NCBI GenBank assembly: GCA_947179485.1
Contig: OX359249.1
Coordinates: 51,409,402 to 51,473,401, forward strand
Source of the DNA: Allacma fusca
Lineage: Eukaryota > Arthropoda > Collembola > Symphypleona > Sminthuridae
Direction of reading: 5' to 3'
DNA: 64,000 bases
Position numbers and translations under genes: made by a program. Numbering within the stretch: the stretch's first letter is position 1; each line of letters begins with the position of its first letter. The notes below the pieces were generated by a model that worked only from the letters and a program-made list of their open reading frames with translations, searched no databases and had not been told where the DNA came from. Positions 1-64,000 of the stretch are shown piece by piece.

Positions 1-67
1 ATTCTCTGCTGAATTAGAGGGGAAATGTTGTGAGGCTGCTTGGTCTGAACGTCCCCGCACGTCAGAC

Positions 68-1336
68 CTAACAGTTTCCCTGATTGTTGGTAGGTTGGGG
101 CTGAGTAGGGCCAGCACCCGCGTTTTGTTGTGGGGCCGGTGGCGTCCAAGAGCCTTGTTGGGGTGGCGGCTGCGGTAGAGCCGACATCTGGAAAGGCCGG
201 TAATTTTGACCGTCCCAAAAAAATAGAGGCGGACTGACTGCCTGATGGGAGGGATAGCCACAGTTGTAGTTACCCGGAGGTGGATAATAGCCGGGTTGAC
301 CATTCGGAGGGAACTGATCCTGGCGGCGGAAATTCCCACGTTGGTTGCGGGAGCCTCCATTGTTGGTCGTTACCGGTGGTCGGCTGTTCATTGGCAATGG
401 CGACTGCTGTTGTTGCGCTTGAGGCTGGAGAGAGAGATTATTAGTGACCATATTATTTGGTTGCGAAGGACTGACCTCAGGATGACTCTGTTTCCCGGCG
501 TTGACCACGGCGGTCAGACGTTGGGTGTTACCCGCGGTAACATCCCTCAACATTGTCCGGCACTGGGACATGATGTGGTTCAGACGACCACAGTAGTCGC
601 AGGTGACCACCGTCATTGCACGGACGGATACAGGCCCCAATTGAGGGGCCTGGTCCACGGAGGACTGGGCAGGTCCGGTCCTGATGGCGGGATTGAGTTC
701 CGGATCCTTAAGGAGTCCCTTAAGGTTCTTCGCCAAATCCCGAAGGTTCCTGGATGGAGTAATGGCCAAGGACTCCATCCGGAGTGGAAGTTTCCCGCGA
801 GCCTTCTCCACAATGTCCTCTTCGTCCATGAGAGGGTCGAGGTCCCAGCAGAGTTTTTGGAGCCCAGCGACGAAGGAGTGAGGGGTCATACCGGACCGAT
901 ACCGGTATGCATCCAGGTCGGCCTGCTTCTCAGCCTTCAACCGGTCGTGGTCGAAGCGCTCGGTCAATTCGTCGCAAACATAAGCCCAAATTTCCTGGGA
1001 GGACTTCGTTTTCCTGTCCAGGAACATTCGGATCCTAGGGAAGATGGACTGGAACCACTCCCGTACGTCCCGGTCCGGTGAATCCAGAAAGAGGCGTGAC
1101 AGGTTCCGGATGACCATGTCATGGGTGACAAAAAGGTCCGAGGAGAAATGGTTCACGGCATCAATAAAGGATGCTGGGTTCTCCTGACTGGAATATTGGC
1201 GGACCTCCAGACGGAATTTATCGAGGCGCCGATATTTCTCGTCGGATTCCCTCGACCGGAGGAGCCGATCCTTCTTTTCCTCTTCTGTCTCATCATGGTC
1301 GGCCATGATGGAGTAAGAGCAGAAATGGATGGGCAC
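68..1336 (-). CDS. gag: LTR-retrotransposon gag polyprotein
   Basis: Gag-like capsid/nucleocapsid protein of an LTR retrotransposon, which would package element RNA in the cytoplasm. The 422-residue frame has a charged N-terminus, then a helical region around residues 40-210 of the kind found in retrotransposon gag domains (Trp/Phe-rich, ending in a Leu-rich stretch). One CCHC zinc knuckle follows (C246, C249, H254, C259; spacing C-X2-C-X4-H-X4-C). A long Pro/Gln/Asn-rich tail runs to the stop. The first Met is at 1336, but M11 (ATG at 1304-1306, followed by an acidic stretch) looks the more natural start, because the upstream residues fall in the leader repeat. Pol is not visible and would lie beyond the left edge. 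The superfamily cannot be fixed without reverse transcriptase; Gypsy-like is my guess. The frame is intact, so the insertion may be fairly young. Confidence 0.85.
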   Translation of the reverse strand: MPIHFCSYSIMADHDETEEEKKDRLLRSRESDEKYRRLDKFRLEVRQYSSQENPASFIDAVNHFSSDLFVTHDMVIRNLSRLFLDSPDRDVREWFQSIFPRIRMFLDRKTKSSQEIWAYVCDELTERFDHDRLKAEKQADLDAYRYRSGMTPHSFVAGLQKLCWDLDPLMDEEDIVEKARGKLPLRMESLAITPSRNLRDLAKNLKGLLKDPELNPAIRTGPAQSSVDQAPQLGPVSVRAMTVVTCDYCGRLNHIMSQCRTMLRDVTAGNTQRLTAVVNAGKQSHPEVSPSQPNNMVTNNLSLQPQAQQQQSPLPMNSRPPVTTNNGGSRNQRGNFRRQDQFPPNGQPGYYPPPGNYNCGYPSHQAVSPPLFFWDGQNYRPFQMSALPQPPPQQGSWTPPAPQQNAGAGPTQPQPTNNQGNC

Positions 1337-2860
1337 ACGGGAAGGTAAGTGAAAATGTCCGGAAAAATCTAGACCTCAAACTGATGATTAAAGTAAACAC
1401 CGAAATGTAAGAAAATAACTCACGAAATCCGTCGGTAATTATCAGGAGTAATGTGCACCGGAATATGTCAGAATCTCCAACCGGGTTATAGTGGATGAGA
1501 CCGGAGATACTTCATCCGGGAAATCGATAATTTGGTGAGATTCCGTACAACACTGGGTCCCGGGTCCGGAGAATTGTTGATATCCGTGAGGCGGAACGTG
1601 GGTCGTGCCAGCAGGGAAGTCGCAACGCTAAGGAAAATCCGGAGATGTGGTTGGTTCCTGAACTGTAGGATCCCAAACTTATGCCGCGTTGTTGGTGTCC
1701 AGAAGAGTCAGTAGGTATCCAAGGGGTAGTACTCATACATGAATGAAGTCAGGACCCACTCGAACACGTTGGGAGTAAGCGTAAATGTCGGGAAAACCCT
1801 AGGCAAATTTCGAGAAACGTCAGGGACTAGGTGGGCACCGAGACTGTAGGATCGGGAGCCCCCGACGGATGGGGGTGTTCTTCGGAGAGGTCGGATGGAT
1901 TTTCCGGGAAAACGTCCGTATGACACGTGCACAGCGATGATGGGAGGGCCACGCAGTGAGTGTAGAAAATTCCGGAAAACTCCTAGACACTAAATAGAAT
2001 AATTGTTAGTAAGTAACGATTAAATGAAAACTCACACAAATCCAGGGAAACTCTGAGATGAGGGTGACTCCGGGAATACAAAATCTGGATCCTCCGACGT
2101 GTGAAGTGTTGCTGCTGCCAGATGAGATGGTACTTCCGCAGGAATGATGGGAAGTCCACGCAGTGAGAGTGAGTGTAAATTACGGAGAATACACACACAC
2201 CAAATGGGAATAACCAAATTAAGTAATAACCCAGCGCAGGATGGCGCACGCAATTCGGGATAACTCCAGAAGGTGGATGAACTCCAGGACAAAAGAAACG
2301 AGAACCTCCGGCGGGTCAAAATTGTCGTCGCAGATGATGTAGAAATTTTTGAGAGAATCCCCATATGTCACGGGCATATCAATGATGGGGAGGGCACTTC
2401 GTAAGTGAGGAAAAAATGGCGGAAGATTTCTAGACACCAAATGTAAATGATCAGAAGAATGAAGAAAAGATAGGAGGAAATCTCACACAATTCTGATGAA
2501 ATCCGGAGAGAAGGTGGCCTCCGGGAGTGTAGAATCGGGAACCCCCGGCTGGAGAAAAATATCTCTCGAAAGATTATCCGTATAAAACCCAGCGAAAAAT
2601 CCTTATGGCACTGGGACTGTCGTGAATCCAGGACCACGCGGTGTGAGTGTAGAAAAATGAGGGCAGGGTCACGTGGCGAATCCGGAGAAAACCTAAATAC
2701 CAAAGGTCAAGGATTAGTATTAAATTAAGAAAAGGGGAACCACTTACGTAATCCCGAGTAAATCCGTTGGACCGAATTTTTCTGATCGGAGTTGGGTCTC
2801 CGGAGCTCCAAGATGGGAGAGCCACGTGGAGAGCTAAGAAAAGCCGGAAAATTCCGGGTG
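1306..2860 (-). repeat. Eight-copy diverged tandem repeat in retrotransposon leader
   Basis: Between the candidate primer site and gag, the minus strand carries eight diverged copies of a module that reads roughly TTTTCCGGAATTTTC, a short spacer, then ACGTGGCCTCCCATC. Anchors are near 2811-2860, 2624-2690, 2384-2426, 2145-2190, 1938-1983, 1741-1799, 1584-1640 and 1306-1368. The last anchor runs directly into the gag start. Four AT-rich segments between copies look like minimal introns on the minus strand: 2693-2747 (55 bp), 2430-2486 (57), 1983-2035 (53) and 1369-1423 (55). Each starts GTAAG or GTGAG and ends TAG. Unit length is about 200 bp plus the intron-like segment. Short open frames exist, but I see no conserved reading frame through the copies. 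Confidence 0.7.
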
Positions 2861-2901
2861 TGGTAGGGGAAAACTTGGCGATAATGAGGAGAGGGAGAAA
2901 A

Positions 2902-2919
2902 GGTCTCGCACCTCCACCA
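2902..2919 (-). other. Candidate tRNA primer-binding site
   Basis: On the minus strand, two bases after the candidate LTR end, the sequence TGGTGGAGGTGCGAGACC begins with the TGG expected from a primer tRNA ending in CCA. I could not assign the tRNA isotype, so this rests on position and the first bases only. Confidence 0.35.
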
Positions 2920-2921
2920 GA

Positions 2922-3158
2922 TGAAGAGTCACCGGTTTTCGGTAACCAACTAATTAAACCTAAATTCGGAGAAATATCCGAAGTCGAGAGAATGGATGGG
3001 AAAATAAAGAGGAGCGTGCTCCATGCGACTGTCCTGCTTCTTCTCTTGATAACGACCTGCTTACTTTTATTAACGTCGACTCGCGGAGGAGCTGTGAGCC
3101 GGGGCTCATACACATATTACAAATATTGAGGGGAGCCAACCCTCACAGGGTTGGGACA
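2922..3158 (-). mobile_element. Candidate 5' LTR (237 bp)
   Basis: Read on the minus strand the segment begins TGTCCCAACCC and ends TCTTCA, giving the TG...CA ends of an LTR. An AATAAA signal lies near 3066-3071. A perfect 8-bp stem with a 3-bp loop (3136-3154, CCAACCCT-CAC-AGGGTTGG) sits at the terminus. The gag gene lies 1.6 kb downstream in the same direction. The partner 3' LTR would be outside the window, so the boundaries are inferred from one copy. Confidence 0.45.
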
Positions 3159-4908
3159 TCAGAAATTCTGTGAAATGCGAATATCCGCTATTGCCATTTG
3201 TTATAGTGAGATTTGACTGCATTCTTTGTGCCAAGTAAGTGTCATAGAACTTTACGCTATTATGTCGTGTTATTGTAAGTATTTCCCTGTAGGTCAAGAT
3301 AACTCTACATTCTCAGATAATTTTTTTGCCATTGAAATTAAGCTTGATGTAAGCTGGACTGCATTTCTTACCTAGTTGTGTACTTTTGAGTGTACGTTTT
3401 AAAACCGTCTTCATTTTTGTTTTTGCAAAACTATTTTTATTTTTATATCGTTAATATTGATCCTATAATGAAATTAAAACTTTTCATTTTTTATTTTGCA
3501 GAGCAGAACGAGATCAGGATTTTTTTCATTTACGACGCTTTACAATTATTGCGCAAAATCGTTGAAAGTCTAAGGATTCATTTTTATGAATCCTTGTAGT
3601 ATCTACCTGCTGTCACATGGAGATAAGCGATGCCAATTTTTTAAACATAGAAGGACTGGGGAAAAAATTGGAGTCGAAATTGTAGAAATTCATGGAATAT
3701 GTCAAAAGTTTTGACTAGGAATGTTTTTCTGGTTACCTATTGATACTTCGAGAAAATGGTCTGCCTCAAAATCAAGGGAATTAACGGTAGGTTTTGCTAA
3801 TATTTTGAAGGTGATATCACAAAAAAGCGGTTTTTTAGTATTGCAACTGGGTGAAATGTGTCATTATTTCGATGCCGGCGCACCCTAATGACAACACTTT
3901 TATGAATCATTTTTTAATCATTTTTTCAACTTATAAGACTATAATTTCAAAATGTTCGCTGTCGTCGAGGAAACATGGAGACATAGTTGGGGAGGAGCTA
4001 CATAAGGTTCCCGCAACAACTACGATAAAGAGATTACTAGCGGCTACAAGTTAGGGGCAAGTAACATCAGAAATTGCCTCAGAATTGTCACTGTTAACAA
4101 AAGTGACTCGGGAATTTGGAGTCAGGACGATCGAGACAGCTGTGGAATGCAAGCACGATCAAATCGTTAGGGTGAAGATGGCTGACGAAACGGAGCAAGA
4201 ACGTCGAGCGGAGGAGCAGCCAATGTCAGAGGAGATAGCCGAAAGGGAAGAAAATGGCCGACCAATGGGAGACGAGGAGTCTGGCATGGATTCAGAGTGA
4301 CGCAAGCGATTTCAGGAGAAGGACAGAGAGTTAGATCGAGACATGAAGAAGTAGATCGGACGTGCCCCATATTTACTCCGAAACCGAAAGAAAATAGTGT
4401 AGTGAAATCAGAGATATTTATTGAATTTCCTTTATTTAGTTACAAGTTTATTTTGTAAATCAATTAATATTACTATTTCGATCGGTGGCTAAAGTAGTCG
4501 CCAAATTATATATTATTACTAAATGTTTAAATGCAAATGAGTTGTGATATCTCACAGAAATATTCCTAAAGTAATAAAGTGACCTAGTGAATAATTATCT
4601 CATCCGTCAAAGATTCTCTGTCATTTTTGAATATCATCATGTGTTTCTAATGCTAGAGTTGTTATCCACATCAAGAGCTATCGGAGGCGCGATTATGTCG
4701 TATCCCATTAATTCAACAACATCCTTTATATGGAGAATGTGTGGCTACGTGAAAACACATTAAGTATAACTAAATAAAAAACAAATATTTACATACATAT
4801 TTTTTTAAAATTCATTCAGGTGATCTGACCCAGAAAAATAGTTCGCAATTCAGTTTTCATTATATACATTTAATGTAAAACAACGCAACGCTGCAACAGC
4901 GTGCTTTA
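3159..4908. other. Intergenic stretch, nothing recognised
   Basis: AT-rich sequence with short frames only. A frame at 4085-4300 (+) encodes a Glu/Arg-rich stretch after MADETEQERR, which is superficially like the charged N-terminus of the gag at 1306 but too low in complexity to call. Confidence 0.4.
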
Positions 4909-5080
4909 GGCGGCATGCATAAATTATATAACGCTAATTTGCCACATTTTTGACCACCTCTGACCCCGACTAACGCATACGTAACGCTGTCATCTAATCC
5001 CCACTATCATACATAACGCAATGATAATTAATTTATGCATAACTTAAATAATTACCACTAAAATTATCTCGGAAATTACT
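4909..5080 (-). mobile_element. Truncated PIF/Harbinger-like MITE
   Basis: The first ~170 bp match the reverse complement of the right part of the complete element at 22617-23058. They begin at the terminus (GGCGGCATGCATAAATTATA) and follow a TTA that would be the 3-bp target site. The match stops near 5080 and no second terminus is found, so this copy is truncated. Confidence 0.7.
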
Positions 5081-6313
5081 CTTGTCTTGTATAAATTGCA
5101 GTCAGTAGTTAAATGCATCAAGACTCATTATAAATCTCATTACGAAAGGAATTATTATAAAATGAAGGAAATGTAATAACTCTGTTGTCCCTTGCTCCTT
5201 TGCACCTGAAGATATAAGATATAGATAAGATTATAGTCTATATGTTGTCCAAAGCTTGCAAATTAATAAACCTTCTTAATTTATTTTATGGCCATTTTAC
5301 ATCACGAAGTTTTCCAAAGGTATGAAAGCACATGTTGCATCCGAATCTTTGCTCTCCTTGTATCGAAACAGTAGATATTTAGTAAAGGTGTACAAGTAGT
5401 GCATATATAGGCACAAATTGATTCAATTTGAGGGATATCGGGAAAACTCACTTATTCGAGGAAGGTCAGGGCCTGCACAATAACAAATGTTTGGAAGAGG
5501 GAGCTAGGAAGACCTGACTAAATCGAGGATCAGTACTAATCGGTCGCAGGTGATTAAAACATTATTCAGCTTTCTAATAAATTAAATAATTTAAACTGGT
5601 TACGTGATACAAGAATACAAACGGGAAACGTCTCGTATGTATTACCATGATATTTTACGGCACTTATTCTGAAATTGATTGACAAACGTTTTCTCCAATG
5701 CAAATATGTTAATGAATCAGGTACTTCTGATGATGTGCATTATCAAGTTCTACTTCAACCGATGTCTCATTCGTTGCAATTCTAGCAGTTATGAAAATCT
5801 TACTTTAGTTTTTTTAATCTTGAAACTTAATCGTATATTTTTGTATACTGAATGAAGTCGATGAGGTAGACGAACTAATTAAAACGATAATAGAGCACAA
5901 AGGTTTTTGAATATAGATAAGTCCGAAGATTTGCTTATGTAAGTTCCTGCCTGTAAGAATGTATTTGCATTCATTTTAAATACCAACCACATGAACAAGT
6001 GTTGATGCTTGCCTCCTCCGAACTTTTCATGTTATTTCTTCAGAAATGATATAGTTAGATTTCTTCTCATCACACAATATTTCCATATTTTTTGAGATTA
6101 GTACCTTGGCAGGGATTAATAGTTTTAATAATACACTCCGAACTCTTTTCATCAAACAAAAGGTTTTATAATTTCGAAAGAGAGCTATTCTAAATTAAAC
6201 TTCCAGTACAAGCTTTTTAAGTTTTTTTTGAAACTGGAAAATTAAAATATTTTTTGCTTTCATCTTTCAGATAAAACAAAACGTTTTAATAAAACTTTTG
6301 CCTGAGATTTCAC
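5081..6313. other. Intergenic stretch, nothing recognised
   Basis: AT-rich DNA without a convincing gene, tandem array or terminal repeat. Confidence 0.4.
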
Positions 6314-6315
6314 TA

Positions 6316-7390
6316 GGACGTACAAACAGCTCCTGGTTGCTCGAGTGGTAGCTCGAACTTAGAATATTTCTGCTCTGCACTTGACCAAGCAAGCAAGTTT
6401 ATCATTACAATGCTGCTTACTATGCTCTATGGCAACCCATCATCTTTCACAGCTCGTGCATGTGTACTTGACTATTTCTAGTCTGGAGTACTAATTCAAG
6501 GACTGAGCTAACCCTCAAAGTTGCCTTGTAGTAGTACAATCTAAATATTCCTAAATAGAAGCTATAAATTATTAAGCAAATGTAATTTACAAGTTAACAG
6601 AGAGCATTACAAAAATAATGAAAGCACAAATTTATGGATGGACTTTGATTAAATATGTCTGCTGAGATTGTCATTCCTTGGGTCTATGCTACATTTCATG
6701 GAATATTTAGATTATACTAAAGGCAACCCTGAGGGTTAGCTCAGTCCTTTAATTAGTATTTAAGGCTAGAAATAGTCAAGTACACATGCATGGCTGTGAG
6801 AGATGCTGGGTTGATGAGGATGGGTTGCCATAGAGTATAGTAAGCAGCATTGTAAGGGACTGTGTACTAATGACGTCACTCCAAATTGCCCACTTTTGAA
6901 CACCCCCTCCCCCAAAATCACATCAAATCATATTCTGTCAACCCCACCCCCACCATCTGACGTCATGTGTAATACTCATTTTTCATTAATACAATAAAGG
7001 CTGCATCCTTGATTAAAGCGGGATTTAGTAAAATATTAATAATTTGTGCATATTGTGTGGCTGGATTCCGATGTCTGTGAAAGCCATCAAAAAGATTTGT
7101 AACTGAATTCTAAAATATCGAAGATTAATGCTTTTACGTAGTACAGATACAATAAACCCTCATTATTTTTGTATGATGTCAGACAACACTTGCCCCTCCC
7201 CTCCTCCTGTCACCCGAAGTCACTCATTCTGCTACTCCCCCTCCCCCCTAAATGTATGACGTCATTAGTACACAGTCCCTAATGATAAACTTGTTTGCTT
7301 GGTAAAGTGCATAGCAGAGGAGAGCAGAAATATTCTAATAATTGTAAGTTCGAGCTACCACTCGAGCAACCAGGAGCTGTTTTTACGTCC
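6316..7390. mobile_element. Long inverted-repeat (foldback) element, interrupted
   Basis: Two arms of roughly 250 bp face each other. The left arm starts at 6316 and the right arm ends at 7390. Both termini read CTAGGACGTA(C/A)AAACAGCTCC and continue through TGGTTGCTCGAGTGGTAGCTC, GCTGCTTACTAT, GTGTACTTGACTATTTCTAG and GGACTGAGCTAACCCTCA. Flanking TA on each side is compatible with a TA duplication (Tc1/mariner-like), though CTAG at the ends makes the exact border ambiguous. No coding capacity is seen. The right arm is split by the MITE at 6856-7279; without that the unit would be about 650 bp. Confidence 0.85.
6856..7279. mobile_element. PIF/Harbinger-like MITE nested in foldback element
   Basis: Terminal inverted repeats GGGACTGTGTACTAATGACG bound a 424-bp noncoding unit. 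TAA flanks it on both sides (6853-6855, 7280-7282). Removing the element and one TAA restores the exact sequence of the opposite arm of the host foldback (GCAGCATTGTAATGATAAAC). That proves both the insertion and the 3-bp target duplication. The internal body is rich in CCCCTCCCCC tracts. Confidence 0.93.
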
Positions 7391-7521
7391 TAGTCTTAAT
7401 TACAAAGTCAAAAACTGACTCGTGGCCGGCCAGCACAAAGTAATTGGACTCCATGGTGCTGCTCTAAACTAGACATGAGACGAACATATAGAAAGCAAGC
7501 ATGTATTTGTTTACCTTGAAG

Positions 7522-9055
7522 TAGAGCATCTCGGGCGGTTAAAATTTGCGGGTAAGCCCGTAAAAAGCCCGGCCTGCCCGGGCTTTGGGCGGGTACGGGT
7601 AAAATTTATTACGCTTGAAGGGTTACGGGCGGGCATACCTGGGCGCACTCAGGAGGCATGAGGTCATGCCTCGCACTCACCTCGCACTCTATGCACTCAA
7701 AATTACCTCTGAGTGCGAGTGCCAATGTAACCGTCATGCACTCAACTTAACGAGGCCGATGTTCTTTCAATAAATTCTATGTTGAAGAGGCAGAGGCTGA
7801 GTGCAGAACATTGCACTCTGCACTCCGCTTAGTTGACGGATGTATTTTTCAAAATTAGGTGGAGCAAGTGAGTTGTGTGCACTTCTTTCTACATTTAGGG
7901 CAATTTCAAAATTGAGTGAAAACGGAAGGAAAAAACAAGCGAAAGAACCTTGTGAAGTCGCTAATTGCTAGTCCAAAAATTAAGGTACGCAAGTTAGCTA
8001 GTGTGGCAAAATATGCAAACTTTTTTTTATAAATCACTATTTTAAGGTTTTTAAAAATTGTCAGCGCTGACCTAGGGGATGTACCCAAATGGGTAAAATC
8101 TCCAAAACCACACTGAAAATGTGAAAACAGGTGGATTGAGATTTGTGGCCCGAATGTAGGAAATTAGTGTGGAAAGCACCTAATATCCTGAGTGTTTCGA
8201 CTTCCGAATTAATCAGGAAATCAGAGTTTATTCAATCTAGCCATAAAATTATATCACTCACTCAGTGGTGCAAGAGGGCTATGAGTGCGAGTGCAATAAT
8301 TTGGTAGAGTGCTTTGAGGTAGGTGTTTGAGTGCAGTGGTTCAGAATTCATGAGTGTGAGCGCGAGGGGAGATCAAAGGTTCACCGTTGTAATTGAGTGC
8401 GAGGTGAGTGCGAGTGCATTGTAAACGCCCAGGTATGCGGGCGGGTACGGTCTTTTCAATGCGGTTAAAAAAGACCGCGAAAGCCCATAAAAGCCCGGGG
8501 AAAAAATTCATGAGTGGTGCATGCAGGATCAGGGGTTGTAAAAGTACAATGACTTGAATACATGGAACGATTTTCAAACATTTGTAATTTTACCTTTAAT
8601 ACAAATTCTTAACATTCAATGTCAACAAATTCAATTACAGGAAATAACCGGAAAACCGCATATTTGGAAAACATTTAAACAAACTGGTTGACTAGGTTTC
8701 CATAAATTATGTGAAGTGCAATGAGTGCAGAAATATTTTAGTACGCAATCGCGCCAAAGAGGGACATCAACTCTGGCCAAACATAATTGTAAGAATTCTG
8801 CAGTGGAAGCAACCCAATTGCATTAAAAAAAAAGTCGAAAATGCAAAATTGAATAAGCAAAATTTTTCTGGGTCTATAGCTATGGATTTACAAGTTGAAC
8901 TAATATTAGCGGGCGGGCTACGGGCTTTTTTAATTTTTACGGGCCGGGCCGGGCTTTATCGTCGAACTTTAATTTCGGGCAGGGCGGGCACGGGTAAACA
9001 TTTACGGGTCGCGGGCGGGCACGGGCCTAAAATATCCCACGGGGGTGATGCTCTA
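7522..9055. mobile_element. hAT-like non-autonomous element with CGGGC-word arrays
   Basis: Termini are TAGAGCATC at the left and GATGCTCTA at the right, flanked by a perfect 8-bp duplication CCTTGAAG (7514-7521, 9056-9063), which is the hAT signature. The first ~120 bp and last ~150 bp are packed with GGGCGGG/ACGGGC words. No transposase is seen. The middle is occupied by a second element (7638-8433). Confidence 0.88.
7638..8433. mobile_element. Nested element with GAGTGCGAG arrays
   Basis: It begins CCTGGGCGCACTCAGG and ends GTAAACGCCCAGG inside the preceding element, with TA on both flanks and the host array continuing on each side. Both ends carry clustered GAGTGCGAGTGC words (as GCACTCGCACTC on one side). 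The 8-bp terminal match CCTGGGCG is short, and the low-complexity host makes the target duplication ambiguous, so the superfamily is open. Confidence 0.6.
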
Positions 9056-9063
9056 CCTTGAAG

Positions 9064-10409
9064 ACTGAAAGTTGTAATCTGTATGAACTTTATTATATTA
9101 TTCACTTAATTTGAAGGTGTCCACAATTCAGTTCTTATAGAAAATCTGTTATTACATAGAACCTCTCTAATTATAACGGACATATTTTTATTTTTAAAAT
9201 CTTACTCTCCTGATGTAATATGTGACAACCTTTATTATGATAAACTCTAATAATTAATTATTATTATAAACTACTTTGTACTGCATTTGTAAGCATAACC
9301 GCGAAGGATTATATGGGTGCTGCCAGGCGCGTAGGCAGGAACTGGCCAAGGGGGGGCAACATTAATTAGAACGTACATAATATGACACATTCAATGGGAA
9401 ATCCAATTCACGAATGTAAAACGCATCAAATTTTGCAAACTGAATTTCAGTTTTATATTCTCCATCACATTCTCCTCTCTCGTTTTACGATTCCATCAAA
9501 TTTGAATGATTTTGGACTAGATTTTCAATTGGGCTTGATCCGATTTCGGAGAATTTCGAGACCTGGGTTCGCTCCTATCGTTTCAGCTGGTGCTTAACCT
9601 ACTGTTCATGTGATACGTCCTTGATTCGAAAAGAAACTGCGGATATCAGGCGTGCTTGACCTTTTCATAATGAAGAATTAAATACAATTCACTAATTTAA
9701 TAATAAAATTCTATCCAGCTTAAAAATTCCCTCGAAGCGATGCGTGTAACTTACAGAAGCTAAAAGCTCTTAATATGAAAATATTTAAAGCCGCTTACCA
9801 TACTTTTGTTGCCGTTGAATCTTGAAGTCGAATAGACGAGGCAAAAAAAAAAAATCGGGATTTCGCAATGCATTCAAATCACCCGCTAAGCAAGGATGAT
9901 GACAATAAAAATATACTCTAGAATCACCCAAAACGTACAAATGACATGAATTAAAAATGAAACCAGCTAAAGATATTAAAACATTTGAAAAACTTAAACA
10001 ATATTTATTCTTCGGTGTCTACGGCTGTTTTAAAAATTTGTGATGGGGGATGATTCAGAAATCAGAAGAAGACCGACCGAGAAGCGAATCTGACGGCGTT
10101 TTACTCGCAAGCTGGGTCGGGCCCTGTCAACTGAAACCCAGCGGGCTGCGGTCTGGCGCGGGCATAAAAAGTTACTATCGGGATGGGGCGGGCCGACGTT
10201 TCAGAGGTTGACTTTCGGGTCGGGCGGGCTGGGGTTACGTAATTGTAGGTAAGACTCGGGTTGGGTTGGGAAATGGCCTGCGGACCACGCCTTTATTTTA
10301 CACCTCAGCGAGTATCCGCAGGACATTGGCAGTTGGCACAGCTTGTAACATTGGTGTAATAGCTGCGAGTGAATGCGATGCGTATTTTAGCTTCGCGAAG
10401 GGGAATCAT
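9064..10409. other. Intergenic; a possible hAT end and a GC-rich word cluster
   Basis: A single possible hAT terminus (CAGGCGCGTAGGCAGG) occurs near 9327 without a matching partner. Near 10100-10280 a cluster of GGGCTGGG, GGGTCGGG and GGGCGGG words interrupts AT-rich DNA. It looks like a decayed end of another array-bearing element. No gene is supported. Confidence 0.4.
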
Positions 10410-11699
10410 ACATGGGCACCCTCACGAGGGATTGAGGGATGCCTCGCCCTCTCCCTCGTCCTCGCCCTCACAAACTGCGAGGGTGATGGCGAGTACACGT
10501 TGATTTTAGGCGCCCTCATGAACATGAGGGAGAGGACCTATGAATAGGATGTGAACGAAAGAGGGGGAGGCAGAGTACATATGTAAGCCCTCGTGACCTT
10601 CTCTTACCTTAATCGTTATGCGAAAATCATACATATACATATTTTTCTGTAGCAAGACCAACTTCATACCGTCTTAGGTACCTGGTTTATGGCCCTGTGC
10701 AAAAATCCCAGTTTTAATTTTTAAAAGTAAAAGGTCCTCTTGTTTAGGTTAAAATTTCTCATATTAAACTCCAGAAAAAAAATTCATTTTAGGATTTCGG
10801 GGAGACATGATCATTTATAAACAAGGGCACCTGGGCTTTATATTTGATAAATGCTGTTTTCAGACCCTACTATTGAATATTACTGGTATGAGGTTATAGA
10901 ACCTATTTGTGACTAATCTTTATTAACCAAAGACGTAGAAAACAGCTTTGATCAATAATAGTCATTTTCTGAGCTACTGAATCGATTATAATGAAGAATT
11001 ATTGTCATAGACCAACAAAAATGTTTTTTATAACAAAATATAGTAGTTTGATTACTGAATGTTTTCCATTTTCGCGACAATTAAAATATAAGGAAGTTAT
11101 GCACTTTGTACCGATGAATTAGAATTTTAAACTTGTTTTTCACGTTATTTTCAGGACAAAATCGAAAGAACATTGTAAAATTTTCAAGTTTTTTATACTT
11201 TTTACAATTTTGTCAATCACGAAACCTAGTATGTACCTGTACCCTAATACCTGTGTATAACCTGCACCAATAAAGGGCACTATTTTGAATACAGTAGTTT
11301 ATTTCAACAACAATTTTTTAAAAATTTGTTTTGAACGCTAGGTTGTAGAAAATTTTATAAACTTTGTAAGCTATCCAAAAGTTCCGTACGTTCAGAACTG
11401 GGGGGAATGTCGACACATATTGAAGTTGTCATATTTTAACCAAGTGTCAGCGAAAAAATTATTTGAAGGCAAAGGTATTGTAGTAAATTGTAGGGGGATT
11501 ATTTACGTGTAATATAAAATAACGAGGGCCCTCATGAGTGCGAGGGAGAGGGATGTGTTTTAAAAGTAGCCCCTCACGAGGGCGAGGGCGAGGACAACCC
11601 GTAACGTGTTGCTCGATTGATGACGAGGGAGAGTGCGAGCAGGTTATATTCCATCCCTCGCACAATGAGGGAGAGGGGGAGAAAAACGCCCATCTATGA
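10410..11699. mobile_element. Non-autonomous element with CGAGGG/CCCTCG arrays
   Basis: Clusters of CTCGCCCTC/GAGGGCGAG words occupy about 10420-10560 and 11520-11690, around an AT-rich centre. The identical 10-mer GGGGAATCAT flanks the unit (10400-10409, 11700-11709). Termini share ATGGGC/GCCCAT a few bases in. The flanking repeat may be 8 bp (hAT) or 9-10 bp (Mutator-like), so the superfamily is unresolved. Confidence 0.7.
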
Positions 11700-11871
11700 G
11701 GGGAATCATGAGATCGCGGCCATTTTAATCAAAATTAAAATGTCTGCGTCTGCGGTCTCACGTTTCCCCGAACATATGCATTTAAGTAGCGTGCCTCAAT
11801 AATATAAAATGCCATTGCCATACGTCAGCATATCCTGCTTTCTTTCCGCTTATCTCATCTATGCTCCACTC

Positions 11872-12847
11872 TAGAGCTTCCTTCGGGTTTCCGAAATCCC
11901 GAAGTTCCGTGTTCGGAAACGGAACGGAACAATTTCGGAACATTCTTTTTGGTTCCGTCATTGAATCGGGACAAAACCGGAACATGAGCACTTGTACCGG
12001 TAATATTGGGACCGGGACTGTTCAGAGCATCGGTACGAAAAATGTCTCATATAATTTATGTCATCGGAAAGCGGAATCGTTCTGTTCCGTTCCGAACCGA
12101 TCCCGGTACAATTTCTGAAGTGTCGCGCCATCGTTCAACTAGAATGGAAACACCTTTCTTATCGCACTGGCTTGTAAGCAGTTTTTTGCCAAAATAACGA
12201 AATTGGATGAACACAGATTTAATTTACGCAAGTGCTTATATGTAATGCGAGTATCGTTTTCCATGAAAATCAACAGAATAACTAATTTGTTTAATACACA
12301 TGGACATGGGCGATTTTTCTCGAAATGAAAATTCTGAAATCGAAATTATTACCAGCAATGAAGCAAGCTTGCAGGAAATTAACACTGTTAGGCCATTGAA
12401 ATCCACACGCTACAAATATTTATTGCTAAAAAATAATTAATAATAATTATATAATACTGCACAGTAGTTCTTTTCATATGGCCTAATTATTATTAAATCT
12501 TATTTTATATAATTAAATAATAGCATTCCCTAGCATCCAATATATTAAAAGTATATCCTGTATATTAAGTTGCCAGTAATTTGTACACGTATTTCACGTA
12601 TATGTTGTGAACAATTCCGGGATATTTCGGAACGGAACGGGTTCGGAACGGAAAAACTAGCATAATACGGAACGGAACACAACCTGTAACGGAAAAAATA
12701 CTTTACTCCTTTGTTCCGAACGGTGTCAGTTCAAATGTTCCGATGTCCCGACAGCCGGAACGGAACCGGGACCAATATTATTTGTAGGTTTCGGAACGGA
12801 ACGGAATTTCCTACGGAACAAAAATGTTGAACACATTGGAAGCTCTA
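11872..12847. mobile_element. hAT-like non-autonomous element with TTCCG arrays
   Basis: Termini TAGAGCTTCC / GGAAGCTCTA are flanked by a perfect 8-bp duplication CTCCACTC (11864-11871, 12848-12855). The left ~240 bp and right ~250 bp are dense in CGGAACGGAAC/GTTCCGTTCCG words, with an AT-rich centre. No transposase frame is seen. Confidence 0.9.
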
Positions 12848-12855
12848 CTCCACTC

Positions 12856-13562
12856 CCACTGTCCACATTACTTGCAGTTTATACCTACCCTTGACTACTA
12901 TATCCATAGTTTTTGGACTATGAGGTTGAAAAAACATTTTTTAAATCTTGAAAAAGATTTGCTAAATCATTTTTCAATCAAATTTCAAGGGATTTGAAAT
13001 GTTCTCCATTACCCCTTACGTGGGCTAGAGTTGGGTCAAATCGTTTTTTCGTGCCCCCTATACAATGAACACTCATTGTCTTATGGAATACTACTCTATC
13101 TGTCTATATCCTGAAGTTATTTTCAGAGGTATTACTCTTAAATAAATCGCTTTAAAAATTCCAACGTTAACCTTAGATAAGATTTTTTACATATCAGGAT
13201 AAATCTTGTAACAAAAATTAGAAAGCCTACTATTTTGATCTTCGAGATCTGGCAGCTTTATGTATATACACGAACTGTGGCTGTAATAATAGAGAGCGTA
13301 TAGAGTTGACACTAGGAATGAGCTGAAAAGAATGAAATGTATGAAAGAATTAGTCGCATTCCTAGCTCACACTTCAACGATTAATTCAAAATAATCAATT
13401 TGAAAGCAGTGTTTTCAAATTTAGCCTTCTAGTATATGAAGTTGTTTACCACACTAGGTAGGAATGTCTCTTTACAAATATTAGGAAAAATAACTACATT
13501 TTGTGACAAAAAACTCAAGAAGGTTATCACACATATTCACAGGTATTTTACATTGTGATACC
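12856..13562. other. Intergenic stretch, nothing recognised
   Basis: No gene, terminal repeat or array supported here. Confidence 0.4.
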
Positions 13563-13712
13563 CAGAGATGCCAATGGTCTGGTCCGGACCATTTATAATG
13601 GTACGTTATTGGACTGGACACTGGACCGGTTTGATCCACCACTTGGACCAGACCACATACAATTGGTCCAGCTTCAGGGCCAGACCAGATCAGACCGCAA
13701 TGAACCTAATAG
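13563..13712 (+). mobile_element. hAT-like left end with GGTCC arrays (partner not found)
   Basis: CAGAGATGCCAATGG is a plausible hAT terminus. It is followed by ~130 bp rich in GGTCC/GGACC/CAGACC words. I did not find the complementary right end downstream, so this is a truncated element or one whose right end has decayed. Confidence 0.45.
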
Positions 13713-14437
13713 TCCTAAAAATTTATGAGTTAACGAGGAACAAATTTAAAATGTCATTTCTGGTGATAAAACAAGAATTTCATGGGATAAAAAGTCATTG
13801 TTTAATTGCTCTCAATTTCCAGAAACCTTAAAATATACATATAAAATACAAATAAAAATACCATGAGTAACTTATTAAGATACAAAACAAAATACAAATA
13901 TCCAGATTAATTTTGGCTAGATACGAAATAAAATATGTTGCTTCCAGCAAAACCGAAAATACGAAATGAAAATATTTTATTTTAAATACAAAATAGTTAT
14001 TGCAAATACTTTCAAAATCTCAAAGTATATATTTGGGATGAAATATGTATCTCAACTTTATTCTCTGAAAGTATCTTGGACAATTTGCCCACAAATAATT
14101 CGATATCGATAAAATATTCAGCAAACTTAAGAAAACAGGAACGTGATTAGAGTTTAGATTTGTGCATTTGTGTAGATCAAAGTAGATTTACATAACCCAA
14201 GATACATAATGTTTTCCTCAAAACGAATAACCTTATAACTCCTGGGTAATTGTTTTTATGTATTTTGTATTCGCGTCGCCAATTTACATAACTTTATAGC
14301 CCTCACATACATTAAATTTTGTATTTATTCAATAAGTACTTCATCCGAGCCAGAGATATTAAAGGATTGAATTCAAAATGTTTCATATTAGAACTTTTAC
14401 CTTTAAAACATTTATTTGGACATGTGTTACACACAGG
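13713..14437. other. AT-rich stretch, nothing recognised
   Basis: Contains many AAAATACAAA-type words but no gene or element border that I can support. Confidence 0.35.
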
Positions 14438-14505
14438 GGTGGATTTACGGGGTGGCCCACCCTGGCCAGAGTCAAATATTTTAGGGCCAGGGTAAAAAAA
14501 TTAAC
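14438..14505 (+). mobile_element. Fragment of small hAT-like MITE
   Basis: The sequence around GGGGTGGATTTACGGGGTGG, then GGGCCAGGGT, matches in reverse complement the right end of the MITE at 31244-31396. The rest of the element is not recognisable. Confidence 0.55.
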
Positions 14506-14669
14506 GAAGGCCCTTAGATTATAAAATACCTTTAGGCTATAAAAATACCAAAAATACAAAATACTGAATGTATTTCAAATACTATTTCAAATAGAATATT
14601 TAAAAATATTCCACACGTCTTGATTTTACACAATAAAGTGTGTACAAATACCGGTATTGGTATTCATTC

Positions 14670-15523
14670 CAGAGCTTCTGCAGGGGACAAAATAATTGTT
14701 CCCATGTCGTATTCGGGACGGGACGGGGACAAAAATATTGTCCCCATTATATTCGGGAAGGGACATGCTTTTTGGTCGTGTGTATAACGGGTCGGGACGA
14801 GCAAGCATAGCAGAACAAGGATAACGTTTCAGCTTTTAATGCTCATGAGTAAACTATTCTGTGAGCACTATTTCCCCGAATGTTAAACATTCGATTTTAG
14901 GTTGTAGAAAATGAAGCTTATTGCTCAAAAAGTGACTGGTACTTCATAATGGTTTTATGGTTATGATTGTTAGATTTTGGCATTAGAGCGAATAAAGACA
15001 AGATATACAGTGATTTTCTATTTAGTGGTTTCCTCTTAGACATCATTCCCTTTATATGGGCACGTTTAAAATTTCCCTACGATTACATTTACGTTACATT
15101 GTAGTAAGATATAGTGGCATCCCCATATTTTGGCAGGTATTTTGTCATCCCTTGGGAACCACTATATAGAAAATTCACTGTATATTTACAATCATAATTG
15201 AAGTAATTTATCATACACAGTATTTGAAAACGGATTCGAAACTTGAGTGACAGAATAATTTTGGTTACAGAAATAGAACAGGAATAGAATTGTAATAATA
15301 ATAATTATTGTTGAAATATAACCTTAATTTAAGCTGCCTTAAGGAGGAATCTTGGAACTACGATTCTATGTTTGGTAAGAGAATGTCGACAACTGTTTTT
15401 AGTAATTTTCGGGTCGGGACAAGAATTTTGTTCACATGCCCGAATTTTCGGGACCGGGGACGTTTTTTAAAAATTTTGTGGACGGGACAGGGACATGGCT
15501 TTTGTCCCCATGTCCCGCTTCTA
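14670..15523. mobile_element. Array-bearing element with GGGACA words
   Basis: The left ~150 bp and right ~130 bp are full of GGGACGGGACA/TGTCCCC words in mirrored arrangement around an AT-rich centre. Ends CAGAGCTTCTG and (reverse) TAGAAGCGGGAC are related but imperfect. The 8-bp flanks ATTCATTC and ATAATGGT match at only half the positions, so the borders are approximate and the insertion is probably old. Confidence 0.5.
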
Positions 15524-16690
15524 ATAATGGTTCCTCTCAGGAAACTAATTAAGAAAAAGCTCCTAAGAAAGAGATCTCCTATTTACCGACTTATTCAATG
15601 GAGCTCATCAAAGAGAATTTCCTGAGACAAGTTACTGATATTGAATTTAATTAGCTTCATCGGAAGCGTAAATCAAAATTAAACATTAAGATTCTAAAGA
15701 TTGTGCAATTGGGAGGCAGGGAAGTTTCACATTGGGTTCCCCTTGACCGCTCAGACTTATCTAGCTCCAGGGTTCACATAGCTAAGGAATTAAAGGTTGC
15801 TGACCTATTAAGTGGTTGATGTTTGAAAAAACAAAATGTGATATGACTCTTAGAATAACTAGTACTACGGTGGTACATTCACATGTAAATGGTGTTGTGT
15901 ACATTATACTTGCAGAGAGTATATAAAATTAACAAAAAATAAATGTACGCCGATTTTTATTAACATCAATAAATAGCTAGTAAACTAGATTTGTTCTATT
16001 AACAATAGTGATTTCCCATGGCGTATACGTACTTATAATAATGTAATTACTTTCTTAGTGTAATGATATAGCGACGATTACCATTACCAACGACATTAAA
16101 TCTAATTGTGTTTCATTCCACAAGGCATAATTGCTGTACCTATTGTACTAGTTCCGGAAACACCTTCAGTTCATTAAGAAGTTTCCGTTTCTGCAGCTTA
16201 ACCACCAACTCAGGTCATCACTCCAACAACAGTTCAACAGCATAACTGTACCCACCTCCTCCAATACTACGCCAGTACCTCCACTTTACGACCTCCCACC
16301 GAGCCTACCAGAGGAACCTCTAGCTCCCGTGTTTGATCTATCAATTATGGTGATCAGAGTCTGCAAACCTGTATACCCCAAACGCATTTTCTAAAATAGG
16401 GACTAAACAGGCACTCGACCTATTTAGGACAAAAATTCAATTGACCTACATGCCAGTATTCTTTCTACAGGTTTGGATAGCCAGGATCAAGGTTTTAGAC
16501 TTAGAAGTCGACTAGGACTAGGCTATGGATTGTTTCGTTAAGGATTCGATTAGAAAAGCCAATGAATTCCTTATTGTTAGCAGCATTCTAACTATGTATA
16601 AAGACTTACGAACCGGGCCGAATTAGTTGCGGAATATTTTACCAAAATAAAGAACCATGAAATCAGATTGAAAAACAACATTGACATTTT
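15524..16690. other. Intergenic stretch, possible decayed coding remnant
   Basis: A Pro/Thr-rich stretch in a forward frame near 16200-16390 resembles a degraded retrotransposon gag tail, but it is interrupted and not assignable. Nothing else is seen. Confidence 0.3.
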
Positions 16691-16994
16691 TGTTACATTT
16701 ATTTATTCCAAGGCGAAAACTTGCTTAAAACATAAATCAATAGGAAATACAATGAATTTCATTCTTCTTTCACCTCATATTTTAACATCCCTATACCACG
16801 GAGTACAATGAAAATAACTTCATCACTGCTAAATAGTAACATCAGAATAAATTTTGCTTCGAATTATTATTACATATCTGACTACTTAATACATTATCCC
16901 ACATACAATAAAGGTTTGCTGTCGGGCACAGCAAAAATATTAGTGACAGAGTAGAAAAGTGGTTAGAACCGAATTTTGAAGTCTGGTAAATACC

Positions 16995-17795
<801 letters not shown>

Positions 17796-18631
17796 TTCTA
17801 GCAGAAATAATTACACGTAGCAATTCAAATAATAACAATCAAGTTGGCTGCAGGTGTGTTTCTAGAAACCACAAACTTTTTAAATTTGATAAAATAAAGG
17901 ATCACTTGCTCGAAATCGAAAAGCGGAACTTCGGCAGACAAACAACACAGAATTACAGAGTAAAACTTTTTGTGGAAAAGGAAAGTCAACGATCGACTTC
18001 AATGAAGTTGTTCGAATGAAACCGCCGTGCTTTAATTTCATCCAACCCTTCGTCCCCTATACGCGTCAAAATGACTCAAGCCAACTTGGACTCAACGAAG
18101 GACAAGTGACCAGCTCAGCAGATGAACAGATGAATTGTAAAAGTACAAGATAGGTGTATTAAAATAAATGAATGCTTAGTCAGCGTCATGATGCATTTTG
18201 TGTAAACCAGTAAACCTTACGATGAATATTTATGAAACTCCTTTTTACTTTGGAAAGTATGAAATTTATTCATGGTGAATTTCATACAAGAACATTTGTC
18301 AAAAATTAGACATACAAATATCTTGGACTCAAACCATTAGTCATTAAAACAAGCAACTTATTTTTGCTATAGAAATAGCGTGCAAATATTTTTCTGAAAC
18401 ATATTTTTTTTCCAACATCCGGAGTTTTGAAACATCAAGCAATTATTGTTTTCCGATATATTTGGTATTCTAAGGGGTCATGGCAGCACACCTGCTCTCC
18501 ACGAAGTATCTTCTCGAGGAAATACACTACTGCAGATCCGCAAGAGCTTGAATCATTCCGTAATATTTTTTAATACTAATACAGCTAAATGGTTTTAATG
18601 ACTTCCAAACTGGATTGGGGTGTGGGTCTTA
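17796..18631. promoter_or_regulatory. Upstream region of RBX1
   Basis: DNA immediately 5' of the RBX1 start should hold its promoter and 5' UTR. I see no TATA box in a convincing position. From about 18200 the sequence grades into the left flank of the foldback element. Confidence 0.3.
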
Positions 18632-18639
18632 CTTGCATC

Positions 18640-19495
18640 CAGTGGTTGGACTTTGATTCATCAATACCATACTCTAGTGCTTTTTTTGTACAGATAACTT
18701 TTCCTGTACTGTGCTTTACTATAGCCTGGATATGATAATTGTTTCAATACAATGCTTTATTTTTACAAGCACATCAAAATATGTTTCAATACACTGCTTT
18801 ACTACACTAGTTATGCAAAACTAGTCATCAATACTCTACTTTACTCTACTAGTTTTACATGAATAGTTATCAATACTGCTTTACCCATAGCAGTACGTAT
18901 ATACTCGTCAATATTGTATTAATAACTAGCACTATTCTACTAATATTCTGAAATAGAAGCTGTTTCTATATTTTCTTTTTCCAAGCCAAGTTTCTAACGT
19001 AATATGGATTTAAATTACTCAGTAACATTTATTGTGCATTTTTAATAGATTTGCCCTCCATTACTTGGGAATTAATAGCTTAAAACTTATTTATGGCTGA
19101 ATATTCTGCATGTAGCTTCTCAGATTCTTTCAGATTTACAACAATAATCACAAATATGGTCCTTTCATACTGCTTTCGTTTGTCGTTTTAATGTCGTATG
19201 GTAAAGGTCTGACGTAAGTAGTTCGCCCGTAAATTTACGAGATGGGGTCCTTTGCGTGTATCAATAATTTGCTGTACTTTACATGAATTTGTAATATTAT
19301 AACAGTACGTTGCTTTGCTTTACTTGTTTTTATTGCTATAGCGGTTTTTCAATACTGTGCCAATAGTTCATGTTATGAATAGGTATAGCTACTGTACTCT
19401 GCTTTATTTACGAAACATAATGATAATGCGTTGCTATAACAATGCTGTACTTTTATCAATACTGTACTAAAAAGTACAGTACAGTCCGACCACTG
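18640..19495. mobile_element. hAT-like non-autonomous element with CTGTACTTTACT words
   Basis: Termini CAGTGGTTGGACT / AGTCCGACCACTG (one mismatch) are flanked by a perfect 8-bp duplication CTTGCATC (18632-18639, 19496-19503). The body is sprinkled with CAATACTGTACTTTACT-type words, most densely in the first 270 and last 240 bp. No transposase is present. It is inserted next to, and probably within, the left arm of the foldback at 19504-21545. Confidence 0.92.
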
Positions 19496-19503
19496 CTTGC
19501 ATC

Positions 19504-21545
19504 AGGTTTAAGTTTAAGAATAAATAATTAGTCTTACAAGTAACCTCGCCGCATGCGCACTCGGGCCCAGAATGAAATTTTGTATGTGCTTAGATAGCTG
19601 GTCTAATGTCCCAGTGCGGACAAAGTATGGGGGCATCTCGCCCTGGGTTGCGCGGGAAATCAATTCGTCCCTTGGCCAACTAATATTTTCCAATGTTAAA
19701 ACCCGTAATAACTTTTCATTTTCAAAAGTTGGTGAAGTAAGGTCATGTACGCTAAGGATGACATTTTGGCATGCATTCATCATTTAAAGAGTTCCAAGGC
19801 TCACATACTAACCACTATTGGTTACCATTAGATTCTTTATATAAATTCGGTCAATATTGGTCCCAACCTGGATACCCAGATGTCCTGATTTTACCTAGGG
19901 TCACCTGGTGAGCTTGAATTTAGTCCTGATTTAAAAGTATGGCACAAAAATATCCGTTTGTAACATTGTTACGTCGAAAATTGGTCATTAATTATCATAA
20001 AGTCCCCGGCTTTAATAGTTTAATTTTGAACGGTTTAATTTCATAAAGATATAAATAGTTAAATAACACTGAAACGTATCTGATTTTTGATTTTTAAACT
20101 CACTTACAATTAGAATTTGAGAATCGAATAGGCTGGGCACCCTGGCCCCAACTAGTTTCCTCTCCAATGATCATCCATACGAAGCTTATACATAATATAA
20201 ATTAGAGAGTTGCCAGGAAAGTATTCCTGGAATATTGACCAATCCGAGGCAAGAAAACTTCTGTGATGAATGTTTGCAAATATGGGGCAAGAAATCAGCT
20301 GCGACCAATATGCACCAATTTGAGACCAGGAAAAGCCTGTGGTCAATGTTAAACAATTACACACCATGAAACCAGCTGTGACCATTATTGACCAATCTAA
20401 GACCAAGAATCCAGTAATGAACAAGGTGAGCTTATCTAAGCCCAAGAAACCAGCTATGATGAAATTGAGTCCAATGCTGAGTACAAGTTCAAGTAGAACA
20501 TGGGTATTTCAAGTCATGGTCAAGTTAAAATATTATTATAACTTGAGCATTCAGGACATGATCAGGAAATGTTTACGGATGACCATGATACTTGAAGTCC
20601 AGTAAGCGTCATGGTCAGGCTGGATATTATTACTTGATTGTCAAGTCATGTTCATGGTAAAGTCTGGTAATGTGAAAACTTGACCATAAATATTACATGT
20701 ACATATTCAAGTAAAATAAAGTTGCGCTTGTCAAAGACACGGCGCAAAAACTTTCAAAATAGCACTTTGCTACTTCTTATTGTTTTATTTTTCAAGTTTC
20801 AACTCGTGCTCGGGATGCAAATTTGGCTGCAATTAAATTTGCTACCTGTTGTAACAGCATGCGTTAATAGTATTTGCTTCAATGTGCTTCAATTTGATAA
20901 ATCTCTTTTAGATAAAATTTTGTTGCATTTTTAACTATCTTAAACTGTTATAGTTTTGAGAACATCTAAAAACAAAAACACATATCGTGTAAGTTTGGGT
21001 CAAGTCATGATCAAGTAATGATGGCGTAAAAAGTACTTGACTACTTGACCATGAAATTTCAAGTAATCACCTGAACATGAGTCGCTATGATTCAAGATGG
21101 CATGAAAAAAATACTTGACTTTAATAATCAAGTCAAGTTCATGATTGGAAACCAGTTTGTGGTATTTTCCCAGAAAGTTGCTTCTATCGAAAGAACTGCC
21201 AAATATTGACTAATCTGATGCGAAGAATCCAATGGTGGTATGGTTATACTGGTTAGTATGTGATCCCTGGAACCACTTATGATGAATGCATTCCAAAATA
21301 TCTCATTTAGCGTACGTGACCTTACTTCACCGACAAGTTATTACGGGATTTAGCAATGGAAAATATTAGTTGGCAAAGGGACGAATTGATTTCCCACGCA
21401 ACCCAGGCAGAGATGGGCCAAAACATTGCCGGCGCTGGGTCTTGGGCCAGCTATCTAAGTTCATACATAATTTCATTCCGGATCCGAGTGTGCATGTGGC
21501 GAGGCTTACTTGTTAGTAGCATTGGATTAAGATTTAAGACTGCCC
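19504..21545. mobile_element. 2-kb foldback element with ~300-bp arms
   Basis: Left arm about 19504-19830 and right arm about 21240-21545 are inverted copies. Shared blocks include GGGAAATCAATTCGTCCCTT, CCAACTAATATTTTCC and CACATACTAACCA. Arms are diverged but collinear. The interior (about 19830-20480) repeats a degenerate ~60-bp unit around TTGACCAATCTAAGACCAAG. No transposase frame is recognisable. Outer borders are uncertain because the hAT unit at 18640-19495 interrupts the left side. Confidence 0.75.
20488..21145. repeat. Array of TCAAGTCATG words inside the foldback
   Basis: Clusters of TCAAGTCATG/GTCAAGT at about 20500-20700 and 20995-21140 bound an AT-rich centre. This is the same layout as the array-bearing elements elsewhere in the window, and probably a nested member. 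I could not define its termini or a target duplication. Confidence 0.5.
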
Positions 21546-21983
21546 CAAAACGGAAAAGAATAGGCGGAGAATGACCTTCATTTAAAGTAAGTTGCAAATG
21601 CTACAACATCGTTCAGCAAGGTACTATCAGCAAGGTAGTAGACTTATGTTTAAATATTTTACTGGTCCATAAGTCTGTTTTTTTAGAATGGTCACCCTTG
21701 ATGGTCACTATTCCAGAAAACACTTTGATTCTTCCCCCCCCCCCTGAAATGCATAGTGTAGAGAAAAAAATTTCCCACACATTTTTTTCTAAGAAACCGA
21801 ATAGGAAGGTCAATAAACCGAGAACACCCGAAATCTTTAATAATTATTTTCAGCGTTACTATTCATAATATCGAAAATCGTACTATCTCATATTTACTAT
21901 ATAAGCATCTACTACACTAAACTACGGAAACTTCGGATTTTTGTAAAAAATTACATAGGAAATTTAAAAATTTCGACAATTTG

Positions 21984-22099
21984 TTTGACTGCCGGCACTC
22001 CCAAATAAACGTTTTTTTATTGCTGGAAAACGTGGGGATTAGTAAATTCTTCCCTTTAAAATTTAAAAAAAAAGTTTTTTGGGAGTGCCGGCAGTCAAA
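21984..22099. repeat. Perfect 22-bp inverted repeat, 72-bp loop
   Basis: TTTGACTGCCGGCACTCCCA (extended by AA) at 21984-22005 is exactly complemented at 22078-22099. Each arm contains the palindrome GCCGGC. It is a very short MITE or a stable hairpin; no clear target duplication is seen. Confidence 0.85.
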
Positions 22100-22616
22100 T
22101 TGGGGTACATCCGAAACGGGTAATTTATATGCATATCTAGTTAAGGCGTTGTGCACATGATACTACCACGAATGAATTGTATGCGTATACATACAGCCAG
22201 CATGCAAGCATTCCTTGCTCGTAGACGAGGAGAGGTGGCAAACGTAATACACGGGCAACTTTTTACTCCCTCGCCCTCACCTCACGAGGTATGTAAAAAA
22301 ATCTTGTCGCACTCGCTCTCACCCGTAACCCTCACGTTACTTCGCGCTGGAACTCGCACTCAGACTCGTGAGGGCCTAATCTAAATCATAAGGACTCTCC
22401 CTCGGCCTCATGAGTCCATAAGTACGGCCTAACTGCCAGTGCATTGCAATCTTGCTATCACGGACCCGTGACGGTCTACTCTTAACAACAAGCACTCACT
22501 CTCGCCCCTCGAGTCTGAGAGCGAGTAGAAGCTTCGCTTATCTTGAAGGTTTAGGCCATGGCGAGTGCAATAGACTTAACTGCTAACCTCGTGAGGTGAG
22601 AGCTAGGTAGAACTAA

Positions 22617-23058
22617 GGGGGCATGCATAAATTATATAACGCTTAGACGGTCGGTGGTGGTTTTTCATAACGTTATGCTAACGTTACTCACAGTAGGTAG
22701 TACCTGTGTACTCTTTTACGTAAGGCAATATTTTATTAGACACCCGATTTTAACGCGTAGGCATTGTTGCCATATTTAGTGAAAATATTTGGGAGCGAGG
22801 TTTAAATTTTAAGAATATATGCCCTTTAACAGAATGCGATGTAGCTATATTGGAATAAAAGTTGGATTAACACAATAAGGTTAATGGGAGTATTCTGATA
22901 TAATTTTAGCACTAATTATTTAAGTTATGCATAAAGTAATTATCATTGCGTTATGTATGATAGTGGGGGTTAGATGACAGCGTTACGTATGCGTTACTCG
23001 GGGTCGGAGGTGGTCAAATATGTGGCAAATTAGCGTTATATAATTTATGCATGCCCCC
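22617..23058. mobile_element. Complete PIF/Harbinger-like MITE (442 bp)
   Basis: Terminal inverted repeats begin GGGGGCATGCATAAATTATA and match for about 27 bp at both ends. TAA flanks both sides (22614-22616, 23059-23061). The element is noncoding. A truncated relative in the opposite orientation is at 4909-5080. TAA target sites and a G-rich start are typical of PIF/Harbinger. Confidence 0.93.
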
Positions 23059-23117
23059 TAATTACCCACCAATGGCATGAGAAGTGCGAAAAGTCCTATC
23101 ACGTGAAATCTTGTCCT

Positions 23118-23224
23118 GATCCGTGGAAAAGTTGTGCAGTGAATTATTTGTTCCGCCTCGTCAAACCGTTGTCAAATATTTGTCCCGTCTCGTCAAAAAG
23201 TTGCCCAGTCAATTATTTGTTCCT
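23118..23224 (+). repeat. Short degenerate tandem repeat
   Basis: Three imperfect copies of a ~36-bp unit containing AATTATTTGTTCC and CTCGTCAAA, lying inside the element at 22250-23592. Confidence 0.6.
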
Positions 23225-23665
23225 TGAAAAATGTATTCCATTTGGTTTCGTCGCCTCAAATAGTTATCCCATCCAGTCCAGTCCCTTAGTTCAGTATCAG
23301 TAACTTTATCTAATTCTTAAGATCTTGAACTATTCTACAGACTCGTTTATGGAAAAAGGTACAGCAAAGAGGAAATGTGAGAATTATCTCGCGGGATTTA
23401 ATACTGCTGTTCGAACTTCGTGAGGGCTAGCTTTTAGTGCTCACCCTCGCCCTCGTATTAGTAGGTACATTTTCCTATGCCTCGCCCTCATTTGCTGAGG
23501 GCCTTCTTTTATGATGGGAACTCACCCTCATCCCTCAAAAATTAAGGACGAGGGCGAGGGAAAAACTCATACCTCGTGAGGGTGCCCATCAATGCGCTGT
23601 ACACAGAAAGCCCTAGCACGCTCCATTCCTTGGGTTTGGGACCCTGGCGCAGCTCAACTGATCCC

Positions 23666-24261
23666 TTTTTAGGGTGGCGTCAGCCCACTAGTAAAATAGC
23701 ATTGTCTGTACGTCCGTACGTCCGTGTGTCCCTCCGCACGATTACGCAAAAACAACTAAACCGATTTCAATGAAATTTTTTATGGGCATTACTTGTATCA
23801 AAAGTAAGGCTGAGTTCGTATTTGGTTGAAATCGGCCGGATAGTTTTTTCGAAAACAATTCTTGAAATTTTCGACTATATATCAAATGACTGTTATCTCT
23901 AACACTACTGAATCGATTTCAATGAAACTTTTTGTGAATATTGCTTATGTAAATAGTAATGGCTACAGCATAAGACGTTGAAATCGCCCCGATAGTTTTT
24001 TCAAAAAATATTCTTGAAATTTTTGACTTTATGTCAAATGACTGTTATCTCTAAAACTACTGAATCGATTTCAATGAAACTTTTTGGGAATATTGCTAAT
24101 GTAAAACGTAATGATTACTGTCTATTTGGTTGAAATCGGCCCGATAGTTTTTTCGAAAACAATTCTGAAATTTCGAAAAAAACGAAACGTTTTCCTACTT
24201 TGAAGGCCGCGGCTGACGCCACCCTACGCGAAGCCTCAAATTATCGCGTAGCGATGATTTT
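23666..24261 (+). mobile_element. Helentron-like element with central 151-bp tandem repeats
   Basis: Begins TTTTTAGGGTGGCGTCAGCC. The complementary GGCTGACGCCACCCTA lies near the other end, followed by a hairpin formed by CTACGCGA and TCGCGTAG and the end GATGATTTT. Between them are about three tandem copies of a ~151-bp unit that includes GATTTCAATGAAACTTTTTG and ATCGGCCCGATAGTTTTTT. Subterminal inverted repeats, central ~150-bp tandem repeats and a 3' hairpin are the layout of HINE/DINE-TR-type non-autonomous Helentrons. Assignment to that group is inference. Inverted copies are at 33670-34071 and 34162-35060. Confidence 0.7.
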
Positions 24262-24471
24262 AACAAAATAATTTTGGATTAGTTGGCTGCAGACTAAATA
24301 TATTTGGCCTCAATATTATCCACAGTATTTAAAATGTATGTGTACGTGATATGTACATATCCCCAAAAAAGGTTTCACTATGGGAATCGGCTGTTCTGAA
24401 AAAACCAGACACCCATGAGCTAAAATCTCGGATGATTTATTTGTAGTTATGGAGCAGATTTAAATCATATT

Positions 24472-25464
24472 CAGGGTGAAAATGCCATGGCATTTTGGGC
24501 ATTTTCAGTTCATGACATTTTCGGCATTTTTGGCATAATACGCGTAGGGCAGGCATTTTGGGCATATTCAATCATTTCTTGGGATACTTCTGCCTGGACC
24601 TATTATTTTTTAAGGTAAATTTCGATACATGTTTTGTTTGAACCAATGCAAATATCTTTATAATTGCATACCTGAAATTTCATTAATTGTAGCGTGCCTT
24701 GATTCATAATACTAAAATTTTTGTTATCATTATTTTAAATCTCATCCCATTTTTTTAATTTTAACTTGAGATTTAATCACGATACCTCGAATCAATGACA
24801 ATATTAAGCTTCATTGGTCAGACATTGGTAAAAATAAAATGTTGTGTAATTACTTTCATAACAAGCGGTTGGATTATACCATAAACTGACGTGCTCGCAC
24901 GAAAGTTTAAAAGCCTCAGTGGAGGTAGAACGGGAATTATCCAAATGTAGTACCAAAACGTGTATTGCTCTCGACAACGATGTGACCAAAGAAATCGCTT
25001 TAAGTTTGCAAGAATCAGCGTTGGTCAAATCATTCTCAACAAAGCCAGAACCGAGTTCATCAAAACAAATTAGACATGATTATCATGTGTATAAAATATC
25101 CCTGCAATCCCCGAATTGGAAAACAATATTTTAGATGACGACGAAAATTATAGTTTTACTTTTCACGAGTCCGAAGTTGAGTTGATGTTTAGGATATTGT
25201 TGAATTAGATTAATAATACACAGGGGAAGAAACGATACAGAAATACTAACAGTTTACAAATTGCTATGCTTCAGATTAACTCATTCTGTAAAATGCATAT
25301 TTTTAAATGACGTTTGACATTTAAAAAAATCTTTAAACAAGAGCGGTAAATAATGATTATTTACAAAAAAAATCGAAAATGCCCAAAATGCCGGGCATTT
25401 TGAAAGTTGGCATTTTCAAGCGGGCAGGCATAAAACCGAGGGCATTTTCATTTGGCCAACCCTG
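24472..25464. mobile_element. hAT-like element with AATGCC/GGCATT arrays
   Basis: It begins CAGGGTGAAAATGCC and ends TGGCCAACCCTG. Flanks ATCATATT (24464-24471) and CTCATATT (25465-25472) agree at 7 of 8 bases. Ends are packed with AAAATGCCC and GGGCATTTT words. A 71-codon frame at 24919-25134 (+) is of unknown meaning. End fragments of the same family occur at 38512-38632, about 55060-55113 and probably 52195-52370. Confidence 0.85.
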
Positions 25465-25998
25465 CTCATATTTATATTTATGGTAATATAAATTATATGT
25501 ACTACATGCTTCACGAACTCAAAATAAATTAGGGGCCACTAAGTGTTGGATAAATTGTTCATTTTAAAGGCTTGCGGCATCAAATAAACGTATATCTGCA
25601 GGCCCTTCGCTATTCTCCCTTTGCTTAAATAGTAACCCTTCAGTGTTGCAATACAATTTAGCTTTAAAATATTCTGTAGTGATTACTGTAGAAGTAAATG
25701 CACGTACATGAGAGCGTGTTTGTGTGTATGAGTGATTAATGCCCATACGGGTTATGTAAGTGAGGATCCCTACTGAGTCAATTGAAACATGAGAAAATGA
25801 GGCACATCGGAGAGCAAATGACTGGATAATTAATTAATTATTTATTTTATAAATATATATGGTTGCAATATGGCCAGTCTGTCCATTTACACGATTTGAG
25901 TGAACTTGTAACTCGGACTGGTAGGCAAACCTAGAACCGAAAGAAAATATATAATCAGTCACAATTCACAGAATTACAGATATTGACACAGGTCAGGG

Positions 25999-27236
25999 CA
26001 GTGCCTGTCATGGGAACACAAAAGTTGTCCCCGTTCCCATTCCCGTTCCCACAGTTCAAGTTTGGGTACAAGGCAGAACCCAATTCCCAAATTGCACCCG
26101 AAATCTTGTGAACAAAAGTGCCGCACCCAGACTGGAAATTTTTAAAATTATAGCACCCAAACCCGTTCCCGTTCCTGTTCCCAAAAATTAATTCTGGGTG
26201 CACCCAAACCCGTACCCAAAACCCTGGAACCCGTTCCCGTACCCGAAACGGAAGTTCATGTATTCAAGGATAAAAGTTATACATTATATATACTTATTGT
26301 TTTAATTTTTGGTAACAATTGCTATACACAATTGCACTCAATCTATTTGTTATATTTCATTCTACTTAAGTAATTAATTTTGTATTTCAAGTCACCTTAC
26401 AACGGCTAAGCACAACATACGCATAGAATTAATTTTTATTGTCACATTTCATCATTCGACGTGGGATTTTCTGTTCAAACAAAGAGCGTTTGCCTCTAAA
26501 CTACAACAGCGACACAAAATTAATCGGTCATACCACGCCGAAACAAATCAATCGTGTAATTATCGATATGCTCGCAAGATTCCTCTGTTCACGGGTACGC
26601 ATGAACAGAAACGGGTTTTTCAGCATATCGTTCCCGATCCTGTTGGGTACAGATCCCATTCAGCCTGTATTGCACCCGTTCCCATATGGGTTCCTGTTCC
26701 CACATACTATAATTGGGAAGGTTGGTTCCCAAACCTGTACCCACACTTTTGGGTGAAAACATTTTGCACCCATATGATACCCGTTCCCGTTCCTGCACCC
26801 AAACACCCGGGTGTGACCCGTTCCCATGACAGGCACTGTCACATTTCATCATTCGACGTGGGATTTTCTGTTCAAACAAAGAGCGTTTGCCTCTAAACTA
26901 CAACAGCGACACAAAATTAATTGGTCACACCACGCCAAAACAAATCAATCGTGTAATTATCGATATGCTCGCAAGATTCCTCTGTTCACGGGTACGCATG
27001 AACAGAAACGGGTTTTTCAGCATATCGTTCCCGATCCTGTTGGGTACAGATCCCATTCAGCCTGTATTGCACCCGTTCCCATATGGGTTCCTGTTCCCAC
27101 ATACTATAATTGGGAAGGTTGGTTCCCAAACCTGTACCCACACTTTTGGGTGAAAACATTTTGCACCCATATGATACCCGTTCCCGTTCCTGCACCCAAA
27201 CACCCGGGTGTGACCCGTTCCCATGACAGGCACTGC
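25999..27236. mobile_element. hAT-like element with CCCGTTCCC arrays and internal duplication
   Basis: Termini are CAGTGCCTGTCATGGGAAC and the exact complement at the right, flanked by the 8-bp duplication GGTCAGGG (25991-25998, 27237-27244), with one extra C at the right border. Arrays of CCCGTTCCCATACCC-type words fill both ends. The right half is duplicated in tandem. Open frames here are by-products of the duplication and not genes. Confidence 0.9.
26441..27234. repeat. Two near-identical 397-bp tandem copies
   Basis: 26441-26837 and 26838-27234 are direct copies that I see differing at three bases (near 26523-26543 and 26920-26940). The break falls in the terminal CACTGTC, so an internal copy of the right terminus survives at the junction. 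Confidence 0.95.
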
Positions 27237-27244
27237 GGTCAGGG

Positions 27245-29224
27245 ATTCACAAATACTCACAATTTTCCAACTATCAATTAGTGGCGCAATCAGGAAATTA
27301 GTGGTGCGAAAACTGAATTCCATAGCACATAAAAATGAGGTTGCTTACCGAAAACTTTGGCAGTTGACTTGGAACTGATCCTGTGGATCGAAGAGTGTAG
27401 AACACCAGCGATGAGTAAGTAAGTTGAAACTTGCTTCGGTGAATAGTTATTTTCCAACATGCATCGGCATTGGAGACATTGGAGCAGAGCGAAGTGAGAA
27501 TCAGTGAGATGCAAGCTACTATTGTTCAAGGACAAAAAATGGGCGAACTGCTTGCATTACATACACGCATATCATGTAATAATCACATGAGCGTAGGAAT
27601 CAAACAGATAACTATCCAATGTTCAATCCAACAAGAAAGTAAACTAAGCCACATGGCTGGAATTTACAAATCAAACAAAAATTATTTAGCCAAGTAGAAT
27701 CAGATGCCGTCAATAAATCCGCGTCCTCCAACGGCAAATTCTTCGAAAACTCAACGATGTCAAAAGTCTCGCTATCACTGATTACACTATCGTTCATAAG
27801 TTTACCAGCCAGTTATTTCAGCAAAACACCTTATTTGTCAGCAATAAACCTTATAACCGAAGCAAATTTGTGATTTTGTTAATAAACGTTTGTAACAAAC
27901 TCTGTAAATTACTTACATTGAGTTCACGCCCGAAAGTTCAGAATTTTTCATCTTTGATGCCCATGTAGCAACATGATTAGCCTTGCGTTTAACGCTCCTT
28001 ACTATTCTCCCCTCGAATGTCTTTCGAAATTCCTTTCCCGGAATCCACAAATTGAGACGTAGAACTTCATTCTTATGACTATACTTTAAAGAATGATTAG
28101 CTTACTTGTACATCTCAGTAATGTCTCTTGTTTACATAACATGTTTACCGTATGCTTACAATTATTAAGAACGCCAGAAGCATAAGATATTTAATGATTT
28201 ACGCTGGAAATGACAGGTCCACCAAGTGCATCATAAGTTAGTGCCTATGAAAAGATGCATTGATTACAAATACACTTGATTGTGGTATCAAAATGAACAG
28301 ATACTATTACAAAGAAATTTCATTGGAATTAATTACTTACAATTTTAAAATCCCCAATTAATGATTGGTAACCCACGAATGCTTGTTTTACCTCTATGAA
28401 CTTGTCAGGGGAGTCTATGACAACTGGAAGTTACATTCAAAATTTCGAGTTGAACATCTATATTGTCAGTTACAATCATAATAAATAACAAATTTCATCT
28501 ATAAGACGCTGACATTGCTTTCGATTACTTGGTTATTACAGTCCATTACTTAAAATTACATACCAGACATGTGATACTACATGCATCAACACTCACCAAT
28601 CAAGGAAATTGTGTAATAAGCTGGATTTTTGAGCAGAGACTAGGTAGACTTCAGCATATCGGGTGAGATGGTCCACAGATATTAAACATGAGATCTATAT
28701 GAATCCTCCGTAGATTCTGGGAATGACCTTTCAAAATCGATGACCACCGTATCAAATGGGTGTTGTGGGGAGGGAAATGGGATCGTGGGACCAGAAGTGG
28801 TAGTATTCCTGTGATCATGTCTTTGGCAAACGGACCAAGAAACAACAAACTTTTAAACATCCCACTTTAAATTTGGCCAGTAATATCTGGATTGAATTGT
28901 ATGTATTCTTGCTTAGAGAATTTAGAAACCGGAATCATCCGGTTGAAAGTAATTTGGGGTGAAGTAGTTCCCCGCGTCTGGGTTTTACGAGAGCTCCGGA
29001 TACATTAAACCTGTACGATGTTCATGAAATGTTATCGTAAAATTAAGATTGATTGATTATAGACAATTTTAAGGCTACTGTTTCATACTTGATTGACATG
29101 AAAGATTAAAATTTCCAGTTTTCAAGTAATTAAAGTTGCTTGAAATGTCGCACGTTCAAAAATTATATCCGATGTCTATGCCCAGGAACTATCCTTAACT
29201 TTAAATTTAATGGGATAATTCTAA
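27245..29224. other. No supported gene; possible remnants upstream of recombinase
   Basis: Short frames only (for example 27470-27697 on +, with an EVRISEMQA start). These could be decayed upstream parts of the tyrosine-recombinase element, but I cannot show it. Confidence 0.3.
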
Positions 29225-29942
29225 TCAATAAAGGGTCGAGTTACAGATGAATTATTCGGCCGGGCACTCGGATACGGTGGCTTAAAACAATTGGTAATCA
29301 CGTCCCGTTATTCCAGAATGGGTGATATTCACTGTGATTTGGTAAGCTACTGTGTGGGATTTACTGGATTACGAATGTTTGAAAGTTGGCAGTGCAATGA
29401 CCAGCTCCCAATTGACAAACTCACAATAAAGTTGGTGGCTCTGCTAGCTTTGGTTACAGCACAGCGAGCGCAGACGTTAAATTATATTACAACTTATAAT
29501 ACTAAACATGAAGGAAATCGTATTGTTATTGCTGTTCAAGATCTCTTGAAGACATCAAGACCTGGTCAATTTCAACCCTTGTTTACTTTTCCGCCCTACC
29601 GTAATCCTAACTTATGTCTTCAGAATATTATTTGTCATTATTTGTACCGTACATTATCGTACCGTAAGTTTAACATTTTATTTTTAAGTTGCGAACGGCC
29701 TTACCGGCCTGTTTCTAATCTGACCCTTAGTAGATGGTTGAGATGTTGTTTGGAGTGTGCCGGAATTGACACTTTTTAAGGCTCATTCATTCCGACATGC
29801 AGCCACATCCAAGGCTGCCGGAGTGACTTCAGATGTTATATATAGAGCAGCAGGATGGAGAGCTGTAGCGCACACATTTGCGAGGTTTTATAATTTACGT
29901 GTCCCACGAGATGATAATTTTCATGATTCTGTACTGACGTAA
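29225..29942 (+). pseudogene. Tyrosine recombinase (DIRS/Crypton-type), frameshifted
   Basis: C-terminal catalytic domain of a transposon-encoded tyrosine recombinase, an enzyme that would integrate circular element DNA by strand exchange. The frame is open from 29225 but has no ATG. It contains LLALVTAQRAQTL, with the catalytic Arg in the first box, then a KTSRPG motif and a SRWLRCCLECAGI stretch. A stop follows at 29777-29779. The next frame continues with AHSFRHAATSKAAG (the HxxR box), then GW, and FARFYNL with the candidate nucleophile Tyr, ending at a stop near 29942. The two parts are separated by one extra T in a T5 run (29773-29777). This is either a mutation or a sequencing error. 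Only a domain is present; no reverse transcriptase is seen nearby. The family call rests on motif style shared by DIRS-like elements and Cryptons. Confidence 0.8.
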
Positions 29943-30026
29943 TTGTAACTGCAATAAACCTATATAATCTGCAATTATCCAACTGTTAGCTTCTCATTTT
30001 TTAATTACTCTTTAAACAGCTACAAA

Positions 30027-30406
30027 TCGTAAACTTCAGTTCTACTAAAGGCCGGAAGTTACGAAGTGTAATTTAAAGTTAAACGAGACTTACCGGTAAG
30101 GTTTGACTATAATTATATGAGTAACCGAGGCCTGAAAGTAGAACTGTCCCTCCTACCCACCCCCAACATTGTCATAATTAAAAAATCATCTTTAAATTAC
30201 TGAGGTGTGCAGGGTCCATGGGAGTGGGAAGAGGAGGTAGTGTAGGGGACACCGAGCGTTGGGTCTTAGCTTTAAAGTTCATGTGCTATACTCTCGCTGT
30301 GCAAGAGTAATCTACATATCGTAAACTTCAGTTCTACTTTCAGGCCTCGGTTACTCATATAATTATAGTCAAACTTCACCTTACAGGTTAGTTTAACTTT
30401 AAATTA
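30027..30406. repeat. 79-bp inverted repeat downstream of recombinase
   Basis: Arms at about 30069-30147 and 30328-30406 are complementary with few differences (shared block TATAATTATATGAGTAACCG). A direct repeat ATCGTAAACTTCAGTTCTAC occurs at ~30026 and ~30317. The combination of split direct and inverted repeats just 3' of a tyrosine recombinase recalls DIRS-type termini, but no matching 5' copy was found. Confidence 0.7.
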
Positions 30407-31235
30407 TATTTCTGCATTCTTAAACACACAGTTGTCAGTTTTGATTTTTGAAGAGGGTGAGGATTCTTTGTGAAAAAATAATGATACTGGGATTTGTTTT
30501 GAAAGGGAGGAAATAGAGGAAATTAAGAGGGGAATTGAGGTGGCGTCTGAGGTGAAGTGGTATCTCGTGGAGGAAAACGGCTTGTGTGTAGCAAAATGGC
30601 GTCGAACCATGAAATGTTCTTCGAAGGCAAATATTAATTCGAGGGCAATTTTTTAAAATCGTTTCGACTTTAGCATCATAATATAATCCCTTGCAAAGAA
30701 ACGAATTCGTGATTCCTTTCGAAATTTTAAAGATGTTTACCCGGCACCTTTAATCCGTGAGAGAGACGGCGATGGCGGGGTGAGGAAACTCAATAAACAA
30801 CAATAATTATTCCGTTCGGTATAAAAAACGCAACCGCAAGTTAAAACACATAAAAATCGATGGTTTATCAATATATATACAATTATTGTAGGATGTAAAA
30901 ATTTGAAAGAAATACTAATCCACCACAGGGGGAAACTGGCGGTTGGAGCGCGGTGATAATTTGAGCGTGGTAGTCATGGGGAAGATTCGGAATACTTGTC
31001 CTGAGGGGAAACCATTGAGTTGGTCACGTTGATGTTGGTGATGAGTGTGACGTGGAGTAGGATTGTGGAAGCCGAGTCTGTTACGGCGAGACCCACCAGA
31101 TTGAGCACGTTGGAACAGAAATTGGTTGGGAGTAATACAAAATATAAAAATTTAAGAGCATTTGTTCGTCATTCATTTCTGTGCTCATCATTTGTTTAAA
31201 TTACTGCCATGAATTATTTACCTGCTACAACAATA
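30407..31235. other. Intergenic stretch, nothing recognised
   Basis: No gene or element border supported. Confidence 0.35.
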
Positions 31236-31243
31236 AATGTTAC

Positions 31244-31396
31244 CAGGAGTGGATTAATAAGATAATTATTACCCTGGCCCTAAACCCCAAATAGATTTGT
31301 GGGCCTTTACACATGATATCTGCAATCTGAGGGACTTAGTCAACATTTTTTAACCCTGGCCGGGGGAGGGTGCCCCACCCCGTAAATCCACCCCAA
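31244..31396. mobile_element. Small hAT-like MITE (~153 bp)
   Basis: The left end CAGGAGTGGATTAA and the right end TAAATCCACCCC are inverted. Flanks AATGTTAC and AATGTTAT agree at 7 of 8 bases, allowing two A residues at the right border. The body repeats CCTGGCC. A fragment of the same family is at 14438-14505. Confidence 0.7.
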
Positions 31397-31753
31397 AATG
31401 TTATCCTCATTTTAAAATATCTTCAGTTAATACAAATTTACAAAACATCAAAACACAATTACAAACACTATCGACATTAAATTATTATCGACAAAAATTG
31501 CTGTATAGAGTCGACCGTGGGTAAAAAAGGGTTTTGAACCTTCATTTTCCAACAACAAACCCGACGAAGTCTATCTGCTTGATACGCTAGTATTGAAATT
31601 CTACTGCCGAAATGATTTTTCTATCGAATATTATTTAAATAATGATCTTTGCTACTGAAATCCAATTTCGTATGATTAATGTAATATTACACAACTTCTT
31701 TAAATACACAAATACTTGTGTAGGTTCCTTCCCCTTTCTGCAGTGTCATTTAC

Positions 31754-33080
31754 AATTATCTTTATTTATTTTTGACTTACGTCTCGAAAATACAACGTAC
31801 AGTTGACCATGTGTGAGTAAGCATGAGATCGGTTGGTTTTAACGCGGTTATCGGACCATCGCTTAACCAAAACCGATGGTTCGGTTAGAAAAGTCGTAAC
31901 CGAATTGAAATAACCAAATGGTTCGGTTTCGTCAATTCCTAATCGAATATCGGTTTCGGATTGGTTCGGTTTTAAATATGAATTTATCCGTTCGGTTCGG
32001 ATTAAGTAATTGTATCCGCTCGGTTAAACCGACTGATAACCGATTTTGAATTTCGTTCCAAAAATTTAAAGCAAGTCGTAATGGAGAACGGCTGCAGCAT
32101 GAATTTCTCGAGACAAACGATTGTTTCATTATGTACCTGCAATATATTTAAAAAGCACAACTCATGGGCCACGAGCATGCATACATTTGTTCATCACATC
32201 GCAATTATTTCAAACATCATTATTAAATTTTTAGCTTAAATTAAATAAGTGCATTATTACTACAACTAATACGCCATCAGTGGAAACCTCCGACTCCGTA
32301 ATAAGAGCAGAAACTACAGGAAGTAATGCGCCTTCAAAAACAAGATCAAAAGCTAGTTTTGGGGCCATTTGGTCTTACTGGAGATTTGGTACTTAGTTTT
32401 TGATTTGTAATTTGAAGTTAAATAACAGGTAGAACGTGATACAAATTAGTGTACTAATTGTTTTAAGTTGAACGACGTTTTTATTAAAACAAAGATTTTC
32501 AGAAAATATTTTAATACATATTTATCTGCTTTGAATGAAGTTTTCACTGGTAAAATGTGCAATATTATTTCGGTTATTCGGATAACCGACAAACGGTTCG
32601 GTAATAAAAATCATCCGAACCGATGAATGGCGGTTCGGTTTCGGATCGGAGAATTTTTTTATCCGATTGTACGGTTCGGTTCGGATTTCGACAAAAATTT
32701 AACCGAAAACTTCGGTTCGGTTACGGTTCGGATTTGTGTTTTATCCGAACCGATCTCATGCTTATGTGTGAGAACCCTAAGTCTCAAATTATGATTTAAA
32801 CTAAAAACTATAAAATATAAAATATATGATAAGGGATGGAGTAAAAAGACGTCCGTTAACTTTAAGTGCCAAGAGAAGAGTCCCATCTCCTTTATTCAAA
32901 CTTACAATAAATTATCCGCTTACACACTGCGCTCTAATCCTACTCATAAAAACATAAAATAGATTATACTTATTTTCTAATCCTACACATGTAAAAGAAA
33001 TTGGCTTCGATAAATAAATATCAACTGTATCCAAACTTTGTCCTTGAAAATTGTTAATCGTCACAGCAAAACTTAAATCA
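31754..33080 (-). pseudogene. Helitron Pif1-like helicase remnant
   Basis: On the minus strand, near 33010-33080, a frame reads FAVTINNFQGQSLDTVDIYL. This is a form of the Helitron helicase box TINKSQGQ followed by xVGxxL. Further on, once the 947-bp insertion is excluded, RVLTHGQLYVVFSRRKSK gives the final helicase motif (HGQLYVAxSR in the family). The intervening region is disrupted and no Rep domain is visible. The enzyme would have driven rolling-circle transposition. It is now a fossil, broken by the element at 31818-32764. Confidence 0.75.
31818..32764. mobile_element. hAT-like element with GGTTCGG arrays
   Basis: Perfect 17-bp terminal inverted repeats (TAAGCATGAGATCGGTT) are flanked by the 8-bp duplication TGTGTGAG (31810-31817, 32765-32772). 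The first ~230 and last ~190 bp are dense in GGTTCGGTT/AACCGAAC words. No transposase. Removing it restores the helicase reading THGQLYV on the minus strand, which confirms the borders independently. Confidence 0.95.
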
Positions 33081-33669
33081 AATTGTAGTAATTATTAAGA
33101 AAGCCCAAAGGTTTCGTATCGCGAGATCCCGGAACAGCTGTCTATGACAATGTCGCCACCATTTCTACTGTATAATCCTTTAATAATTTTTTAAAAAATA
33201 TTTTAAAATTAATTAATTTAGCGCGCTAAATTTGAATCTGAAATCCGTATTACACTAAGGCGAAGACCGCCTACTCTTTCAAATTAGTAGAGAGCATACT
33301 ATGTATCTCAGTCTCCACCTATATATTTTCTTAAAACGAAAATCTTTTATTCCTGATGACAACCATTTGAAATAATTCATAATCTTCCCTCATATGGTTT
33401 GAAAGATTATCTACAGTGTTTACGGTGAACTGCTGACATTCATGAAAATGAGCCCGGTGAATTGAAATATTTAAGTAGAGAAGGTCTTTCATAATTAAAT
33501 CACAAGTCAAACATTCCTGCTCCTTCGCATGTTCTTGAATTGTGCTCCTCGAGCATAATATCTCCTACCTTGATAATTGTCTGCATCTCCCAACATGGTC
33601 TTATAAAATAGCTCCCTGTAAAGAACACGCTAGAAAGGTTGCTGAAAGCAAATTACAGATGAGATTATA
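33081..33669. other. Intergenic, nothing recognised
   Basis: No supported gene. It may be decayed Helitron sequence continuous with the helicase remnant. Confidence 0.3.
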
Positions 33670-34071
33670 AAAATCCTCGCTACGCGATAATTTGAGACTT
33701 CGCGTAGGGTGGCGTCAGCTACCGCCGTCAAAGTAGGATGTATTTTGAGTTTTTTCAAAATTTCAGAATTGTTTTGAAAAAATTTGATTTTAACCACATA
33801 AGCAACAACCATTATGATTTACATATGCAATAATCACAAACAAATTCATTGAAATACATTCTGTAGTTTTGGAGACAACTGTCATTTGACTTGAAGTCCA
33901 AAATTTCAAGTATTTTTTTCTCAAAAACTATTTAGCCGATTTCAACCACATACGAAACAAGTAATGTCTGTAAAAAATTTCATTGAAATCGGTCGAGTAG
34001 TTTTTGAGATATCGTGCGGAAGGACACACGGACAAGGCTATTGTACCAGGGGGCTGACACCACCCTAAAAA
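33670..34071 (-). mobile_element. Helentron-like tandem-repeat element, short copy
   Basis: Opposite orientation to the copy at 23666. It has the hairpin with CTACGCGA and TTCGCGTAG at its left, AGGGTGGCGTCAGC next to it, about two diverged ~150-bp units, and GGGGGCTGACACCACCCTAA at the right. Confidence 0.7.
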
Positions 34072-34161
34072 TGAAGAAAAAACACCGACTTTGCTTTATA
34101 TTGTGGCCTCAAATATCAATGAACGTGAATGAAATAAATTTTAGAAATTCTGGCACTAGCT

Positions 34162-35060
34162 AAAAATCATCGCTACGCGATAATTTGAGGCTTCGCGTAG
34201 GGTGGCGTCAGCCGCGGCCTTCAAAGTAGGAAAACGTTTCGTTTTTTTCGAAATTTCAGAATTGTTTTCGAAAAAACTATCGGGCCGATTTCAACCAAAT
34301 AGACAGTAGCCATTACGTTTTACATAAGAAATATTCACAAAAAGTTTCATTGAAATCGATTCATTAGTTTTAGAGATAACAATCATTTGATATAAAGTCC
34401 AAAATTTCAAGAATTTAAAAAAAAAAACTATCGGGCCGATTTCAGCGTCATATACAGTAGCCATTACTATTTACATAAGCAATATTCACAAAAAGTTTCA
34501 TTGAAATCGATTCATTAGTTTTAGAGATAACAGTCATTTGATATAAAGTCCAAAATTTCAAGAATTTAAAAAAAAAAACTATCGGGCCGATTTCAGCGTC
34601 ATATACAGTAGCCATTACTATTTACATAAGCAATATTCACAAAAAGTTTCATTGAAATCGATTCTGTAGTTTTAGAGATAACAGTCATTTGATATAAAGT
34701 CCAAAATTTCAAGAATTGTTTTTGAAAAAACTATCGGACCGATTTCAGCGTCATATACAGTAGCCATTACTATTTACATAAGCAATATTCACAAAAAGTT
34801 TCATTGAAATCGATTCAGTAGTTTTAGAGATAACAGTCATTTGACATAAAGTCGAAAATTTCAAGAATTTTTTTCGAAAAAACTATCCGGCCGATTTCAA
34901 CCAAATACGAACTCAGCCTTACTTTTGATACAAGTAATGCCCATAAAAAATTTCACTGAAATCGGTTCTGTAGTTTTTGCGTAATCGTGCGGAGGGACAC
35001 ACGGACGTACGGACGTACAGACAAGGCTATTTTACTAGGGGGCTGACGCCACCCTAAAAA
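34162..35060 (-). mobile_element. Helentron-like element with five 151-bp repeats
   Basis: Same ends as the preceding copy. Five tandem units begin with ACTATCGGGCCGATTT or a close variant at about 34276, 34427, 34578, 34730 and 34882, a regular spacing of 151-152 bp. Units two to four are nearly identical. This suggests recent expansion by unequal exchange or slippage. Confidence 0.8.
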
Positions 35061-35839
35061 CATTGCTTCTGTTTGTTTGACTTACTTTTTCTATTCTGTT
35101 TTTATTTTATTTGCGTGATTTGAGTGGTCGTCAAGAGTATGTGACCTAAACTGCACATACAAAACGCAGGGTGAGTATATGCTGAAAATACCCAGAATAT
35201 CAGAAATGCCATCAAATATGTATACCCCATATGCATTGTCATAAATTATAAATGCTAATTTTATTATGTATATTTGACTTGTTTTAATGTGCGTAATGTT
35301 TTGTACAACCGCTATGCATTCCGTGGTGGAATGTATTAGGTATAACTGCTATTTGGGACTTATAAGCACGCACATGGACTTATATCCTATATACGAATTG
35401 GAAAGTGACTGTTTTGATGATGATGGTGGTGGCAGTCGTGTTTTATGTACATAACATGGTGAAGCTTATTTATTCATTTTTATTAGAGCTGTAACTTTAT
35501 GTAATGAATTTGCGTTACTCGTTTAATATTTAAATTTTGTTTGCTTGGACAGGCTAAAGTTATAGTAAGGCTAAGGTTATGGTAACCAATAACCAAGTGT
35601 CACTATACCTTTAGCCTGCCCACATAGATTATAAGTAAAAATAAGACATTTTACAGTTAAAATTAAAGTTAGAAATGAAATACCGTAATGCTGAACCCGT
35701 TTGTTACTAACATACATGAGTCAGCATGATGCATCTCGGTAATTTCCATAGTTAATTGGAATAAATTACCACCGACGGCACCTACTTATTGTGTACGCCT
35801 TTGAATAATTAGTAGTGTGGGTGATACTATTAATCACCG
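35061..35839. other. Intergenic; small inverted repeat near 35551-35622
   Basis: GACAGGCTAAAGTTATAGT and its approximate complement ACTATACCTTTAGCCTGCC face each other around 35551-35622. Nothing else is recognised. Confidence 0.4.
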
Positions 35840-37008
35840 TAGTGGTCGGATTGATTCAATTTGAAGCTCAAATTGAATCGAAAATCGGTTTTTCGTTTCA
35901 ATTTGCCCCAAAGCAATTCAATTCGATTCACTTATTGTCACTGAATCGAATTGAACCGTAAATAAAACAATTCAAGCAGCAAATTTCAGCATTTTCCTTT
36001 TGTTACTGCAGTGTCATATGTATATGTATTACTATACATGTTATAAAGGGTATAGACATGTTCAGATTGCTCTGCGCATGACACGGAGGGAGTGTGCATA
36101 AATATCCGCGAATTCCGATACTCGTGCTTAGCCCATTTTTAATTAGCATTGAAACATATAGGACTGCGAAATTAAAACTAAAATATGAGTGTTTTTTTGA
36201 CGTCGTAAATTGTTAAATTCTGTGAAAATAGATCAGAATTGTTGGCTAGTGGAAAAGACGACAAAAATTAATTACGTAACTGTTAGAAAAATGGTCAAAG
36301 GGAGCAATAACAGTACGGGGCATGTTGAACCTGGAAGAGGATCCACTAAAAATAAATCAAAATTACCGTATTACATTCTAGAGGTAAATTAGCATTAAAA
36401 TATATCTTGTACTGAATCTAATAGTAATATGACCTGAGATTCATTGATGTGTATGATTGTGTTAACAATTAAAAATCTTAATCCATTAATTCATGTCCTT
36501 TTCATTGACTGGAAGGCGAAAAAAAATCCAAGAGGTATTATTGCAACGAGGAACAATACATGTTGGCATTTTACACTGATTAGCGTTTATTTACCTTTTA
36601 CCTCATCAAAATCAGTTTTTTTAATTTTATAAACTTGCACTTAGTGGTTTTTCATATGAAAACAAAAATGAGCTAAGCACCAATGTGCTTTGAAGTTCAA
36701 ACTTGAACCGCGCTCCAAAGATTTGGTAACCTCCTCCAAATGAACATGTCTATAGTAAAAGCTACGCTAAAATAACAAACGTTGTGGTATACGTATTATT
36801 TGGACTTTGAATATGCAAAGAAAAAGTACCCGAGCATAGTTGAAGCGGTTTTGATGAATTGTTTGAATTACAATTCACATGACTGATGATATCATTCAGT
36901 TCAGTTCAATACCAATGTGGCTCTGCTCAAATAGAATCGAAATACTACTGAATCGAATTGAATCGAATCGAACATTTCCAATTCTGACTTGAATTGGTCC
37001 GACCACTA
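35840..37008. mobile_element. hAT-like element with ATTCAATTCG arrays
   Basis: Termini TAGTGGTCGGATT and (reverse) TAGTGGTCGGACC match those of the unit at 18640 (CAGTGGTTGGACT), yet the end arrays differ. Here they are TTCAATTTGA/ATTGAATCGAAT words. Flanking 8-mers do not agree (AATCACCG, ACAATAAG), so the insertion is old or rearranged. Confidence 0.7.
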
Positions 37009-37676
37009 ACAATAAGTCATCATCTTTTAACCAACCAGATTTAATCCTAACACTCGGTGAATAGTCCATCAACCATGTCAAACACATACAATGTACTAAC
37101 TAAAAGATGTAGCTGCAATGCAATTCTGGATGATTTGAATGATTTAACTCTTTCGTGTTAAAAAAATGAGTGATGTAATATCACGTATCTATTTTAACAT
37201 TTTCGTAATTTATGGTAGTCAAGTTTGAGTTTTACTTCCACAGTAACAAAATTACCAAAAGGTAGTCTAATTTTTTGTGTATGAAATTGAATCATGTAGG
37301 TGGCTCATTAAACCTCATTTAATCATACTAATTGAATAGTATTATAAAAATAGTATTGTGTACTCGATTGTCAAAAATAATTTATCCTTGCCGCTTGCCT
37401 TTGGCGAGTTACGTGTCGCTATCATGAAAATATTTAAATTATACTGAAATCTGAAAAGAACTACAACCTTTCGTGTCATAAATTACGTAAGATTAGAAGT
37501 AATTGTAACACGCGTCTTTTCATAGCTAATATTTAGTGGTCAATTATAAGAACTTTTGTAAAGAGTTCCAGCAAAATGAATATAAACAAGGACAATTACA
37601 AGGCAAGGCGGGCTCCAGCATTCGCTCAACTAAAATAATTTAACTACCATTTTATAATTACCCTGTAGAGCACTTA
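37009..37676. other. Intergenic stretch, nothing recognised
   Basis: No gene or element border supported. Confidence 0.35.
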
Positions 37677-37678
37677 TA

Positions 37679-37871
37679 CAGTAAAATATCTTTATAACGG
37701 CCGCTTTATAACAGAATTCTCATTATACCGAAGACATTTGTTCATAGCCACCAAATGTAGTTGTATAAGCAATAAGCATATAACGTCCGTTAAAATCATA
37801 TAACGGAATAATGTTTATACAGGACAGAAAACCAAGATCCCTTGCAATTCCGTTATGAACAAATTTTACTG
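37679..37871. mobile_element. Tigger/pogo-like MITE (193 bp)
   Basis: Terminal repeats start CAGTAAAAT at both ends and continue with ATAACGG about 10 bp in. TA flanks both sides (37677-37678, 37872-37873). TAACGG words recur internally. CAGT ends with a TA target are typical of pogo/Tigger elements. Confidence 0.8.
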
Positions 37872-38334
37872 TATACTAAAAAGCATTTAAATATTTAGTT
37901 ATTTTTTAAGACTCCAGGTAGTAAAAGGAGAGGCCTCAATTGAAAAATACAAATGATCCTATTTTGACCAAAGTCTGTGGCAGTATTGCTAACATTAATA
38001 AATGGTATAGTATAAGAGAAAACGTTGGTTTCTGTCACAGATTTGGTGCCAGTCTAAAAGGATTAAAGGTTTAAAGGAACCTTTAAATTTATTTAGACAA
38101 AGAACACCCTTATACGTTTAGACATTGTTAAGTTTAATTTTTTCATGATTTACAAATCATTGCAATTTCCGATTTCCCATTGACCTCGGTGGAAGACTTG
38201 CGAGCTATTAAACATAAAAATAAATTAAATATGAAACGTAATAATGATAATTAAGACTACTGAAATTTTAGTTTAAGGAGTAATGGTTTTATAATGGATA
38301 TTAAAGGCATACTAAAGGATACAGAAGGTTGTTA

Positions 38335-38756
38335 GGGAGCGTTCACAAATGACGTCATCAAATTAGTGGGTGGGTGCTAACGGGAGATGATGATGTTGAT
38401 GACGCAGTGGTAGGGTGGATTTGACCAAATGATGATGTCATCAACCGACGAATGTTACCAAAGATTTTTTTGCTTAACCGTTAAAAGTTTTGGTAGTTTG
38501 ATTCAATCTGCTTCGACTTGCTTACTTGCCGAAAATGCCCAAAATGCCAGGCATTTTCAAATTAAAACATTTTCAGAGCATTTTTAGGTAGGCAGGCATA
38601 AAACCCAGGGCATTTTCAATTGTGCAACCCTGGTGATGATGACGTCATTACATGGGGTGAGTGCGTCGTTTCATCACATGATGATGTCTGATGACAAGTG
38701 TGTGACTGGGTGCCTAAAAACCAGTATTTTGGATGACGTCATTTGTGAACGCTCCC
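38335..38756. mobile_element. PIF/Harbinger-like MITE (422 bp)
   Basis: Terminal repeats GGGAGCGTTCACAAATGACG, perfect for at least 25 bp through TGACGTCATC, are flanked by TTA on both sides (38332-38334, 38757-38759). Noncoding. It carries a fragment of the AATGCC-array family at about 38512-38632, ending CAACCCTG. Confidence 0.92.
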
Positions 38757-38759
38757 TTA

Positions 38760-41700
38760 TTGTAACAACTTCCATGAAAGATTTGTATAAAGCATAATCT
38801 GTTGACGGCGCCACCTGGCGTAGACGTTGTATATATATAACAGACCCAGCTACAATTTACTTAGGTTTTGTTTTCTCCAAAATCAAAATTCTTCTGACTA
38901 ATTAGGTTGTCGGTCTGTATAAAGTTTTAATTGTCTGGTGACATTGGTTCCGCAGACGTCTGGATGACGAAAAAGAAGACAAGACATTACGTCGGTCAAA
39001 ACAAAAGAAAACTATGTCACTTCGCCCCTAAGAATTGGTTTGCCTTATCGTAGTGTCATTGCCTCCGCAGTTATCATGTTTGCGGACAAGAAACAAGCAG
39101 GCAAGTCGACATCATCACATCCACAACAGGGATGATTCACTTTGCCCCTATGCTATTATGATGCGACAGCAGTTTGTTAACTTCCACTGAAATACGTCAT
39201 GAAATTTCCCCCCTCTAACCCACTCATCATGCATGAGAAACCAACAGTGCATTCAACCAAAGTGTATCACAAAAGGCGGTTGGAAAGTTTGTGTGAAATT
39301 GCGTTACACCAAAGGTGTCCGCCTATCCTACATGAAGGCCAAATTGTAGCCTATTTATATGGTGCAAGGCATTTTTGAAAGAGGCTTATAGGCAAAATAG
39401 GGCGCAGGAATCCACGCTAGAACCTAGTTTACAAAATAGGTTGGTTCGTCCATCGTTGAAATATTTGTAGGCTACTAAAGCATGTCATGTTCATTTAATG
39501 GCATTTAGGACTGATAAAATTAAAATTAAACAACAATCTTCGCTATTTCCAGATTTTCTGTGTTTCGGTGCATATCAGGCGTCAAATGTTCGTGTGGTTT
39601 CGCCATGATTTGAGCTGGAAATCTCATCATTTAGGGTTTTAAATATTCGCTAAATGAGTTACTCAACCACTTTAGTTGAATTTCGAGTTTGAGCACAAAC
39701 CAAATTTAAAACGGGATTTACTATGAGATATGACACTGGAACTTGAGGCTGGGTTTCTAATTATTCGATAATCATAGAATGCATTTAAGTAGTTTCTGGA
39801 TATATAAGATGAGAAATGTAGAAAGGGTGTAAAATAAAATAAATTATTTTGTCTAAAAAATGTAGGCTTATACATAGGCTAGACCCTCCCCATATAGGAC
39901 GGATGTAGGGTAGGCCAATCAATTCGGCCGTTAAAATGTACACATATTTGTAGGCTGGGTCCACATTTTAAATGTATGAAGGGTAGGCTAGGATGAGTAA
40001 TTTGGACACCTTTGCATTACTCACATCCTTACCCTGAACCCTCGTAAGTACCTTTGAAGTATTTACGTACAACAATACGTACTGGTTTTAGTGTGTCATG
40101 TCCAAGTAGTTTTAGTTTGTTGTGAGAGGTTGTGAGTGTAGTCAACGTATTGGTAGCTCGTGAACTGTGCCCATTGTTAAATATTTTTCCGTATTCGCCC
40201 GAAGGTTCTTGCTCTGGATTCAAGTGTATACAAAGCATGTTAATCAGGTAAGGGTTTGGATTGGATTCATGGAGTTTATATATTTATTCTTATTATGCCC
40301 CGAAAGAGTTGGTCTCTGTTTTGGAATTTGTGTGTGTTTGATTTCGAGTAATGAATTAATTGGTACAAGCCTTGAAATGTGTGCACAACTGATGTATGTT
40401 CTGATTTCTTTTATGTGAGCTGTAGTGATTTTTTCGAGTTAGTTAATGGCTTCCACAGAAGTAATTGAATTGAATTTGATTGTTAGTGCACATTTTTTAG
40501 TTGTCTGGAATTTTCCAGTGTGAACTGTGAATTGCTGTACAGGCAGGCATATGTTAAGTGTAACCTTGACGCGTTTTATTATATTTAGTCCATTATTCCA
40601 TTTAAACTCCAAGTTTGAGACTGAGCGTGAAAAAATTGTTAGGGCATAGCTTTAATAATTGATAATTGAATATTTCAGTGAATTATTATTTGTCCCCTTT
40701 CATTTTGGTCTTTAGGCCGATATTATACACTGCCACTTCAATACTGAAAATACCTGATTTGAACAGTAGACTAACTTAACTCACTGAATAACGACTAGAC
40801 CACCGAGATTACCTATTTTGTTCCTTGCAAAATAATCTGTAAAATGAGCTTCTCTTCTCTGGATACTAAAAAATTAATGAGTACAAGCTAAGTAAGAACT
40901 TTTCGATACAAAGTTTTGAGACAACAACGCCATGTTAAGATTAAGTTTTAGTTATCGTAGATAGAGGTATGATGAAATCTATTCATATTTAGACCATGAA
41001 ACATACAGTAATATTATTTTAAGCAGCCCTACGATTTTTACCTTTTAGAAGTTGCAAATCCTATGTATCAAGGTCAGTTTATATGAAATTACTTGTTGTT
41101 GATGTGCTGGCAACAATCTTACGCTCGCTATAAACTTGGAAAACGAGTATTCCAACTTTTTGTAACATGCAAGAATGCAAGCAAAAACGTTTTGCAAAAA
41201 TATGCAATAGGCTATGCAGTTGTGCACGTATTTTATTGTGTTTGATGAGCAAAAATTTAACTGACAGGGACACTAGCATCATCATGAAATTCCCCGTAGA
41301 CGTACTGAAAAGTTCAGTCATGATAGGCAATTTTTTGAATCTCAGAGTTTATTCTACATAATACAGAAAGCCACAAACGTATACATTACTCACACTCGTA
41401 CAAATACTAGCCATTTGTCCTTGATTGAGACCAGTCCTATGTGTTTCATCGTGGAACTAAAAACCTCTCATACAAGGCACCAGTTATCTGCGTATCGATA
41501 AAACCTGATTATTAGTTACAAAGCTGATTTATTTGTAATAGTATTAAATAAAATATACTAAAGAACTTTCTATAGGTGATAGGGATCTTCTCTAGGTTTG
41601 TGTAGGCTGAATGATACCAATTCTTCATTTAAACTCACGCATTCTTTTGAACTTTAGAAGCGCCAGAATAGAGAGCAATGAATTACTACAGAGGAACAAA

Positions 41701-42369
41701 ATCACATTTTTAATGCTTTCGGTGTATTTTTTAAGGAAATAGAAGTTTGTCAACCTTTGCGATGTAACTGGGTCATAGTGGTTTTGTTTCATGGCTTGGG
41801 ACAATATGATATAAATACACTGTAAAGTAACTGTCACGTCTAATTATATTGTGAGTAGTCTGCTAGATAGCTTCATTTAGTTTAAAATTTGAGTTACTTA
41901 AATATTACAAACAGCTTCGAGCAGAAGAAAATCTGGACACCAGTGAACCTTATTGTTAGTTAGTATGCACAACTTGACGAAAGTCTTTTGTAAGGACGTG
42001 GTAAATAACCTCAGGCAGTGAAATCATCAAAGTGCTTCTTTGCCCCCAGGGTCGTGGTACTATTTATAAAACACCGTTTATTTTCAAAGGGAATGTAACA
42101 GCTCTTACTTTCCGTCACGCTTAATTGACTGTGGTAATTTCAGGTGTAGGTAAAATATTACAAAAGATGCACCTTGCTCGTTCTGTACTGACACTGAATG
42201 AAATATTTTGTGTAATTGTGAGAACCACTTATTCAGTACTTGAAATGCAAAAGACAATGCGCGCTTAGGTTGAGTCGTTAAACGCATTTAAAATCATATT
42301 CCTTGTGATCGAGCACATCCGAAGTCTTATTTTTCTAAATAACTAAAATATGTTCTTTCTGGCTTTCAG
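38760..42369 (+). promoter_or_regulatory. Upstream region of the 42370 gene, probable 5' UTR intron
   Basis: No coding exon is supported here. A TATATATAA run lies near 38830 and a weak ~120-bp direct repeat around CCGCAG near 38950-39160. A good donor (AATCAG then GTAAGG) lies near 40248, and an acceptor (GGCTTTCAG) ends at 42369 directly before the ATG. This suggests an untranslated first exon upstream of ~40247 and a ~2.1-kb intron, by inference only. Confidence 0.35.
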
Positions 42370-43224
42370 ATGTCGCCAATAAAAGCAACAAGTTTTTTCA
42401 CCCTTGCGGCAATTTTAGTCGGCACCGTCCTTGGTCAATTGCATTCTTACCAAGACAAATGCGAGGTAGGAAAGACAGCGGACAACCGAGTATTGGATAC
42501 TTGCGACACTCAAAAATTTCTGAAATGCAGTGACAGTCGCTGCCAATGCGCGGATCCTAAGAACCAAATCTGGGAGGCGACTTTAGTGAAAGTGAATTCA
42601 AGAACGAAGAGAGGGAAAGGAGGGAAGAGTAAAGGCGGTTTTGGGAAAGGCGTAGCAACAGGTGCGATTGCCGGAGCAGCTGGAGGTTACCTCGCCGGTA
42701 GGGTTGTATCAGGAGGGGGAGGAGGCGGGGGCGGAAGTTCCTCCAAGAAAGAAAAATATACCAAATATTACAGTTGTTACAGTCGAGTTGGTGGGAGCTG
42801 CATGTTGGAAAATGCGGATCGGGTACTAGTAACTGTGAACAAGCCCGTAGAGCTCCCTGCAGCACCCGTAACAACAAATGTGACTACTGAAAATCCAGCC
42901 CCAGCTTCCACTGATGCTAACACCACAGCAGCAGCTCCAGTCGCAGCGGCTCAAACAAGTCAAATTACTTACGATATCCTAAGTCTAGCCAAGTGTGTGG
43001 AAAATGCAGTCTGTCTACGAGTTGAAGTAAAAATCGTCAACGGAACGGTCGTCTCTGGGGGGAACGGAGATCCGCGTGTTGGAGCTTGTCAATGCAAAAG
43101 AGGCTACAAACCTAACAGTAGAGATGTTTGCGTTGTGGAGAGTGGCGTAGGTAGACAATCAGAGGTCGGATTGTTTTTGACATTTGCATCTGTTATAGTA
43201 ACAGTTGTTTATGCAAACTTTTAA
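42370..43224 (+). CDS. Secreted Cys-rich glycine-zipper protein, function unknown
   Basis: 284-residue single-exon coding region. Residues 1-22 form a signal peptide (hydrophobic FFTLAAILVGTVLG), so the product enters the secretory pathway. Residues 31-60 hold closely spaced cysteines (C31, C45, C53, C58, C60). Residues 81-122 are a basic, Gly-rich stretch with a glycine-zipper core (GAIAGAAGGYLAG) and eight consecutive Gly. C136 and C144 follow, then a Thr/Ala/Pro-rich linker with N-glycosylation sequons at N170, N184 and N224. A second cysteine cluster (C209, C215, C240, C242, C254) comes next. The C-terminal ~20 residues are hydrophobic after a short polar spacer, which would suit a GPI-attachment signal or a membrane anchor. 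The ATG immediately follows a good splice acceptor (GGCTTTCAG). AATAAA at 43374-43379 is the likely polyadenylation signal. I do not recognise the family. Structural or defensive surface roles are possible but not shown. Confidence 0.85.
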   Translation: MSPIKATSFFTLAAILVGTVLGQLHSYQDKCEVGKTADNRVLDTCDTQKFLKCSDSRCQCADPKNQIWEATLVKVNSRTKRGKGGKSKGGFGKGVATGAIAGAAGGYLAGRVVSGGGGGGGGSSSKKEKYTKYYSCYSRVGGSCMLENADRVLVTVNKPVELPAAPVTTNVTTENPAPASTDANTTAAAPVAAAQTSQITYDILSLAKCVENAVCLRVEVKIVNGTVVSGGNGDPRVGACQCKRGYKPNSRDVCVVESGVGRQSEVGLFLTFASVIVTVVYANF

Positions 43225-43693
43225 AATGTATGCCACGCTTTCAATTGTTAGACGAATATTTAATTGGTGGTATTCCATCTATTTTTCAATGACTGTCTTC
43301 CCAAACAATTATTATTATCATTATCATGGCTGGTCCTTATGAGTTTACGTTTAGACATTTATGACAAAGAGCGAATAAAATTATATAACATTATATTATC
43401 TCAGTTTATTATTGTTAAATGTTGATTCACCATTTACTGGCCATAAACAGTGTAATATTCCCTCATTCTACCGTTGTTCACAATTTAGTACACACTGCAG
43501 AGGTCGTCACAGCTAATAATTCTAATTCGGGTACATCTACCGTATCAGTAGCCCCTTCAAAAGCGCCACAAGTCAGTCTAAGATATCCGTCCCCAACGAT
43601 GAAAGGTAAACTTAAGGCCGAGGGAAAGGTTGGCATTTTGGGGGAGGGATCAGGGGGAAGGAAGACCAAATTTATTTTGTGGCATCCAACCGC

Positions 43694-43792
43694 AAGTGGA
43701 AAACTCATTCTACTGTTTCTGTCCCCAAGTGGAAAACTCATTCTACTGTTTCTGTCCCCAAGTGGAAAACTCATTCTACGGTATCCGCCCCT
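43694..43792 (+). repeat. Three tandem copies of a 33-bp unit
   Basis: Perfect or near-perfect copies of a unit starting AAGTGGAAAACTCATTCTAC at 43694, 43727 and 43760. Because 33 is a multiple of three, several frames stay open through it on both strands. I do not call a gene on that basis. Confidence 0.9.
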
Positions 43793-44886
43793 GCACTGTT
43801 CAAAATGACCACAACGAAACAGACCATTCAATGGCAGTTGTAATAGAACTAAAAATAGGAGAGAAACGGGAGAAATTATATATCCGGGGTAACGAATTTA
43901 ATCTACGGAAGGCAGATAAGAAAAGTAGTGAATAGAAAGAATTTTTATAAGGAACAAGGGAAACGAATGTCAATGAAAGGTTCAGAGACCAGCGAGATAC
44001 GCGTTTTACTGATTTGCCTAATAATTGTAAGTGGCCGAATATATTAGACAACATAACTTGTACACCCAGTAGTGTAGTCTTAACATATTTTTATCATAAT
44101 CCTCAGTCCAAAATTCAGTTGGTGGGCCTCCAGTTTTTTACAAATTCTTATTCATAAAATAGACTAAACATGTTTGATGTCTGGGTAGGATTTAGAGGTG
44201 GACCGGATACTCTTCCTTGTGTTTCATCAGCTCCTCCATGTACTCATGTTTTGTATGGCTACATGTTTTACCGCTTTTTATATACACATTTTGGAGGACT
44301 AACCACGTTAATCCATGAAAATATTGATGTAACGAATGACCATGTAGTGCATATTTGCATATAACAGATTCTTTAACGTTTATGAGTATTCTGTATTTCC
44401 GGCAAATTTTGAACAACAGTCCAGAAATAATACAATATGTATCTACCACTGACTAAAATGTGAGCATGGTTGAGATAAATAACCAGGCTGACGAAAGGTT
44501 TACCATCTAAGGTATGGTCTCATCCCCCGTTGTGAACGTTTGCTTTTCAAATAATAGTATTTTATAGAAATATTATCATATTAAAGATTAAGGTCTTTGA
44601 ACTACTAACCTTCACGAGCATTTAAGGCAACATTGAAATGATGTTAGGATTTGTTCGAAGGTTCTAAAATATTCTAATTGGATGTTGCTAAGGCAATTAG
44701 AAAAGAAGAGAAAGTGTATAAACCTCCACTTCAGGCTTGTTCGTTATAAATTCGCATGAAAGTAATAGTCTGGTTTCATTGTTTTAATATCTAGAATCTA
44801 GATTCTGGAGTTGTCTTCAGGGAAGCCCGAAAAACACTGGAAAAAAGTTTACTAAGTTGCATTCACTACGGGTAACCGAACGACTA
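43793..44886. other. Intergenic stretch, nothing recognised
   Basis: Short frames only; no gene or element border supported. Confidence 0.35.
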
Positions 44887-45317
44887 TCCAAAACCAATGC
44901 TCTCAATTTTACTCACTACTCGAATTTTTCATAAAGTGAGTAAGTGAGTATTGTACTTACTCGTACTCACTTCCGCGAGTATGAGTAAGTAATGAGTAAG
45001 TAATTTAAAGAAGGCATAATCTTCAAGTAAGTAATGAGTAAGTACGAATACTCAATCCTTAATTTTAAGTGAGTAATAAGTAAGTATGGCGAACTTCAAA
45101 GCATCAAAAGTAAGTATTGAGTAAGTAAACACTTCTGTACTTGAGTAGCTACCATAGAAAAAATTTTCTCCGACAATATCAATGACATATATGACTTATG
45201 GAGGCAAATACCACAGGAAAACAATGCCTTTACATTACATGCGTCGATGCAACTCGTTGAACTTGAATCGTTGACTACACTACCAAAGATTTGAGTGATG
45301 GAAATTCTAGCAAAAAG

Positions 45318-45325
45318 TATATAAA
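45318..45325 (+). promoter_or_regulatory. TATA box of the hAT transposase gene
   Basis: TATATAAA lies 34 bp before the transposase ATG, which leaves a very short 5' UTR if used in the normal way. It is deleted from the derivative at 52968. Confidence 0.7.
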
Positions 45326-45358
45326 GATCCTACTTTAATAATTGTATTCAACGTAAAC

Positions 45359-48300
45359 ATGAACAGTGAAGTAACTAATTCCCGGTCTGCAGAAGCTGAC
45401 AGTGATATTACGGTGGAAGAAATATATAGGGAGGAAAGTGTTTCAGCTGAAGATGTTTCGAGTAAAAACCTAGTCGTTAATTTGCAAGCAAAACCCTCAT
45501 TTCTTCCTGTAGCGCCTGTATTCACAAGGAAACGTAAATCAGGTCACATTAAAAATACCTCAGTAGTTCCAGAACCTGTTCCACCAAGTGTTACGAATGT
45601 TCACCAACTTGAGTTGCCTACGTTTTCGGATCTCACCCAACGCAAGAAGAGAAAATGTGAAACCGGTGAGGCGCTTATTTAATATAAATGTTTACAGTTG
45701 CCCGTATAATATTTAAAAATGAACTATTCTACATTAAAATCATTCATTCAATTTCAGACGCCTCTTCAAAACTAGTAAAGATCCAAGGCGGATCGTTTCA
45801 AGAACACGCGGATTCCAAAACCATAGTTGGCGAAGTTCAGGCTTTCAATGTACCTTTGGGACCGCAACTGTTGAGTATATTTAGATATTGCTTTCATGAG
45901 GTTACGGAATCATCGCCAGGATCTGGGGTGTTTGTTCCAAATCACAAGTTCAGATCAAAAAAATCGAAAGTCAGCAGAAGAATGGTTTTCCAGGGAAACG
46001 AACGTGTATTAAATGGGGTACCAGAAATTCGATCAGATCCAATCTTATTCGACATGCCGAGGTAATTATTAGGTTATAGTTTCATTTCTGGTGAATGTCC
46101 AGGAAAAATACTTGGTGTAATTTATATACGCTCTGGTCGGGAATACATCTGATGTTGTGTTTTAGAAAGGTTACTTTTGTCAATTACAATACAAAGTTTT
46201 ATTGTTAATTTTATATTCAATTAATTGTAAAGCACTACATTAAATATCTAATATGTGCTTTAATTATTTAGTCTGCACACTCCACCCATTGGAATTCGTT
46301 GCAATCGAAGAGTGAAAAACAACTTGTACTAACTTCTGAGTCGTTTTTGAAATCCCAGAAGGATAAATACGATGCTAAGCATCCCGCTCAGTTGCAGTTT
46401 GATAAAGATGTTGTCAATTTTATTGCCATGGACTCCGTTCCTTTTACAATAGTCACTGGAGATGGATTCCGACAGCTCGTTAACAACAGAGACAAACGAA
46501 TCACAATTCGATGTGCCAATACATATGCAAATAAGCTTGAGAACACAAATAATACCAAGGTTAGTCTGGAAAAGAATAATCGATGAAGAAACATTCGCTA
46601 AATAATGACCATCACAATCTATAATATTTTAGATTCTACCCAAGCTAGAGGCATTTGTAAATTCATTTATTTCCGGAACTTTAATACTGGATATATGGTC
46701 TTCAAAGAGAAAAGATTCAGTTTTGGGCGTAAAATTTCGAGCAATTGATGACAACTTTCAGCCCCAAACACGAACCATTGGAATAATTGAGTTTAACAAA
46801 CAACACACAGGGGAGGCAATACGTAGTGAGTTCAACCAGCTCCTGGAAAGGTTCTCATTGCACGAAAAGGTATGACAAACAATTCAACTATAATACATAT
46901 AATGACGATTATGTATATATTATTTGTTCACGTGTAGGTTTCACACGTTTGCGTTGATTCTGGAGCTAATATGCTGAAGGCGTTCTGCCCATCACTGTTT
47001 AAACTCCCTCTACAGCCGGATATTGTCATTGATATTCAGGATGAGAAGATACTGGAAGCATTGCAAGAATTTGAAGAACTTGATGAAGTCAAATCCCGAA
47101 GGTCTTTACAAATTACGCCCAATGACTTTGACGACCTCGAAAGCGTCATTGATGAGGATGAAGAAATGTTTTTAAATAAATTGGCAACACTACTGCAACC
47201 AAATGCCGTTAGAGTAACCTGTAACGCACATCGCCTGCAGAATGCCATCAATTATACTCTAAAACATGATGCCGAATTAAAGGATTTTTGCGAGTATATT
47301 TCATCAGTTAATGGTTTCTTTTGTAACCGACATCAATTTGCGAATCAATTGAAGGAACAAGCTGGACGAAAAACTACTAGGCAGAACGCTACTCGTTGGA
47401 ATTCTTTCTACGATTCATGTGTAATTCTTAATCAGGTAGAAAATAATTAACCTACTCATTAACTTCATTACAGAGTATGTTTACTTTAAATGTGGCCGAA
47501 CTTTCGCCGGAAATTAGGAAAGGATTTTTGCGCAATCGTACGTTCGGATTATTTTTAATTGATGTGCCTAGTTTTGTTCTCTTTAACTTGTCCCAAAAAC
47601 CAGCAACGTTGTTACCTGTATCTACGGGATTTACGAAGTTACAAATCAGTATTAAAAGTATCAAAAAAGTTGAGAATATGTTTAGTGTTCTGGACACGGA
47701 AAGTATTTATGAGTTAGTATAGTATAAAATCGAAGGTCACGAAAGACCACGGGCGAAATACAAACTACTTTTCTTCCGGGTAACTTTGGAAACAAACAAA
47801 ATGAGGCAACCGTTGATGTATCTGTGATCAAATTGCCGATGGAAAGATTGTACATAATTTGATGAGGATCAGAAAATAAAATCCTACATAAATATTGAAT
47901 TAGATCCGTTGTATTCTCAATAGAGAAATCGGAATAAAAATTTCCGGAAGTATTCCGAGATGTCCTGCACTGGTATTCGGTCCCAAACTTTTCTCTCAAT
48001 TTATCTCTTCGAAATTTGAGATTAAATACGGTCACGTTTAGAGTAAACATCAACAGTATTCGTTTTTAACGAAATTCCTTTGTGAAATTTTGGTGGCATG
48101 ATCGCATCGTAATAATATTTTTAAACACTTAGGAATCTGTGTTTCATTCAGCGAAGGGGATTCTCAAGTCTGCTCTCAGTAGCAACGTAGGTCCTCGTGG
48201 AGGTGTAAAGAACAAGCACATTCCACGCAAACTAAAATCCGAGGACAAGGAAATGCTAGAAGAATTAGTAACATTTCTGGCCCCATTCGCTACAACTACG

Positions 48301-49149
48301 GACCTTCTACAAGGAGATTATTTAACATCAAACTTATTAATTCCTAAACTTCGTGTCGCATTTAAACGTGTGTACATTATTTTATTATAAATTTTGGAAT
48401 TTAAAGGCTAGATTTAACGTAACGTTGGCGGATTTTTTTGTAGAATTAGCTGCAATGGAACTGAAGTTCTTCAAAAAGGCAAAATATCTGCTTTTGAATG
48501 AAATCAAATCCAGATTCGAGCCAGTATGCAAAGAGCCTGTTTGGATTTTATCTGCCGTTTTGGATCCTCGTTGCAAGTTGGATATTTTCCCTCCAAGGGG
48601 TATGTATTTATCGATTTTATTCCCCAATATGATATTATTCCTTAGTGATTTCTATTTGCTTGTGTTTTAGCGTATTCGGAAAATTTGACACAAGAGCAAC
48701 TGCGAAACACTCTTATTCTGCCTAGCCGAGAATCGGTGAAAGAACTTTGTGAACTTTATTTTCGAGAAACCCTATCTTCCTGTACATGGATTGAAACGGT
48801 CGAAACACTTTCAGAAACCAATGATATGTATTGCGTAGATGAGTATAGTGTTCATGTGAGTTCAACTCGACCGATTACTGAATTTGAAAAATACATTTTG
48901 GAGCCAAGAGCTAAAAGTGATCAAGCTGGAGATTGTTTCTCTTTGCAAACCTACTGGCAAAATCACCGGCAAAGTTTTCCATCTTTGTATAGTCATGCAA
49001 AAGTGTATTTGGCTGTACCAGCATCAACTGGAACTGCGGAACGCTTATTTTCCAAACTGATTAATATAGGTCGTGCTCGTAGAAATTGTTTAAAATGTGT
49101 TAGATTTGAACAACTGGTTTTCTACCAAGAAAATGATGCATTTGTGTGA
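45359..49149 (+). CDS. hAT transposase, eight exons
   Basis: Cut-and-paste DDE transposase of the hAT superfamily, acting in the nucleus on its own ends. Exons inferred from GT-AG sites and phase: 45359-45665, 45758-46061, 46272-46559, 46633-46869, 46938-47435, 48133-48367, 48444-48599, 48671-49149 (about 830 residues). Exon 4 holds LILDIWSSKRKDSVLG (first catalytic Asp). Exon 5 holds VSHVCVDSGANMLKAF (second Asp), VTCNAHRLQNAI (the CxxH motif) and ATRWNSFYD. Exon 6 holds LVTFLAPFATTTDLLQG. Exon 8 is a classic hAT C-terminal dimerisation domain with TYWQNH, FPSLYSHAKVYLAVPAS and TGTAERLFSKL, whose Glu is the likely third acidic residue. No BED zinc finger is evident in exons 1-2. All joins keep frame except exon 2 to exon 3, which is one base out at the obvious sites (46061/46272). 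That is either a disabling indel or another acceptor. Intron 5 carries an inverted-repeat insertion. AATAAA lies at 49173-49178. Confidence 0.88.
47477..48050. mobile_element. Inverted-repeat insertion in transposase intron 5
   Basis: Ends ATGTTTACTTTAAATGTGGC and (reverse) ATGTTTACTCTAAACGTGAC form ~22-bp inverted repeats with about three mismatches around a 574-bp unit. Without it the intron would be ~123 bp, in line with the others. No clear target duplication. The facing open frames both starting MFTLNV are an effect of the inverted ends. Confidence 0.7.
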
Positions 49150-49454
49150 AAGATTGTGTTGAAACCTGAAAGAATAAATGCACAATATGTTTTGATTTGA
49201 AAATGAGTAAGTATTACTTGAGTACAATGCAGACAAGAGTAAGTAAAGAGTAAGTAATATCAGGTCATATTTTCGAGAATGTAAGTAATGAGTAAGTATC
49301 ACGCTCCGACTGAAATTTTGAGTGAGTACTGAGTAAGTAATATAGTTACCATGAAGCCCGTGAGTAAGTAAAAAGTAAGTACGGGGTATCATGAGAGACA
49401 AAATTATGAGTAAAGAGTAAGTAATGGTGTCTAATTGAGAGCACTGTCCAAAAC

Positions 49455-52400
49455 ATCTTATTTGAAGTAACTGGGTATCCAAGTTCGTAACGCATAATTT
49501 TAGACAATTACATACTGTAAAATAATAATCCATATGAGTTATGTGCTTAATAGCATTTAGCATCACTCACATATGGAAGTTAGTTTATCCATGCCGGGGA
49601 CCATGGCGGTCTACCCGTAACTACACCAATGACGAAACCTAGCCCTTAAAAAGAATCGAATAAAACAGTCAATTTTATAAACGGTGTTACAAAACTGTGT
49701 TATAATTAAATAAACGGTGTTACAATTAAACAAAATAGCAAATATTAAAACGGGCATCACTAATTAGCGGGAGGGCGGGAAGTTGGTAACACACAATTTA
49801 GCGGGAGAGAACGAAGTCTTGAGCTCACTGTTTTGCCGGAGGTCGGGAGAATGGAAGCTCAAACTGCAAGACGGGAGAAGTCCGTATTTAGCGGAACGGC
49901 AGTAGATCGGTAGCTCAATACATATGTTGCGAAAGGTCATCAAACATTAAATAGTCGAAATTAGAATAGTATTATCAACAAGCTAATAATACAATATTTT
50001 CATGCTGACAATTGAAAAAAATCTTCAAGCAAACTTGCAATGCAATGTTGTAATGTTGAAGTTCAAGTCAATTTTAGAGACCAAATTTTTACATGTATTA
50101 CTATTTATGTATGATGTCTACCTTACTACGTTGTTCAAAAGTTTCGAAATCTTGAGAGCAAACGAAGCCATTGTGAGAAAACTCTTCGACAAGTTATTAA
50201 TCATTTTGTTTTTTTACACAATGACTATAGTTACTATAGTATGAAGCAGTGTGCAAGTCCATATTATACTTATTGCAGCTTAAAATAGATAGTTCTTAAG
50301 TATACTATATGCCCCCAACATTAAGCAGAGGGCTAAATTGTATTGCCCGTACAGTATATGCCCTACCTATATTATCAGAGTTGCGCGTCTTTTTATTAAA
50401 AGTTGTACGGCTTTATTCGAAGAAAGTTAAACCTAGAATGACACATGTCATTCTAGGTTCATGTGATCAGTTTTAGTCCGCAGACTCCGGTGTATGTTTA
50501 ACCTTAATTCAATGCTACTAGCATTGTATTTGCCAATCTGGCTATTCATAAAATAATAATAATGGAAATAAAAATAATAATTCAGTTGATTCGTATTTTC
50601 AATAATAATAATTATATTCAATACATAAACAATAATCTTCAACAAGCGCGCCGCGTAGACGTGACACCAAACCGTCTTCACTCTGTGATGACGAGCTGGC
50701 AATGATAAAGCGCAACTGGATCATGACAATATATTTTATTATATGTTAAACCGAAACCTTCAATGTACTTACTGTATATGAGCTAATTATCTATTATGGT
50801 TGCAAATGTGTTTTTTCAGTGCCACATTATGGTCATTGTGTTGATTATTTGAATGGTTTCTTATTCAAAACAATTCTCTCAAGTTTACGCTGCTCAACTG
50901 ACATTGTAATATTCCACCCAGTAAGCAAAGGTAGCGTGTCGTCAAAAATGTGATGTAATTTATGTGCTGAAACATTCAATGAACTTCCTAGTAGATTACG
51001 TCTACGTGAGTGTTTGTATCACGTGTTCGTCCAAATGGTAATTAAGCATATCCTTGTTAAGATGATCCCTTCCTGTCGAAAAAAATGTTGAAAATTTGGT
51101 GAATTTAAATATCCCACCAAAATGGTGTCTACGATTTCGAAATTTCAGTTAATATTGCTAACAATAAGAGCGATTCAACACCTTTTCAACGAGTAAATAA
51201 TTTAGACTCGCAGTCGTTATGAATTAAATTTTGTTTAATATTTAAAAACTTAGTCATAAGTCAATTAGTCCTAAAGGGGTGGAAATCTTCAATGAATCCT
51301 TCTAGGGAAAAAAATGTCATGCCAAAACAATTAACGAAATTTACATTTAAAAAATCGCGTTAAAAACTTCGCGAAAAAAATCTCTCAATTTGATTAAAAA
51401 TTTGATTCGGGGTCAATTTAGGGACGATATTTTGTGCCATACTTCTTTTATAGCAAGCAAATTCATTTATTGGTCAAGAAATGTCGAAAGCATGGAGTCG
51501 AGATCTCTTGGGGTTATTATACAGCAATATTTTTTCCCAGTCAAAATTATCTCCTACATATCTATATTTGGATGCTTGTTTCTAGAAAATGTATAGACGC
51601 CAAGACACGATTTGCTCCCATACTAACCCATGTAAGGGGCAACGGTACATATTTTCAATTCCTTTATGAATTTTTCCAAATTGGATCATCTCGCTGTCCA
51701 TAAACTCTAGATATATGTAGAAGCAAAGTCAGAAATTTTTGGAAAAAGACAAATTTTGAAAAATCTAAAATTATGTGCTCAAATATTAACATTTGTTTCA
51801 AATAAGTTTTGTGACTGGGTTGTAGAAAAATGTATAATACAATTTATAAATAAACTAGTATATCTTCACCCGTACAAACAGACATTAATGCTGGGGGAAT
51901 TCATTGTTCAAAATATGAGGCAAGAATGAAACGAAGGAAAAAGCTTTTATACTTGTTGACTTGTGCAAAAAATTTCATATCTTCAATTCTGGAGATAGCA
52001 ATTGTTGATTAGGGAAGATCGTAGTAGGCTCAAATGAGTTCTCATGAAATTTTGTACAATCCTAACGTTATGGAAATTATATGAAACAAATTATGTAAAA
52101 AAAATTGAATCTTTTGATTAAAACACCGATAGTTTGACCTTTTCAAAACAATCTAGTTGTTTCACTTTCCATTACCATTGATGTTTTTGAGTAGCAAGAT
52201 GACATATACGGGTACCTTGGGTGTGCGATTTTTAAATGCCATGGCGTGAATGGCAAATTAGGCAGGCAATTAGGGCATTTATTCACATGGGCATAAAATG
52301 ATTTTTTATGCCATTCTGGCAGAATTGGCATATAATACATTTTGCCTTGGCAAAATTGGCATAAATAAGCGATGCTCATGGAACTTTCTATTTCCGCCAT

Positions 52401-52678
52401 CATTGGTGCTTGCTCCGACCGTGGCTAATTTTAAAGTACTTAAAACTTGCGAAGTACTGGCTTTTCAATGCACGTACTAGCAAGTCAGAACGCATCTCAC
52501 TGCATATTGAACTTTGTATGAGAATACACTTGTTTGTATTATTTTAATTTTCTTGTTTTACTGCCAGTTATATGGCAACCAAAACGAGGGGACGACTGGA
52601 AAATAAAATCTGGTTACACTGGACCACAATTTCGGGTTCAAGTTCTGGAACGTAAAATGTAAAATGTAAATTTTATAG
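49455..52678. other. Long intergenic stretch with few features
   Basis: No coding region supported. GCGGGAG words recur at 49770-49900. A 30-bp palindrome lies at 50430-50459. GGCAAAATTGGCATA/ATGCC words at about 52195-52370 look like a decayed end of the AATGCC-array family. Confidence 0.4.
50430..50459. repeat. Perfect 14-bp-arm palindrome
   Basis: AACCTAGAATGACA, a CA spacer, then the exact complement. It could extrude as a hairpin, be a protein-binding site, or be a miniature element end. Confidence 0.9.
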
Positions 52679-53760
52679 TAACGTTCAAAGAAAGCATACA
52701 GTTAAATGCACAATTCAGACATTCACGAGCTTCAGTGGATATTAAAAGACAATACCGTAAAGATTCCAGTAATTCAAGACTACATGATTTAGAAGCGTTT
52801 GTAAAATTCAGCGATGAAAATGAAACCCTCAAAATCGTATTCATTGTTGGTGAATCTGCTTTTCTTCATGACACAATACTGCAGCTCAACATGCCCTGCA
52901 AAAGTAGGTTTTTTCTGTCATAATCATTTTTTGCCTTTTTGCTTCGCTCCCACCGCGGTCAGTAGATCAGTGCTCTCAATTTTACTCATTACTCGAATTT
53001 TTCATAAAGTGAGTAAGTGAGTATTGTACTTACTCGTACTTACATCTGCGAGTATGAGTAAGTAATGAGTAAGTAATTTTAAAAAGGTTGATGTTTAAGT
53101 AAGTAAAGAGTAAGTACGAACACTCATTCCCCAGTGTAATGTAAGTAATGAGTAAGTAAGACGAAATGCAAAGTATCAAAAAGTAAGTATTGAGTAAGTA
53201 AACTCTTCTTACTGGAGTAACTACCATAGAAAAAATGTTCTCCGACAATGTCCATGACTTATATATGGCTTATGGAGGCAGATAACACAGGCCATAGGCA
53301 AACAATGCCTTTAAATACTTGCGACGATGCAACTCGTTAAACTTGACTCGTTGACTATACACTAACAAAGATGGGAGTGATGTGAATTATATTTGAAAAT
53401 GAGTAAGTATTACTTGAGTACTATGCAGGCAAAAGTAAGTAAAGAGTAAGTAATATCAGCTTATTTTTGCGAATAAGTAAGTAAAGAGTAAGTATTACAC
53501 TGCGACCCGAAATTTTGAGGGAGTAATGAGTAAGTAAGATAGCCACCATGAAGACCCTGAGTAAGTAAAAAGTAAGTACTGGACATCATGAGAGACAAAA
53601 TTATGAGTAAAGAGTAAGTAAGGGTGTATAACTGAGAGCACTGCAGTAGATCATCTTTTAAAATCCATATCATCCCATGCAAATCATATGGCAATTCCAG
53701 TAGGGCTAACAATGTTCAAAAAGATCAGAAATGGTAGAGACGTGGCAAACTGGATGGGTA
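52679..53760 (+). CDS. Partial unrecognised gene, two exons
   Basis: Exon A about 52679-52905 follows an acceptor (TTTTATAG) and ends before GTAGGT. It encodes a charged stretch with IKRQYRKDSSNSRLHDLEAF and then LKIVFIVGESAFLHDTILQL. Exon B starts at 53647 after CAG and, joined in phase, continues IDHLLKSISSHANHMAIPVG, then LTMFKKIRNGRDVANWMG, to a possible donor (GGGTAATG) or an in-frame stop near 53769. The intron now contains the 676-bp hAT derivative. Frame agreement across the junction is the main support. I do not recognise the protein. Further exons on either side are not identified, so this may be a host gene fragment or part of an older element. Confidence 0.4.
52968..53643 (+). mobile_element. 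Internally deleted hAT derivative, 676 bp
   Basis: Starts CAGTGCTCTCAATTTTAC and ends GAGAGCACTG. It is flanked by the perfect 8-bp duplication CAGTAGAT (52960-52967, 53644-53651). The left ~420 bp match the left end of the full-length unit through the GAGTAAGTA array to about 45303. The remainder matches its right end from about 49193. The deletion removes TATA box, all exons and the polyadenylation signal, leaving a miniature that could move only in trans. Confidence 0.95.
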
Positions 53761-54037
53761 ATGTTTCCTAGTTTGATTACAACCTGGGTAACAAACCAAA
53801 TCATAATCGACTACTAAACGTTTACTAATCTGCCGATGCATGCAGGAAATACTTTTGTCAACGAGCCGAGTTCGTTAGTTATACGTTATACTGGACACAC
53901 TTTGAAGACCTTTGGAAACATTTTGCATATAACGGATTTTAAATGGAAATTTATTACAAAATAGTATATTAGCTCCCTTTAGCATGTAAACGTTAGTCAA
54001 GGCAATTCAAGCGTTTATTAATCATATATGTAAGCAG
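53652..54037. other. Mostly noncoding after exon B
   Basis: Apart from exon B of the partial gene (to about 53760), nothing is recognised. Confidence 0.35.
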
Positions 54038-56036
54038 CAGTGCTCGGACTGGGTACAGAAACCGTTTACCCGTACCCATACCCGTACCCGAATATCGGGT
54101 ACTACAAAATGCTGTACCTATACCCGTACCCATACCCGAGTACCCAGGTAAATTATTTCAGTACCCGTACCTGAAAATACAATGTAGTACCTATACCCAC
54201 AATTTACCCATACCCGTAATGTACCCAAAACCTGTACCCGTACCCGAGTATCTATTGTGTGTACCCGGGTATTACTCGGGTACTGGAAGTTTGGCCGATT
54301 TAAAATCCCCGACGACATTAGCCTGCCCAGCTGAAATAATTTAATTTGTCAATTTTTTGACCTCCATTAAAAGTGTCCGGGATTTTGGGAATTTTCCCTA
54401 ATTTCCCCTTAAAGACATCCTATTTGAATTTTTTGAAAAAATTATTTAAGGCATTTTGTGATTTTTTTAATAAACACTGACGAAATTCAAATCCTACTAC
54501 CCCAAAATAATAACTTGCTGAATGAAATGAAATGTGTTCTCGCTAATTGGAATTGGGACGGATTCTTTAATACTAAACTCTCCATAACTTGCTTTTCAAC
54601 TTGGAGAACAAGAAACAATTTTTTTTACCGCTAATCGTTTACGGCTAATCGAACACTGTGTATAGAAAATGTTATACGGAAAAATTGAGTTGATCATAAC
54701 TTTTCCAAGTCAAATATTGCGGTTTCAGGAAATAAATGTGGGAGGCAATATTGAATATTCATTTTATATTACAGCTTTATAAAACAAACATTCGTAAACT
54801 GTCTCTCAGATTTATGAAGCCCGAGACGGAGATTTTCGAAAAATGCAGGCAAAATAGGACTAAAATGCAACCCCATGGAAGTTTTGAACGCCAAGTTCAG
54901 ATGTCTGTCAAGTTCTTTTAACATCAAAATTATCAATATTAATCAAAAGGACTGAAATATAAATATTGCGTGCAAGGAATGATATTTTTCATTCTAAAAT
55001 GTTATAAATATTCACCTCAATAAATACTCAAAGTGTCATAAATACCCAGAATTGAAAATGATCAAATTGCCTGCATAAAATGCCTTGGCGTTTTCAAATG
55101 GGCAACCCTGGGTACTTGTAACGTTAATAAATGGATCTGCTAATAAATGTATATTTATTCCGATCTTATCTCGTAATACGTCTTCAAATAATTGTAATGT
55201 TACGCTCCCAATGAAGCTAATTAAATTAAATCCCAAGAACCTCCCCCTTGAAATTCTTCGTTGATGAGCTTCACTGTTTAAGTCGATAAACAGATGATTT
55301 CATTGACTCTACGCTCTATTTCTTTATTAGATTCCTTGGATGAATTATTAGAAGCGTTAGATTGCAACTACCACGCAATCATAAATGAGACGAAGCCACT
55401 TGGCTCTGTCACTAACGCAAGTATCTGTAGATGTAGATATACAAAGAAATAAGCAACTCCACGGTTGGTAGGTCTTATTGTTAGCCATAATAATCCATCC
55501 CATCAGGAATCCTTGAAGTACCCAAAAATACTCGGGTACAGCACCCACGAGTACAGGCATTTTACATAGTGATACCCGTACCCACTGGGTACTACCCGAT
55601 TGCCACTGAGTGAGTACCCATACCCGTACCCGTACCTGTACCCACTTTATTGCCTAAAATCAAGAGTACGCGGGTAGTACCCGCGTACTTGCGAGTACGC
55701 AACTTCTGTACCCGGGTAGTACCCATACCTGTGCCAGTACCCATTTACCCGAGTATTACCCGTGCGTTCTCAACGGGGCAGGCAAGTATCGTAGGGTTTT
55801 TCTAATAAGCCAAAACCTTCAGTACCCGGGTACAAACAATAGATACTCGGGTATGGGTAGAGGTTTTGGGTACATTACGGGTAAATTTTGGGTACAGGTA
55901 CTACATTTTAGCTTCAAGTATGGGTACGAGTACTAAAAAAATTACCCCGGGTACGGGTATAGGTACAGCATTTCGTCGTACCCGATATTCGGGTACGGGT
56001 ATGGGTACACGGTTTCTGTACCCAGTCAGAGCACTG
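54038..56036. mobile_element. hAT-like element with GTACCC arrays
   Basis: Termini CAGTGCTCGGACTGGGTACA and (reverse) CAGTGCTCTGACTGGGTACA match with one mismatch over 20 bp. The arrays are mirrored: CCCGTACCCATACCC on the left, GGGTACGGGTATGGG on the right. They occupy about 54050-54280 and 55560-56030. Flanks GTAAGCAG and GTATGAGC agree at only about half the positions, so it is old. The centre is AT-rich and includes an AATGCC-family end fragment at about 55060-55113 (ending CAACCCTG). No transposase. Confidence 0.85.
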
Positions 56037-56180
56037 GTATGAGCAAATTAGTTTTGGTGGAATTTCGAAAATCCTGTTGGGGCACCAAAAAAGGTTTACT
56101 TGTGAGTATGATTATTATTATGATTATGAAATGTTATTTTGCCCAATAAAATTGGCACGAAAAATTATAAAATGTTTTGC

Positions 56181-56250
56181 TTGAACCTGTGGAATTGAAC
56201 CCCTAACGGTGACCGACCTTAGCACAGTTCTTACCATTGTGCTACATACC
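56181..56250 (-). repeat. tRNA-derived SINE head
   Basis: On the minus strand TAGCACAATGG (56234-56244) fits RNA polymerase III box A, and GGTTCAATTCC (56191-56201) fits box B, about 32 bp apart as in a tRNA. The would-be acceptor stem halves do not pair, so it is not a functional tRNA. The AT-rich downstream part to about 56100 could be the SINE body. Confidence 0.65.
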
Positions 56251-56262
56251 AACAGAGTCTTA

Positions 56263-57708
56263 GGGATGTGCCACAAATGACGTCATCCAACAATCTGACA
56301 AATTACGACTAACTGACTGGATGATCATTCGTCGTCACAACGAAGTCTGACTGACTGTATATGACGTCATGTGTATTTGTACATAGCGTAATGCCACAGG
56401 GTGCTTTATTATTCGGAACTGTGCTCGTTTGCAAAAACTTATTAATTGACATCAATTAATCGTCTTTGTTTATCTCGTTTTTATCGTCGAGATTTTGCTA
56501 TATTAGCCATCGGTAATAAACATAATAAAAATGAAAGATTAATAATGACTTCTACTGTGAACAAGCGAAGAGCAAAAATCATCACGTACTTGTACTAATT
56601 CATGAGTAAAATTCTATAGGTCAAAGGTAATTTGAGGTGGGTCACTCTCAATAATTTTATAATGTAACACATATATTTTACAATAAAAGAAACCCCACCT
56701 GCAAACTTTTGGAAATCAACTTACGACTGTTTGCACCTTACCTCTTCGTATAAACAAAATCACAAAGGGGCGCAGTAAGGTATTTGGGTAAACATGTGGG
56801 ACGGAAAACGTAACTTGCCAGGCAGAAGGGCGTATACGTAGGTTTTATTTAAAAGCATTTTTAATCAGAAAATTCACTCAAATCGCATGAACTAGCTGTT
56901 TACAACATCCAGTCAATGGTATTAATTACAGCTGCAAAAGAAAGTTTAAATAAATTATGAAGTCACCATAGATGGCGAGATTATTACATTACACTGCTGT
57001 AAGAATGTCTAAAGATGTGCGTTTATATGCGACATATACCTTTCCAAGGTTAGATGGATGACACCAACTCCTTTAAAATCAATACTTCTGATATTTTAGA
57101 TAACGAGTCCACGTGTAAATGTCGAATTATTTAGTGACACTGATTCGGTAGTTATCCTGTTTATAGGCAATTAGCACGTGTTTGTATGTGACCATTTTGA
57201 TCTCCTTATGTAAAAAATCTATTCTACAGACGTGATTTGTTAGAAGATCGGTTCAGCCGCATGAAGTGAGTAAACTTAAACAGAACGTATGTACACAAAT
57301 GCCTGTATCCGACAGGTGACGCAGTCGATGTGTTTTGTATCCTTTAGTTTTCCAGATGCATCAATTAATCTGCACACGTTTCAAATTAAAATTGCTATAG
57401 CACAATTGTAATTCACTGTTACTTAAATTGTGTTGGAATTGTCTGCTTTAAAAAACTAGCATCAGTTACTCCGTCCCGTTTATTACTTATGCAACTCTGC
57501 GACTTTGTGAATTAGGGATAGTACTAATGATTTTGGATATATTTATGCACGGGATTTTATGTAAGAGTAACAAAGGGCCTGGGTTAAATACGCGCAGAAA
57601 AATGACGTCATGTTATGAAGGAGGCACTGACTGAGTATGCCATGTTAAATCATGCACGAACAATAAGACTGACTGACTAAATGCATGACGTCATTTGTGG
57701 CATACCCC
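56263..57708. mobile_element. PIF/Harbinger-like element (1446 bp)
   Basis: Terminal repeats GGGATGTGCCACAAATGACG and (reverse) GGGGTATGCCACAAATGACG, continuing TCAT, are flanked by TTA on both sides (56260-56262, 57709-57711). Subterminal ACTGACTG words and additional TGACGTCA sites occur near both ends. No transposase frame is found. Confidence 0.88.
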
Positions 57709-57711
57709 TTA

Positions 57712-59136
57712 CATAAGAAGTGAATGAACCTCTGCTCGGTAGTAATCCTCTCTTCTAAGTTGAAAGAGTGGATGGTGACCGTGATGGTAAGATTCAAATT
57801 TTCGCGCGCGCTAGATGTATCGAGTATCGACGACCATATCGCTGTGCAGCTAGCTATTGCATACAACTACTTACTGCCTTCGCTATTTACATTTGCCTTT
57901 CTGAACCAGCAAATGCTGGCTGTGTAGTGCTCTTCCGTATAAATTAACCGCAACTTTCTGTATGTGGCTACTGTTAAAGTAAGCGCGCAAAATTTAGGCG
58001 TACAATAAGTCTCCACGACTGGGCTTGATTCGTAAGCCGTTCAGCCTCTACTCTACACTTTCTGATGTTATCTCTTAATTTAAAGTGTGGCGCGCTGCGC
58101 GCTCATTTTACGGGGCAACTACGATATCGTATACAAAATCGAATGTTCCGAATTACGATAACCGTCCCCGGATTACGATAACCGTCCCCGACTTCCGAAT
58201 TACGATAACCGTCCCCGGATTAGATATTACACTATTTCGTTGCTGGGTAGTTTGTTTAGGAACAGCAACAACAATTAGCAAGCCGTAATCAACCCATCTT
58301 TTTTATGAATCAAATTTACGATTTTACCAAATTTGCAGAGCTAGAAATTTGCATGGCAAATCTGCATTACTCCTGACACATTTAAAAAACTTATAAAATG
58401 CCCACACGAATTCGTCCAATAAGTATTGAGATAATTTATTAATAATAATAAATAATAATTGAGGATGAGGAGATAAAAGTGGGACGATTGCTGAGAAAAT
58501 TGTAAACTAAGATACAGTGACGGGGTCGCACATAGATTTTTTAGATTTGAATGACAACTGTTAATATCAATTAATTTTAGGTATTTTTACCATAATAGTA
58601 AATTTTGGTTTCCGAATAATATTTCTTAAATATATACCAAAAAATGAATTTCGCGTCAATTGTACATATAACAGGTACGTGAAACCACTTTAAGAAACCC
58701 ATTTGCATGGTTTTTTGTAGTACCCACCATGTTTTTACAGTATAAAAATTTATCGTTCATATCGTTCTTCAAAATCCATATCGGGAATTTTTGAATAAAC
58801 GATAACGATATTAACGAGAGTCTAAAAATGAACGATAATATCATGCCTAATGTCTATACTGTAAACCGAAGCCAGCTAGGCGAAGCTTCTTTCGAGTCGA
58901 AACCACTCCGACTCTCCTGCATCGCTCTGCATTTTCAACGAGGATTTTCAATAGTATGTGAATTTTCCTGGATATGGTTGAGCTTACTTTATAAGTGGGA
59001 ACAATTACAGTATTACGCTTTTGAGAAATTTGAACACAAGGAGAGGATTATGTAACGGTACAATGTTAATATATAGTTAAGAACTTAGCTAATAACATCA
59101 TCCATGCTGAAATATTGACAGGAAGTGCTCAAGGTG
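57712..59136. other. Intergenic; palindromes and small repeats
   Basis: GC palindromes (TTCGCGCGCGC near 57798, GCGCGCTGCGCGC near 58089), ATATCGTT/AACGATA words near 58740-58850, and the 20-bp tandem repeat listed separately. No gene supported. Confidence 0.4.
58152..58218 (+). repeat. Three copies of a 20-bp unit
   Basis: ATTACGATAACCGTCCCCGG at 58152 and 58199, and the same with final A at 58172. The third copy is preceded by a 7-bp spacer. Confidence 0.92.
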
Positions 59137-59445
59137 TATGGTGTTTATACACCTCGAATTGATTTGATTCCGCCTGACCCTGACATTCCATTTACGCTCA
59201 TAAGGTAGAGAGAGAAAAGTTTTGTACTGACTATGAATAAAAGTCAAGGTCAAACCTTTGATCGGTTGGGAATATTTTTGCCATCTCGAGTTTTTTTACA
59301 CGGACAATTATATGCTGCATTTTCAAGAGCTATACATCAGGAAATAAAATTAAAGTCAAAATTGTCGAGTCTGAACATCAAGGGAAAGTACTTGATGGCA
59401 GAAATGAAATATTTACAACAAATATTGTATTTAAGGAAATTTTAA
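59137..59445 (+). pseudogene. Helitron helicase C-terminal fragment
   Basis: A frame near 59137-59205 encodes RIDLIPPDPDIPFTLIR, then stops. The frame at 59233-59445 encodes MNKSQGQTFDRLGIFLPSR and HGQLYAAFSRA, the last two motifs of the Pif1-like helicase of Helitrons. The two parts belong to one protein but are now separated by a stop and a short deletion. No Rep domain nearby. Lies about 340 bp upstream of SRPRB. Confidence 0.82.
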
Positions 59446-59782
59446 AAGGATCAATTAACATTTCTATGTCTCGATCTACGGGTCAAACATTGGGCATGGG
59501 CAGGGCCTAGGTGGGGAGTTCCCAAGTGCGCACAACCATGATTTTTTGTTTGAATTATTCTAACATTTCAAGTGTTAAATCTCATTATACGTCTATGTAA
59601 GAGTATCCCAAACCCATGAGTAATTATCCCTGCTGAGCAGGGCTTTCTACTAGTTTAGTTGAAACGAAGCACGCAGCACACAGCACTGAGCAGACTGTAA
59701 TCAAGTCGTGTCCAGTGTTGATGATTAGGACTAGGACTCGGACAATTTAGCCAGAGTGATCCGGTAGAAATTACGAAGCATC

Positions 59783-60781
59783 ATGACAACAAAATCTTCA
59801 AAGAATTCCGTTGAAGATCCCCCCGTGACACCCAAGGCTCCTGCTGGGAAATCTGGAGGAGTTTTAGAAAGTCCACAGTACTTGGGGATCTTGGTGGCTT
59901 TAGTTGTTATACTAATCACTTTTGGTGAGGAATTGTCTTATACTTTCCATTTTTCAAAACCATTCCTTCCAAGTTGAATGCAATAAACTTACGAGGAATT
60001 TTAGTGTTGTTTTTGCGAGGTAAAAAGAAAGGACGGACAATACTTTTTGTTGGAGCTTCGGAATCTGGTAAAACTGCCATATTTTCACAGCTGTGGCAGG
60101 GGAAAAATGTGGACACAGTGACGTCTATTGTTCCCAATGAAGGTGAATTCACCTTAACCAGCGGCCGACCTGAGTTGCTTCTAAAAGACTTGCCTGGCAA
60201 TGATCGCCTAAGACAAAAATATTGGGACGAGAATAAGGCTGGTGTTCGTGGTATTGTCTGTGTTATTGATGCTGCTGGAGGAAGTAAAGCTATCCGAGAC
60301 GGTGCCGAAGTCTTATATGGGATCCTTACCGACTCCGTGGTAAATTCCGTTAGTCCTAATGTCTTGATTTTTGCAAATAAACAAGACTTGCCGACTGCCA
60401 AAGCAGTTAAAATCATCCGAGCTTCACTGGAACGGGAAATGTAAGATTAATTCCGATTTTTTCTTTTACGATTCTTCGTATAGTTTTTCAAATTTGGTTA
60501 TTATAATTGACTTTTGTCCATAGTCCATCTAAAACGTCAGTATTTTAATGCTTAATTTGACCTCTTTTTGACATAGCACTACCCTTCGGCTCACCAAATC
60601 TGCAAGCTTACAGACAACGGGAGGAAGTAATGCTCCGTCTAAAGCACTTGGGAGACCGGACAAGGATTTTGATTTTGAGCAGTTGGTGCCAATTAAAATA
60701 GATTTTTCTGAGGGAGTAGGTAATTCTGACAATCCTAATGATCTTAAGCCTATAAAAGAATGGTTGGAAAAAATTGCTTAA
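59783..60781 (+). CDS. SRPRB: Signal recognition particle receptor beta subunit, 3 exons
   Basis: SR-beta is an ER-membrane GTPase that anchors the alpha subunit of the SRP receptor and helps hand ribosome-nascent chains to the translocon. Exons: 59783-59924, 59996-60440, 60577-60781 (263 residues plus stop). Introns of 71 bp and 136 bp are GT-AG; all joins keep frame. The N-terminus is a short Pro/Lys-rich lumenal tail. Residues 34-54 are one transmembrane helix (LGILVALVVILITFGILVLF), formed partly across the first junction and followed by RGKKKGR. GTPase boxes: G1 GASESGKT 66-73, G3 DLPG 111-114, G4 NKQD 174-177, with TKSASL near the end as G5. The C-terminus FDFEQL...KEWLEKIA fits the family, and length is close to the human protein (271). 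AATAAA at 60960-60965. The gene looks intact. Confidence 0.96.
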
Positions 60782-60969
60782 GTCTTATAAAGCAAAAATT
60801 CCCAGTCAACTCTCATGACTGATCAAGTTCATTCAAACCTCCCAAAACTTACTCACTGAAACAATCCGAAGGATCGTGTAGTTATGAATATTCGTGTTGA
60901 ACACAGAAATCACTGCTTTATTTTGCACCTACAAATTGTATTTGGGTTGATAACAGTTGAATAAAATGT

Positions 60970-61861
60970 TACTGAAACTCCTGCAAATATGTCTTTCTAT
61001 GTTTATAAACACATATGCGGACTTTTATATAATTTATAGAAGAAATGCAAAACTCCTTGTCACTTCCAAAGTATTTAGCATGCAACCGTTTATATCAGCT
61101 TCACAAATTAAAAAGTATAAATATTAAATTAAACCTTGCCAGTTTCAGTTTTTGATATTTGGTTGTCTTAAATTGGCATAACTGTTGAAGCTCTGGGTCG
61201 AATTAAATAAATTAAAAATATTGTTGTGTTTCGATTTCCGAAAACTGACCAACGATTTTGTGGCCAAATATGATTTCACTCTATTGTCACCTGCGTGTAA
61301 AAAATATTCATCATATGGATCTTCATCTGTGCTTCTTTGGAAGTCCTTTAAATTCGCAACACACGAGCTCCTATATTTTGTGCGATTAGAGTAAAAAAAT
61401 TGAGCAACAAAATCAAAACTTTCAAAATTTGAGTGCTTGCCAAAAAATCTTGACTTCCTTTATAACTGTATCGAGTTTTTGAGCTTTGAGGATACAACAA
61501 ATTTGAATAATCTGGAATTAAATTACATAGGAAATGTGGGAATCGAATATTTTCTTTACTGTTGCCCCTCCTTGGACAAGGGTGAAGTAAAATATAATTT
61601 AAAGCACTCTGCTCATGCCGCGTCGTGTAAACATACGCTTGACAAACAATTTGTTTTTGTCAGCGAATGAATTTTTCTGTTGGGCAAAACATTCGTGCGA
61701 TATAAAATCTTCCATGTAAAATTTGTATTCGTCGGGTTAAGCCTGTCGTGTGATACTTCGAATCTGTGCAAAATTATTTGTCGGGTCAAAATCTGTCGTT
61801 GGGTGATTCAGTATGGAGTGCATTTAAACATACCCCTTTAACGACTAAAACATTTTAGGCA
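60970..61861. other. Intergenic with dispersed repeat copy A
   Basis: The part from about 61552 to 61840 (TGTTGCCCCTCC, CTGCTCATG, CGTCGTGTAAA, then several AATCTGTCG words) recurs in the same orientation at about 63206-63480. No gene supported. Confidence 0.5.
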
Positions 61862-61869
61862 CTTACCAT

Positions 61870-62347
61870 TAGTGTTTCTGTTCGGTATCGGGAATTCCCG
61901 AGGTTCCGGTTCGGTTTCGGGTCAACGATTTAAAGAACCGTTAAATTTCGGTCCGGTTTCGGGTCAACGGTTTAAAGAACCGTTACTTTCGGTCCGGTTT
62001 CGGGTACAAAAATCAAAACCGAAAGTTTTCGGGAAGCGTTTGTTAAAGCTGCCTTTTTGGATGAAAACGCACAACATGCATTTGCCAAGCATTTGTCAAC
62101 TATAATTTGAAAACGCGACACAATTTTGACTTCCATGAAAATGAATCCTATGCATTTTCTGCCTGTTCGGGAAGGAACCGGAACCGATCCGGGAACCGAT
62201 TTTATTTTCCGGATCGGTTCCGGGAAGGCAAAAATGTCCCGGACTCGAACATATCGGTTCCGGTTTCGGGAACAGCAAAGGGATTTTTTTCGGTTCGGGA
62301 AAACGAGTCGGTTCGAGTCCATGTTTTTGGACCGTTCAGAAACACTA
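61870..62347. mobile_element. hAT-like MITE with TTCGGTTTCGGG arrays
   Basis: Termini TAGTGTTTCTG / CAGAAACACTA are flanked by the perfect 8-bp duplication CTTACCAT (61862-61869, 62348-62355). Both ends are dense in CGGTTTCGGG and GGTTCCGG words, leaving almost no spacer. 478 bp, noncoding. Confidence 0.93.
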
Positions 62348-62355
62348 CTTACCAT

Positions 62356-64000
62356 ATTTCGGAATGGAAAAAATGTGTGTCATGAGTCGTTTTGAAAACG
62401 TTAACTTTGCTAAACTGTGATACAAGAGATAAGTTCAATACAATGCCGAATGATGTGAATAATGCAAGAGCTAATAATATTGGAATGATATTAATGGTTA
62501 TACCGTTATACTAATATAATATAAACATACTGGCAGCACAAAAATCCAAACCATATTCCACACTGCTAACTGTAGTGGATTTTAAAGCTATGATTGACCA
62601 CATTGTTCATCAATAATAAAATTGGACTATTAGGATTGAGTTGTAAGGATTAGATTCAAGTTTGCTCAATTCTTGGATTAGGATTGGGATTGATTTTTTT
62701 TTTAAATTGCAATCCCGGATTAATAATCCATTCCCGGCCCTGACAGTTACATTCTTGGTGCTAAATCTCATCTTCATAGAAGGCTCAGCGATAAGAAATA
62801 TTTGATTTATTTCTCCATTTTGAAGATAATTTTCTTCGAGATGTTTTTATTTCGTCCCCGTAGCTCAAAAAGTGATCGCATTTTGTAAACACAGTTCGGG
62901 GAAGTGGATCAATATAGATTTTTGTCGGAAAAACTGTAATTTTAAATTAAATGCTTTGCTCAATTTTTGAAATTACAAAAAATACACGTAAATGTATACA
63001 AACGACATTAACATTTTGGACCGTTATGGGAAGTGAGGGGGAAGGTTATTCTTCCCGTTTGGATCGGCGAGGTCATGTAAACAACTTTTAACGACGTCAA
63101 CAAACTAAATTTCTTAAATTGAAACAAGAATTGAAGCACGGTGCAATTTAATTTTTGAAATTTGAAGTGAAAAAATTGGATAGGAAATCAAATATTGTTT
63201 ACCCTTCTGTGTTGCCCCTTCCATGGACTAGAATAGGAAAACTCTTTGGGGCACCCTGCTCATGTATCGTCGTGTAAAAATAAGCATGCGCCAATCTTAT
63301 GTATTCTTAATTATTCTATATGAAAATAATCTGTCATATGATCATTCTAATCTGTCGTGCAAAATCTTAATTGTCGGGAAAAAGTCTGCCGTGCAATGAT
63401 TCCAATCTGTAATGCAAAACCATTTATTTGTTGGGTTAAAATCTGTCGTGGAGTGATTCTATCATGTCGTGCATTTAATAATTATACCTCGTTATGAACG
63501 TCCATGAAAAAATTACAAGTTCAAAAATATCTCTTTCCCCACATCTTTTTCACTTTCGCTCTTGAAGCTGAATCTCCACAACCTTGTTTTTTTCACGAGT
63601 CATGCCTACAATCCTCAGCGTATGGAACTGTGGAATAGTTGAAACCCCAGGAAATTCGATATAAGCGAGTGTCAAAGGATACAAGAGAAAAAAAAGTAAC
63701 CGGGATCAAATATTTGTAATGTCTAAAATTCTCAAACAACCTCAACTTTCCCGTAATTTCTGGACGACTCGGACATAAATCTCACAAAGTCTTGGAATAA
63801 ATAATAACATACCTATTTGGAAATAATTTGGAACAGAATTTGGGTCAAACCGGGAACAACACATTTCCCATCATTCTATCTATACGAGGGAGGAGAAAAA
63901 AGGTGTAAAAGACCCTGTACATACATATACTTACATATTTATGTACATAATGTATGGTAGTTTGTCTGCCAATTGTTTTGTCCTTTTCCCTCTGACCCTG
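62356..64000. other. Intergenic with dispersed repeat copy B
   Basis: About 63206-63480 is a diverged direct copy of 61552-61840, with repeated TCTGTCGTGCAAAATC-like words. Otherwise no gene, array or terminal repeat supported to the window edge. Confidence 0.45.

Follow-up and report, generated by a model that had tools for sequence, protein, structure and literature searches.

The window, a stretch of 64,000 bp from the genome of Allacma fusca, is populated by units sharing one plan, namely short terminal inverted repeats (TIRs), usually an 8-bp target-site duplication (TSD) and dense arrays of a short word at both ends. This plan, proposed by the initial annotation, is borne out by exact TSDs at seven of its 11 listed units (7522, 11872, 18640, 25999, 31818, 44895 and 61870, named here by first position) and by a 7/8 match at one more (24472). 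The hAT-type non-autonomous element at 7522-9055 (TIR TAGAGCATC, TSD CCTTGAAG on both sides, word CGGGC), the first 111 bp of which match at least 40 genome places at 95-100%, its own place included, is interrupted by a nested hAT-type element at 7634-8437, which was inserted into the CGGGC array and possesses its own TSD (CGGGCGGG on both sides), a perfect 12-bp TIR (CATACCTGGGCG) and the word GAGTGC. Both this nested unit and the hAT-type element at 10407-11698 (TSD AGGGGAAT on both sides, TIR CATACATGGGCAC/CATAGATGGGCG, word GAGGGC), whose word and terminal repeat are similar to those of the transposase-bearing elements L021 and L031, had not been listed before. The hAT-type element at 11872-12847 (TSD CTCCACTC on both sides, TIR TAGAGCTTCC, word CGGAAC/TTCCG) has a copy within locus L009 (96.5% over 981 bp), and paired GGGACA arrays lie at 14670-15523 (ends CAGAGCTTCTGC and TAGAAGCGGGACA, right boundary uncertain). 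The hAT-type element at 18640-19495 (TSD CTTGCATC on both sides, TIR CAGTGGTYGGACT, word TRCTTTAC) was matched at no fewer than 40 genome places; one family copy, L042, which matches bases 1-280 only, was considered as a transposase source and proved instead to be a deletion-derived MITE (TSD ATTGTTAG) that retains the ends and arrays of the family. Further hAT-type elements locate to 24472-25464 (TIR CAGGGT, TSD ATCATATT/CTCATATT, word AATGCC), 25999-27236 (TIR CAGTGCCTGTCATGGGAAC, TSD GGTCAGGG on both sides, word GTTCCC), 31818-32764 (TSD TGTGTGAG on both sides, TIR TAAGCATGAGATCGGTT, word GGTTCGG), 35840-37008 (TIR TAGTGGTCGGA, word CRATTCA), 54038-56036 (TIR CAGTGCTCKGACTGGGTACAGAAAC, word GTACCC) and 61870-62347 (TSD CTTACCAT on both sides, TIR TAGTGTTTCTG, words CGGTTC/CCGAAA), whereby 25999 shows one extra C beside the TSD at its right junction and contains a 397-bp tandem duplication (26440-27235) repeating its own right end. 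At least 40 genome places were found for each of 31818, 35840 and 61870, and for 54038 40 places were scored of 1248 candidates, at 96-100%. Three more array pairs absent from the initial annotation, AAATAC (13801-14700), ACTTGA (20401-21200) and ACGATA (58101-58900), were found, around which no target duplication was detected. Tandem copies of ~42 bp occur in some arrays (14683-14764, 18712-18884 and 61907-62005).

One unit, 44895-49446 on the forward strand (TSD TCCAAAAC on both sides, TIR CARTGCTCTCAATT, word GAGTAAGTA), bears a transposase gene of several exons, the last of which (48649-49149, forward strand) encodes the hAT C-terminal dimerisation domain (hAT_C, PF05699, E 2.7e-14); the genome search for hAT_C matched this place too. 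Exon pieces of the gene gave a sub-threshold match to the Hermes domain (E 0.048) and none to the Pfam zf-BED domain. The residues SNLIRH are read in one frame of the gene, which differs from the neighbouring frame that was tested. At either end the word is found predominantly on the coding strand, and a MITE of the same family, with identical TIR and word, is found at 52968-53643 (TSD CAGTAGAT on both sides). The hAT C-terminal domain was seen in no window unit other than 44895-49446, hence the others are taken as non-autonomous.

The window was scanned for ends of the form YARNG...CNYTR flanked by an exact 8-bp duplication and with no more than two mismatches in the eight terminal bases, which yielded six end pairs, five belonging to units listed earlier and the sixth being 52968-53643. 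Exact 8-bp TSDs were additionally identified at 52968, 7634 and 10407, the TSD of 54038 is poor (four mismatches, ungapped), and none was found at the ends of 14670 and 35840, which are therefore classed as hAT by terminal repeat and arrays only. The terminal inverted repeats of hAT elements start with the consensus YARNG, and left ends of this form are present in 11 of 14 units; those of 31818 (TAAGC) and of 7634 and 10407 (both CATAC) depart from it, a CATA start being found also in the transposase-bearing elements L021 and L025. Taken together, the assignment of the window units to the hAT superfamily is supported. The AT-rich centre that had been ascribed to all of them holds for part only: GC content is higher in the ends than in the centre in 12 of 14 units, but the difference amounts to ~0.02 or less in 18640, 24472 and 35840, and the contrast is slightly reversed in 44895 and 52968.

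The arrays were evaluated by comparing, for each unit, the best 6-mer common to both ends with 300 control placements outside the elements. For eight of 12 units the score was reached by none of the control placements, and the remaining ones gave P values of 0.003 (14670), 0.010 (61870), 0.023 (18640) and 0.030 (7522). Densities of the listed words range from 2 to 56 per kb within the ends and from 0.0 to 1.4 per kb outside the elements, while the centre is free of the word in nine of 12 units, the others being 7522, 25999 and 54038 (2.9, 8.1 and 8.0 per kb). Among 21 elements, every left end selected a right end that was either its own or that of a family member. Placement test, end matching and densities together exclude random simple repeats dispersed beyond the element ends for these units and support the arrays being private to the family. 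Some of the words listed earlier were over-long, the working units being shorter and degenerate, as exemplified by ATTCAATTCG, TTCGGTTTCGGG and CTTTACT (part of CTGTACTTTACT), which occur two, one and four times in their own elements. De novo motifs obtained by expectation-maximisation were blurred, partly palindromic and low in information and were replaced by 6-mer spectra. The statement that the word changes completely between families does not hold, as related elements show a drift of one or two bases, documented by the series GAGTTC, GAGTGC, GAGGGC, by TAGAGG, TAGTGG and by TATAGG, AAGGC, TAGGA, GAAGG, GTAGG, GTATG. Between sister elements the terminal repeats stay similar and the word shifts by one or two bases.

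Across the genome, 150 hAT C-terminal domains were scored among 860 candidates, from the best-scoring of which 33 loci were fetched; in 13 of these the domain lies within delimited ends and an 8-bp TSD. The end pairs first proposed for L012 and L025 were spurious, and those of L025 were placed anew. BED-like fingers could be aligned in many loci, whereby of seven submitted to Pfam only that of L026, a locus without an assigned word, passed the zf-BED cut-off (E 1.4e-7), three gave sub-threshold matches (E 0.049-0.26) and three none. Pairing each listed family with an autonomous transposase succeeded for 44895, but no partner was found for the other ten of 11. When the copy places of 7522, 18640, 31818, 35840, 54038 and 61870 (40 each) were compared by eye with the 150 hAT_C places, a few lay 3-9 kb from such a place and none was convincing. 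A single transposase serving all families regardless of word is contradicted by the 11 families that bear a transposase and have both ends located (L022 by arrays and terminal repeat only).

For these 11 families, hAT_C identity correlates with the cosine of word spectra (Mantel r 0.43, p 0.010), and the same test on element centres gave r 0.02 (p 0.46). The correlation is closer for the BED-like finger (r 0.51, p 0.0003, 12 elements) and persists given hAT_C (partial Mantel r 0.45, p 0.001), while hAT_C retains none given the finger (r -0.03, p 0.54), three of the 12 elements (L013, L027 and L037) being represented by a single or a truncated end. Within one finger class of eight elements both partial correlations remain (finger given hAT_C, r 0.48, p 0.016; hAT_C given finger, r 0.41, p 0.040). 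The expected divergence of DNA-binding domain and word is thus found, which supports that the word goes with the transposase and most closely with its finger. Pairs at 93-98% hAT_C identity share the word (cosine 0.89-0.97), six pairs at 64-77% have a related one (cosine 0.29-0.44), and L022-L031, at 66% over only 67 residues, have unrelated words (cosine 0.09). The rapid turnover of words that had been suggested was not recovered, as turnover keeps pace with protein divergence and nothing shows it to be faster. A pairing of single residues with single bases (L011, FFNFKKH and TAGAGG; L013, FSNFKKH and TAGTGG) was set aside because the fingers are only 45% identical. It might be argued that finger and word correlate by shared descent alone, with words drifting neutrally by lineage and the finger not reading them. 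The elements are related by a tree, the structure of which Mantel tests leave in, the hAT_C correlation within the eight-element class is of the kind expected from this, and the hAT_C tree has nine of its 16 inner branches open and is for this reason unfit for ancestral inference. Yet over the 12 elements it is the finger that keeps a residual correlation and not hAT_C, and neutral drift would hardly keep many copies per element alike, which renders this explanation unlikely.

A spacing of ~41 bp is common to arrays of unrelated words, an observation made post hoc. In 44 end segments the base autocorrelation has its maximum at lag 41 (z 4.5) and keeps it there (z 4.4) once those four families are left out whose 42-bp repeats are strongest; z at this lag amounts to -0.1 for the element centres and to 0.2 for non-element sequence, the latter showing an excess at lag 42 (z 3.2). 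When family presence at 41 was put to a jitter test, significance was not attained (17/23 being reached by 116 of 1000), and a 10-11-bp helical phase in word spacing was weak (mean cosine 0.045 at best). These data bear on the idea that the arrays are duplication-prone hitch-hikers devoid of a recognition role, the transposases reading the terminal repeat only. Near-identical terminal repeats in families with different words (e.g., L037 and L039) would fit this idea, duplication alone could produce the ~42-bp tandem copies, and maize Ds1 is reported to be able to move without the hexamer AAACGG (PMC3260210). However, words that are mostly missing from the centre and common to both ends, arrays that outlast internal deletion (L042), a closer tracking of the finger than of the C-terminal domain and a spacing shared by unrelated words, which independent duplications would not be expected to produce, make hitch-hiking quite improbable.

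An unexpected property of the arrays is their polarity: in 17 of 22 families the left and the right array share one strand (sign p 0.017). Five families have inverted arrays, several strand ratios are slight, and 54038, the two ends of which are inverted copies, is the clearest exception. The mean log2 strand ratio was 0.66 in families as compared to 0.10 (s.d. 0.82) in 400 control pairs, the ratios of single elements falling within the control spread, and in a dinucleotide-shuffle test the direct z exceeded the inverted z in 17 of 21 cases, 11872 and 7522 being among the exceptions. A function of the arrays in transcription or RNA handling was considered because at both element ends it is the coding strand of the transposase that carries the G-rich form. 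It could draw on this polarity, on the GC skew, which in 15 delimited copies bearing a transposase is positive at every end save the left one of L025, and on the presumed likeness of GAGTAAGTA to a 5' splice site, but is very improbable given that centres are mostly weakly positive too (that of L039 exceeding its ends), that non-coding MITEs retain the arrays, that the inverted families exist, that the covariation is with a DNA-binding finger and that the splice-site likeness suits one family only.

The known hAT systems provide a frame for these findings. The Herves transposase of Anopheles gambiae binds the repeated motif CG/AATTCAT, which is present in both subterminal regions and sufficient for binding, a tetramer of the motif being bound (PMC3143072). 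The core CRATTCA occurs ten times in the ends of 35840 and zero to one times in those of 11 other units, but the full 8-mer is found once, and no transposase belonging to that family was recovered. The BED fingers of house fly Hermes recognise AAG(T/C) through S66, N67 and R70, and about 70% of activity was retained after mutation of inner sites at the left end (PMC10368747), suggesting that not every site need matter. The GAGTAAGTA family is likewise rich in AAGY (31 in the ends of 44895 and 29 in those of 52968 versus 4-17 in the other ten units), and the residues SNLIRH noted above occur in a frame of the 44895 gene; Hermes, in contrast, has fewer sites, the inner ones partly dispensable, and other families here have other words. 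In Hermes, left-end repeats 2-7 are antisense and right-end repeats 1-5 sense (PMC10368747), which, with both ends read from the tip inwards, is perhaps the polarity of the present families. Maize Ac/Ds shares many copies of an end word (AAACGG in the terminal 200 bp), an 8-bp TSD and deletion derivatives retaining the ends (PMC3260210), but represents one word and one family, AAACGG occurring only zero to two times per unit's ends in the window. The BED-plus-Hermes domains of CGGBP and hAT-19 bind many different motifs matching the subterminal regions of their own elements (PMC8097297); those motifs were measured and stem from several species and host genes, whereas the words described here were read from the arrays of one genome.

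Considering this, we hold it to be probable, at roughly 0.8, that the units of the window are hAT elements, mostly non-autonomous, the arrays of which are putative subterminal sites of each family's own transposase. As in Ac, Herves and Hermes, each word would most likely be such a site and follow the finger in its drift. Together with the neighbouring Hermes-type region, the N-terminal BED-like zinc finger would probably bind many copies of the word, and repeated binding may provide the avidity and specificity by which an oligomeric transposase locates both ends. The short terminal repeat would serve as substrate of the catalytic core and hence be slow to change. Diverging fingers would let the word drift, whereby local duplication and selection may keep each array uniform. 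Same-strand arrays combined with inverted terminal repeats could allow the complex to distinguish left from right, and the ~41-bp spacing, which corresponds to some four turns of the helix, would agree with a shared oligomer geometry. More tentatively, the genome may harbour a natural hAT library, in which finger and word co-diversify stepwise into private addresses selected by escape from cross-use, with the terminal repeat near-frozen, the sites replaced in concert and the layout (one-strand arrays, a ~41-bp pitch mirroring the oligomer) fixed.

Subterminal repeats and varied binding motifs of hAT elements had already been described for individual elements. In the present case one genome supplies many pairs of finger and word, some of which belong to close relatives that differ in the word and have nearly the same terminal repeat. 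The recognition code of BED fingers thereby becomes accessible to sequence analysis and simple binding assays, and so do two further questions, namely by what route an element replaces its dozens of sites once their reader has changed and whether the architecture of the assembled transposase can be deduced from a constant spacing.

The word arrays placed at the ends of eleven hAT-type units by the initial annotation were found to exceed chance expectation. For each of 12 units (here named by start coordinate), the best 6-mer common to both ends was set against 300 random-position controls in non-element sequence; eight units were never equalled, and the other four gave P values of 0.003 to 0.03. 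Comparison of 6-mer spectra from 21 elements, with the terminal 22 bp taken off, revealed that the left end ranked its own right end first in 18 of them, while the remaining three picked the same family (52968 with 44895, L015 with L016 and L018 with L017, L numbers denoting fetched genome loci). Own-end cosines averaged 0.374 (lowest 0.234), whereas 200 pairs drawn from non-element sequence averaged 0.091 (s.d. 0.035) and did not exceed 0.319. In the ends the listed words reach 2 to 56 per kb, as compared to 0.0 to 1.4 per kb outside the elements, and they are present in the centre of 3/12 units; their enrichment at the ends was upheld, whereas some proved over-long for the true repeat unit.

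Within the window, a scan for hAT-like ends gave six end pairs with an exact 8-bp target duplication, all being listed units or a unit's sister. Working outward from the remaining unit starts, exact duplications were identified for 31818 (TGTGTGAG) and 25999 (GGTCAGGG, the right junction having an additional base), and no 8-bp duplication for 14670 and 35840; that of 24472 matches at 7/8 bases and that of 54038 is poor. The ends of the latter unit (54038-56036) are inverted copies, 76.6% identical over 299 bp. Element 25999 possesses two right ends in a row, as a 397-bp tandem duplication (99%) at 26440-27235 copies part of its centre together with its right end. Previously unlisted were 7634-8437, which lies within the CGGGC array of 7522-9055 and shows an exact duplication of CGGGCGGG, and 10407-11698, likewise with an exact duplication; for the array pairs 13801-14700, 20401-21200 and 58101-58900 a duplication was sought and none was found. 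The window further holds a 151-152-bp tandem repeat common to 23666-24173 and 33640-35060, inverted and 10 kb apart, and an open frame of 184 aa (29225-29779), which looks like the tyrosine recombinase of a Crypton-like element; a Pfam search of this frame returned no match.

The genome searched comprises 392,743,791 bases in 91 contigs, the window residing on a 55.6-Mb contig. Six left ends were used as queries, and for each, 40 places were obtained as the best 40 of 96 to 1248 candidates, the window's own among them. Excluding that place, identities among the best 40 were 96-98% for 54038, 95-98% for 7522, 91-99% for 61870, 90-93% for 31818, 89-93% for 18640 and 88-90% for 35840, whereby ends rather than whole elements are counted and one 54038 element can yield two places because its ends are inverted copies. 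One 269-bp variant of equal score is common to 26 of the best 40 places for 54038, a sign of recent spread. Further copies were found in L009 (11872, 96.5% over 981 bp), L033 (an internally deleted 44895, 97-98%) and L042, a shortened form of 18640 whose target duplication is exact and whose ends are both retained. The proposal to collect genome copies of each family and to pair them with an autonomous transposase could be followed in part: end copies were found for six families and further copies for 11872 and 44895, and among the loci examined a partner was identified for one of the eleven and for none of the other ten.

The GAGTAAGTA family is represented in the window by unit 44895-49446 and its non-autonomous (MITE) sister 52968-53643. 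The former carries a multi-exon gene, the last exon of which encodes the hAT dimerisation domain (hAT_C, PF05699; E 2.7e-14); its other exon pieces all stayed below the cut-off, with the Hermes DNA-binding domain coming closest (E 0.048). The genome yielded at least 150 scored PF05699 matches (860 candidates), whereas 14 control genomes yielded none. Fetched were 33 of the 150 loci, a non-random sample as it was drawn from the best-scoring ones and thinned by eye. In 13 of these 33 (L010, L011, L014, L015, L016, L017, L018, L021, L025, L030, L031, L039 and L041) hAT_C lies within ends bearing an 8-bp duplication, and these delimited loci have private arrays too (TATAGG, TAGAGG, GAAGG, AAGGC, GAGGG/GAGCG, GAGTTC, CGGATA, GTATG). 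No clean end pair with duplication was found in the other 20, L022 (TAGGA) among them, which was placed by arrays and terminal repeat only; several of the 20 still have arrays on one or both sides. L017-type arrays are absent from some loci, e.g., L024, which holds long open hAT-like frames and a BED-like finger (4837-7081), shows no array within its 10 kb and is perhaps a domesticated gene. At L022 3495-7691, a 35840-family MITE appears to host a nested transposase-bearing hAT with the word TAGGA, and at G000:C8:28181777-28201633 three equal-score hAT_C matches at 9,813-bp spacing suggest that a segment with a hAT gene was triplicated in tandem.

Word similarity was found to follow transposase relatedness. 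Word cosines were 0.89-0.97 for pairs at 93-98% hAT_C identity and 0.29-0.44 for six pairs at 64-77% whose alignments span at least 89 residues; a seventh pair (L022-L031, 66% over 67 residues) gave 0.09, and the 55 pairs below 40% had a mean of 0.105. Across 11 families the Mantel r was 0.43 (p 0.010), as compared to 0.02 (p 0.46) in the centre-sequence control. The expectation that DNA-binding domains diverge with the word was supported by the N-terminal zinc fingers, most of which are BED-like by alignment only: in the 12 elements with a readable finger, three of them with a single or truncated end, the correlation between word similarity and finger identity was r 0.51 (p 0.0003) and, given hAT_C, 0.45 (p 0.001), while hAT_C gave 0.25 (p 0.039) and, given the finger, -0.03 (p 0.54). 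Within the GWxxHxxHLV finger class (eight elements) both partials remain (finger 0.48, p 0.016; hAT_C 0.41, p 0.040). All of these correlations come from sets of 9 to 12 elements that share ancestry.

Among kin, the word changes stepwise. GAGTTC, GAGTGC and GAGGGC count 14, 3 and 0 in the ends of L025, 0, 17 and 1 in 7634-8437, and 0, 2 and 8 in 10407-11698, the kinship of these three elements, two of them MITEs, being judged from terminal repeat and word. TAGAGG/TAGTGG counts are 14/1 in L011 versus 1/6 in the right end of L013, and from L037 to L039, which share the terminal repeat CAAAGCTGGGCGCATAYC, GTAGG falls from 19 to 2 with GTATG at 14 in each. The word thus drifts, whereas most of the terminal repeat is conserved.

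Elements of this kind are already known, since the words of Ac (AAACGG; PMC3260210) and Herves (CG/AATTCAT; PMC3143072) have been shown to be transposase-binding sites, Hermes AAG(T/C) to be bound by the BED fingers of its transposase (PMC10368747), and hAT BED-plus-Hermes domains to have diverse specificities matching their own subterminal regions (PMC8097297). In the open-licence literature covered, judged by titles and abstract openings, no study was found that surveys such pairs of finger and word across a single genome. Unit 35840 resembles Herves: its ends contain 10 copies of the core CRATTCA, as compared to 0-1 in each of the other 11 units, but the full 8-mer just once. The GAGTAAGTA family resembles Hermes: the ends of 44895 and 52968 hold 31 and 29 AAGY, respectively, versus 4-17 in the other ten units, and one frame of its gene reads SNLIRH, with S, N and R spaced like the contacts S66, N67 and R70.

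The terminal repeats are inverted, yet the arrays share more on the same strand than inverted in 17/22 families (p 0.017 by sign test), as do 53% of the 400 control pairs; the exceptions are 54038, L021, 7634, 10407 and, once its nested insert is taken out, 7522. The log2 same-strand/inverted ratio averages 0.66 versus 0.10 (s.d. 0.82) in controls, hence polarity is a tendency of the set and no proof for a single element. With dinucleotide shuffles as the reference, 17/21 elements have a higher z for direct than for inverted sharing. In 15 delimited transposase-bearing copies the coding strand bears the G-rich form at both ends, barring the left end of L025, and their centres lean weakly to the same strand. 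We infer that same-strand arrays serve as a device for telling left from right.

Tandem Repeats Finder reported ~42-bp periods at 14683-14764, 18712-18884 and 61907-62005, i.e., in three families whose words are unrelated, and these rows prompted a post hoc test of spacing. Same-strand 6-mer pairs 40-43 bp apart numbered 123 versus 45.2 expected from neighbouring distances, with an excess in 19/23 families and a deficit in three, related families being treated as separate. In the base autocorrelation of 44 end segments, the highest value lies at lag 41 (z 4.5) and stays there when 14670, 18640, 44895 and 61870 are left out (z 4.4); at this lag, z is -0.1 in centres and 0.2 in non-element sequence. 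Against a 41-bp pitch, a pair spaced exactly 41 bp is present in 17/23 families, a number that 116 of 1000 jittered sets attained at some distance, and non-element sequence is in excess at lag 42 (z 3.2). About 41 bp corresponds to four helical turns at 10.5 bp, and if unrelated words share this pitch, it would be consistent with either a constant geometry of the transposase oligomer or a layout inherited as its letters changed.
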